DNA from: Ilex aquifolium
Taxonomy: Eukaryota > Streptophyta > Magnoliopsida > Aquifoliales > Aquifoliaceae
Length of the DNA stretch: 64,000 nt
NCBI GenBank assembly: GCA_951799425.1
Contig: OX637404.1
Span: 22,006,545-22,070,544 of the forward strand
Direction: 5' to 3'
Part shown: positions 1-64,000 of the stretch, in pieces
How the letters are laid out: the number at the start of each line of letters is the position of its first letter
How positions within the stretch are numbered: position 1 is the stretch's first letter
Notes under the pieces: model-generated
The model's database searches: none
What the model was told of the DNA's origin: nothing
The model's input: only the letters and a program-made list of their open reading frames with translations
Program-made: the position numbers and the translations under genes

Positions 1-1245
1 TCATCAAATTTACACCAAATTAACACTCAATTCTTCAAATCAACATTTAATTTTGCGTAATAAACATTTAAATTCATCAACGTAACACTCAATCTCATCC
101 AATTAATATTCAATTCATCAAATTAACATTCAATTCATTTAATTTATATTCAAATTCATTAAATTAACACTCAATTTATCAAATTAACATCGAAAATCAT
201 CCAATAAATGTTCAATTTAACAAATCAGCATCAACGTAGTTACTTCTAATAAACATTTAATTCATCAAATTAACCTAATATTCAATTCCATCCAATAAAA
301 ATTTATTTTATCAAATTATCATTAAATTAACATTTAATTCATCAAATATATATTCAAATTAACAAAATATATTAAATTAACAAATTAACATTCCATTTCG
401 TATAATAAACTTTTAATTCATTAAATTAACATTTAAATTAATTATTTAAAATTATATTAATCTATTCAATTTCATCCAATTAATATTTAATTCACCAAAT
501 TAATATTCTATTCTTCAAATGAACACTAAATTAAATTTAAATTCATCAAATTAACACAACATTAATATGCAATTCATCAAATTCACATTCAATTCTATCT
601 AAAAAAAAATTCATTCATCAAATTAACTTAACATTCAATTTCATCAAATTCATACTAAACTAACATTCAATTCATCCAATTTATATTCAAAATAATCCAA
701 TTAACACTAAATTCATCAAATTAACATCCAAAATCAAATAATAAAATTAAATTCATTAAATTAACACTAAATTAATGTTCAATTCTCCAAATCAATACCA
801 AATTATCATTCAATTCATCAAACTAACACTAAATTAATATAAATTAATATAAATTGTATGAATTGAATATATATTTGGAATTGATTTCATCAATTGAGCA
901 TAAATTTGGTGTTAATTTGACGAATGGATATGTATTGGATGAATTTAATGTTAATTGTTGAATTTAAATGTTAATTTTATTAATTGAATGTTTATTACAT
1001 GTAATGTTAATTTAGAGTTGAGTTAATGAATTAAATGTTTATTTGATTAATTTTCATATTATTTTGGTGTTGATTTGATAAATTAAATTTTTATTGGATT
1101 ATTTTGGATGATAATTTTGATAAATTGAGTGTTAATTGGATGAATTGAATTTGGATTTAGTGTTAATTGGATTAACTAAATGTTATTTTGGTTTTAATTT
1201 GATTCATTAAATAGTAATTTGATGAAAGATGAAATTGAATGTTAT
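1..1245. repeat. AT-rich ~20-bp minisatellite, with a strand switch
   Basis: Degenerate tandem copies of a ~20-bp unit close to CAAATTAACATTCAATTCAT fill the region to about 850. From about 890 to 1245 the array continues as the reverse complement (GAATGTTAATTTGATGAATT). The forward part ends with AATTGTATGAATTGAATATA near 850-885. A very similar end is seen where the forward array stops near 26210, so the array may have a defined terminus. I see no gene here. The two orientations could fold back on each other. Confidence 0.85.
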
Positions 1246-1370
1246 GGATTAAATTCGGAACAAAATGAAAGGAGTGTAAGTGTAATTTGAATTAAGACCG
1301 GTCGTAAGATGATGGACCGATAGAGTGTAAAAATTACACTTACTTATCCTTTTCACACTTTTATATCCTA
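1246..1370. repeat. Palindromic module 1 (GTAAGTGTAATT / AATTACACTTAC)
   Basis: A 12-bp exact inverted repeat, GTAAGTGTAATT at 1276-1287 and AATTACACTTAC at 1332-1343, encloses a GC-richer core with ACCGGTC and GGACCGA. It is followed by a run of TTACACTTA-like words. The same module recurs near 4810, 23376, 24300 and 25430 and in the later 21.7-kb copies. Here reverse-orientation AT array lies on its left and the 5' region of the gene at 1874 on its right. It may be a terminal or central part of a foldback element or a promoter-linked MITE; its function is unknown. Confidence 0.7.
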
Positions 1371-1700
1371 CTCCTACAGACGAGAGACGAAAGACGAAGT
1401 CTCCATAGTCTTCAACCGCTCCGTGTCTCAGGCTGATTAGGAGGGACCTGCGACTGTGTCTCAACCAGACCACCATTCCACCATTCATGCCTTCAGCCAA
1501 ATCCATTCAAGGAACCTAATCTAAGATCGATTTCAAGCATTCGATCGATTTGAAGAAGATTTAGGAAGCGAACCCTAACTCCAAAACCCTAACCCTAACT
1601 CCAAAACGCCTTTGAAATCCCTTTGATTTCAAAAAGAACCAGTTTCAAGAAGAACAATTGAGGCAATCGATCGTGGCCAAACTCCAAAACCATTCAAACT
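1371..1700 (+). promoter_or_regulatory. Likely promoter and 5' leader of the gene at 1874, with a telo-box
   Basis: GC content rises sharply between the palindromic module and the first donor site. A telo-box AAACCCTAA lies at 1584-1592 inside a run of AACCCTAA words (1571-1600). Telo-boxes are known in plant promoters and 5' leaders. A canonical donor (ACT|GTAAGTAAGT) at 1701 and a pyrimidine-tract acceptor (TTTTTTATCAG) ending at 1836 define a 136-bp leader intron. I cannot place the transcription start. Confidence 0.5.
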
Positions 1701-1873
1701 GTAAGTAAGTATTATGACTGTGTGTGTGGTCACCGTGTGTATGCGAGAGTCTGGTGTGTGTATGAGGTGTGAACTGTTACATATATTAATTTCTCGTTAT
1801 TATGTTTGATTGGGTATGTCCTTTTTTTTTTATCAGAACAACAGAGATTCTAGAGAATTCAAAAAAAATTTGG

Positions 1874-3163
1874 ATGGAAACAAAAAAGAAGAGGAAGGCT
1901 GAGGGAAAGTATAGGCCAAAAGTGGATGACACTTGTTACGGTGGAATTGAGAAAATGAAGAATACACAGGTTGGTGATCAATCCAATTGTCCTCTCGATT
2001 CCTCCAGTTGTCCAAATCCCTCTATTATAACAGAAAATAATGATGTTGATTATGTAACAGTGAAGAGCTATTTAACAAATTACTTAAATGCAAATAGTGA
2101 AGAGCTCTATCATAATCGGTTTTGTAATAGGCCTGTGTTATTAGAGCGTGGTGCTCAGCTGCATAAGATGAAAAATGTGAATTGTGCTCTCATTTTTTGT
2201 TTGCGACAGTGGAATTCTATAGTTGAAATAGATATGAAGGATAAAGCTTATGATCGATTAGTTAGGATATTTTATGCAAATATGAATGAGGTTGACAAGC
2301 AAGAATTGAAGTTTAAATCTTTTATTAGGAATGTACATTTTGAAGTGAATCGGGATTTGATTTCGAAGATATTGAAGGTTCCTTCACCCTTTATTGTTGA
2401 GAATACTATTACATACCCATACAAGAATCTGAGTGATAAACCTAGCACCGAGGATGTTGCAACAGAACTTTATGGTAGACCTTTTACTTCGAAAATAGTC
2501 ACATTTTATCAAAGATATCTCACTAACAATTATAGGGTTTTAAACCTTATAGTGGGATGTAATATTAATCCTAGAGGACACAATTCTCAATTTGGACTTG
2601 ATAGAGCTCATCTCCTCTATGCCATTGGGAAGGGGATAAGTATAGATCTCCCTCGTATGATATTTAATGAAATTGTTTCGGCATTTTACCTTGAAGATAA
2701 GCGAAAAAGTCTCCCATTCCCCATCTTAATTTCAAAGATCATGATATATTATGGAATTGTCATCCTCCCAACGGACACTTATAAGTCCCCTATGAGTCCA
2801 TTTGGTGAATGCACATTAAAAAAGAGTTTAGGGCAAACCGATGCATATGCTCCAGATGATTATGAAGAAGATCCACTACAGAAAGATGGAGGAAGTACTT
2901 CTGGGGGGGATAACAATATGGTACAAATGCTTAAACAGATTTTGGCAAACCAAGAGGATTTGCAACAAGAAATGAGGGAGTCTCTGGAGCAGCTACGTGA
3001 AGACACAAAAGAGTCTCTCGAGCAGCTCCGTGAAGACACAAAAGAGTCTCTCGAGCAGCTCCGTGACAACACCAATGAGTCTCTCAGGCAGCTCGGGGAA
3101 GACACCAAAGAGTCTCTGAAGCAGTTGGAGATTAAGTTGTTAACTCAAAAAAATAATGAGTAA
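1874..3163 (+). CDS. Plant transposon-associated domain protein with hendecad coiled coil, intact
   Basis: Intact single-exon reading frame of 429 codons. The frame is open from 1802, but 1802-1836 lies in the leader intron (1701-1836), so the first exonic in-frame ATG at 1874 (METKKKRK) is preferred. The N-terminus is Lys-rich and could act as a nuclear signal. Residues about 70-310 match the pattern of the putative plant transposon protein domain: RFCNRPVLLERG near the start, a WNSIVEID segment, FIRNVHFEVNRDLI, LNLIVGCNINPRG, and LPFPILISKIMIYYG near the end. The last ~90 residues are acidic, then a coiled coil built from 11-residue repeats. Such proteins are common in plant mobile-element context and their biochemistry is unknown. 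I see no LTRs, reverse transcriptase or transposase beside it. It is single copy, outside the 21.7-kb repeats. A gag-like origin is a possible alternative. Confidence 0.7.
   Translation: METKKKRKAEGKYRPKVDDTCYGGIEKMKNTQVGDQSNCPLDSSSCPNPSIITENNDVDYVTVKSYLTNYLNANSEELYHNRFCNRPVLLERGAQLHKMKNVNCALIFCLRQWNSIVEIDMKDKAYDRLVRIFYANMNEVDKQELKFKSFIRNVHFEVNRDLISKILKVPSPFIVENTITYPYKNLSDKPSTEDVATELYGRPFTSKIVTFYQRYLTNNYRVLNLIVGCNINPRGHNSQFGLDRAHLLYAIGKGISIDLPRMIFNEIVSAFYLEDKRKSLPFPILISKIMIYYGIVILPTDTYKSPMSPFGECTLKKSLGQTDAYAPDDYEEDPLQKDGGSTSGGDNNMVQMLKQILANQEDLQQEMRESLEQLREDTKESLEQLREDTKESLEQLRDNTNESLRQLGEDTKESLKQLEIKLLTQKNNE
2978..3136 (+). repeat. 33-bp in-frame tandem repeat encoding ESLEQLREDTK
   Basis: Four full 33-bp copies begin at 2978, 3011, 3044 and 3077, followed by a partial copy. 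Each encodes an 11-residue unit close to ESLEQLREDTK. Eleven-residue (hendecad) spacing of Leu is typical of long straight coiled coils. The copies are very similar at DNA level, which suggests recent slippage within the coding region. Confidence 0.85.
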
Positions 3164-3559
3164 TACTCTTTTTTAGTTGTGGGATTGTAGATAACATTTT
3201 AGTTCAATTGTACATATGTAATTTTGTTGATGGTATGTAAATTGAAAGTGAATGTTAAGTTAATTTGATGGATGATGGTGGAATGGGGGTTCTAAACGTT
3301 CAAATGAAATTGTATGGAGGATGAAGGAATAAAGAGTGAAATGGTTTGGAGAATGAAGGAATAAAGAGTGAAATTGTTTGGAGAATGACCGAGTGAAATT
3401 GTAGGGAGATGAAGAATGTTCAGGCAACATAACCACGTTAGGTGGGAGATATTAATATCATTTATTTCAAAAATACCAACTATTGGCTTGCATTTATTAG
3501 GTGATGTGATTTTGGAAAGAAATGTGAAAGATTGTGGTTGTTGCGTGCATTACAACCTT
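3164..3559. other. 3' region of the transposon-domain gene, with a 32-bp direct repeat
   Basis: This is the 3' flank. A 32-bp unit (AATGAAGGAATAAAGAGTGA...) is repeated about 2.5 times at roughly 3316-3395 and supplies several AATAAA-like words that could serve in polyadenylation. I see no further gene. Confidence 0.5.
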
Positions 3560-4329
3560 TTGGTGATGGGTTACTACTTTTTTGGGTTGTGTTACAATAT
3601 TTTTGGGTAGGGGTTACAACTTTTTTGGGTAGAGGTGGGCAGGGGTTCCAATTTTTTTGGGCAGTGGTTCTAACTTTTTTGGGTAAGGGTTCCAACTTTT
3701 TGGGGGGGGTTCCAACTATTGGGGAGGGGTTCCAACATTTTTGGTAGGGGTTACAAATCTTAGGGAGGGGTTCTAACTTTTATTGGGTAGGGGTTCCAAC
3801 TTTTTTGGGTATCGGTTTCATCTTGTTTTGTAGGGGTTTCAACTTTTTTGGGTAGGGTTCCAACTTTTTTGGGTATCGGTTTCAACTAGTTTAGTAGGGG
3901 TTCCTACTTTTTTGGGAGTGGGTTACAACTTTTTTGGTAGGGGTTACAACTTTTTTGGGTAGAGGTGGGCAGGGGTTCCAATTTTTTTGGGCAGTGGTTC
4001 TAACTTTTTTGGGTAAGGGTTCCAACTTTTTGGGGGGGTTCCAACTATTGGGGAGGGGTTCCAACATTTTTGGTAGGGGTTACAAATCTTAGGGGAGGGG
4101 TTCTAACTTTTATTGGGTAGGGGTTCCAACTTTTTTGGGTATCGGTTTCATCATGTTTTGTAGGGGTTCCAACTTTTTTGGGTAGGGTTCCAACTTTTTT
4201 GGGTATCGGTTTCAACTAGTTTAGTAGGGGTTCCTACTTTTTTGGGAGTGGGTTACAACTTTTTTGGTAGGGGTTCCAACTTTTTTGGGTAGGGGTTCCA
4301 ACTTTTATTGGGTATGAGTTCCAACTTTA
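3560..4329 (+). repeat. 22-bp minisatellite with a 330-bp higher-order repeat
   Basis: Tandem, variable copies of a 22-bp unit (GGTTCCAACTTTTTTGGG plus a spacer). Distinct variants recur after exactly 330 bp (15 units): AGAGGTGGGC at 3631 and 3961, and TTCCTACTTT at 3901 and 4231. The second higher-order copy diverges near 4275. Apparent long reading frames here are low-complexity artefacts of the repeat. Confidence 0.9.
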
Positions 4330-4748
4330 AATTAACATTGAAATTAACTATTTAACATTCAATTCATTAAATTAACACCAAATTAATATGCAATTCATCA
4401 GATTAACAAAATTTGAGATGTTAATTTTGATAAATTGAGTGTTAATTGGATGAATTGAATGTCCATTTAGTGTTAATTTGATGAATTGAATATTAATTGG
4501 ATGAATTAAATGTTAATTTGGTATTAATGTGATGAATTAAATATTAATTTGATGAAATTGAATGTTAACATTCAATTCATCAAAATTAACAAAATTTTGG
4601 ATGTTAATTTTGATAAATTGAGTGTTAATTGAATGTCGATTTAGTGTTAATTTGATGAATTGAATATTAATAATGTTCATTTGGTATTAATTTGATGAAT
4701 TAAATATTAATTTGATGAAATTGAATGTTAATTTAATCAATTTGAATG
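4330..4748. repeat. AT-rich ~20-bp array, mostly reverse orientation
   Basis: A short forward stretch (about 4330-4410) is followed by GAATGTTAATTTGATGAATT-type units to about 4748. This forms the left arm of an inverted structure centred on the module at 4750-4925. Confidence 0.8.
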
Positions 4749-4925
4749 TTACTATTTTGTGTTGGGTTACATTCGGAACAAAATGAAAACAGTATTATAG
4801 TTTAGGGGTGTAAGTGTAATTTGTACTAGGACCGATCGTAGAATGGTGGACCGATCCTGTGTATAATTACACTTACCTCTCCTATCATATTACACTTTTA
4901 TCCCTTTGATATTACACTTTTAACC
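4749..4925. repeat. Palindromic module 2
   Basis: Exact 12-bp inverted repeat at 4810-4821 and 4865-4876 around a core with ACCGATCG and GGACCGATC. It is preceded by GGAACAAAATGAAA and TTATAGTTTAGGGGTG, and followed by repeated TTACACTTTTA words. Reverse AT array lies on the left and forward array on the right, so the whole of about 4415-6320 is a degenerate large palindrome. Confidence 0.75.
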
Positions 4926-6330
4926 TTTTCATATTATAATTCATCAAATTAACATCCATAATCATCCAATAAATATTCAATTTATTAAATGAAGAAGTAA
5001 TATGCAATTTCATCCAATTAATACTCAATTCATCAAATTTACACCAAATTAACATTCAATTCTTCAAATCAACATTTAATTTTACCTAATAAACATTTAA
5101 ATTCATTAAATCAACATTAAAATTCAACTAATAAACATTTAATTTATCAACATAACATTCAATATCATCCAATTTATATTTAAATTAATTCAATTAACAT
5201 TCAATTCATAAAATTAACATCGAAAATCCTCGATTTAACAAATTAACATTCAATTCTTCAAATCAACATTTAATTCAACTAATACACATTTAATTCATCA
5301 ACGTAACATTCAATCTCATCCAATTTATATTCAAATTCATTCAAATAACATTCAATTCATCAAATTAACATCGAAATACTCAATTTAACAAATTAACACC
5401 TGCAATTTCATCATTTAATTTTTCAAATAAATAACAAATTAACATTCAATTCTTCAAATCAACATTCAATTTCATCTAATAAACATTTAATTCATCAAGT
5501 TAACACTCAATCACATCCAATTAATATTTAATTCATCAAATTAACATAAAATTAACATTCAATTCATTTAATTTATATTCAAATTCATTAAATTAACACT
5601 CAATTTATCAAATTAACATCGAAAATCATCCAATAAATGTTCAATTTAACAAATCAGTATCAAAGTAACATACAGTTACTTCTAATAAACATTTAATTCA
5701 TCAAATCAATATTAAACTAATATTCAATTCAACAAATTTAGCTTCAATTTCATCAAATAAACATTCAAATCATCATATTAACACCAAATTAAAATTCCAT
5801 TTATCCAATTAATATTTAATTCATTCAATTAACATTCAATTCATCAAATTAAAATATAAAATCATCTAATAAAGATTTAATGCATCAAATCAATTCCAAA
5901 TTAACATTCAATTTACCAAATTAACATTTCATGTCGAATAATAAACATTCAATTCATTAAATTAACATTTAAATTAACTATTTAACATTCAATTTGTCAA
6001 ATTAACACCAAATTAACTTTCAATTCTGCATATTAACACAACATTAATATTAAATTCATCAAATTCACATTCAATTCCAACTAATAAAAAATTAATTCAT
6101 CAAATTAACTTAACATTCACTTTCATCAAATTAATACTAAACTAACATTCAATTAATCCAATTTATATTCAAAATCATCCAATTAACACTAAATTCATCA
6201 AATTAACATCCAAAATCAAATAATAATATTCAATTTATCAAACCAACACCAATGTAATATAAAAATTTATCAAATAAACATTTAATTCATCAAATAAACA
6301 TTAAATTAACATTTAATTCAACATGACGAT
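4926..6330. repeat. AT-rich ~20-bp array, forward orientation
   Basis: Continuous degenerate copies of the forward unit CAAATTAACATTCAATTCAT and its variants. No coding potential is seen. It is the right arm of the inverted structure around module 2. Confidence 0.85.
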
Positions 6331-6993
6331 GGAATGGGGGTTCTAGTTCCAATGAAACCTAACCCCAAATAATATAATCCATAAAATTTTTTGCATTTAC
6401 CCCCAAATATTATAACACTAATTCATAAAAGTTGGAACCACCTTTGGTGGGTTCTAACTCTTGAGGATGGTGTTCCAAAAGTTACTACTTCTTGTTACAA
6501 TATTTTGTGTTGGCCTTTTAACCTTTTTGGGTGGACTTTAACACGATCCATAAATGTTGGCATCAATTATGGATTAGATTATAATATTTGGGATGGGGTC
6601 CAATTTTATGGATTTGGTTACATATTTTTAGCGTGAGATTTCAACTTTTTTGTGGTTGCTTTACTCTTAAAAAAGTTCAACTTTTTTTTAGGCGGGAACA
6701 TATGCCGCCCATTTTTTTTTTAATAAAAAAAATTTATATCCCAATACTTTTTGTATTTTGAATGTATTCCGTAAAAAAATATAATTTTTATAATACTATC
6801 AATTAATTGCATGGAACATATTTTAATCTTTAGTTGCCAAAATATAAAACAAAATATTTATATTTTATGGTGTAAATTTTAAAAAATCAATTTTCACATA
6901 CACCCAGAAGAACCGATGTCCCTCACCCTTTTCGGCTTCCCCACACACATGCCATTCCTACTCTCTCTCGCGTCTGTGTCTCTCTACCCATCT
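6331..6993 (+). promoter_or_regulatory. Native 5' flank of gene A copy 1
   Basis: The first half contains a few degenerate 22-bp-type units (GGTTCTAACT, GTTCCAAAAG). The second half is a very AT-rich stretch and then a GC-richer CT-rich leader (TCTCTCTCGCGTCTGTGTCTC). It lies directly upstream of gene A and ends at the left boundary of the 21.7-kb repeat, so only copy 1 keeps it. No TATA box can be named with confidence. Confidence 0.45.
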
Positions 6994-7403
6994 CTGTGTC
7001 TTCCTTCGATCTGTCTCCCTCTACCCATTTCTGTGTCTCTTGTCTCTTTCTCTCTCTCTTTATTTGGTATAGCAACTCAAAGGACACTTTAAACCCCCAA
7101 CAGCTCACCAGTTGTGGCTGCATCGTCTTCTTCCAAGAATTCATTACCCAGGTATGGCGCTCTCTATATGTGTGTGTATATAGAGCCCATCTCCTCTCTC
7201 TATCGGCTCCCATTAAACCCCATCGAAAACCCATCTCTCTCTTTCCAAAATATGTGTATTATATTTTCTGATTTTGTGGTCTCTTTGAATTTATGGTCAG
7301 TGATTAGGGTTGTTTTTCGTAACCCATTTCTCTTTTTTTTCCCGTATAAAATAAATTACACATTTGATTTTCTGAACTTCTTAAAAATTGTGATTGGTTT
7401 TGT

Positions 7404-7520
7404 ATGGATGGATTTGGGACATCGTCTACAACATCTACCACGAAAACTCGACTTAAGTCAGTCAACGAGCAAGTTGAAGACCCAAATTTCTTTAAATTTA
7501 TATATCCCAACTTAGAAATA
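7404..7520 (+). other. Possible upstream coding exon in the first intron of gene A
   Basis: A 39-codon frame from an ATG at 7404 reads MDGFGTSSTTST, then KTRLKSVNEQVED and PNFFKFIYP. It ends in TAG near 7521. The composition looks protein-like, and the FFK stretch recalls the start of plant B3 domains, but only as a short match. No donor keeps it cleanly in frame with the next exon. It could be an alternative first exon or a remnant; the identical stretches lie at 29148-29264 and 50886-51002. Confidence 0.25.
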
Positions 7521-7529
7521 TAGTTCGTG

Positions 7530-7650
7530 GGTTACAAGTTGTCTGTGTGGTTGGTTACAAGTTTTCTGAGTGGTTGGTTATTTTCGGAGAGGTGGGTTAC
7601 AACTTTTAGGAGTTGTGGGTTACAACTTTTGGTGGAGTTCGATATGGTTT
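7530..7650 (+). repeat. Small island of 22-bp-family units inside gene A's leader intron
   Basis: Several GGGTTACAACTTTT and GGTTACAAGTT units lie here. They match the GGTTCCAACTTTT family that forms the long arrays elsewhere. Equivalents lie at 29274-29394 and 51012-51132. Confidence 0.6.
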
Positions 7651-7891
7651 AGATTGTGTTAAAAGCTTTGTGGATTAGGTTATGCCTGTTCAATAGGTTA
7701 TGTTTGATTAAGAGCAGATTTCTTATGGCTGCTTATGGTCTGATTTTATTGTTTAGGACTTCTTACTTATATAGATATATCCAAATGTTAATATGTAAAT
7801 GATTTCATTATGTTTGGTTTATGTGTCTTGTTACTAACCATGACAAAGCTAAATTTGGCAGGCTTTTTCTTTGTTCAATAGAAGTACAACA

Positions 7892-10800
7892 ATGTAAGTA
7901 CTTCTTGTTGAAATGTTTGGAATACTCAGATTCTTTTGTATTAGGTTAACAACATAGTGCATTGTACAGGACCAAGAAGAGGCAATTTGAAGGAGAAGAA
8001 GTGAAGCATCAATCGTCCGTTAAAAAAGTTAATATCAAACTCAAATTTTTTGTAAGCATTACATTCAACAATTTTCATGGATTCACTAATTCGCATACTG
8101 TTGCACAATTTTGCAGAATATACTTGGAACCCGATGCTCACCCCAAAAGGTAGTACGCTTAGTTGCAACATTAACGGATGAACAGAAACATGGGGTGGAA
8201 GAAATTGGAATGGGGGGCTTGTTAAGTTTGAAAATCCACAATATTAAGAGGGGGCTTTGTGGGTGGTTACTTGAACAATTTGATCCAAATTGTTGTACCT
8301 TGAACGTATTCAACAAATCCATCAAATTTTGTCCTGAGGATGTGGAGTACATTTTGGGGTTGCATTGTGGAGGGGATGATTTGGAAACCAACGTATCCAC
8401 ATCGAGAATAAGTGATGTTACAAAGGATATTTTTGAAGGAAAATTTATCTTGTCAACGATTGATATTGGGAAGAAAATAAAGAAAATGAAAAAAGATTCT
8501 CAACAATTCCGGCGATACTTTGTGTTGTATGTTATTGGTGTTTTCCTGTGCCCATCAATGAAAATAAAAATTAGTAGGCACTTTCTTCCCATTGTTGAAG
8601 ACGTGGCATCTTTGAAGTCTAAGAACTGGGCAAAGTTTGTATTTGACTACATGATTCAGGCGGTACGTGACTACAAGATGGCTCCTCGCAACAGTATCAA
8701 GGGTTGCATTATTCTCCTCATGGTGACGTATTATACCCATTGATTATTTCCTTCTAATTTTGCTTTTACTTAATAATAATTAGTTATTTGTTTTCGTCTA
8801 AGTAGATTTTCTTCTTTGAACGCGTCACACCTATGGGGGAGAATCTTGTTCCTTTGGCCTCACGACCCACCCCCCGCATTGGAGAATGGGATGACATAAA
8901 AATAGGTGCGCGCCTTGTGCAGCTAAAGAAATTAGGTGGATATAAAAATGACAAGGTAAGTCATTTGTATCATATCAGTACAACACACATCATGGTTTAT
9001 TTTGTATATTAATGAGATCTACCATTATTTGTGGATGTATATTGAATGGTTGACGTAGATTAAGGTGACGGTTAATGATGTGTGCCACCGGCCATCGACT
9101 GATGCATGCGTCAAAGTAGAAGCAAATGTATGTTTATTACTCAACACCCTATATTGCTACCATCTGTATTACGAAATACCCAATGTAAATTGTTAATTTG
9201 TTCATAACTTGTTCCTTTGTTTACATATTGTTCAATTGTTCAGGATTTTGATTCAAGATTGTCCAGATTAGAGGTGGCACAGACGAGAGTGAAATTAGAT
9301 TTTCGGGATTTTTCACTCAAGGTTGACGTCGAGCTTTCTACTATGAAAGACTTATTAAAGAATTTATCTGACCGAGTCAACGCCATCGGTAACAAATCAG
9401 AAGGTGTTGAGGAATTGAATAAGAAAGAAAGAGGTGATGAGAAATTTGATACAAAAATTATTGATGATGATGACGGTGATGACGACGGCAGCGTACGTGA
9501 CTCATTTCATACTTTTGTAATTGTTTGGATATTAGAATACCAGGTAATATTGGTTATTTGTGTTCATAACATTGCAGGATGAAGATGATATTGATATGCC
9601 AGAAGGGGGGTACCCTCACATAACAATAGTCCTGCCAAGCCACGAGGAGTCAATATGGGAGTACATACTGGATAATTCGTTAGGAAAATCGTAAGTGAAT
9701 ACATAATTTATCAAACCGTAATCTTTCAGAATAATTGGTACGCTGCATTGACAAATTGGTCCCATTTCAACACATGCAGAGAGGTTCTTGTTGATTTCGA
9801 AGAAACTATATTTCGGGCGACTCGGAAGTCAATGCAGTCCTTATGGGGAACAGAGTGGATAGTTGATGATGTAAGTGGATTGCTTTTGAATGGATTATTA
9901 CCATCAATTATTGTGCCAAAGCAGTTTATAATACCCAATAATTTATTTTTGTCCGTATTAACAGGTGATAAATATGGTTCACTGTGTTCTGCCACCCGAT
10001 ACCAAGATCAACCGCATCAACCAAAATGCCAGATGGTACTTCCCAACATTGTTTTCGGTAAAGTATCCATACTCCTCATTGTTGGGTTATGTGATACTCA
10101 TGATATATGTTTGTTAATCGTTTATATTTAATGAATGTTTTTGCCAGCAAGCAGCAGTTGCAAGGAAGAATAAAGGAAAAAATGTCTTAAATTCAGTTAT
10201 TAGACAAACTTTTTCTCGTTTCATTGGTGACATTAAAAATTGTGATAAGGTATGACATTCTCATTTTATACATATAGTTCCTTCTCATTAATTATGGTGA
10301 ACATAATTGTATGTGTGTTTGTGTATGCTAATTTCTCATTGTATTATATTCGTGTGGTTGTAGATATATTTACCAATAAATGATGCAAATTCGCATTGGT
10401 ACCTCACTATAGTAGATGTCCCAAAAAAGGAAATCATGCTTCTCGATACTTTGCCTAATGCTCAAAGGAATATGATACGCGTTCAGCAGGCAAAGAAAAC
10501 GGTAACGTTTGTACAACCAAAAATTTTTAGGGCTTCTTTAATGAAGTACCTGTCATCTAACGCATTAAAATAATAGGTGATGGTGTTGTATCATCTAATA
10601 CGTGAGGTGACCACCACCAATGTCGAACAAATGCATGAATGGCCGATTGTTCGGCCAAACTGGGTGCCGGTACAGAAGAATGGGTATGATTGTGGTATGT
10701 ATGTCATATTCATGATCCAAGAGCCGGAGTTGGGTCCAGATTTCCCTATCCAGGTGTTAATTTTTTGCATACATGACATTACTATGTTACTGTTAACTTC

Positions 10801-10980
10801 AATATAGTATTGTATTTTGCGTGGTTGAGTTAAGTTAGTGTTGTTTTACAAATGCTCTTGTAGGAACCTACCACAGAAATGCGGAGGGAATTAGGCCTCA
10901 AATTGGTCACACACGACAATAACATAAAGAGAGATGCCACAATATATAAGGCAGTAATGCGTTCATATATGAAGAACTAA
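7892..10980 (+). CDS. Gene A copy 1: Ulp1/SENP-type (C48) SUMO protease-like protein
   Basis: Coding parts: 7892-7893, 7970-8051, 8117-8722, 8806-8955, 9059-9127, 9244-9492, 9578-9690, 9780-9870, 9965-10057, 10148-10249, 10364-10501, 10577-10753, 10864-10980. All join in phase and give 662 aa with GT..AG introns. Residues ~29-280 form a transposon-associated N-terminal domain (LGTRCSP, IGMGGLLSLK, LEQFDP, CPEDVEYILGL) also found in gene B. Residues ~304-386 are coiled-coil-like and end in an Asp-rich tract. Residues ~455-640 are the peptidase: His530 (SHWYL), Asp547 (LLDT, 17 residues on), Gln598 and Cys604 (NGYDCGMYV), spaced as in yeast Ulp1. C48 enzymes cleave SUMO precursors or conjugates; the substrate here is unknown. 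The ATG is split by an intron (AT|G at 7893/7970), with a non-coding first exon ending at 7151. It is intact, with no transposase beside it. Carriage by a Mutator-like (Kaonashi) element is a possible origin. Confidence 0.85.
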
Positions 10981-11464
10981 TTAATTCAGTGGTAAGCTAT
11001 ACCAATTTGTCAAAGTTGGAGGTTTTTTCAAACTTCTTTAATTTTTAAATAAATATATATTAATATTTTTTGCAATTGACTGAATTAGTGGGTTCTACCC
11101 TTTGTTGGTGGAGTTTTTATGTTGGGTAGGGTTAGAGAGGTTTTTTGTATTTGGTTCCTACTTTTGGGTTGTGATTCCAACTTTTATGGATTATGTTCCA
11201 ACTATTTGTTTGGGGTTACAACTAGAGTGGATTACAATTTGTTGGGGTGGGTTCCAACTTGTGGTGCTTGAAATTTTCCTGCATGCAAAAGAGTTGTAAC
11301 CCTTCATTAAAGTTGTACCACATCCCAATAGAGATGTACCCAAATACAAAAAGAGTTGTATTTCTCACATATAATGTGAAGGTAATGTGTAGCTGATTTC
11401 TTGGCTTCCAGTCAAGATAAGGAGCTTCACTGATTTGACGATGACTTGCCTGGGGAGGTTATTG
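10981..11464. repeat. 3' flank of gene A copy 1 with 22-bp-family units in both orientations
   Basis: Units of the GGTTCCAACTTTT type (about 11090-11265) are followed by the complementary type, AGTTGTACCACATCC (about 11290-11360). No gene is seen. The same stretch occurs at 32725-33208 and 54463-54946. Confidence 0.6.
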
Positions 11465-12925
11465 ATGCTACATTAATATCCCAATATAGTTGTACCCACA
11501 TCCAAAATAGTTGTACCCACATTCAAAAAAATATTGTTGGATGAGTTGTATGTTTGTGTTTGCTTTGGCAGTGAAACCATCATTTCGAAAGCATTTAGTC
11601 CAACCACAGAGAGCGTGGTGCTGAGTTTGAAGGTGCTGGACGCCTAGTTATAACAGGCCTACCAGCTTGAGAATCCATGGTGTATCACATCGTTTAAAAA
11701 GGTATGTCTCACATCGTTAAGTTACCCCATGGAGAAAATATGACACTCGTCATAACTATTGTTGAAGCTTGTTCGCAATTTGGAATTCCAAATTTTATGG
11801 ATTATTTTCCGACTATTTGGGCGGGGATACAACTACATTGGATTACAATTTGTTTGTGTGGGTTACAACTTGTGTATTAATGTGTTATTATTTTTTTGGT
11901 CTGTCTCTAATCTAGGGCATTGGTAACTGAAACATGGTTTATGGGACCTGTTTGTCTGTATAATATTCTGTGGTAGAACCTTCTGGAAGTTTGAGGTTGG
12001 AGGTTATTGCTCCTACATTAACATCCCAAGATAGTTGTACCCCCAACCCAAATAGTTGTACCACATCCTTTTCTCTCCACTTCTGGACTGTTCCTTATTC
12101 TCTACTTCTCCTGCTTCAGTAGGGTTTTTACTGCAAGATGGCATTTGAGGGAGAGAGTGTGATATCGAACTCAAGTTCAGTCACCACTTTTCGGTATGCT
12201 ACTTTAATATCCCAATATAGTTGTACCCACATCCAAAATAGTTGTACCCACATTTAAAAAAATGTTGTTGGCTGAGTTGTATGTTTGTGTTTGCTTTGGC
12301 AGTGAAACCATCATTTCGAAAGCATTTAGTCCAACCACATAGGGCGTGGTGCTGAGTTTGAAGGTGCTGGACGCCTAGTTATAACAGGCCTACCAGAGCA
12401 GCTTGAGAATCCATGGTGTATCACATCGTTTAAAAAGGTATGTCTCACATCGTTAAGTCACCCCATGGAGAAAATATGACACTCGTCATAACTATTGTTG
12501 AAGCTTGTTCGCAATTTGGAATTCCAAATTTTATGGATTATTTTCCGACTATTTGGGCGGGGATACAACTACATTGGATTACAATTTGTTTGTGTGGGTT
12601 ACAACTTGTGTATTAATGTGTTATTATTTTTTTGGTCTGTCTCTAATCTAGGGCATTGGTAACTGAAACATGGTTTATGGGACCTGTTTGTCTGTATAAT
12701 ATTCTGTGGTAGAACCTTCTGGAAGTTTGAGGTTGGAGGTTATTGCTCCTACATTAACATCCCAAGATAGTTGTACCCCCAACCCAAATAGTTGTACCAC
12801 ATCCTTTTCTCTCCACTTCTGGACTGTTCCTTATTCTCTACTTCTCCTGCTTCAGTAGGGTTTTTACTGCAAGATGGCATTTGAGGGAGAGAGTGTGATA
12901 TCGAACTCAAGTTCAGTCACCACTT
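11465..12925. repeat. Internal ~731-bp tandem duplication (copy 1)
   Basis: 11465-12195 and 12196-12925 are close copies. They differ by C/T, A/G and A/C at three sites near 12255-12272, by CACAGAGAGCG versus CACATAGGGCG, by a 5-bp insertion (ACCAGAGCAGCTTG), and by TTAAGTTACC versus TTAAGTCACC. Both halves contain AGTTGTACCCACATCC units of the 22-bp family and a frame starting MAFEGESVISN that runs toward the zinc-finger fragment at 12999. No intact gene is present. Confidence 0.85.
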
Positions 12926-14835
12926 GTTTCCCAACCCATATTCAGACTCACACCCAGTCCCCCACCCCCAACCCCAAAGGTGGAGATTCTAATTTTAGCT
13001 CTCTGCAAAAAACATAATCAAGTTCAAAAGAAAGGGCTTTCGGTGTCAAAAGAAAGGGCATTGGGCAAAAGACTGCCCCAGCAGAACCCCAAAGAAACCA
13101 GAGCCATCCATTCCCAAACTGTATGTTACCGCCGCTGGTTTTCAGTATTCCCCTTGCATTTTGTGTCCTTGTGGTGCCGGGACTTGCCTCCTGCTTACCT
13201 CTAATACCGACAAGAACCCTTGTCGCAAGTTCTATAGCTCCCCCAACAAGGTGACTCACAGGGAGCATTGAGTGGTGAATGCATGTGAAGTACTTGCCTG
13301 CCACTACTTTGGAAACCATGTCAAGTAAAAAGTGGGGACTCACAGGGAGCATTGAGTGGTGAAAGCATCTATACTGCAGGAGGCAAAGCCTGAGATTCCA
13401 AGAATTATCCAGATTACTTAAACATTATTTCAAATATTGCATGGTAACCAAAGCCTTACATTAATTTTATCCCAAGTATTAGAATTCTAAACATGTACTA
13501 TTTCTTGCTTAGAAAATATCGTTTGCTAATAATTTCGAATATATGTCCACGCATGTCCTAACTTTTTCATTCATTGACAATTATTTGCCTTGTTATTGGG
13601 TTAAATTCATAGTGGTGTAATGTATTACTTGCATATGCACATAGGGGTTCGTGTGGTGGTCTTTTAAATATTTGCTTTCATTGTTACAACCAGTAAAGGG
13701 GACATGGAGCAAGCCAGTGATAAATCCCTAAACCTAGCCCTATTCAAGTTCATGTAATTTATTTTATGTCGATTTTCTTGTTTGAATTGATGGATTCACA
13801 GATCTAACTCTTCCACGTTCAAATCTTCTTCTCTTGTAACTTAAGGTAAGATATTATTATACTTGTGTATGTGTATGCCATTTTTTTGGAAAAAGTGTTG
13901 ATTTATTGTAATTGGAGAGTTATTGGGGGATAATAGGAAGTAGGGTTTTCAATTTTTTTTAATGGAAACAGATAGGTGTTTATAGAACTTTTTGACAAAA
14001 CTGGGAAAGCACGAATTTTTCGTATGTTTAAGCCTTATTTTGCCTTATTTTAATTTAGTATTGGTAAATTCACAGGTACTTGTGGGCAATGGAAGGCCAG
14101 TGGACTTTCAGTGGTAAATCCCCTTTTGGTGTTCCAACTGGCTTGGTACTGGTCCTCTGTTAAATAGGATTGGAGAGAATCCTTCATGATTTCCAAGTCT
14201 ATCTGAGGGTATGGGAAAGAGGGGAGAGGCAATGCATCCTCTCAACAAGGTGAGTTCATTTATGCTCTTCCGATCTCTTGATGATGATCATGATGGTTGA
14301 GTACTTAATTTTTTTGCCCCTTTTTATTTTGCTAGTTTCAGTTAAACAATTGTTGCCTTGATTTAGGAAGGCAAATGCCAAGTTTTTAAGTGGTCTGAAA
14401 TGGTGAGATCTGAAGAAATCCTCTATGCTCCAATTTGCGTTTGTGGTGCTGCACTTTGCCGTATACATATTGAAACAAGTGGGCCAAATGCGGGTCGCAA
14501 GTTATTTGTCTGCCATACTACTAGTTTAATTTTTTCCTCTTCAACTTACGTTGTTGGGTTGTGTCAAATGTTCATGTTTAATTGTTAATTTAATGACGTA
14601 CTTTCAGGGATAGTCTCCGGCTTCTCCCGGAGAATAGCAAGGCCTCAGTAGTAGCATCAAATGCTCTTTTCTACAACGTATTCAGGATGATGATGGATGT
14701 GGCTGCTATGCAAGAACTATGGTCAAAGGGGGATAATCACTGTGTCGTGCACCCTGGTGTGAGTGGCATATCTGGTTATGATCTTGTAATGTGGAGCTGG
14801 GGAAAACAATTTATGACAAATGTGTTTGAGAGTTA
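12840..14835 (+). pseudogene. Captured CCHC/GRF zinc-finger gene fragment, TOP3A-like (copy 1)
   Basis: Two exon-like blocks are clear. 12999-13250 reads through a zinc knuckle (FRCQKKGHWAKDCP, first Cys replaced by Gly) and into a GRF finger (CPCGAGTCLLLTSNTD, NPCRKFYSSP), ending at a donor (AACAAG|GTGACT). 14367-14523 continues it in phase (EGKCQVFKWSE) and holds a second GRF finger (CVCGAALC, GPNAGRKLFVC). CCHC plus repeated GRF fingers is the C-terminal arrangement of plant DNA topoisomerase 3-alpha. The catalytic part is absent. Upstream, the frame starting MAFEGESV near 12875 shifts close to 12990. A 3' block at about 14609-14835 has an open frame (DSLRLLPENSK) that I do not recognise. 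A 27-bp direct repeat (GACTCACAGGGAGCATTGAG...) lies in the intron at 13253 and ~13338. Another GRF protein is possible. Confidence 0.6.
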
Positions 14836-15282
14836 ATGGTGAATGTTTCATCTGTATTCACCATGCATCACAAAGCCTTGACTTTCATAATACTGCATGT
14901 TTAATGCTTGCTATGATGAATGGTTGCCTCATTTCTTTAAGTTCTTAGGTACCTGAATGGTTCACCATGCATCACAAAGCCTTGACTTTCGTTGTATTTT
15001 TTAGCTCTTTACATGTAAGTTCAATTTAATTCATAAGAAGAGAGTCCAAATCTGGAAATTCAGGTATGCAAAATCCGATTATATGTAACATGACACATAA
15101 TAATATGATTTATATAATAAGGTGTTGCCTTCAAACAAAATGAAGGCATGATAACCTGTTCGTACAAATCTAGCATTATAACTTAAAATTTTTTGTATCA
15201 CCACACCCATTGACATCCAAAACCCAAAATGGCTTGTTTGAAGCATATAGACAAGACTACTAACAACGAACCACCAACCAGC
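14836..15282. repeat. Spacer with a ~30-bp direct repeat
   Basis: TTCACCATGCATCACAAAGC followed by CTTGACTTTC occurs near 14861 and again near 14959. No gene is seen between the zinc-finger fragment and the 3' end of gene C. The same spacer is at 36580-37026 and 58318-58764. Confidence 0.6.
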
Positions 15283-15887
15283 CTAATCGTCAAGGATGAT
15301 AACCTCTTTATCTGGAATAGGACTCGAAGACGATCCCACACTTTCAACCATCTCTTCTTCCGGTTCGAAAACTTCCTTTAGTTTCTTAAACAAAGGACAT
15401 GTGTTGATGCACCACTTGCTTGCAAACTTGTTTTCCTGCACATTAGTATCGCGGAACTAAAAATCCATAAAATTAGGGGAACAAAAAAAAATATCTACTC
15501 TACTTCCTTACTCATACTTTTTTTTTTTAAATCAATACTTACACGTAAATAATTAGTAGCTCCATCCATCGGACCACCGACAACACACATCATGGTTGTG
15601 CTCCAAGCAAACATCCTTGTTTTCAACATATCTTTTATAGTGAAATATAGCTTCTTCCAGAAAAATATTATCCTGACAAGCTGTATTAGGTCCAAACTAA
15701 AATCCGGCATCCTCCTTTTCAACAAAGCGAACAAATTTATGAAGTTGTCAGCCGTGAACTTCCCTCGTTCAAGTACTATACCCCTTTGTTTATATTCCAG
15801 AAGCGCAGAAATCAACAGTTGACTTTCATCATCAGCAATTCTTGGAACTGCCATTTTTTCTAAGCAATATTGTACAATAGGTGACAT
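15283..15887 (-). CDS. Gene C copy 1: MYB/SANT-like DNA-binding domain protein
   Basis: Two coding exons on the minus strand, 15887-15543 and 15435-15283, join in phase (CGT|GTAAGT donor, GTGCAG acceptor) to give 165 aa ending VIILDD. Residues ~12-135 fit the MYB/SANT-like fold of plant and PIF/Harbinger accessory proteins: DDESQLLISALLEYKQRG, GKFTADNFINL, FALLKRRMPDFSLDLIQL, a WKKLYFTIKDML helix, then KWCINTCPLFKKLKEVF. The conserved Trp at the start of the first helix is missing. The tail is acidic and Ser-rich. This family binds DNA and, in Harbinger elements, partners the transposase; no Harbinger transposase is visible here. The start could be MSPIVQ (15887) or MAVPRI (15854). A CT-rich leader lies upstream near 16700-16800. 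Confidence 0.72.
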
Positions 15888-16960
15888 GCGCAGAACTAGT
15901 AGCACGTAAATTATATCACAACATGAAATTAACATGGTATATAACATTAATACGAGTTATGTTCCAACACATACAGAGACCGACACATATATATATAGGG
16001 GTTCAAAGAGAGAGAGAGAGAGATGGGGAAGTGGTAGAGGGGTTCATAGACAGATAGACAGAATGTGGGAGATGGTGAGGTGCTACCCCTGACCTCGGAG
16101 CGAACTAAATTGGCTAGCACAATCGATCACCTAACATTTGAGAATTTCCATCCATCGGGACCACCACTGATTTTTTTTCCTAGTAATGCATAATTATAAA
16201 AATATAGTAATGAATAATTATAAAAAACGATATCAATAAATCAATTACATTACCATTTTTTCATTTTGTAAAATTTGTATCTTTGATATCTTATCAAATA
16301 TTAACAAGATCTAATAATATTAGCAACTTAAAAAATTAATAAACATTCCCAACTTTCTAATTCCACCATCCGTTGTAATTATAAATATATCACTTCTGTC
16401 TTTCCACTTCTTCTAGGTTGCCGTTCACGCCTTACATCGACAAATGTTGCCAAAAAACACCACCACCCTACTACCACATCGTTTGGTCTCTATTATAAAC
16501 GTCATGCATTATGCTATTGTCCTGAGTTGACATACACAAAATTGAAATGAATAAAATCGAGTTCTCAAATTCAAATTCAATCTAAAATACAGAGAAGAGA
16601 AATGGAAAGAGAGAGGACATGGGAAGGGGACAGGGTTTGGCGTGTGTGGGTGTGTGTGTAAAGCAGAGGACGAAGAGAGGAAAAAAGATAGAGAAAAACC
16701 TTCAGAGCTGTCTGTTGTGCTAACGTTGTAGCTGTGGCGGTGGCGATTGGAGTCGTCAGAGAGAGAGAGACCTAATTTAAGGGAGATGGGGAGGTGGTAG
16801 AAGAGAGGTCGAGAGATATACGATGCAATGTCACATATATATATATATGATGATACTGGGGTTCACAGAGAGACAGAATGAGGGAGATGGGGAGGTGGTA
16901 TACGAGAGGGAGATAGAGAGACAGTGAGATATATATTAAGGTTTTAGTTTAGGGTAAATT
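15888..16960 (-). promoter_or_regulatory. Upstream region of gene C with three GGGAGATGGGGAGGTGGT-type repeats
   Basis: Read on the minus strand, this contains CT-rich leader-like sequence and a possible leader exon ending CTCTGAAG|GTTTTT near 16700. The word GGGAGATGGGGAGGTGGT (or close variants) recurs near 16020, 16780 and 16880, next to short (AG)n and (AT)n tracts. Substitutions that separate copy 1 from copies 2 and 3 fall here (16722, 16834). The exact promoter is not resolvable by eye. Confidence 0.4.
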
Positions 16961-17047
16961 ATATTGGACCCAAATTCATTAAAAATAATTTATGTCCTTA
17001 ATAAAAAGTACCAAAATAATTAGAAAAATACTCTCAAATTTTCATAG

Positions 17048-17109
17048 AGACCATTGGATAAGTGGATCCTATCACTTTTTTGAAATGGGACCCACTGATC
17101 CAATGGTCT
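17048..17109. repeat. Hairpin with 18-bp arms (AGACCATTGGAT...)
   Basis: Arms at 17048-17065 and 17092-17109 pair at 17 of 18 positions, with a 26-nt loop. Weaker pairing (CTCAAAT with ATTTGAG) extends outward. A second hairpin, AAAGTCTTTTT / AAAAAGACTTT, lies at 17279-17310. Together they suggest a degraded MITE. Copies are at 38792-38853 and 60530-60591. Confidence 0.55.
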
Positions 17110-17399
17110 TCCTTGATTTGAGAAAAAAATTTGGATTAAAAATTAATGATACATTGCTCAACTAATTAAACGTAAAATCATATAAAACCATATATACACT
17201 ATATACAATGCTATAATATAGGTCAATTGGATAAAATGTAATATATAATGCTATATTTATATTTTTTAGTGGTTAAAAAAAGTCTTTTTAAGAAGGCTAA
17301 AAAAGACTTTATTTTAAATTATTTAATTTGACTGAGTGAAATTTATTATACAACCGAATCCATTATCAGAATAAATCCACTTTTAAATAAAAAGCCCAC

Positions 17400-17520
17400 A
17401 TTTCATCTCACTTTTTCCATTTCAATCAAACGGCTTGCAATGCATCTTTACCCAAAAAAAATCCCGCCCATAAAGCTACACCCACACGGCACCCCAACCG
17501 ACTCAATTCAAACACTCTCC

Positions 17521-17564
<44 letters not shown>

Positions 17565-17660
17565 CTCTCACCTCTCGATGCTCTGCTTAAGAAGACCCAA
17601 CGCAATCTCACTCTCTCCTTTTCTCTCCCAAATCGCCTTCTACCATGGCGCAGGTACCTC
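17400..17660 (+). pseudogene. Orphan gene 5' end: CT-rich leader, (CT)n tract and first exon (copy 1)
   Basis: A (CT)18 tract at 17525-17561 sits in a leader-like region followed by two candidate starts. ATG at 17578 opens MLCLRRPNAISLSPFLSQIA. ATG at 17645, in strong context (ACCATGGCG), gives MAQ followed at once by a donor (CAG|GTACCT). The downstream ~450 bp look intronic and I find no second exon, so this is probably a captured or stranded first exon. The (CA)n-rich frames beyond are low complexity. Confidence 0.4.
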
Positions 17661-18106
17661 TCTGTCTCACGACTCACACACACAATCCAAGACACACACA
17701 CAGATCCCACACCCTATACGTCTCTCTATCTCACGATTTTTAGACAGTCGAACACACACACTAGCACACACATATCGCAGATACAGAAACCCACCCACAC
17801 AAATACATTGCACATATAGATACACACCCACACATACATCGCACTCAGTCATCCACTCACCTATACACACACACAGAGCAGTAGCAGCAATTTACCGTTG
17901 GAGCTTTAAAATTGAATTTTAGGGTTATTTTGACTCCAATGGGTGTTATTTTGATTGAAATGTTCGGGTTGATTATTTTAATGAAATACTATATTTAGTG
18001 TGTTGATTGAGATTTACAGTCAATTTCATGAAATAGGGTTTGTTGGGTGTTGGTGATTATTGTACGTTAATTGCATGAAATGGTTTTTTTGGACGTTATT
18101 ATAAGA

Positions 18107-19155
18107 CTAGTTGATGCACGTGTGCATGGACCATTTTGAAGTCTAACGTTTTTTTATACTTTTTTAGTAAAGTATTGCTTGGCCAAATTATTATTCAAAG
18201 AAATTACATTAAAACATAAATAATGAGCTAGATTCCAACTTAAAGCAGTTCAATTTCAAGACTTTATTAAGCAGTTCAATTTCAAGAGTACTATAGAGTT
18301 AGCTCAAAGAAATCTACCAAAATTGAAAAACATCCGCCACCACAACTAATAAGCACATTGCATGTTGACTGACCTCCACCATTGGAACACCATTAACACA
18401 CATATAACTTATATCTACATGTCACTATACATGTATACAGTTGTCATATAAATATATATAAATGCATGCACAACATTTTTTCTCAAAGTAAAACCCATAA
18501 CAACTCATATTGATTTCAGTGTTTGATCAAAGGCGACGGAGAACCAGAATCATGATCCTCTCACATGAATGACTTTCAGTATTCAGAAACTAAAGTTTTT
18601 TTTGGATGTAATACATGCTTGGTATAAAAAAGAGATTATGGTGGGACATATATGGTGGTTGTTGACCGTAGGAAGAATATGAAATGAATACAAAATAGTA
18701 AATCTAGAGGAAGAGCAAAAGTCATACAAGTTATTCTTTGCGGGAGGGAGAGCGAAAGTCATTAAGGATATTCTCTAGATTTAGTATTTTTGTCAAGGTT
18801 AAAATATAGATTCAAAAATTTTGAAGATTAATTAACATTTTAAATTAGTATAGAATAGATATAGATAAAAATTTATTCATTACACTTGTAATTGAATATT
18901 TATTTCTAGAATATGAATGGTCTAAGATTTAAATTAGAAAATAGCATATGTTTGTCTTTATATAATTTTTTAAGGATTGAAAGAGAAAATAAAAGTTTTT
19001 CTTTGTAAGGTACTTTTAGAAATAATATAGATAGAAATATAGATATAGATAGATATATATTATTATTATCTATATTATAAATTGGATGTATACTGAATAT
19101 TTATTTTTTTAAGTTTAGAAAGATATATAGATATAGATATAGATATTCATATAGA
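18107..19155 (-). mobile_element. Candidate non-autonomous Helitron (copy 1)
   Basis: Read on the minus strand, the element would end CTAG at 18107, three bases after a perfect 6-bp hairpin (ATGCAC-AC-GTGCAT, 18114-18127), with T as the next host base. That is the Helitron 3' signature. A matching 5' end beginning TCTATAT, preceded by A, lies at 19155, so the element would sit between A and T as expected. The inside is AT-rich, without RepHel coding, with AGATATAGATAT runs near the 5' end. The 5' boundary is much less certain than the 3' one. Confidence 0.45.
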
Positions 19156-19279
19156 TTATTTGTGTGGAATGGAAAATATATGAAGAGTTATTTAGATATT
19201 TAATTGGTATTGAGTAATTAAATGCATAATGATATAGTTGTCTTTAATCATTTTTATAGGGGTATTATGGTCAAACAAA

Positions 19280-19502
19280 AGTTGTACCCCCACCACCAAA
19301 ATTATAACCAAGAGTTGGACTCACATCCAAAATAGTTGTACCCCCACATTCAATAATAGAGTTGGACTCACATCCAAAAAAGTTGTAACCAACATTAATT
19401 GAGTTGTACCCCTATCCATACACTCATCCAAAAGAGTTGTAATCCTACCTTTAAAGTTGTACCCTAACCATTAAAGGTGTACCTACATCCAAGTTTGTGA
19501 TG
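19280..19502 (-). repeat. Island of 22-bp-family units in antisense orientation
   Basis: About ten units of the AGTTGTACCCACATCCAAAA type occur here. The reverse complement (TTTTGGATGTGGGTACAACT) aligns with the sense unit of the long arrays. Copies are at 41018-41240 and 62758-62980. It lies beyond the broken 3' end of gene B. Confidence 0.7.
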
Positions 19503-20047
19503 TTGACTTCATTATTTTAAGGTGGAGGAGATTAAAATTAACATATTTTTCTTTTAGTTTGACATTTATACAAATTCAATTGAATTTTAGTTTGTAGTTA
19601 TTTTGTTCTTAATAATTTTATTGGGATTGTTTAATTATTTGGGATTGTTCAATTTTGTAGCCACACGTAATTGGATACCAAAAATTGTATAGAGAGTGAA
19701 GCTGCTTGCTCCACTACATTTGTTGAAAGCTCCTCTCATTGCTTGCAAGGTTATGTGCTTCTCTTAGTTTGTTTATTTTTTATTTGATTTGTTTGCTTGA
19801 TTGAGTAAATTTGTCTTGATTATGCAATGGATTGTGTTGGGTAATGATATATATAATGACATATATAAACTCAGCTTTAGATTTTTTTAAGCTCCTACCT
19901 TTATAGGAAATTCTGTTGACTATTTTTTTAAAAAAATAGTGGACACTTGATTTATTCAATTTCTTTAATTAAAGCAAATGAAGGAAAATTTATTTCAAAT
20001 TGACGAGTTTTTTTAGATGGGAAACTGCATTTAGCCATGGGTTATTG
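19503..20047. other. Spacer downstream of gene B
   Basis: AT-rich sequence. One exon-like block near 19660-19770 is bounded by TTTTGTAG and CTTGCAAG|GTTATG but has stops in every frame on the plus strand. No peptidase-domain exons matching gene A are found on the minus strand, although this is where they would be expected. Confidence 0.4.
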
Positions 20048-20177
20048 CTAGAAGGGAAATAGGGGGTGACTTACAAGGCTAAAAATAGATTGAATTAGTA
20101 CTTTATGATCATTAAAGAATTGAATTAGTACTTTATGATGCTCCAATAATAGATTGTTCAGCAAACAAAATACATAC

Positions 20178-23117
20178 CTCATGTCAAGGGACGTGTCAAA
20201 TATGTAATTGAAGACAAACAATTTGTCTTCAGTAGTTATTTTGTCGATGGGTGGATACTCCACATCTAATGATGGGTTCCACGCAGTACTAGAGTCTGAA
20301 ATCTGCTTATAAATTAAAGAGAGTCTGAAATCTAGTTATAGTTATAAAATACAAAGAGGTGGTAATAATTGGACAGTTGTTTATGTTAAATATGGAATAC
20401 AAACCTCATGTATGGCCACCGTGGGGGTGTGGTGACGTAGCAAGCCTTGTGTAATTTTGTTAACCTTACTAGCATTTACACTCGGGGTGTGGTGCTCGTG
20501 CAAGTCTTGTGTAATTTTGTTAACCTTACTTGATGTCACACTCTCCTTCTCCGCGTCCAATAATCCCCATGATGCAATTGATCCTTTATTCTTATTTTCA
20601 TTTATTTGCTCCTCCTCCTCTATATCATTAATTACCTTCTTATCTTCATTATTTTTATCCACATCCTCTTCATTCTTTCCATTCACATTCACATCCTCCT
20701 TCTGAACATTCTCTTCTGCAGATCTATCCATATTCATTAACATCTGATTTTTTTCATACTTCCTCCTTTGAACATTCTGCTTCAAAAAATAACACATACA
20801 TTTACAACCAAAAAAAGGTATTTAATCATGGATGGTATAATGTTGTCATACCTTCAAAATGTAGAACGGTGATTTCAAGTATCTCGACGGCTTCCTCTTC
20901 GAAATTCTTCGCAAAATCTTTGGTGTATATTTTTTTTGAGTGCACGAGTGGGAGCATGAAAGGTCTGGAAGGTCATGTCTCCAAACCAACTTGTTTGAAG
21001 TTTGTTTTGTTGTCTCTTTCAGGGCCTTTATATCTGGTGTTTGAACCATTTCAAGTGAGACCCTTGCCCGATTTGCATGGTCGGATTCATTCGGTACTTC
21101 TTCATTGGTTCCTTTATTATTCTCACATTTATGTTGGCAGTTGGGACGTCTAAGTTCTGTCATGGCATCCATGATTTTCTGCATCATGCATACCATTGAG
21201 GCGACTTTGGTAGCTAAATTTTCTTCATCCGCCATAATTTTCTCCATGGACTTTTCCATGATGAAAAATCTTTGCTCCAACTGAAAATAATATCAAATTA
21301 TATTCTTCAACACAAATTTATAAATATTGTTACCCTCATATATAATATATTTAACACATACATTTGATTTTTCTTCGGCAGGAGGTGGCACTATGTTTGG
21401 TTCAGGTGCGCCTGCATGAGGTGGCACTATGTTTTGTTCTGGTGCGCCTCCATGAGGTGGCACTATGTTTTGTTCAGGTGTGCCTGCATGAGGTGGCTCT
21501 ATGCGTGCAGGATGTTGTACTACAATTGGAACCTAAAACAACCATTTTCAACATACAAAATTTATATTCAAATTCAAATACATACACATCATTTAAGTTG
21601 TAACATGATACCTCTGCCTCTTTCAAACTTTTCAATTTTTTAAAAAGTGCCACACCCTCTTTGATTTCCACATCACCCCATGATGCGATATAAGGAATAG
21701 TTTGACACGTTTTAATTGGCACAAGAGAAACCCCTTGTTGAGTGACACGCTGCAGATAACAAACCTACAACACACAAGTATTGTCAATTAGAAAAACAAT
21801 TGCAATCACAATGTATAAATTTGTTAATATGCCAATTAATCATTTCATTACCTTTAGAATCAGTAAACAACCACTAATGTTATTTTGTTCATTTGTCTTA
21901 TATCGTTGCACTCCCTCTAGAAGGGCATCAAATACCAACTTTGCCCAGTTCTTCTCTCCCAAAGAACTAATTTCCACCACAGAATGGAGGAATGAACTAC
22001 TAATGGAGTTCTTTGTTGAAGGGCACAGTAGACATCCAAGTGAAAATAACACAAAGACACGGAGAAAGTCTTGTGAATCTTCTTTCATTTCCTGTAATTT
22101 TGCGTTCAAATATTTCAAAGGAATATCCTTCATTCCAGTGAACATTGACTTACACAGTCCATTTATTTTTTCGGTTGGGCCACTCGTGTCCACGTCTATC
22201 CCTCCATATCTCAATCCCAATATATATTCCACATCCATGGGAGACAACTTTAGAGATTTTCCGTGAATGTTCAAAACACATGATATCGGGTCAAACTGTT
22301 CAACCAACCAAGCGCACAAATCTCTTCTCAGTAGTTTACATTTGAGTCGTAACAAGCCTCCAAATCCAATATCTTCAACGGCCTTTTTTTGTGCTTCACT
22401 TAACCTTTCTATTACTTTCACAATCATTCCGGGAGAACATCTTGTTCCGAGCTGTGATTTCAAACAGTTGTATAAGAAAAAAACATATAAACCATTTAAT
22501 ATTATAAGAAAAAAAAACCAGATAAAAAACATATCAACCATTTAATATTATGGTTTTGAACCTTTTCTTTTGTGTTAGAGTTCTCTTTGCGACTATAATA
22601 CTCTTCTCTTGAGGACTTAGCCATCTCTAAATATTTTTCTTTCTGGTCATGTTTCAAATTCTTCCATTGGATGCCAAGTTCTTTCATCGCCTGATGATTG
22701 AGTAGACATGAGATGAAGGATGTAAAGTGGAAAGAAGAATAAAAAAGATCATCGGAATAAAAAATACAGAGCAACATAATATCATTTATACCTCATGGTC
22801 CATTTTTTTTATTTCCTTCCCTTTGATTGTCTTCACACAATCCTTGCTATAGTGAAAACAAGCATCTAAGATCATTTGAATAAAAAAATAAGATCAACAC
22901 AAATAATTTAGCATTTAGATTTAAAAAAATCTCCCACTAGTAAAAAAGCCATGAGGTTGTTGGGCGACATGGCTTAATATCTTCAGCTTCAGCTTCATGT
23001 TCCTTCTTCACCCTAATAGTTTCAGCTTCCTTCTTCACCCTAAACATAAAATAAACCATTAACCACAAAAATGGCTTCACCATATAAATATTAACTTAAA
23101 AAAATGTTCACTTACAT
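20178..23117 (-). CDS. Gene B copy 1: HMG-box protein with gene-A-type domain, no protease part
   Basis: Coding parts on the minus strand: 23117-23116, 23039-22938, 22846-22792, 22690-22562, 22451-21852, 21764-21612, 21532-21362, 21280-20852, 20776-20405, 20302-20178, all in phase, about 712 aa. Residues ~22-90 form a complete HMG-box: RPTTSWLFYYKD, then MKELGIQWKNLKHDQKEKY, then KSSREEYYSRKE. Residues 97-347 match gene A's N-terminal domain (LGTRCSP, DIGFGGLLRLK, VEQFDPISCVLN, SPMDVEYILGL). Next come PPHAGAPEQNIV repeats, a Met-rich coiled coil, an acidic Asn-rich tract, and EYPPIDKITTEDKL with YIFDTSLDM, matching gene A residues ~397-422. Gene A's peptidase exons have no counterpart; read-through of the last donor would stop at 20048. 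The ATG is split (AT|G, 23116/23039). HMG-boxes bend DNA, so a nuclear role is inferred. One donor (TA|GTGGGA, 22937) is weak. Confidence 0.75.
20415..20540 (-). repeat. Internal duplication in gene B encoding SKVNKITQ ... HHTP twice
   Basis: Two adjacent units of about 63 bp each encode SKVNKITQ, a few variable residues and HHTP(S/T)V. They lie next to the acidic tract and keep the frame. The same duplication is in copy 2 near 42153-42278. Confidence 0.75.
21370..21500 (-). repeat. 36-bp in-frame repeat encoding PPHAGAPEQNIV
   Basis: Three to four copies of a 36-bp unit (plus-strand form AGGTGGCACTATGTTTTGTT...) lie inside one gene B exon and encode 12-residue Pro-rich repeats. Copy 2 has the same repeats at 43108-43238. 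Confidence 0.85.
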
Positions 23118-23340
23118 TAGAACTTATCAGAGACAAAATCAGTAATGGAGTTTCACGCGGAGTCGACAGGGAAGGCAACATCAGTCAGCACAGTGAAAGA
23201 GATGGAGGGAAAGAGATGGAGGGAAGGCAAGACCAGTAACAGTCGTTTAGGCGGGAAAGTGGGTAGAGAGAGAAGATAAGGTTTTTGGGAAGAAAATATT
23301 CACAAGAAAAAAAAATATCGTAATATGTTACAGTGTTATG
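23118..23340 (-). promoter_or_regulatory. Leader and proximal promoter of gene B copy 1
   Basis: On the minus strand this reads as a pyrimidine-rich plant leader (CTTCTCTCTCTACCC, CCTCCATCTCTTTCCCTCC) leading to a good donor (CTAAT|GTAAGTG) at 23115. Palindromic module 3 begins directly upstream. The same region is at 44856-45078. Confidence 0.5.
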
Positions 23341-23500
23341 GGAACAAAGTAAAAATAGTGTTATAGTTTAGGGGTGTAAGTGTAATTTAAACTACTACCG
23401 GTCCTGGGAATGTGGATCGATCGTGTGTTTAATTACACTTACTTCTCCTATTATATTACACTTTTATCCCTTTGATATTACACTTTTAACCTTTTAATAT
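23341..23500. repeat. Palindromic module 3 (unit 1)
   Basis: Exact 12-bp inverted repeat at 23376-23387 and 23431-23442; pairing continues into TTTAAAC / GTTTAA. The core has ACCGGTCC and GATCGATCG. Gene B's leader is on its left and forward AT array on its right. The unit 2 copy is at 45079-45238. Confidence 0.75.
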
Positions 23501-24254
23501 TATAATTCATCAAATTAACATCCAAAATCATCCAATAAATACTCAATTTGTTAAATGAACAAGTAACATGCAATTAATACTCAATTCATCAAATTTACAC
23601 CAAATTAACATTCAATTCTTCAAATCAACATTTAATTTTACGTAATAAACATTTAATTCATCAACGTAACATTCAATTCATAAAATTACATCGAAAATCC
23701 TCGATTTAACAAATTAACACCAAAGTAACGTGCATCCAATAAACGTTTAATTTTTCAAACAAATAACAAATTAACATTCAATTCTTCAAATCAACATTCA
23801 ATTTCATGTAATAAACATTTAATTCATCAACTTAACATTCAATCACATCCAATTAATACTCAATTCATCAAATTAACATAAAATTAACTTTCAATTCATT
23901 TAATTTATATTCAAGTGCATTAAATATACACTCAATTAATCAAATTACCATCGTTTATTTATTAATTGAATGTTTATTACATGAAATGTAATATTAATTT
24001 TGAGTTGAGTTAATGAATTAAATGTTTATTTGATTAATTTTCATATTTGGTTTTGATTTGATAAATTAAATTTTTTTTGGATTATTTTGAATATTAATTT
24101 TGATAAATTGAGTGGTAATTGAATGAATTGAATTTCGATTTAGTATTAATTTGATGAATTGAATATTAATTAGATGAATTAAATGTTAATTTGATGTTAA
24201 TTTGACGAATTAAATATTAATTTCATGAAATTGAATGTTAATTTAATTGTGTTG
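23501..24254. repeat. AT-rich ~20-bp array, forward then reverse
   Basis: Forward units to about 23945 and reverse units from about 23950 to 24245. The orientation switch makes a short inverted junction. The unit 2 copy is at 45239-45992 and carries A instead of T at 45627. Confidence 0.85.
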
Positions 24255-24430
24255 GGTTAGATTGGGAACAAAATAAAAGTAGTGTTATAGTTTAGGGGTG
24301 TAACTATAATTTAAACTTAGACCGGTCATGGGGATGTGGACCGATCGTGTGTTTAATTACACTTACTTCTCCTATCTTATTACACTTTTATCCCTTTGAT
24401 ATTACACTTTTAACATTTTAATATTATAAT
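24255..24430. repeat. Palindromic module 4 (unit 1)
   Basis: The left arm is changed (GTAACTATAATT at 24300-24311) and the right arm AATTACACTTAC is intact at 24355-24366. The core has ACCGGTC and GGACCGATCG. Reverse array lies on the left and forward array on the right. The unit 2 copy is at 45993-46168. Confidence 0.75.
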
Positions 24431-25390
24431 TCATCAAATTAACATCCAAACTCATCCAATAAATACTCAATTTGTTAAATCAACAAGTAACATGCAATTA
24501 ATACTCAATTCATCAAATTTACACCAAATTAACATTCAATTCTTCAAATCAACATTTAATTTTACGTAATAAACATTTAATTCATCAACGTAACATTCAA
24601 TCTCATCCAATTTATATTCAAATTCATTCAAATAACATTCAATTCATAAAATTAACATCGAAAATCCTCGATTTAATAAATTAACACCAAAATAACGTGC
24701 AATTTCATCCAATAAAAGTGTAATTTTTCAAATAAATAACAAATTAACATTCAATTCTTCAAATTAACATTCAATTTCATATAATAAACATTTAATTCAT
24801 CAACTTAACATTCAATCACATGCAATTAATATTCAATTCATCAAATTAACATAAAATTAACATTCAATTTATTTAATTTATATTCAAATGCATTAAATTA
24901 ACACTCAATTTATCAAATTACCTTCGAAAATTTTAATAATTGAATGTTTATTAGATGAAATGTAATGTTAATTTAGAGTTGAGTTAATGAATTAAATGTT
25001 TATTTGATTAATTTTCATATTACTTTAGTTTGTTGTTTATTTGATAAATTAAATTTTTTTTGGATTATTTTGGATGTTAAATTTCACAAATTGAGTGGTA
25101 ATTGGATGAATTGAATGTCGATTTAGTATTAATTTGATAAATTTGTTATTAATTGGATGAATTAAATGTTAATTTGTTGAATTTGAATATTAATTTGATG
25201 AATTAAATGTTTATTAGATGAAGTTGAATTTGATTTGAAGAGTTGAATACTAATTTAGTGTAAATTTAATGAGTTGAATATTAATTGGATTAATTTATTG
25301 GATGATTTTGCACTTCAAGAGTTTGTCTAGGACTATTTGAACACAAAATTAAATATTTTAAAGATGAAATTAAAAAATTAATATTTTTAG
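24431..25390. repeat. AT-rich ~20-bp array, forward then reverse
   Basis: Forward units to about 24935 and reverse units to about 25310, then a short non-repetitive AT-rich link. The unit 2 copy is at 46169-47128. Confidence 0.85.
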
Positions 25391-25610
25391 AATCAAATTA
25401 ATAAATATGTATAATTTTAGGGGTGAAAGTGTAAGTCTTCATGTCTAAGCTACCACCGATCGTGGCCTCCAAGGACCGGTCCTAATATAAAAAAATGCTA
25501 ATTACACTTTTATACTCAAAGTTATATATATTTATGGTTCCTAAAATATTAATTTATTAATTTTATCCCTAAAATATTCAATTTTTTATTTAAATAGTCC
25601 GAGACGACTT
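25391..25610. repeat. Palindromic module 5, divergent (unit 1)
   Basis: Keeps TTAGGGGTGAAAGTGTAAG on the left, ACCGATCG and GGACCGGTCC in the core, and CTAATTACACTTTTA on the right. Wider flanks pair as TTTGTCTAGGACTATTTGAA against AAATAGTCCGAGACGA. The unit 2 copy is at 47129-47348. Confidence 0.6.
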
Positions 25611-26250
25611 TAAGATCCAAAATCATCCAATAAATGATTGAACTTATCAAATCGAAATCAAAATAACATGTAATTTAATCCAATTAATATTATATTCACC
25701 AAATTTACATCAAATTAACATTGAAAAAGTCAAATCAACATTCAATTTTACCTAATAGACAATTAATCCTTCAAATTAACACTAAAATTCAACTAATAAA
25801 CATTTAGTTCATCAATTTAACATTCAATTTCATCTGATTAATATTCAATTTATCAAATTAACATCAAATTAAGATTCAATTCATTCAATTTATATTCAAC
25901 TTCATTCAATTAACACTTAATTTCTCAAATTACCATCCAAAATCATCTAATAAATATTCAATTTATTAAATCAACATCAAAGTAACATGTAATTTCATCT
26001 AATTAATACTCAATTCATCAAATTTACACCAAATTAACATTTCATTTTACCTAATAAAAATTTAATTCATCAAATTAACATTAAATTCAACTAAAAGAAT
26101 TGTAAATAATAAACATTCAATTCATTGAATTAACACCAAATTAACATTCAATTTATCAAATAAATACCAAATTAACATTCAATTCATCAAACTAACACCA
26201 AATTAATATAAAGAAGTATGAATTGAATATATATAAATTAATATAACACC
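25611..26250. repeat. AT-rich ~20-bp array, forward
   Basis: Forward units ending with CAAACTAACACCAAATTAAT and then GTATGAATTGAATATATAT, the same terminus as near 830-885. The 22-bp array begins directly after it. The unit 2 copy is at 47349-47988. Confidence 0.85.
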
Positions 26251-28565
26251 ATTTTTGAGTACGGGTTCCAACTTTTATGGGTAGGGGTTTCAACTTTTTT
26301 GGGTAGGGGTTCCAACTTTTATGTGTGAGGGTTTCAACTTTTTTGGGTAGGAGTTCCAACTCTTGGGGGCGGGGTTCCAACTTTTTTGGGTAGGGGTTTC
26401 AACATTTTTGGGTAAGGGTTCCTACTTTTATAGGTGGGGGTTTCAACTTTTTTGGGTAGGGGTTCCAACTCTTAGGGGACGGATTCCAACTTTTTTGGGC
26501 ATGGGTTTCAACATTTTTGAGTAAGGGTTCCAACTTTTATGGGTTGGGGTTTCAACTTTTTTTGGTAGGGGTTCCAACTCTTGAGGGGAGGGGTTCCAAC
26601 ATTTTTGGGTACGGGTTCCAACTTTTATGGGTGGGGGTTTCAACTTTTTTGGATAATAGTTTCAACTTTTATGGGTAATAGTACCAACTCTTTTGGTAGG
26701 GGTTTCAACATTTTTGGGTACGGGTTCCAACTTTTATGGGTGGGGGTTTCAACTTTTTTGGGTAGGGGTTCCAACTTTTATGGGTGAGGGTTTCAACTTT
26801 TTTGGGTAAGGATTCCACTCTTGGGGGTGGGGTTCTAACTATTTTGGGTAGGAGTTTCAACATTTTTGGGTACGGGTTCCTACTTTTATGGGTAGGGGTT
26901 TCAACTTTTTTGGGTAGGGGTTCCAAACTCTTAGGGGACGGGTTCCAACTTTTTTGGGTAGGGGTTTCAACATTTTTGGGTAAGGGTTCCAACTTTTATG
27001 GGTTGGGGTTTCAACTTTTTTGGGTAGAGGTTCCAACTCTTGAGGGGGGGTTCCAACATTTTTGGGTACGGGTTCCAACTTTTATGAGTGGGGGTTTCAA
27101 CTTTTTTGGATAATGGTTTCAACTTTTATGGGTAATAGTTTCAACTCTTTTGGTAGGGGTTCCAACATTTTTGGGTACGAGTTCGAATATTTTTGGGTAC
27201 GGGTTTCAACTTTTTTGGGTAGGGGTTCCAACTTTTATGGGTGGGAGTTTCAACTTTTTTGGGGAGGAGTTCCAACTCTTGGGGGTGTGGTTCCAACTTT
27301 TTTGGGTAGGGGTTTCAACATTTTTGGGTAAGGGTTCCTACTTTTATGGGTGGAGGTTTCAACTTTTTTGGGTAGGGGTTCCAACTCTTAGGGGACGGGT
27401 TCCAACTTTTATGGGTAGGGGTTTTAACATTTTTGGGTAAGGGTTCCAACTTTTATGGGTTGGGGTTTCAACTTTTTTGGGTAGGGGTTCCAACTCTTGA
27501 GGGGAGGGGTTCCAACATTTTTGGATACGGGTTCCAACTTTTATGGGTGGGGGTTTCAACTTTTTTGGGCAAGGGTTCCAACTTTTTTGGTTAGGGGTTC
27601 CAACTTTTATGGGTGCGGGTTTCAACTTTTTTGGGTAGGGGTTCCAACTCTTGGGGGAGGGGTTCCAACTTTTTTGGGTAAGGGTTTCAACATTTTTGGG
27701 TAAGGGTTCCTATTTTTATGGGTGGGGGTTTCAACATTTTTGGGTAGGGGTTTCAACATTTTTTGGTAAGGGTTCCAACTTTGATGGGTTGGGGTTTCAA
27801 CTGTTTTGGGTAGGGGTTCCAACTTTTGAGGGGATGGGTTCCAACTTTTATGAGTGGGGGTTTCAACTTTTTTTGGTATGAGTTCCAACTTTTATGGGTG
27901 AGGGTTTCAACTTTTTTGGGTATGAGTTCCAACTTTGATGGGTGGGGTTTCAACTTTTTTGGGTAGGGGTTCCAACTCTTGGGGGAGGGGTTCCAACTTT
28001 TTTGGGGAGGGGTTTCAACATTTTTGGGTAAGGCTTCCTACTATTATGGCTGGGGGTTTCAACTTTTTTGGGTAGGTGTTCCAACTCTTAGGGAACGGGT
28101 TCCAACTCTTAGGGGACGGGTTCCAACTTTTTTGGGTAGGGTTTCAACATTTTTGGGTAAGGGTTCCAACTTTTATGGGTTGGGGTTTCAACTTTCTTGG
28201 GTTGGGGTTCCAACTTTTGAGGGGAGGGGTTCCAACATTTTTGGGTAGGGGTTCCAACTTTTATGGGTTGGGGTTTCAACTTTTTTGGGTAGGGGTTCCA
28301 ACTTTTATGGGTGGGGTTTCAACTTTTTTGGATAAGAGTTTCAACTTTTATGGGTAATAGTTCCAACTCTTTTGGTAGGGGTTCCAACTCTTGAGGGGAG
28401 GGGTTCCAACATTTTTTGGTACGGGTTCCAACTTTTATGGGTGGGGGGTTTCAACTTTTTTTTTGGGTAGGGGTTCCAACTTTTATGGGTGGGGTTTCAA
28501 CTTTTATGGGTAGGGGTTCCAATTCTTGGGGGGAGGATCCATGTGAGAGGGGTTCCAACTATTTG
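26251..28565 (+). repeat. 22-bp minisatellite, 2.3 kb, with ~458-bp higher-order period (unit 1)
   Basis: About one hundred units of the GGTTCCAACTTTTATGGG / GGTTTCAACTTTTTTGGG type. Marker variants recur at ~458-459 bp (CCTAC at 26421, 26879, 27338; CTCTTGAGGGG at ~26578, 27037, 27494), about 21 units. Regularity decays after 27700. All three frames on both strands are often open because 22 is not a multiple of 3, so the frames have no coding value. Confidence 0.92.
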
Positions 28566-28737
28566 GGGGGGTAAGTGTTATTACCGGTTTAGCAGGTAAC
28601 CGGTATCCACTTTCCAGGTAACCGGTTGTCCTTTAAAAACTGATCAATGGCTACAAAAATAAGAAAATTTCATCAAAGGTCCAAAATGAACTTCGGTATG
28701 GTACCGAAAAGGTGAATTCGGTATTGTAGCCTGACCC
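28566..28737. other. Junction spacer between segment copies 1 and 2
   Basis: This short non-repetitive stretch has AGGTAACCGGT twice and the perfect inverted repeat TTCGGTATGGTACCGAA. It ends at GACCC, immediately before the CTGTGTCTTCC that starts the next segment. It is absent upstream of copy 1. It is the 3' end of the repeated segment and now serves as the upstream flank of gene A copy 2. Confidence 0.7.
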
Positions 28738-29635
28738 CTGTGTCTTCCTTCGATCTGTCTCCCTCTACCCATTTCTGTGTCTCTTGTCTCTTTCTCTCTC
28801 TCTTTATTTGGTATAGCAACTCAAAGGACACTTTAAACCCCCAACAGCTCACCAGTTGTGGCTGCATCGTCTTCTTCCAAGAATTCATTACCCAGGTATG
28901 GCGCTCTCTATATGTGTGTGTATATAGAGCCCATCTCCTCTCTCTATCGGCTCCCATTAAACCCCATCGAAAACCCATCTCTCTCTTTCCAAAATATGTG
29001 TATTATATTTTCTGATTTTGTGGTCTCTTTGAATTTATGGTCAGTGATTAGGGTTGTTTTTCGTAACCCATTTCTCTTTTTTTTCCCGTATAAAATAAAT
29101 TACACATTTGATTTTCTGAACTTCTTAAAAATTGTGATTGGTTTTGTATGGATGGATTTGGGACATCGTCTACAACATCTACCACGAAAACTCGACTTAA
29201 GTCAGTCAACGAGCAAGTTGAAGACCCAAATTTCTTTAAATTTATATATCCCAACTTAGAAATATAGTTCGTGGGTTACAAGTTGTCTGTGTGGTTGGTT
29301 ACAAGTTTTCTGAGTGGTTGGTTATTTTCGGAGAGGTGGGTTACAACTTTTAGGAGTTGTGGGTTACAACTTTTGGTGGAGTTCGATATGGTTTAGATTG
29401 TGTTAAAAGCTTTGTGGATTAGGTTATGCCTGTTCAATAGGTTATGTTTGATTAAGAGCAGATTTCTTATGGCTGCTTATGGTCTGATTTTATTGTTTAG
29501 GACTTCTTACTTATATAGATATATCCAAATGTTAATATGTAAATGATTTCATTATGTTTGGTTTATGTGTCTTGTTACTAACCATGACAAAGCTAAATTT
29601 GGCAGGCTTTTTCTTTGTTCAATAGAAGTACAACA

Positions 29636-32600
29636 ATGTAAGTACTTCTTGTTGAAATGTTTGGAATACTCAGATTCTTTTGTATTAGGTTAACAACATA
29701 GTGCATTGTACAGGACCAAGAAGAGGCAATTTGAAGGAGAAGAAGTGAAGCATCAATCGTCCGTTAAAAAAGTTAATATCAAACTCAAATTTTTTGTAAG
29801 CATTACATTCAACAATTTTCATGGATTCACTAATTCGCATACTGTTGCACAATTTTGCAGAATATACTTGGAACCCGATGCTCACCCCAAAAGGTAGTAC
29901 GCTTAGTTGCAACATTAACGGATGAACAGAAACATGGGGTGGAAGAAATTGGAATGGGGGGCTTGTTAAGTTTGAAAATCCACAATATTAAGAGGGGGCT
30001 TTGTGGGTGGTTACTTGAACAATTTGATCCAAATTGTTGTACCTTGAACGTATTCAACAAATCCATCAAATTTTGTCCTGAGGATGTGGAGTACATTTTG
30101 GGGTTGCATTGTGGAGGGGATGATTTGGAAACCAACGTATCCACATCGAGAATAAGTGATGTTACAAAGGATATTTTTGAAGGAAAATTTATCTTGTCAA
30201 CGATTGATATTGGGAAGAAAATAAAGAAAATGAAAAAAGATTCTCAACAATTCCGGCGATACTTTGTGTTGTATGTTATTGGTGTTTTCCTGTGCCCATC
30301 AATGAAAATAAAAATTAGTAGGCACTTTCTTCCCATTGTTGAAGACGTGGCATCTTTGAAGTCTAAGAACTGGGCAAAGTTTGTATTTGACTACATGATT
30401 CAGGCGGTACGTGACTACAAGATGGCTCCTCGCAACAGTATCAAGGGTTGCATTATTCTCCTCATGGTGACGTATTATACCCATTGATTATTTCCTTCTA
30501 ATTTTGCTTTTACTTAATAATAATTAGTTATTTGTTTTCGTCTAAGTAGATTTTCTTCTTTGAACGCGTCACACCTATGGGGGAGAATCTTGTTCCTTTG
30601 GCCTCACGACCCACCCCCCGCATTGGAGAATGGGATGACATAAAAATAGGTGCGCGCCTTGTGCAGCTAAAGAAATTAGGTGGATATAAAAATGACAAGG
30701 TAAGTCATTTGTATCATATCAGTACAACACACATCATGGTTTATTTTGTATATTAATGAGATCTACCATTATTTGTGGATGTATATTGAATGGTTGACGT
30801 AGATTAAGGTGACGGTTAATGATGTGTGCCACCGGCCATCGACTGATGCATGCGTCAAAGTAGAAGCAAATGTATGTTTATTACTCAACACCCTATATTG
30901 CTACCATCTGTATTACGAAATACCCAATGTAAATTGTTAATTTGTTCATAACTTGTTCCTTTGTTTACATATTGTTCAATTGTTCAGGATTTTGATTCAA
31001 GATTGTCCAGATTAGAGGTGGCACAGACGAGAGTGAAATTAGATTTTCGGGATTTTTCACTCAAGGTTGACGTCGAGCTTTCTACTATGAAAGACTTATT
31101 AAAGAATTTATCTGACCGAGTCAACGCCATCGGTAACAAATCAGAAGGTGTTGAGGAATTGAATAAGAAAGAAAGAGGTGATGAGAAATTTGATACAAAA
31201 ATTATTGATGATGATGACGGTGATGACGACGGCAGCGTACGTGACTCATTTCATACTTTTGTAATTGTTTGGATATTAGAATACCAGGTAATATTGGTTA
31301 TTTGTGTTCATAACATTGCAGGATGAAGATGATATTGATATGCCAGAAGGGGGGTACCCTCACATAACAATAGTCCTGCCAAGCCACGAGGAGTCAATAT
31401 GGGAGTACATACTGGATAATTCGTTAGGAAAATCGTAAGTGAATACATAATTTATCAAACCGTAATCTTTCAGAATAATTGGTACGCTGCATTGACAAAT
31501 TGGTCCCATTTCAACACATGCAGAGAGGTTCTTGTTGATTTCGAAGAAACTATATTTCGGGCGACTCGGAAGTCAATGCAGTCCTTATGGGGAACAGAGT
31601 GGATAGTTGATGATGTAAGTGGATTGCTTTTGAATGGATTATTACCATCAATTATTGTGCCAAAGCAGTTTATAATACCCAATAATTTATTTTTGTCCGT
31701 ATTAACAGGTGATAAATATGGTTCACTGTGTTCTGCCACCCGATACCAAGATCAACCGCATCAACCAAAATGCCAGATGGTACTTCCCAACATTGTTTTC
31801 GGTAAAGTATCCATACTCCTCATTGTTGGGTTATGTGATACTCATGATATATGTTTGTTAATCGTTTATATTTAATGAATGTTTTTGCCAGCAAGCAGCA
31901 GTTGCAAGGAAGAATAAAGGAAAAAATGTCTTAAATTCAGTTATTAGACAAACTTTTTCTCGTTTCATTGGTGACATTAAAAATTGTGATAAGGTATGAC
32001 ATTCTCATTTTATACATATAGTTCCTTCTCATTAATTATGGTGAACATAATTGTATGTGTGTTTGTGTATGCTAATTTCTCATTGTATTATATTCGTGTG
32101 GTTGTAGATATATTTACCAATAAATGATGCAAATTCGCATTGGTACCTCACTATAGTAGATGTCCCAAAAAAGGAAATCATGCTTCTCGATACTTTGCCT
32201 AATGCTCAAAGGAATATGATACGCGTTCAGCAGGCAAAGAAAACGGTAACGTTTGTACAACCAAAAATTTTTAGGGCTTCTTTAATGAAGTACCTGTCAT
32301 CTAACGCATTAAAATAATAGGTGATGGTGTTGTATCATCTAATACGTGAGGTGACCACCACCAATGTCGAACAAATGCATGAATGGCCGATTGTTCGGCC
32401 AAACTGGGTGCCGGTACAGAAGAATGGGTATGATTGTGGTATGTATGTCATATTCATGATCCAAGAGCCGGAGTTGGGTCCAGATTTCCCTATCCAGGTG
32501 TTAATTTTTTGCATACATGACATTACTATGTTACTGTTAACTTCAATATAGTATTGTATTTTGCGTGGTTGAGTTAAGTTAGTGTTGTTTTACAAATGCT

Positions 32601-32724
32601 CTTGTAGGAACCTACCACAGAAATGCGGAGGGAATTAGGCCTCAAATTGGTCACACACGACAATAACATAAAGAGAGATGCCACAATATATAAGGCAGTA
32701 ATGCGTTCATATATGAAGAACTAA
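29636..32724 (+). CDS. Gene A copy 2: Ulp1/SENP-type (C48) protease-like protein
   Basis: Same gene as at 7892-10980, offset by 21744 bp. The parts I compared are identical and all exon phases are kept (29714-29795, 29861-30466, 30550-30699 and so on to 32608-32724). The catalytic Cys codon is at 32435-32437. The important difference is upstream. The native flank is absent; the leader begins at 28738, directly after a minisatellite and a short GC-richer spacer. Expression, if any, must use that new flank. Confidence 0.83.
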
Positions 32725-33208
32725 TTAATTCAGTGGTAAGCTATACCAATTTGTCAAAGTTGGAGGTTTTTTCAAACTTCTTTAATTTTTAAATAAATAT
32801 ATATTAATATTTTTTGCAATTGACTGAATTAGTGGGTTCTACCCTTTGTTGGTGGAGTTTTTATGTTGGGTAGGGTTAGAGAGGTTTTTTGTATTTGGTT
32901 CCTACTTTTGGGTTGTGATTCCAACTTTTATGGATTATGTTCCAACTATTTGTTTGGGGTTACAACTAGAGTGGATTACAATTTGTTGGGGTGGGTTCCA
33001 ACTTGTGGTGCTTGAAATTTTCCTGCATGCAAAAGAGTTGTAACCCTTCATTAAAGTTGTACCACATCCCAATAGAGATGTACCCAAATACAAAAAGAGT
33101 TGTATTTCTCACATATAATGTGAAGGTAATGTGTAGCTGATTTCTTGGCTTCCAGTCAAGATAAGGAGCTTCACTGATTTGACGATGACTTGCCTGGGGA
33201 GGTTATTG

Positions 33209-34669
33209 ATGCTACATTAATATCCCAATATAGTTGTACCCACATCCAAAATAGTTGTACCCACATTCAAAAAAATATTGTTGGATGAGTTGTATGTTTG
33301 TGTTTGCTTTGGCAGTGAAACCATCATTTCGAAAGCATTTAGTCCAACCACAGAGAGCGTGGTGCTGAGTTTGAAGGTGCTGGACGCCTAGTTATAACAG
33401 GCCTACCAGCTTGAGAATCCATGGTGTATCACATCGTTTAAAAAGGTATGTCTCACATCGTTAAGTTACCCCATGGAGAAAATATGACACTCGTCATAAC
33501 TATTGTTGAAGCTTGTTCGCAATTTGGAATTCCAAATTTTATGGATTATTTTCCGACTATTTGGGCGGGGATACAACTACATTGGATTACAATTTGTTTG
33601 TGTGGGTTACAACTTGTGTATTAATGTGTTATTATTTTTTTGGTCTGTCTCTAATCTAGGGCATTGGTAACTGAAACATGGTTTATGGGACCTGTTTGTC
33701 TGTATAATATTCTGTGGTAGAACCTTCTGGAAGTTTGAGGTTGGAGGTTATTGCTCCTACATTAACATCCCAAGATAGTTGTACCCCCAACCCAAATAGT
33801 TGTACCACATCCTTTTCTCTCCACTTCTGGACTGTTCCTTATTCTCTACTTCTCCTGCTTCAGTAGGGTTTTTACTGCAAGATGGCATTTGAGGGAGAGA
33901 GTGTGATATCGAACTCAAGTTCAGTCACCACTTTTCGGTATGCTACTTTAATATCCCAATATAGTTGTACCCACATCCAAAATAGTTGTACCCACATTTA
34001 AAAAAATGTTGTTGGCTGAGTTGTATGTTTGTGTTTGCTTTGGCAGTGAAACCATCATTTCGAAAGCATTTAGTCCAACCACATAGGGCGTGGTGCTGAG
34101 TTTGAAGGTGCTGGACGCCTAGTTATAACAGGCCTACCAGAGCAGCTTGAGAATCCATGGTGTATCACATCGTTTAAAAAGGTATGTCTCACATCGTTAA
34201 GTCACCCCATGGAGAAAATATGACACTCGTCATAACTATTGTTGAAGCTTGTTCGCAATTTGGAATTCCAAATTTTATGGATTATTTTCCGACTATTTGG
34301 GCGGGGATACAACTACATTGGATTACAATTTGTTTGTGTGGGTTACAACTTGTGTATTAATGTGTTATTATTTTTTTGGTCTGTCTCTAATCTAGGGCAT
34401 TGGTAACTGAAACATGGTTTATGGGACCTGTTTGTCTGTATAATATTCTGTGGTAGAACCTTCTGGAAGTTTGAGGTTGGAGGTTATTGCTCCTACATTA
34501 ACATCCCAAGATAGTTGTACCCCCAACCCAAATAGTTGTACCACATCCTTTTCTCTCCACTTCTGGACTGTTCCTTATTCTCTACTTCTCCTGCTTCAGT
34601 AGGGTTTTTACTGCAAGATGGCATTTGAGGGAGAGAGTGTGATATCGAACTCAAGTTCAGTCACCACTT
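33209..34669. repeat. Internal ~731-bp tandem duplication (copy 2)
   Basis: Same pair of repeats as at 11465-12925, with the same diagnostic differences between the halves. Confidence 0.85.
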
Positions 34670-36579
34670 GTTTCCCAACCCATATTCAGACTCACACCCA
34701 GTCCCCCACCCCCAACCCCAAAGGTGGAGATTCTAATTTTAGCTCTCTGCAAAAAACATAATCAAGTTCAAAAGAAAGGGCTTTCGGTGTCAAAAGAAAG
34801 GGCATTGGGCAAAAGACTGCCCCAGCAGAACCCCAAAGAAACCAGAGCCATCCATTCCCAAACTGTATGTTACCGCCGCTGGTTTTCAGTATTCCCCTTG
34901 CATTTTGTGTCCTTGTGGTGCCGGGACTTGCCTCCTGCTTACCTCTAATACCGACAAGAACCCTTGTCGCAAGTTCTATAGCTCCCCCAACAAGGTGACT
35001 CACAGGGAGCATTGAGTGGTGAATGCATGTGAAGTACTTGCCTGCCACTACTTTGGAAACCATGTCAAGTAAAAAGTGGGGACTCACAGGGAGCATTGAG
35101 TGGTGAAAGCATCTATACTGCAGGAGGCAAAGCCTGAGATTCCAAGAATTATCCAGATTACTTAAACATTATTTCAAATATTGCATGGTAACCAAAGCCT
35201 TACATTAATTTTATCCCAAGTATTAGAATTCTAAACATGTACTATTTCTTGCTTAGAAAATATCGTTTGCTAATAATTTCGAATATATGTCCACGCATGT
35301 CCTAACTTTTTCATTCATTGACAATTATTTGCCTTGTTATTGGGTTAAATTCATAGTGGTGTAATGTATTACTTGCATATGCACATAGGGGTTCGTGTGG
35401 TGGTCTTTTAAATATTTGCTTTCATTGTTACAACCAGTAAAGGGGACATGGAGCAAGCCAGTGATAAATCCCTAAACCTAGCCCTATTCAAGTTCATGTA
35501 ATTTATTTTATGTCGATTTTCTTGTTTGAATTGATGGATTCACAGATCTAACTCTTCCACGTTCAAATCTTCTTCTCTTGTAACTTAAGGTAAGATATTA
35601 TTATACTTGTGTATGTGTATGCCATTTTTTTGGAAAAAGTGTTGATTTATTGTAATTGGAGAGTTATTGGGGGATAATAGGAAGTAGGGTTTTCAATTTT
35701 TTTTAATGGAAACAGATAGGTGTTTATAGAACTTTTTGACAAAACTGGGAAAGCACGAATTTTTCGTATGTTTAAGCCTTATTTTGCCTTATTTTAATTT
35801 AGTATTGGTAAATTCACAGGTACTTGTGGGCAATGGAAGGCCAGTGGACTTTCAGTGGTAAATCCCCTTTTGGTGTTCCAACTGGCTTGGTACTGGTCCT
35901 CTGTTAAATAGGATTGGAGAGAATCCTTCATGATTTCCAAGTCTATCTGAGGGTATGGGAAAGAGGGGAGAGGCAATGCATCCTCTCAACAAGGTGAGTT
36001 CATTTATGCTCTTCCGATCTCTTGATGATGATCATGATGGTTGAGTACTTAATTTTTTTGCCCCTTTTTATTTTGCTAGTTTCAGTTAAACAATTGTTGC
36101 CTTGATTTAGGAAGGCAAATGCCAAGTTTTTAAGTGGTCTGAAATGGTGAGATCTGAAGAAATCCTCTATGCTCCAATTTGCGTTTGTGGTGCTGCACTT
36201 TGCCGTATACATATTGAAACAAGTGGGCCAAATGCGGGTCGCAAGTTATTTGTCTGCCATACTACTAGTTTAATTTTTTCCTCTTCAACTTACGTTGTTG
36301 GGTTGTGTCAAATGTTCATGTTTAATTGTTAATTTAATGACGTACTTTCAGGGATAGTCTCCGGCTTCTCCCGGAGAATAGCAAGGCCTCAGTAGTAGCA
36401 TCAAATGCTCTTTTCTACAACGTATTCAGGATGATGATGGATGTGGCTGCTATGCAAGAACTATGGTCAAAGGGGGATAATCACTGTGTCGTGCACCCTG
36501 GTGTGAGTGGCATATCTGGTTATGATCTTGTAATGTGGAGCTGGGGAAAACAATTTATGACAAATGTGTTTGAGAGTTA
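34584..36579 (+). pseudogene. TOP3A-like CCHC/GRF fragment (copy 2)
   Basis: Identical arrangement to the fragment at 12840-14835. Exon-like blocks are at 34743-34994 and 36111-36267. No catalytic topoisomerase region is present. Confidence 0.6.
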
Positions 36580-37026
36580 ATGGTGAATGTTTCATCTGTA
36601 TTCACCATGCATCACAAAGCCTTGACTTTCATAATACTGCATGTTTAATGCTTGCTATGATGAATGGTTGCCTCATTTCTTTAAGTTCTTAGGTACCTGA
36701 ATGGTTCACCATGCATCACAAAGCCTTGACTTTCGTTGTATTTTTTAGCTCTTTACATGTAAGTTCAATTTAATTCATAAGAAGAGAGTCCAAATCTGGA
36801 AATTCAGGTATGCAAAATCCGATTATATGTAACATGACACATAATAATATGATTTATATAATAAGGTGTTGCCTTCAAACAAAATGAAGGCATGATAACC
36901 TGTTCGTACAAATCTAGCATTATAACTTAAAATTTTTTGTATCACCACACCCATTGACATCCAAAACCCAAAATGGCTTGTTTGAAGCATATAGACAAGA
37001 CTACTAACAACGAACCACCAACCAGC

Positions 37027-37631
37027 CTAATCGTCAAGGATGATAACCTCTTTATCTGGAATAGGACTCGAAGACGATCCCACACTTTCAACCATCTCTT
37101 CTTCCGGTTCGAAAACTTCCTTTAGTTTCTTAAACAAAGGACATGTGTTGATGCACCACTTGCTTGCAAACTTGTTTTCCTGCACATTAGTATCGCGGAA
37201 CTAAAAATCCATAAAATTAGGGGAACAAAAAAAAATATCTACTCTACTTCCTTACTCATACTTTTTTTTTTTAAATCAATACTTACACGTAAATAATTAG
37301 TAGCTCCATCCATCGGACCACCGACAACACACATCATGGTTGTGCTCCAAGCAAACATCCTTGTTTTCAACATATCTTTTATAGTGAAATATAGCTTCTT
37401 CCAGAAAAATATTATCCTGACAAGCTGTATTAGGTCCAAACTAAAATCCGGCATCCTCCTTTTCAACAAAGCGAACAAATTTATGAAGTTGTCAGCCGTG
37501 AACTTCCCTCGTTCAAGTACTATACCCCTTTGTTTATATTCCAGAAGCGCAGAAATCAACAGTTGACTTTCATCATCAGCAATTCTTGGAACTGCCATTT
37601 TTTCTAAGCAATATTGTACAATAGGTGACAT
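37027..37631 (-). CDS. Gene C copy 2: MYB/SANT-like protein
   Basis: Same two-exon gene as at 15283-15887, with exons at 37631-37287 and 37179-37027, identical as far as compared. Its presumed leader region carries the G at 38466 and T at 38578 that distinguish copies 2 and 3 from copy 1. Confidence 0.72.
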
Positions 37632-39264
37632 GCGCAGAACTAGTAGCACGTAAATTATATCACAACATGAAATTAACATGGTATATAACATTAATACGAG
37701 TTATGTTCCAACACATACAGAGACCGACACATATATATATAGGGGTTCAAAGAGAGAGAGAGAGAGATGGGGAAGTGGTAGAGGGGTTCATAGACAGATA
37801 GACAGAATGTGGGAGATGGTGAGGTGCTACCCCTGACCTCGGAGCGAACTAAATTGGCTAGCACAATCGATCACCTAACATTTGAGAATTTCCATCCATC
37901 GGGACCACCACTGATTTTTTTTCCTAGTAATGCATAATTATAAAAATATAGTAATGAATAATTATAAAAAACGATATCAATAAATCAATTACATTACCAT
38001 TTTTTCATTTTGTAAAATTTGTATCTTTGATATCTTATCAAATATTAACAAGATCTAATAATATTAGCAACTTAAAAAATTAATAAACATTCCCAACTTT
38101 CTAATTCCACCATCCGTTGTAATTATAAATATATCACTTCTGTCTTTCCACTTCTTCTAGGTTGCCGTTCACGCCTTACATCGACAAATGTTGCCAAAAA
38201 ACACCACCACCCTACTACCACATCGTTTGGTCTCTATTATAAACGTCATGCATTATGCTATTGTCCTGAGTTGACATACACAAAATTGAAATGAATAAAA
38301 TCGAGTTCTCAAATTCAAATTCAATCTAAAATACAGAGAAGAGAAATGGAAAGAGAGAGGACATGGGAAGGGGACAGGGTTTGGCGTGTGTGGGTGTGTG
38401 TGTAAAGCAGAGGACGAAGAGAGGAAAAAAGATAGAGAAAAACCTTCAGAGCTGTCTGTTGTGCTGACGTTGTAGCTGTGGCGGTGGCGATTGGAGTCGT
38501 CAGAGAGAGAGAGACCTAATTTAAGGGAGATGGGGAGGTGGTAGAAGAGAGGTCGAGAGATATACGATGCAATGTCATATATATATATATATGATGATAC
38601 TGGGGTTCACAGAGAGACAGAATGAGGGAGATGGGGAGGTGGTATACGAGAGGGAGATAGAGAGACAGTGAGATATATATTAAGGTTTTAGTTTAGGGTA
38701 AATTATATTGGACCCAAATTCATTAAAAATAATTTATGTCCTTAATAAAAAGTACCAAAATAATTAGAAAAATACTCTCAAATTTTCATAGAGACCATTG
38801 GATAAGTGGATCCTATCACTTTTTTGAAATGGGACCCACTGATCCAATGGTCTTCCTTGATTTGAGAAAAAAATTTGGATTAAAAATTAATGATACATTG
38901 CTCAACTAATTAAACGTAAAATCATATAAAACCATATATACACTATATACAATGCTATAATATAGGTCAATTGGATAAAATGTAATATATAATGCTATAT
39001 TTATATTTTTTAGTGGTTAAAAAAAGTCTTTTTAAGAAGGCTAAAAAAGACTTTATTTTAAATTATTTAATTTGACTGAGTGAAATTTATTATACAACCG
39101 AATCCATTATCAGAATAAATCCACTTTTAAATAAAAAGCCCACATTTCATCTCACTTTTTCCATTTCAATCAAACGGCTTGCAATGCATCTTTACCCAAA
39201 AAAAATCCCGCCCATAAAGCTACACCCACACGGCACCCCAACCGACTCAATTCAAACACTCTCC

Positions 39265-39268
<4 letters not shown>

Positions 39269-39299
<31 letters not shown>
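39269..39299. repeat. (CT)n microsatellite, copy 2
   Basis: 31 bp, 15 CT units plus C. It is three units shorter than copy 1 and accounts for the whole length difference between the two 21.7-kb segments. The same orphan first exon follows. Confidence 0.95.
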
Positions 39300-39302
<3 letters not shown>

Positions 39303-39844
39303 CTCTCACCTCTCGATGCTCTGCTTAAGAAGACCCAACGCAATCTCACTCTCTCCTTTTCTCTCCCAAATCGCCTTCTACCATGGCGCAGGTACCTCTC
39401 TGTCTCACGACTCACACACACAATCCAAGACACACACACAGATCCCACACCCTATACGTCTCTCTATCTCACGATTTTTAGACAGTCGAACACACACACT
39501 AGCACACACATATCGCAGATACAGAAACCCACCCACACAAATACATTGCACATATAGATACACACCCACACATACATCGCACTCAGTCATCCACTCACCT
39601 ATACACACACACAGAGCAGTAGCAGCAATTTACCGTTGGAGCTTTAAAATTGAATTTTAGGGTTATTTTGACTCCAATGGGTGTTATTTTGATTGAAATG
39701 TTCGGGTTGATTATTTTAATGAAATACTATATTTAGTGTGTTGATTGAGATTTACAGTCAATTTCATGAAATAGGGTTTGTTGGGTGTTGGTGATTATTG
39801 TACGTTAATTGCATGAAATGGTTTTTTTGGACGTTATTATAAGA

Positions 39845-40893
39845 CTAGTTGATGCACGTGTGCATGGACCATTTTGAAGTCTAACGTTTTTTTATACTTT
39901 TTTAGTAAAGTATTGCTTGGCCAAATTATTATTCAAAGAAATTACATTAAAACATAAATAATGAGCTAGATTCCAACTTAAAGCAGTTCAATTTCAAGAC
40001 TTTATTAAGCAGTTCAATTTCAAGAGTACTATAGAGTTAGCTCAAAGAAATCTACCAAAATTGAAAAACATCCGCCACCACAACTAATAAGCACATTGCA
40101 TGTTGACTGACCTCCACCATTGGAACACCATTAACACACATATAACTTATATCTACATGTCACTATACATGTATACAGTTGTCATATAAATATATATAAA
40201 TGCATGCACAACATTTTTTCTCAAAGTAAAACCCATAACAACTCATATTGATTTCAGTGTTTGATCAAAGGCGACGGAGAACCAGAATCATGATCCTCTC
40301 ACATGAATGACTTTCAGTATTCAGAAACTAAAGTTTTTTTTGGATGTAATACATGCTTGGTATAAAAAAGAGATTATGGTGGGACATATATGGTGGTTGT
40401 TGACCGTAGGAAGAATATGAAATGAATACAAAATAGTAAATCTAGAGGAAGAGCAAAAGTCATACAAGTTATTCTTTGCGGGAGGGAGAGCGAAAGTCAT
40501 TAAGGATATTCTCTAGATTTAGTATTTTTGTCAAGGTTAAAATATAGATTCAAAAATTTTGAAGATTAATTAACATTTTAAATTAGTATAGAATAGATAT
40601 AGATAAAAATTTATTCATTACACTTGTAATTGAATATTTATTTCTAGAATATGAATGGTCTAAGATTTAAATTAGAAAATAGCATATGTTTGTCTTTATA
40701 TAATTTTTTAAGGATTGAAAGAGAAAATAAAAGTTTTTCTTTGTAAGGTACTTTTAGAAATAATATAGATAGAAATATAGATATAGATAGATATATATTA
40801 TTATTATCTATATTATAAATTGGATGTATACTGAATATTTATTTTTTTAAGTTTAGAAAGATATATAGATATAGATATAGATATTCATATAGA
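39845..40893 (-). mobile_element. Candidate non-autonomous Helitron (copy 2)
   Basis: Same element as at 18107-19155, carried along by the segment duplication rather than inserted separately. Confidence 0.45.
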
Positions 40894-41915
40894 TTATTTG
40901 TGTGGAATGGAAAATATATGAAGAGTTATTTAGATATTTAATTGGTATTGAGTAATTAAATGCATAATGATATAGTTGTCTTTAATCATTTTTATAGGGG
41001 TATTATGGTCAAACAAAAGTTGTACCCCCACCACCAAAATTATAACCAAGAGTTGGACTCACATCCAAAATAGTTGTACCCCCACATTCAATAATAGAGT
41101 TGGACTCACATCCAAAAAAGTTGTAACCAACATTAATTGAGTTGTACCCCTATCCATACACTCATCCAAAAGAGTTGTAATCCTACCTTTAAAGTTGTAC
41201 CCTAACCATTAAAGGTGTACCTACATCCAAGTTTGTGATGTTGACTTCATTATTTTAAGGTGGAGGAGATTAAAATTAACATATTTTTCTTTTAGTTTGA
41301 CATTTATACAAATTCAATTGAATTTTAGTTTGTAGTTATTTTGTTCTTAATAATTTTATTGGGATTGTTTAATTATTTGGGATTGTTCAATTTTGTAGCC
41401 ACACGTAATTGGATACCAAAAATTGTATAGAGAGTGAAGCTGCTTGCTCCACTACATTTGTTGAAAGCTCCTCTCATTGCTTGCAAGGTTATGTGCTTCT
41501 CTTAGTTTGTTTATTTTTTATTTGATTTGTTTGCTTGATTGAGTAAATTTGTCTTGATTATGCAATGGATTGTGTTGGGTAATGATATATATAATGACAT
41601 ATATAAACTCAGCTTTAGATTTTTTTAAGCTCCTACCTTTATAGGAAATTCTGTTGACTATTTTTTTAAAAAAATAGTGGACACTTGATTTATTCAATTT
41701 CTTTAATTAAAGCAAATGAAGGAAAATTTATTTCAAATTGACGAGTTTTTTTAGATGGGAAACTGCATTTAGCCATGGGTTATTGCTAGAAGGGAAATAG
41801 GGGGTGACTTACAAGGCTAAAAATAGATTGAATTAGTACTTTATGATCATTAAAGAATTGAATTAGTACTTTATGATGCTCCAATAATAGATTGTTCAGC
41901 AAACAAAATACATAC

Positions 41916-44855
41916 CTCATGTCAAGGGACGTGTCAAATATGTAATTGAAGACAAACAATTTGTCTTCAGTAGTTATTTTGTCGATGGGTGGATACTCCA
42001 CATCTAATGATGGGTTCCACGCAGTACTAGAGTCTGAAATCTGCTTATAAATTAAAGAGAGTCTGAAATCTAGTTATAGTTATAAAATACAAAGAGGTGG
42101 TAATAATTGGACAGTTGTTTATGTTAAATATGGAATACAAACCTCATGTATGGCCACCGTGGGGGTGTGGTGACGTAGCAAGCCTTGTGTAATTTTGTTA
42201 ACCTTACTAGCATTTACACTCGGGGTGTGGTGCTCGTGCAAGTCTTGTGTAATTTTGTTAACCTTACTTGATGTCACACTCTCCTTCTCCGCGTCCAATA
42301 ATCCCCATGATGCAATTGATCCTTTATTCTTATTTTCATTTATTTGCTCCTCCTCCTCTATATCATTAATTACCTTCTTATCTTCATTATTTTTATCCAC
42401 ATCCTCTTCATTCTTTCCATTCACATTCACATCCTCCTTCTGAACATTCTCTTCTGCAGATCTATCCATATTCATTAACATCTGATTTTTTTCATACTTC
42501 CTCCTTTGAACATTCTGCTTCAAAAAATAACACATACATTTACAACCAAAAAAAGGTATTTAATCATGGATGGTATAATGTTGTCATACCTTCAAAATGT
42601 AGAACGGTGATTTCAAGTATCTCGACGGCTTCCTCTTCGAAATTCTTCGCAAAATCTTTGGTGTATATTTTTTTTGAGTGCACGAGTGGGAGCATGAAAG
42701 GTCTGGAAGGTCATGTCTCCAAACCAACTTGTTTGAAGTTTGTTTTGTTGTCTCTTTCAGGGCCTTTATATCTGGTGTTTGAACCATTTCAAGTGAGACC
42801 CTTGCCCGATTTGCATGGTCGGATTCATTCGGTACTTCTTCATTGGTTCCTTTATTATTCTCACATTTATGTTGGCAGTTGGGACGTCTAAGTTCTGTCA
42901 TGGCATCCATGATTTTCTGCATCATGCATACCATTGAGGCGACTTTGGTAGCTAAATTTTCTTCATCCGCCATAATTTTCTCCATGGACTTTTCCATGAT
43001 GAAAAATCTTTGCTCCAACTGAAAATAATATCAAATTATATTCTTCAACACAAATTTATAAATATTGTTACCCTCATATATAATATATTTAACACATACA
43101 TTTGATTTTTCTTCGGCAGGAGGTGGCACTATGTTTGGTTCAGGTGCGCCTGCATGAGGTGGCACTATGTTTTGTTCTGGTGCGCCTCCATGAGGTGGCA
43201 CTATGTTTTGTTCAGGTGTGCCTGCATGAGGTGGCTCTATGCGTGCAGGATGTTGTACTACAATTGGAACCTAAAACAACCATTTTCAACATACAAAATT
43301 TATATTCAAATTCAAATACATACACATCATTTAAGTTGTAACATGATACCTCTGCCTCTTTCAAACTTTTCAATTTTTTAAAAAGTGCCACACCCTCTTT
43401 GATTTCCACATCACCCCATGATGCGATATAAGGAATAGTTTGACACGTTTTAATTGGCACAAGAGAAACCCCTTGTTGAGTGACACGCTGCAGATAACAA
43501 ACCTACAACACACAAGTATTGTCAATTAGAAAAACAATTGCAATCACAATGTATAAATTTGTTAATATGCCAATTAATCATTTCATTACCTTTAGAATCA
43601 GTAAACAACCACTAATGTTATTTTGTTCATTTGTCTTATATCGTTGCACTCCCTCTAGAAGGGCATCAAATACCAACTTTGCCCAGTTCTTCTCTCCCAA
43701 AGAACTAATTTCCACCACAGAATGGAGGAATGAACTACTAATGGAGTTCTTTGTTGAAGGGCACAGTAGACATCCAAGTGAAAATAACACAAAGACACGG
43801 AGAAAGTCTTGTGAATCTTCTTTCATTTCCTGTAATTTTGCGTTCAAATATTTCAAAGGAATATCCTTCATTCCAGTGAACATTGACTTACACAGTCCAT
43901 TTATTTTTTCGGTTGGGCCACTCGTGTCCACGTCTATCCCTCCATATCTCAATCCCAATATATATTCCACATCCATGGGAGACAACTTTAGAGATTTTCC
44001 GTGAATGTTCAAAACACATGATATCGGGTCAAACTGTTCAACCAACCAAGCGCACAAATCTCTTCTCAGTAGTTTACATTTGAGTCGTAACAAGCCTCCA
44101 AATCCAATATCTTCAACGGCCTTTTTTTGTGCTTCACTTAACCTTTCTATTACTTTCACAATCATTCCGGGAGAACATCTTGTTCCGAGCTGTGATTTCA
44201 AACAGTTGTATAAGAAAAAAACATATAAACCATTTAATATTATAAGAAAAAAAAACCAGATAAAAAACATATCAACCATTTAATATTATGGTTTTGAACC
44301 TTTTCTTTTGTGTTAGAGTTCTCTTTGCGACTATAATACTCTTCTCTTGAGGACTTAGCCATCTCTAAATATTTTTCTTTCTGGTCATGTTTCAAATTCT
44401 TCCATTGGATGCCAAGTTCTTTCATCGCCTGATGATTGAGTAGACATGAGATGAAGGATGTAAAGTGGAAAGAAGAATAAAAAAGATCATCGGAATAAAA
44501 AATACAGAGCAACATAATATCATTTATACCTCATGGTCCATTTTTTTTATTTCCTTCCCTTTGATTGTCTTCACACAATCCTTGCTATAGTGAAAACAAG
44601 CATCTAAGATCATTTGAATAAAAAAATAAGATCAACACAAATAATTTAGCATTTAGATTTAAAAAAATCTCCCACTAGTAAAAAAGCCATGAGGTTGTTG
44701 GGCGACATGGCTTAATATCTTCAGCTTCAGCTTCATGTTCCTTCTTCACCCTAATAGTTTCAGCTTCCTTCTTCACCCTAAACATAAAATAAACCATTAA
44801 CCACAAAAATGGCTTCACCATATAAATATTAACTTAAAAAAATGTTCACTTACAT
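41916..44855 (-). CDS. Gene B copy 2: HMG-box protein with gene-A-type domain
   Basis: Same gene as at 20178-23117. Coding parts: 44855-44854, 44777-44676, 44584-44530, 44428-44300, 44189-43590, 43502-43350, 43270-43100, 43018-42590, 42514-42143, 42040-41916. Translations compared are identical. Read-through would stop at 41786. Confidence 0.75.
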
Positions 44856-47800
44856 TAGAACTTATCAGAGACAAAATCAGTAATGGAGTTTCACGCGGAG
44901 TCGACAGGGAAGGCAACATCAGTCAGCACAGTGAAAGAGATGGAGGGAAAGAGATGGAGGGAAGGCAAGACCAGTAACAGTCGTTTAGGCGGGAAAGTGG
45001 GTAGAGAGAGAAGATAAGGTTTTTGGGAAGAAAATATTCACAAGAAAAAAAAATATCGTAATATGTTACAGTGTTATGGGAACAAAGTAAAAATAGTGTT
45101 ATAGTTTAGGGGTGTAAGTGTAATTTAAACTACTACCGGTCCTGGGAATGTGGATCGATCGTGTGTTTAATTACACTTACTTCTCCTATTATATTACACT
45201 TTTATCCCTTTGATATTACACTTTTAACCTTTTAATATTATAATTCATCAAATTAACATCCAAAATCATCCAATAAATACTCAATTTGTTAAATGAACAA
45301 GTAACATGCAATTAATACTCAATTCATCAAATTTACACCAAATTAACATTCAATTCTTCAAATCAACATTTAATTTTACGTAATAAACATTTAATTCATC
45401 AACGTAACATTCAATTCATAAAATTACATCGAAAATCCTCGATTTAACAAATTAACACCAAAGTAACGTGCATCCAATAAACGTTTAATTTTTCAAACAA
45501 ATAACAAATTAACATTCAATTCTTCAAATCAACATTCAATTTCATGTAATAAACATTTAATTCATCAACTTAACATTCAATCACATCCAATTAATACTCA
45601 ATTCATCAAATTAACATAAAATTAACATTCAATTCATTTAATTTATATTCAAGTGCATTAAATATACACTCAATTAATCAAATTACCATCGTTTATTTAT
45701 TAATTGAATGTTTATTACATGAAATGTAATATTAATTTTGAGTTGAGTTAATGAATTAAATGTTTATTTGATTAATTTTCATATTTGGTTTTGATTTGAT
45801 AAATTAAATTTTTTTTGGATTATTTTGAATATTAATTTTGATAAATTGAGTGGTAATTGAATGAATTGAATTTCGATTTAGTATTAATTTGATGAATTGA
45901 ATATTAATTAGATGAATTAAATGTTAATTTGATGTTAATTTGACGAATTAAATATTAATTTCATGAAATTGAATGTTAATTTAATTGTGTTGGGTTAGAT
46001 TGGGAACAAAATAAAAGTAGTGTTATAGTTTAGGGGTGTAACTATAATTTAAACTTAGACCGGTCATGGGGATGTGGACCGATCGTGTGTTTAATTACAC
46101 TTACTTCTCCTATCTTATTACACTTTTATCCCTTTGATATTACACTTTTAACATTTTAATATTATAATTCATCAAATTAACATCCAAACTCATCCAATAA
46201 ATACTCAATTTGTTAAATCAACAAGTAACATGCAATTAATACTCAATTCATCAAATTTACACCAAATTAACATTCAATTCTTCAAATCAACATTTAATTT
46301 TACGTAATAAACATTTAATTCATCAACGTAACATTCAATCTCATCCAATTTATATTCAAATTCATTCAAATAACATTCAATTCATAAAATTAACATCGAA
46401 AATCCTCGATTTAATAAATTAACACCAAAATAACGTGCAATTTCATCCAATAAAAGTGTAATTTTTCAAATAAATAACAAATTAACATTCAATTCTTCAA
46501 ATTAACATTCAATTTCATATAATAAACATTTAATTCATCAACTTAACATTCAATCACATGCAATTAATATTCAATTCATCAAATTAACATAAAATTAACA
46601 TTCAATTTATTTAATTTATATTCAAATGCATTAAATTAACACTCAATTTATCAAATTACCTTCGAAAATTTTAATAATTGAATGTTTATTAGATGAAATG
46701 TAATGTTAATTTAGAGTTGAGTTAATGAATTAAATGTTTATTTGATTAATTTTCATATTACTTTAGTTTGTTGTTTATTTGATAAATTAAATTTTTTTTG
46801 GATTATTTTGGATGTTAAATTTCACAAATTGAGTGGTAATTGGATGAATTGAATGTCGATTTAGTATTAATTTGATAAATTTGTTATTAATTGGATGAAT
46901 TAAATGTTAATTTGTTGAATTTGAATATTAATTTGATGAATTAAATGTTTATTAGATGAAGTTGAATTTGATTTGAAGAGTTGAATACTAATTTAGTGTA
47001 AATTTAATGAGTTGAATATTAATTGGATTAATTTATTGGATGATTTTGCACTTCAAGAGTTTGTCTAGGACTATTTGAACACAAAATTAAATATTTTAAA
47101 GATGAAATTAAAAAATTAATATTTTTAGAATCAAATTAATAAATATGTATAATTTTAGGGGTGAAAGTGTAAGTCTTCATGTCTAAGCTACCACCGATCG
47201 TGGCCTCCAAGGACCGGTCCTAATATAAAAAAATGCTAATTACACTTTTATACTCAAAGTTATATATATTTATGGTTCCTAAAATATTAATTTATTAATT
47301 TTATCCCTAAAATATTCAATTTTTTATTTAAATAGTCCGAGACGACTTTAAGATCCAAAATCATCCAATAAATGATTGAACTTATCAAATCGAAATCAAA
47401 ATAACATGTAATTTAATCCAATTAATATTATATTCACCAAATTTACATCAAATTAACATTGAAAAAGTCAAATCAACATTCAATTTTACCTAATAGACAA
47501 TTAATCCTTCAAATTAACACTAAAATTCAACTAATAAACATTTAGTTCATCAATTTAACATTCAATTTCATCTGATTAATATTCAATTTATCAAATTAAC
47601 ATCAAATTAAGATTCAATTCATTCAATTTATATTCAACTTCATTCAATTAACACTTAATTTCTCAAATTACCATCCAAAATCATCTAATAAATATTCAAT
47701 TTATTAAATCAACATCAAAGTAACATGTAATTTCATCTAATTAATACTCAATTCATCAAATTTACACCAAATTAACATTTCATTTTACCTAATAAAAATT

Positions 47801-47988
47801 TAATTCATCAAATTAACATTAAATTCAACTAAAAGAATTGTAAATAATAAACATTCAATTCATTGAATTAACACCAAATTAACATTCAATTTATCAAATA
47901 AATACCAAATTAACATTCAATTCATCAAACTAACACCAAATTAATATAAAGAAGTATGAATTGAATATATATAAATTAATATAACACC

Positions 47989-50303
47989 ATTTTTGAGTAC
48001 GGGTTCCAACTTTTATGGGTAGGGGTTTCAACTTTTTTGGGTAGGGGTTCCAACTTTTATGTGTGAGGGTTTCAACTTTTTTGGGTAGGAGTTCCAACTC
48101 TTGGGGGCGGGGTTCCAACTTTTTTGGGTAGGGGTTTCAACATTTTTGGGTAAGGGTTCCTACTTTTATAGGTGGGGGTTTCAACTTTTTTGGGTAGGGG
48201 TTCCAACTCTTAGGGGACGGATTCCAACTTTTTTGGGCATGGGTTTCAACATTTTTGAGTAAGGGTTCCAACTTTTATGGGTTGGGGTTTCAACTTTTTT
48301 TGGTAGGGGTTCCAACTCTTGAGGGGAGGGGTTCCAACATTTTTGGGTACGGGTTCCAACTTTTATGGGTGGGGGTTTCAACTTTTTTGGATAATAGTTT
48401 CAACTTTTATGGGTAATAGTACCAACTCTTTTGGTAGGGGTTTCAACATTTTTGGGTACGGGTTCCAACTTTTATGGGTGGGGGTTTCAACTTTTTTGGG
48501 TAGGGGTTCCAACTTTTATGGGTGAGGGTTTCAACTTTTTTGGGTAAGGATTCCACTCTTGGGGGTGGGGTTCTAACTATTTTGGGTAGGAGTTTCAACA
48601 TTTTTGGGTACGGGTTCCTACTTTTATGGGTAGGGGTTTCAACTTTTTTGGGTAGGGGTTCCAAACTCTTAGGGGACGGGTTCCAACTTTTTTGGGTAGG
48701 GGTTTCAACATTTTTGGGTAAGGGTTCCAACTTTTATGGGTTGGGGTTTCAACTTTTTTGGGTAGAGGTTCCAACTCTTGAGGGGGGGTTCCAACATTTT
48801 TGGGTACGGGTTCCAACTTTTATGAGTGGGGGTTTCAACTTTTTTGGATAATGGTTTCAACTTTTATGGGTAATAGTTTCAACTCTTTTGGTAGGGGTTC
48901 CAACATTTTTGGGTACGAGTTCGAATATTTTTGGGTACGGGTTTCAACTTTTTTGGGTAGGGGTTCCAACTTTTATGGGTGGGAGTTTCAACTTTTTTGG
49001 GGAGGAGTTCCAACTCTTGGGGGTGTGGTTCCAACTTTTTTGGGTAGGGGTTTCAACATTTTTGGGTAAGGGTTCCTACTTTTATGGGTGGAGGTTTCAA
49101 CTTTTTTGGGTAGGGGTTCCAACTCTTAGGGGACGGGTTCCAACTTTTATGGGTAGGGGTTTTAACATTTTTGGGTAAGGGTTCCAACTTTTATGGGTTG
49201 GGGTTTCAACTTTTTTGGGTAGGGGTTCCAACTCTTGAGGAGAGGGGTTCCAACATTTTTGGATACGGGTTCCAACTTTTATGGGTGGGGGTTTCAACTT
49301 TTTTGGGCAAGGGTTCCAACTTTTTTGGTTAGGGGTTCCAACTTTTATGGGTGCGGGTTTCAACTTTTTTGGGTAGGGGTTCCAACTCTTGGGGGAGGGG
49401 TTCCAACTTTTTTGGGTAAGGGTTTCAACATTTTTGGGTAAGGGTTCCTATTTTTATGGGTGGGGGTTTCAACATTTTTGGGTAGGGGTTTCAACATTTT
49501 TTGGTAAGGGTTCCAACTTTGATGGGTTGGGGTTTCAACTGTTTTGGGTAGGGGTTCCAACTTTTGAGGGGATGGGTTCCAACTTTTATGAGTGGGGGTT
49601 TCAACTTTTTTTGGTATGAGTTCCAACTTTTATGGGTGAGGGTTTCAACTTTTTTGGGTATGAGTTCCAACTTTGATGGGTGGGGTTTCAACTTTTTTGG
49701 GTAGGGGTTCCAACTCTTGGGGGAGGGGTTCCAACTTTTTTGGGGAGGGGTTTCAACATTTTTGGGTAAGGCTTCCTACTATTATGGCTGGGGGTTTCAA
49801 CTTTTTTGGGTAGGTGTTCCAACTCTTAGGGAACGGGTTCCAACTCTTAGGGGACGGGTTCCAACTTTTTTGGGTAGGGTTTCAACATTTTTGGGTAAGG
49901 GTTCCAACTTTTATGGGTTGGGGTTTCAACTTTCTTGGGTTGGGGTTCCAACTTTTGAGGGGAGGGGTTCCAACATTTTTGGGTAGGGGTTCCAACTTTT
50001 ATGGGTTGGGGTTTCAACTTTTTTGGGTAGGGGTTCCAACTTTTATGGGTGGGGTTTCAACTTTTTTGGATAAGAGTTTCAACTTTTATGGGTAATAGTT
50101 CCAACTCTTTTGGTAGGGGTTCCAACTCTTGAGGGGAGGGGTTCCAACATTTTTTGGTACGGGTTCCAACTTTTATGGGTGGGGGGTTTCAACTTTTTTT
50201 TTGGGTAGGGGTTCCAACTTTTATGGGTGGGGTTTCAACTTTTATGGGTAGGGGTTCCAATTCTTGGGGGGAGGATCCATGTGAGAGGGGTTCCAACTAT
50301 TTG
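47989..50303 (+). repeat. 22-bp minisatellite, 2.3 kb (unit 2)
   Basis: Matches the array at 26251-28565 unit by unit, with one substitution noticed at 49241. Lack of unit-number change in so unstable a repeat type points to a very recent duplication or to an assembly artefact. Confidence 0.92.
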
Positions 50304-50475
50304 GGGGGGTAAGTGTTATTACCGGTTTAGCAGGTAACCGGTATCCACTTTCCAGGTAACCGGTTGTCCTTTAAAAACTGATCAATGGCTACAAAAATAA
50401 GAAAATTTCATCAAAGGTCCAAAATGAACTTCGGTATGGTACCGAAAAGGTGAATTCGGTATTGTAGCCTGACCC
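50304..50475. other. Junction spacer between segment copies 2 and 3
   Basis: Same spacer and same joint as at 28566-28737. An identical joint at both boundaries shows that both extra copies derive from one rearrangement event followed by amplification. Confidence 0.7.
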
Positions 50476-51373
50476 CTGTGTCTTCCTTCGATCTGTCTCC
50501 CTCTACCCATTTCTGTGTCTCTTGTCTCTTTCTCTCTCTCTTTATTTGGTATAGCAACTCAAAGGACACTTTAAACCCCCAACAGCTCACCAGTTGTGGC
50601 TGCATCGTCTTCTTCCAAGAATTCATTACCCAGGTATGGCGCTCTCTATATGTGTGTGTATATAGAGCCCATCTCCTCTCTCTATCGGCTCCCATTAAAC
50701 CCCATCGAAAACCCATCTCTCTCTTTCCAAAATATGTGTATTATATTTTCTGATTTTGTGGTCTCTTTGAATTTATGGTCAGTGATTAGGGTTGTTTTTC
50801 GTAACCCATTTCTCTTTTTTTTCCCGTATAAAATAAATTACACATTTGATTTTCTGAACTTCTTAAAAATTGTGATTGGTTTTGTATGGATGGATTTGGG
50901 ACATCGTCTACAACATCTACCACGAAAACTCGACTTAAGTCAGTCAACGAGCAAGTTGAAGACCCAAATTTCTTTAAATTTATATATCCCAACTTAGAAA
51001 TATAGTTCGTGGGTTACAAGTTGTCTGTGTGGTTGGTTACAAGTTTTCTGAGTGGTTGGTTATTTTCGGAGAGGTGGGTTACAACTTTTAGGAGTTGTGG
51101 GTTACAACTTTTGGTGGAGTTCGATATGGTTTAGATTGTGTTAAAAGCTTTGTGGATTAGGTTATGCCTGTTCAATAGGTTATGTTTGATTAAGAGCAGA
51201 TTTCTTATGGCTGCTTATGGTCTGATTTTATTGTTTAGGACTTCTTACTTATATAGATATATCCAAATGTTAATATGTAAATGATTTCATTATGTTTGGT
51301 TTATGTGTCTTGTTACTAACCATGACAAAGCTAAATTTGGCAGGCTTTTTCTTTGTTCAATAGAAGTACAACA

Positions 51374-54300
51374 ATGTAAGTACTTCTTGTTGAAATGTTT
51401 GGAATACTCAGATTCTTTTGTATTAGGTTAACAACATAGTGCATTGTACAGGACCAAGAAGAGGCAATTTGAAGGAGAAGAAGTGAAGCATCAATCGTCC
51501 GTTAAAAAAGTTAATATCAAACTCAAATTTTTTGTAAGCATTACATTCAACAATTTTCATGGATTCACTAATTCGCATACTGTTGCACAATTTTGCAGAA
51601 TATACTTGGAACCCGATGCTCACCCCAAAAGGTAGTACGCTTAGTTGCAACATTAACGGATGAACAGAAACATGGGGTGGAAGAAATTGGAATGGGGGGC
51701 TTGTTAAGTTTGAAAATCCACAATATTAAGAGGGGGCTTTGTGGGTGGTTACTTGAACAATTTGATCCAAATTGTTGTACCTTGAACGTATTCAACAAAT
51801 CCATCAAATTTTGTCCTGAGGATGTGGAGTACATTTTGGGGTTGCATTGTGGAGGGGATGATTTGGAAACCAACGTATCCACATCGAGAATAAGTGATGT
51901 TACAAAGGATATTTTTGAAGGAAAATTTATCTTGTCAACGATTGATATTGGGAAGAAAATAAAGAAAATGAAAAAAGATTCTCAACAATTCCGGCGATAC
52001 TTTGTGTTGTATGTTATTGGTGTTTTCCTGTGCCCATCAATGAAAATAAAAATTAGTAGGCACTTTCTTCCCATTGTTGAAGACGTGGCATCTTTGAAGT
52101 CTAAGAACTGGGCAAAGTTTGTATTTGACTACATGATTCAGGCGGTACGTGACTACAAGATGGCTCCTCGCAACAGTATCAAGGGTTGCATTATTCTCCT
52201 CATGGTGACGTATTATACCCATTGATTATTTCCTTCTAATTTTGCTTTTACTTAATAATAATTAGTTATTTGTTTTCGTCTAAGTAGATTTTCTTCTTTG
52301 AACGCGTCACACCTATGGGGGAGAATCTTGTTCCTTTGGCCTCACGACCCACCCCCCGCATTGGAGAATGGGATGACATAAAAATAGGTGCGCGCCTTGT
52401 GCAGCTAAAGAAATTAGGTGGATATAAAAATGACAAGGTAAGTCATTTGTATCATATCAGTACAACACACATCATGGTTTATTTTGTATATTAATGAGAT
52501 CTACCATTATTTGTGGATGTATATTGAATGGTTGACGTAGATTAAGGTGACGGTTAATGATGTGTGCCACCGGCCATCGACTGATGCATGCGTCAAAGTA
52601 GAAGCAAATGTATGTTTATTACTCAACACCCTATATTGCTACCATCTGTATTACGAAATACCCAATGTAAATTGTTAATTTGTTCATAACTTGTTCCTTT
52701 GTTTACATATTGTTCAATTGTTCAGGATTTTGATTCAAGATTGTCCAGATTAGAGGTGGCACAGACGAGAGTGAAATTAGATTTTCGGGATTTTTCACTC
52801 AAGGTTGACGTCGAGCTTTCTACTATGAAAGACTTATTAAAGAATTTATCTGACCGAGTCAACGCCATCGGTAACAAATCAGAAGGTGTTGAGGAATTGA
52901 ATAAGAAAGAAAGAGGTGATGAGAAATTTGATACAAAAATTATTGATGATGATGACGGTGATGACGACGGCAGCGTACGTGACTCATTTCATACTTTTGT
53001 AATTGTTTGGATATTAGAATACCAGGTAATATTGGTTATTTGTGTTCATAACATTGCAGGATGAAGATGATATTGATATGCCAGAAGGGGGGTACCCTCA
53101 CATAACAATAGTCCTGCCAAGCCACGAGGAGTCAATATGGGAGTACATACTGGATAATTCGTTAGGAAAATCGTAAGTGAATACATAATTTATCAAACCG
53201 TAATCTTTCAGAATAATTGGTACGCTGCATTGACAAATTGGTCCCATTTCAACACATGCAGAGAGGTTCTTGTTGATTTCGAAGAAACTATATTTCGGGC
53301 GACTCGGAAGTCAATGCAGTCCTTATGGGGAACAGAGTGGATAGTTGATGATGTAAGTGGATTGCTTTTGAATGGATTATTACCATCAATTATTGTGCCA
53401 AAGCAGTTTATAATACCCAATAATTTATTTTTGTCCGTATTAACAGGTGATAAATATGGTTCACTGTGTTCTGCCACCCGATACCAAGATCAACCGCATC
53501 AACCAAAATGCCAGATGGTACTTCCCAACATTGTTTTCGGTAAAGTATCCATACTCCTCATTGTTGGGTTATGTGATACTCATGATATATGTTTGTTAAT
53601 CGTTTATATTTAATGAATGTTTTTGCCAGCAAGCAGCAGTTGCAAGGAAGAATAAAGGAAAAAATGTCTTAAATTCAGTTATTAGACAAACTTTTTCTCG
53701 TTTCATTGGTGACATTAAAAATTGTGATAAGGTATGACATTCTCATTTTATACATATAGTTCCTTCTCATTAATTATGGTGAACATAATTGTATGTGTGT
53801 TTGTGTATGCTAATTTCTCATTGTATTATATTCGTGTGGTTGTAGATATATTTACCAATAAATGATGCAAATTCGCATTGGTACCTCACTATAGTAGATG
53901 TCCCAAAAAAGGAAATCATGCTTCTCGATACTTTGCCTAATGCTCAAAGGAATATGATACGCGTTCAGCAGGCAAAGAAAACGGTAACGTTTGTACAACC
54001 AAAAATTTTTAGGGCTTCTTTAATGAAGTACCTGTCATCTAACGCATTAAAATAATAGGTGATGGTGTTGTATCATCTAATACGTGAGGTGACCACCACC
54101 AATGTCGAACAAATGCATGAATGGCCGATTGTTCGGCCAAACTGGGTGCCGGTACAGAAGAATGGGTATGATTGTGGTATGTATGTCATATTCATGATCC
54201 AAGAGCCGGAGTTGGGTCCAGATTTCCCTATCCAGGTGTTAATTTTTTGCATACATGACATTACTATGTTACTGTTAACTTCAATATAGTATTGTATTTT

Positions 54301-54462
54301 GCGTGGTTGAGTTAAGTTAGTGTTGTTTTACAAATGCTCTTGTAGGAACCTACCACAGAAATGCGGAGGGAATTAGGCCTCAAATTGGTCACACACGACA
54401 ATAACATAAAGAGAGATGCCACAATATATAAGGCAGTAATGCGTTCATATATGAAGAACTAA
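51374..54462 (+). CDS. Gene A copy 3: Ulp1/SENP-type (C48) protease-like protein
   Basis: Third intact copy, offset by 43482 bp from copy 1. Coding parts run from the split ATG (51374-51375 plus 51452) to the stop at 54460-54462. The catalytic His lies in 53846-53983 and the Cys codon is at 54173-54175. Like copy 2, it has the minisatellite-derived flank instead of the original upstream region. Confidence 0.83.
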
Positions 54463-54946
54463 TTAATTCAGTGGTAAGCTATACCAATTTGTCAAAGTTG
54501 GAGGTTTTTTCAAACTTCTTTAATTTTTAAATAAATATATATTAATATTTTTTGCAATTGACTGAATTAGTGGGTTCTACCCTTTGTTGGTGGAGTTTTT
54601 ATGTTGGGTAGGGTTAGAGAGGTTTTTTGTATTTGGTTCCTACTTTTGGGTTGTGATTCCAACTTTTATGGATTATGTTCCAACTATTTGTTTGGGGTTA
54701 CAACTAGAGTGGATTACAATTTGTTGGGGTGGGTTCCAACTTGTGGTGCTTGAAATTTTCCTGCATGCAAAAGAGTTGTAACCCTTCATTAAAGTTGTAC
54801 CACATCCCAATAGAGATGTACCCAAATACAAAAAGAGTTGTATTTCTCACATATAATGTGAAGGTAATGTGTAGCTGATTTCTTGGCTTCCAGTCAAGAT
54901 AAGGAGCTTCACTGATTTGACGATGACTTGCCTGGGGAGGTTATTG

Positions 54947-56407
54947 ATGCTACATTAATATCCCAATATAGTTGTACCCACATCCAAAATAGTTGTACCC
55001 ACATTCAAAAAAATATTGTTGGATGAGTTGTATGTTTGTGTTTGCTTTGGCAGTGAAACCATCATTTCGAAAGCATTTAGTCCAACCACAGAGAGCGTGG
55101 TGCTGAGTTTGAAGGTGCTGGACGCCTAGTTATAACAGGCCTACCAGCTTGAGAATCCATGGTGTATCACATCGTTTAAAAAGGTATGTCTCACATCGTT
55201 AAGTTACCCCATGGAGAAAATATGACACTCGTCATAACTATTGTTGAAGCTTGTTCGCAATTTGGAATTCCAAATTTTATGGATTATTTTCCGACTATTT
55301 GGGCGGGGATACAACTACATTGGATTACAATTTGTTTGTGTGGGTTACAACTTGTGTATTAATGTGTTATTATTTTTTTGGTCTGTCTCTAATCTAGGGC
55401 ATTGGTAACTGAAACATGGTTTATGGGACCTGTTTGTCTGTATAATATTCTGTGGTAGAACCTTCTGGAAGTTTGAGGTTGGAGGTTATTGCTCCTACAT
55501 TAACATCCCAAGATAGTTGTACCCCCAACCCAAATAGTTGTACCACATCCTTTTCTCTCCACTTCTGGACTGTTCCTTATTCTCTACTTCTCCTGCTTCA
55601 GTAGGGTTTTTACTGCAAGATGGCATTTGAGGGAGAGAGTGTGATATCGAACTCAAGTTCAGTCACCACTTTTCGGTATGCTACTTTAATATCCCAATAT
55701 AGTTGTACCCACATCCAAAATAGTTGTACCCACATTCAAAAAAATATTGTTGGATGAGTTGTATGTTTGTGTTTGCTTTGGCAGTGAAACCATCATTTCG
55801 AAAGCATTTAGTCCAACCACATAGGGCGTGGTGCTGAGTTTGAAGGTGCTGGACGCCTAGTTATAACAGGCCTACCAGAGCAGCTTGAGAATCCATGGTG
55901 TATCACATCGTTTAAAAAGGTATGTCTCACATCGTTAAGTCACCCCATGGAGAAAATATGACACTCGTCATAACTATTGTTGAAGCTTGTTCGCAATTTG
56001 GAATTCCAAATTTTATGGATTATTTTCCGACTATTTGGGCGGGGATACAACTACATTGGATTACAATTTGTTTGTGTGGGTTACAACTTGTGTATTAATG
56101 TGTTATTATTTTTTTGGTCTGTCTCTAATCTAGGGCATTGGTAACTGAAACATGGTTTATGGGACCTGTTTGTCTGTATAATATTCTGTGGTAGAACCTT
56201 CTGGAAGTTTGAGGTTGGAGGTTATTGCTCCTACATTAACATCCCAAGATAGTTGTACCCCCAACCCAAATAGTTGTACCACATCCTTTTCTCTCCACTT
56301 CTGGACTGTTCCTTATTCTCTACTTCTCCTGCTTCAGTAGGGTTTTTACTGCAAGATGGCATTTGAGGGAGAGAGTGTGATATCGAACTCAAGTTCAGTC
56401 ACCACTT
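54947..56407. repeat. Internal ~731-bp tandem duplication (copy 3), with a conversion-like patch
   Basis: Same pair of repeats, but in the second half three neighbouring diagnostic sites (55737 C, 55746 A, 55754 A) carry the first-half state. Second-half states are kept on both sides (CTTTAAT upstream, CATAGGGCG downstream). This is the pattern expected from a short gene-conversion tract. Confidence 0.8.
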
Positions 56408-58317
56408 GTTTCCCAACCCATATTCAGACTCACACCCAGTCCCCCACCCCCAACCCCAAAGGTGGAGATTCTAATTTTAGCTCTCTGCAAAAAACATAAT
56501 CAAGTTCAAAAGAAAGGGCTTTCGGTGTCAAAAGAAAGGGCATTGGGCAAAAGACTGCCCCAGCAGAACCCCAAAGAAACCAGAGCCATCCATTCCCAAA
56601 CTGTATGTTACCGCCGCTGGTTTTCAGTATTCCCCTTGCATTTTGTGTCCTTGTGGTGCCGGGACTTGCCTCCTGCTTACCTCTAATACCGACAAGAACC
56701 CTTGTCGCAAGTTCTATAGCTCCCCCAACAAGGTGACTCACAGGGAGCATTGAGTGGTGAATGCATGTGAAGTACTTGCCTGCCACTACTTTGGAAACCA
56801 TGTCAAGTAAAAAGTGGGGACTCACAGGGAGCATTGAGTGGTGAAAGCATCTATACTGCAGGAGGCAAAGCCTGAGATTCCAAGAATTATCCAGATTACT
56901 TAAACATTATTTCAAATATTGCATGGTAACCAAAGCCTTACATTAATTTTATCCCAAGTATTAGAATTCTAAACATGTACTATTTCTTGCTTAGAAAATA
57001 TCGTTTGCTAATAATTTCGAATATATGTCCACGCATGTCCTAACTTTTTCATTCATTGACAATTATTTGCCTTGTTATTGGGTTAAATTCATAGTGGTGT
57101 AATGTATTACTTGCATATGCACATAGGGGTTCGTGTGGTGGTCTTTTAAATATTTGCTTTCATTGTTACAACCAGTAAAGGGGACATGGAGCAAGCCAGT
57201 GATAAATCCCTAAACCTAGCCCTATTCAAGTTCATGTAATTTATTTTATGTCGATTTTCTTGTTTGAATTGATGGATTCACAGATCTAACTCTTCCACGT
57301 TCAAATCTTCTTCTCTTGTAACTTAAGGTAAGATATTATTATACTTGTGTATGTGTATGCCATTTTTTTGGAAAAAGTGTTGATTTATTGTAATTGGAGA
57401 GTTATTGGGGGATAATAGGAAGTAGGGTTTTCAATTTTTTTTAATGGAAACAGATAGGTGTTTATAGAACTTTTTGACAAAACTGGGAAAGCACGAATTT
57501 TTCGTATGTTTAAGCCTTATTTTGCCTTATTTTAATTTAGTATTGGTAAATTCACAGGTACTTGTGGGCAATGGAAGGCCAGTGGACTTTCAGTGGTAAA
57601 TCCCCTTTTGGTGTTCCAACTGGCTTGGTACTGGTCCTCTGTTAAATAGGATTGGAGAGAATCCTTCATGATTTCCAAGTCTATCTGAGGGTATGGGAAA
57701 GAGGGGAGAGGCAATGCATCCTCTCAACAAGGTGAGTTCATTTATGCTCTTCCGATCTCTTGATGATGATCATGATGGTTGAGTACTTAATTTTTTTGCC
57801 CCTTTTTATTTTGCTAGTTTCAGTTAAACAATTGTTGCCTTGATTTAGGAAGGCAAATGCCAAGTTTTTAAGTGGTCTGAAATGGTGAGATCTGAAGAAA
57901 TCCTCTATGCTCCAATTTGCGTTTGTGGTGCTGCACTTTGCCGTATACATATTGAAACAAGTGGGCCAAATGCGGGTCGCAAGTTATTTGTCTGCCATAC
58001 TACTAGTTTAATTTTTTCCTCTTCAACTTACGTTGTTGGGTTGTGTCAAATGTTCATGTTTAATTGTTAATTTAATGACGTACTTTCAGGGATAGTCTCC
58101 GGCTTCTCCCGGAGAATAGCAAGGCCTCAGTAGTAGCATCAAATGCTCTTTTCTACAACGTATTCAGGATGATGATGGATGTGGCTGCTATGCAAGAACT
58201 ATGGTCAAAGGGGGATAATCACTGTGTCGTGCACCCTGGTGTGAGTGGCATATCTGGTTATGATCTTGTAATGTGGAGCTGGGGAAAACAATTTATGACA
58301 AATGTGTTTGAGAGTTA
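56322..58317 (+). pseudogene. TOP3A-like CCHC/GRF fragment (copy 3)
   Basis: Identical arrangement to copies 1 and 2. Exon-like blocks are at 56481-56732 and 57849-58005. Confidence 0.6.
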
Positions 58318-58764
58318 ATGGTGAATGTTTCATCTGTATTCACCATGCATCACAAAGCCTTGACTTTCATAATACTGCATGTTTAATGCTTGCTATGATG
58401 AATGGTTGCCTCATTTCTTTAAGTTCTTAGGTACCTGAATGGTTCACCATGCATCACAAAGCCTTGACTTTCGTTGTATTTTTTAGCTCTTTACATGTAA
58501 GTTCAATTTAATTCATAAGAAGAGAGTCCAAATCTGGAAATTCAGGTATGCAAAATCCGATTATATGTAACATGACACATAATAATATGATTTATATAAT
58601 AAGGTGTTGCCTTCAAACAAAATGAAGGCATGATAACCTGTTCGTACAAATCTAGCATTATAACTTAAAATTTTTTGTATCACCACACCCATTGACATCC
58701 AAAACCCAAAATGGCTTGTTTGAAGCATATAGACAAGACTACTAACAACGAACCACCAACCAGC

Positions 58765-59369
58765 CTAATCGTCAAGGATGATAACCTCTTTATCTGGAAT
58801 AGGACTCGAAGACGATCCCACACTTTCAACCATCTCTTCTTCCGGTTCGAAAACTTCCTTTAGTTTCTTAAACAAAGGACATGTGTTGATGCACCACTTG
58901 CTTGCAAACTTGTTTTCCTGCACATTAGTATCGCGGAACTAAAAATCCATAAAATTAGGGGAACAAAAAAAAATATCTACTCTACTTCCTTACTCATACT
59001 TTTTTTTTTTAAATCAATACTTACACGTAAATAATTAGTAGCTCCATCCATCGGACCACCGACAACACACATCATGGTTGTGCTCCAAGCAAACATCCTT
59101 GTTTTCAACATATCTTTTATAGTGAAATATAGCTTCTTCCAGAAAAATATTATCCTGACAAGCTGTATTAGGTCCAAACTAAAATCCGGCATCCTCCTTT
59201 TCAACAAAGCGAACAAATTTATGAAGTTGTCAGCCGTGAACTTCCCTCGTTCAAGTACTATACCCCTTTGTTTATATTCCAGAAGCGCAGAAATCAACAG
59301 TTGACTTTCATCATCAGCAATTCTTGGAACTGCCATTTTTTCTAAGCAATATTGTACAATAGGTGACAT
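58765..59369 (-). CDS. Gene C copy 3: MYB/SANT-like protein
   Basis: Third copy of the two-exon gene, with exons at 59369-59025 and 58917-58765. The reading frame is intact. Confidence 0.72.
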
Positions 59370-61002
59370 GCGCAGAACTAGTAGCACGTAAATTATATCA
59401 CAACATGAAATTAACATGGTATATAACATTAATACGAGTTATGTTCCAACACATACAGAGACCGACACATATATATATAGGGGTTCAAAGAGAGAGAGAG
59501 AGAGATGGGGAAGTGGTAGAGGGGTTCATAGACAGATAGACAGAATGTGGGAGATGGTGAGGTGCTACCCCTGACCTCGGAGCGAACTAAATTGGCTAGC
59601 ACAATCGATCACCTAACATTTGAGAATTTCCATCCATCGGGACCACCACTGATTTTTTTTCCTAGTAATGCATAATTATAAAAATATAGTAATGAATAAT
59701 TATAAAAAACGATATCAATAAATCAATTACATTACCATTTTTTCATTTTGTAAAATTTGTATCTTTGATATCTTATCAAATATTAACAAGATCTAATAAT
59801 ATTAGCAACTTAAAAAATTAATAAACATTCCCAACTTTCTAATTCCACCATCCGTTGTAATTATAAATATATCACTTCTGTCTTTCCACTTCTTCTAGGT
59901 TGCCGTTCACGCCTTACATCGACAAATGTTGCCAAAAAACACCACCACCCTACTACCACATCGTTTGGTCTCTATTATAAACGTCATGCATTATGCTATT
60001 GTCCTGAGTTGACATACACAAAATTGAAATGAATAAAATCGAGTTCTCAAATTCAAATTCAATCTAAAATACAGAGAAGAGAAATGGAAAGAGAGAGGAC
60101 ATGGGAAGGGGACAGGGTTTGGCGTGTGTGGGTGTGTGTGTAAAGCAGAGGACGAAGAGAGGAAAAAAGATAGAGAAAAACCTTCAGAGCTGTCTGTTGT
60201 GCTGACGTTGTAGCTGTGGCGGTGGCGATTGGAGTCGTCAGAGAGAGAGAGACCTAATTTAAGGGAGATGGGGAGGTGGTAGAAGAGAGGTCGAGAGATA
60301 TACGATGCAATGTCATATATATATATATATGATGATACTGGGGTTCACAGAGAGACAGAATGAGGGAGATGGGGAGGTGGTATACGAGAGGGAGATAGAG
60401 AGACAGTGAGATATATATTAAGGTTTTAGTTTAGGGTAAATTATATTGGACCCAAATTCATTAAAAATAATTTATGTCCTTAATAAAAAGTACCAAAATA
60501 ATTAGAAAAATACTCTCAAATTTTCATAGAGACCATTGGATAAGTGGATCCTATCACTTTTTTGAAATGGGACCCACTGATCCAATGGTCTTCCTTGATT
60601 TGAGAAAAAAATTTGGATTAAAAATTAATGATACATTGCTCAACTAATTAAACGTAAAATCATATAAAACCATATATACACTATATACAATGCTATAATA
60701 TAGGTCAATTGGATAAAATGTAATATATAATGCTATATTTATATTTTTTAGTGGTTAAAAAAAGTCTTTTTAAGAAGGCTAAAAAAGACTTTATTTTAAA
60801 TTATTTAATTTGACTGAGTGAAATTTATTATACAACCGAATCCATTATCAGAATAAATCCACTTTTAAATAAAAAGCCCACATTTCATCTCACTTTTTCC
60901 ATTTCAATCAAACGGCTTGCAATGCATCTTTACCCAAAAAAAATCCCGCCCATAAAGCTACACCCACACGGCACCCCAACCGACTCAATTCAAACACTCT
61001 CC

Positions 61003-61006
<4 letters not shown>

Positions 61007-61039
<33 letters not shown>
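61007..61039. repeat. (CT)n microsatellite, copy 3
   Basis: 33 bp, 16 CT units plus C, one unit longer than copy 2. The same orphan first exon follows. Confidence 0.95.
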
Positions 61040-61042
<3 letters not shown>

Positions 61043-61584
61043 CTCTCACCTCTCGATGCTCTGCTTAAGAAGACCCAACGCAATCTCACTCTCTCCTTTT
61101 CTCTCCCAAATCGCCTTCTACCATGGCGCAGGTACCTCTCTGTCTCACGACTCACACACACAATCCAAGACACACACACAGATCCCACACCCTATACGTC
61201 TCTCTATCTCACGATTTTTAGACAGTCGAACACACACACTAGCACACACATATCGCAGATACAGAAACCCACCCACACAAATACATTGCACATATAGATA
61301 CACACCCACACATACATCGCACTCAGTCATCCACTCACCTATACACACACACAGAGCAGTAGCAGCAATTTACCGTTGGAGCTTTAAAATTGAATTTTAG
61401 GGTTATTTTGACTCCAATGGGTGTTATTTTGATTGAAATGTTCGGGTTGATTATTTTAATGAAATACTATATTTAGTGTGTTGATTGAGATTTACAGTCA
61501 ATTTCATGAAATAGGGTTTGTTGGGTGTTGGTGATTATTGTACGTTAATTGCATGAAATGGTTTTTTTGGACGTTATTATAAGA

Positions 61585-62633
61585 CTAGTTGATGCACGTG
61601 TGCATGGACCATTTTGAAGTCTAACGTTTTTTTATACTTTTTTAGTAAAGTATTGCTTGGCCAAATTATTATTCAAAGAAATTACATTAAAACATAAATA
61701 ATGAGCTAGATTCCAACTTAAAGCAGTTCAATTTCAAGACTTTATTAAGCAGTTCAATTTCAAGAGTACTATAGAGTTAGCTCAAAGAAATCTACCAAAA
61801 TTGAAAAACATCCGCCACCACAACTAATAAGCACATTGCATGTTGACTGACCTCCACCATTGGAACACCATTAACACACATATAACTTATATCTACATGT
61901 CACTATACATGTATACAGTTGTCATATAAATATATATAAATGCATGCACAACATTTTTTCTCAAAGTAAAACCCATAACAACTCATATTGATTTCAGTGT
62001 TTGATCAAAGGCGACGGAGAACCAGAATCATGATCCTCTCACATGAATGACTTTCAGTATTCAGAAACTAAAGTTTTTTTTGGATGTAATACATGCTTGG
62101 TATAAAAAAGAGATTATGGTGGGACATATATGGTGGTTGTTGACCGTAGGAAGAATATGAAATGAATACAAAATAGTAAATCTAGAGGAAGAGCAAAAGT
62201 CATACAAGTTATTCTTTGCGGGAGGGAGAGCGAAAGTCATTAAGGATATTCTCTAGATTTAGTATTTTTGTCAAGGTTAAAATATAGATTCAAAAATTTT
62301 GAAGATTAATTAACATTTTAAATTAGTATAGAATAGATATAGATAAAAATTTATTCATTACACTTGTAATTGAATATTTATTTCTAGAATATGAATGGTC
62401 TAAGATTTAAATTAGAAAATAGCATATGTTTGTCTTTATATAATTTTTTAAGGATTGAAAGAGAAAATAAAAGTTTTTCTTTGTAAGGTACTTTTAGAAA
62501 TAATATAGATAGAAATATAGATATAGATAGATATATATTATTATTATCTATATTATAAATTGGATGTATACTGAATATTTATTTTTTTAAGTTTAGAAAG
62601 ATATATAGATATAGATATAGATATTCATATAGA
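61585..62633 (-). mobile_element. Candidate non-autonomous Helitron (copy 3)
   Basis: Same element as at 18107-19155, at the same place in the third segment. Confidence 0.45.
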
Positions 62634-63655
62634 TTATTTGTGTGGAATGGAAAATATATGAAGAGTTATTTAGATATTTAATTGGTATTGAGTAATTAAA
62701 TGCATAATGATATAGTTGTCTTTAATCATTTTTATAGGGGTATTATGGTCAAACAAAAGTTGTACCCCCACCACCAAAATTATAACCAAGAGTTGGACTC
62801 ACATCCAAAATAGTTGTACCCCCACATTCAATAATAGAGTTGGACTCACATCCAAAAAAGTTGTAACCAACATTAATTGAGTTGTACCCCTATCCATACA
62901 CTCATCCAAAAGAGTTGTAATCCTACCTTTAAAGTTGTACCCTAACCATTAAAGGTGTACCTACATCCAAGTTTGTGATGTTGACTTCATTATTTTAAGG
63001 TGGAGGAGATTAAAATTAACATATTTTTCTTTTAGTTTGACATTTATACAAATTCAATTGAATTTTAGTTTGTAGTTATTTTGTTCTTAATAATTTTATT
63101 GGGATTGTTTAATTATTTGGGATTGTTCAATTTTGTAGCCACACGTAATTGGATACCAAAAATTGTATAGAGAGTGAAGCTGCTTGCTCCACTACATTTG
63201 TTGAAAGCTCCTCTCATTGCTTGCAAGGTTATGTGCTTCTCTTAGTTTGTTTATTTTTTATTTGATTTGTTTGCTTGATTGAGTAAATTTGTCTTGATTA
63301 TGCAATGGATTGTGTTGGGTAATGATATATATAATGACATATATAAACTCAGCTTTAGATTTTTTTAAGCTCCTACCTTTATAGGAAATTCTGTTGACTA
63401 TTTTTTAAAAAAAATAGTGGACACTTGATTTATTCAATTTCTTTAATTAAAGCAAATGAAGGAAAATTTATTTCAAATTGACGAGTTTTTTTAGATGGGA
63501 AACTGCATTTAGCCATGGGTTATTGCTAGAAGGGAAATAGGGGGTGACTTACAAGGCTAAAAATAGATTGAATTAGTACTTTATGATCATTAAAGAATTG
63601 AATTAGTACTTTATGATGCTCCAATAATAGATTGTTCAGCAAACAAAATACATAC

Positions 63656-64000
63656 CTCATGTCAAGGGACGTGTCAAATATGTAATTGAAGACAAACAAT
63701 TTGTCTTCAGTAGTTATTTTGTCGATGGGTGGATACTCCACATCTAATGATGGGTTCCACGCAGTACTAGAGTCTGAAATCTGCTTATAAATTAAAGAGA
63801 GTCTGAAATCTAGTTATAGTTATAAAATACAAAGAGGTGGTAATAATTGGACAGTTGTTTATGTTAAATATGGAATACAAACCTCATGTATGGCCACCGT
63901 GGGGGTGTGGTGACGTAGCAAGCCTTGTGTAATTTTGTTAACCTTACTAGCATTTACACTCGGGGTGTGGTGCTCGTGCAAGTCTTGTGTAATTTTGTTA
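63656..64000 (-). CDS. Gene B copy 3, 3' end only (window edge)
   Basis: The last recognised exon (63780-63656) and the beginning of the next one upstream (from 63883, cut at 64000) are present and match copies 1 and 2. The HMG-box part, if present, lies beyond the window. Confidence 0.75.

Follow-up and report, generated by a model that had tools for sequence, protein, structure and literature searches.

A near-identical 21.7-kb head-to-tail array of transposon-type genes in Ilex aquifolium, probably a recent tandem amplification

Tandem amplification is a known type of event in plants. At the cucumber F locus, as its report describes, copies of a 30.2-kb repeat lie head to tail, unequal crossing-over changes their number, and the joint gives the copied gene a recombinant upstream region, the second copy having a recombinant distal promoter (PMC7072070). 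The kochia EPSPS repeats of 56.1 and 32.7 kb are likewise described as a tandem amplification with a mobile element, located at the repeat borders, around a selected gene, and unequal crossing-over has been proposed for them (PMC6808082). A tandem four-gene block of varying number is reported from soybean Rhg1 (PMC6712407). The genes considered here resemble those of Ulp1-carrying mobile elements such as Kaonashi and VANDAL. VANC proteins, which contain DUF1985, are encoded by the VANDAL elements of Arabidopsis, described as clustering with those of other Brassicaceae. VANC21 is reported to bind to a short motif located in non-coding tandem repeats, and VANC proteins to bring about a loss of DNA methylation; AGTTGTCC and AGTTGTAC are given as the motifs of VANC6, and the variable regions of VANC proteins contain peptide repeats (PMC5735166). 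VANC genes carrying Ulp1 are described as Kaonashi (PMC13317346), and DUF1985, partly together with Ulp1, is a feature of Kaonashi and VANDAL elements in further accounts (PMC10398659, PMC6446971). Ulp1 regions are also reported from CACTA elements, in five families of grapevine, and are described there as common among plants (PMC2528002), so that Ulp1 alone, although present here too, does not indicate a Mutator element.

Self-comparison of the window, the whole 64,000-base stretch of DNA that was analysed, revealed a 21.7-kb unit repeated head to tail in almost identical form, with 2.6 copies visible (Table 1). By self-BLAST, positions 28738-64000 matched 6994-42260 at 99.955%, with 8 mismatches and 2 gaps in an alignment of 35,269 positions, and 50476-64000 matched 6994-20522 at 99.926% over 13,529 aligned positions (6 mismatches, 1 gap); the dominant k-mer offsets in the window were 21738 and 21744. 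The joint at the end of copy 1 recurs at 50475/50476, and there are no N bases in the 64,000-base window. With at least two head-to-tail copies of many kilobases and one recurring joint, the locus has the form of a plant segmental tandem amplification, and the copies, tens of kilobases long, are comparable to those of the cucumber F locus. The array, its joints, the differences among its copies and its contents were read directly from the window, and the array may extend past the window end. The first-pass annotation had described a near-identical 21.74-kb unit in at least three copies with the same joint; the near-identity (99.93-99.96%), the head-to-tail order and the recurring joint were borne out, but only 62% of the third copy lies inside the window.

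Table 1. Coordinates of the array, its genes and repeats, and the sites that differ among copies. Difference sites are given in copy-1 coordinates, with states listed as copy 1/2/3.
Feature	Position	Strand	Description	Basis
PF20167 'putative plant transposon protein' ORF, left flank, outside unit	1790..3160	+	E 1.5e-28, 100.3 bits, cut-off 45	
Weak CT-rich repeat across left edge 6993/6994	6973..7040	+	period 20, 64% matches, score 62	
Copy 1 of 21.74-kb unit	6994..28737	+	21,744 bp	self-BLAST, k-mer offsets, copy alignment
Copy 2	28738..50475	+	21,738 bp	self-BLAST, copy alignment
Copy 3, ends with window	50476..64000	+	13,525 bp, 62% of unit	self-BLAST, copy alignment
Joint 1	28718..28757	.	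unit end ...TGACCC meets unit start CTGTGTC...	copy alignment
Gene 1	8090..10804	+	DUF1985/PMD ORF 8090-8740; Ulp1 (C48) pieces 10364-10570, 10577-10804	
AGTTGTAC cluster A	11311..12797	+	9 motifs at 0.5-2.0 kb beyond the final Ulp1 piece of gene 1	
R1 of internal 725/730-bp tandem duplication	11465..12189	+		self-comparison
R2 of internal 725/730-bp tandem duplication	12196..12925	+		self-comparison
Gene fragments	12999..14833	+	CCHC knuckle and GRF 12999-13268; second GRF 14367-14585; SnoaL-like piece 14597-14833	
AGTTGTAC cluster B	19280..19462	+	4 motifs, 2.4 kb past DUF1985 ORF of gene 2	
Gene 2, putative extent from ORFs	20051..22792	-	HMG half-box, DUF1985/PMD ORF, proline-rich peptide repeats	
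AT-rich 20-bp minisatellites, both orientations	23500..26250	.		
22-bp minisatellite	26252..28522	+	some 104 degenerate units of TTTTTGGGTAGGGGTTCCAACT (AGTTGGAAC... on the reverse strand)	
Substitution	12255		T/T/C	aligned copies, site re-read
Substitution	12264		G/G/A	aligned copies, site re-read
Substitution	12272		C/C/A	aligned copies, site re-read
Substitution	16722		A/G/G	aligned copies, site re-read
Substitution	16834		C/T/T	aligned copies, site re-read
(TC)n length	17524		19/16/17 repeats	aligned copies, site re-read
Substitution	19929		T/T/A; T6A8 run in copy 3 against T7A7 in the other two	
Substitution	23889		T/A; site lies beyond the visible part of copy 3	
Substitution	27503		G/A; site lies beyond the visible part of copy 3	

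Alignment of the three copies, a check that the first-pass annotation had proposed, yielded an exact list of nine differing sites. For copies 1 and 2, its count of four substitutions plus a single change of length in (CT)n was exact (16722, 16834, 23889 and 27503, with a 6-bp change between (TC)19 and (TC)16), and the few further differences it had noticed in copy 3 are those at 12255, 12264, 12272 and 19929. Copy 1 is thus defined by A, C and 19 TC repeats, copy 2 by G, T and 16, and copy 3 by the copy-2 states G and T, 17 TC repeats and three sites resembling R1, the first half of an internal duplication. The longest run without any difference between copies 1 and 2 measured 10,957 bp and crossed the joint, and that between copies 2 and 3 measured 5,261 bp within the 13.5 kb they share. 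The further remark that even unstable minisatellites had kept their unit number holds for the large arrays, but these are degenerate, so that their stability says little about age, and the (TC)n microsatellite did change. At a plant mutation rate of 7e-9 per site per generation, the 4 differences in 21,738 bp would correspond to about 13,000 generations (3,600-34,000 from counting error alone), an estimate of little weight; homogenisation would make the first duplication older.

The internal R1/R2 duplication recurs in every copy. Its halves are separated by 7 substitutions and an indel of 5 bp in copies 1 and 2, and R1 is identical across all three copies. The R2 of copy 3, however, has the R1 state at three of these seven substitutions, all within 18 bp, with the flanking differences at 12203 and 12340 unconverted, which would limit a converted tract to 18-136 bp. 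A single conversion tract of this size likely accounts for the cluster better than three separate mutations, mis-polishing being the alternative.

The right end of the unit lies 215 bp past the 22-bp minisatellite, and its start is a CT-rich point about 1.1 kb upstream of the DUF1985-Ulp1 gene (gene 1). The final base of the unit differs from the final base of the left flank of copy 1, so that no homology is visible on that side of the joint, the one side on which it could be judged because the ancestral right flank falls outside the window. Unlike the kochia repeats, whose borders are described as carrying a mobile element (PMC6808082), the joint shows no recognised element end. Across the left edge, the last 60 bases of the flank aligned with the first 80 of the unit with a score of 28, against 13 for the last 60 bases of the unit, and the CT-rich 20-bp repeat common to both sides hints that flank and copy 1 were originally contiguous and that copy 1 is parental. 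A score of 28 was reached by 13 of 4,892 random 60-mers and by 10 of 2,000 dinucleotide shuffles, and also by 56 of 245 overlapping, equally CT-rich 60-mers of the window; on that last control we rejected the repeat as proof of an ancestral left edge.

We scanned positions 1-28737 for Pfam domains, with E limits of 1, 0.1 and 0.01 and with the arrays at 1-1300, 3550-6310 and 23500-28600 masked; this covered all 75 stop-to-stop ORFs with a minimum length of 60 aa, of which 60 start inside the unit. Six exceeded a Pfam cut-off (1790-3160, 10364-10570, 10577-10804, 12999-13268, 14367-14585 and 22505-22792), among them those with the HMG half-box, the CCHC knuckle and the two GRF zinc fingers. The Ulp1 domain (PF02902) is found in gene 1 only, in two pieces whose scores, 36.3 and 32.0 bits, exceed the cut-off of 20.7; the pieces are separated by two stop codons, unless these are spliced out with an intron, and we infer that the pieces of gene 1 belong to one gene. 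Gene 1 matches DUF1985 with 26.9 bits (E 5.2e-6) and gene 2 with 19.8 bits (E 8e-4), in each case below the cut-off of 35.1, and the PMD matches (29 and 24.8 bits) likewise fall below theirs of 34.9. The DUF1985/PMD ORF of gene 2 (21843-22541, minus strand) is 47% identical to that of gene 1 over 212 aligned positions, and the proline-rich peptide repeats of gene 2 are encoded by a 36-bp repeat at 21378-21503. Directly upstream of this ORF, as if fused to it, lies the second half of an HMG box (PF09011/PF00505; 22505-22792, minus strand); a literature search confined to the joint occurrence of at least three such features turned up no case with an HMG box. The row of CCHC, GRF and SnoaL-like pieces, the last of them weak and under its cut-off, looks like captured fragments of host genes. 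The domain families as a whole point to a plant as the source of the DNA. Recognisable genes, which may not be intact, exist in what the first-pass annotation had called a gene-bearing unit, but they are of transposon type (DUF1985/PMD, Ulp1) or are fragments. This distinguishes them from the host resistance genes of the soybean Rhg1 block, although both units hold several genes, and also from the cucumber F locus, which is reported to carry a trait gene with a tested effect (PMC7072070).

Neither a MURA/VANA (MULE) nor a CACTA transposase domain was seen in the same 75 ORFs outside the masked arrays. The unit is therefore not established as a VANDAL element, and no element ends were recognised. 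It resembles Kaonashi and VANDAL elements in its sub-threshold DUF1985 matches, partly with Ulp1, in peptide repeats, short ones being present in gene 2 and also in the PF20167 ORF of the left flank, and in a motif in non-coding tandem repeats. That motif, AGTTGTAC of VANC6, occurred 39 times in the window against 1.82 expected, a number reached by 0 of 100 shuffles; the 39 represent 13 per unit (0.78 expected) in three near-identical copies. All were found on the plus strand in two repeat-borne clusters downstream of DUF1985 genes, cluster B also lying 0.6 kb beyond the final minus-strand ORF attributed to gene 2, and four of the 13 are copies made by the R1/R2 duplication, which leaves 9. 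In contrast, neither AGTTGTCC (1 against 1.60 expected) nor YAGTATTAY (5 against 3.08 expected, a count attained in 17 of 100 shuffles) was enriched in the window. In the non-redundant 28,737 bases, 218 of 32,896 8-mers are as frequent as AGTTGTAC, or 23 of 7,168 at the same G+C; outside the large arrays the corresponding figures are 15 of 32,896 and 1 of 7,168, the one being AGTTGTAC itself, with the overlapping GTTGTACC slightly commoner at 14. Chance agreement at one to two per cent is possible, as tandem repeats raise some 8-mers and three motifs were tried. The related AGTTGGAAC of the 22-bp arrays occurred 60 times on the minus and once on the plus strand in positions 1-28737. In combination, DUF1985 and AGTTGTAC point to VANC rather than to CACTA.

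We consider that a real, recent tandem amplification of a transposon-rich plant segment best explains the array, and put the probability of this reading, as judged from the sequence, at roughly 70%. A single-copy segment of the chromosome would have undergone a head-to-tail duplication in which its right end was joined, with no visible homology, to the CT-rich point upstream of the DUF1985-Ulp1 gene. Once two 21.7-kb copies stood in direct order, unequal crossing-over, the process also proposed for kochia, could have added further copies, and gene conversion could have kept them alike. Copy 1 probably occupies the parental position with its original upstream sequence, which the end of the unit would replace before gene 1 in copies 2 and 3; if copy 1 is parental, the gene nearest the joint has acquired a new upstream region in those copies, much as at the cucumber locus. 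The parental copy, the order of events and the recombination mechanism are what we infer from the pattern. Support for a real array comes from the two identical joints and the lack of N bases, and from the three copy states, which exceed the two alleles of a diploid single-copy locus, an argument that polyploidy or consensus errors would weaken. The R1-like cluster of copy 3, with unconverted sites on either side, is as gene conversion would leave it, and accurate reads longer than the difference-free runs could have separated the copies. The first-pass annotation had offered recent amplification and false duplication as alternatives, and its first alternative is the one to which the three copy states, the identical joints and the absence of a gap incline us.

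A false or miscounted duplication, in which the assembler joined allelic or repeated read paths head to tail over a locus of one or some other number of copies, is nevertheless a serious if unlikely alternative. In three older vertebrate assemblies false duplications accounted for 4 to 16% of the sequence, and the marks listed for them are a read depth that is halved or very low, gaps separating the copies, discordant linked reads and single-copy k-mers (PMC9516828); of these, a gap between copies is absent here. The identity of 99.93-99.96% is in a range in which read noise can probably decide, and the differences are few, several of them in error-prone sequence: the (TC)n, the site in the T/A run and two minisatellite sites lie where consensus errors are expected. 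The authors of HiCanu warn of mis-polishing in repeats (PMC7545148), and the R1-like cluster in copy 3 could be of that origin. A purely allelic artefact, however, would not be expected to make an end-to-start joint, which some read must have supplied, and three distinct states are more than two alleles provide. Very unlikely in our judgement is a 21.7-kb extrachromosomal circle with joined ends, re-inserted or unrolled by the assembler; a joint free of homology and a strict head-to-tail order would fit it equally well, but left flank and unit start look continuous, which suits duplication in place better. The CT-rich repeat common to flank and unit start lends that continuity weak support, and its lack of specificity in the CT-rich control takes slightly from the weight of amplification in place and adds slightly to that of the circle. 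That the unit is itself a transposon inserted in tandem, for example a Mutator-like element without inverted ends, seems highly improbable: its DUF1985/PMD and Ulp1 domains and its motif repeats resemble those of Kaonashi and VANDAL elements, but the ORF scan gave no Mutator transposase, and the 22-bp and AT array families, which recur in the left flank at 70-86% identity among the best 60 matches, are not confined to the unit.

If the amplification is real, it offers a fresh example of plants multiplying segments of tens of kilobases, at a stage early enough for its joint, its earliest differences and what is likely a gene-conversion tract to be read. The event type being known, its interest lies in an unproven connection with anti-silencing. 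A non-autonomous pair of DUF1985 genes, of which one has Ulp1 and the other an HMG box, might form, together with putative target repeats of its own (AGTTGTAC and the derived AGTTGGAAC 22-mers), a stationary anti-silencing island multiplying as the 21.7-kb unit, an idea we regard as speculative and rather improbable. Were it true, the VANC6-type AGTTGTAC would have persisted, or arisen anew, beyond the Arabidopsis elements published so far, and open chromatin made by anti-silencing might favour tandem recombination. The association of DUF1985/Ulp1 genes with AGTTGTAC repeats leads to a hypothesis: proteins of this family may go on recognising one short motif across different plants, and large minisatellites close to such genes may serve as their targets instead of being junk.

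Further searches returned no Rfam match at gathering scores in positions 1-30000, only matches far below cut-offs in NCBIfam (5 ORFs), no match of the gene 1 exon to phage records at E 1e-5, and no stretch of a 27-base minisatellite pattern in IMG/VR. One IMG/VR locus on a contig that looked phage-like by eye matched the gene 2 exon (54% over 36 residues) and was dismissed as chance, and the tRNA-Pro calls by ARAGORN at 28101-28185 and 49839-49923, which lie inside the 22-bp minisatellite, are probably false. An open frame of 153 aa at 15498-15956 (minus strand), without a convincing Pfam match, is free of differences among the copies.

Within the unit, the 22-bp array has 76% matches at period 22, and the AT array at 24525-24920 has 62% at period 21. 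In the left flank, the PF20167 ORF has an 11-residue repeat near its C terminus (33-bp repeat, 2978-3124) and adjoins a 22-bp minisatellite with a 330-bp higher-order repeat (2.2 copies, 96% matches), ORF and minisatellite lying within 1790-4328. The AT-rich minisatellites of the left flank (4325-5626) and of the unit (23339-25236) are 73-86% alike, and the unit contains a direct repeat of 0.9 kb with 87% identity (23339-24244 and 24263-25236), likenesses that suggest older rounds of local duplication.
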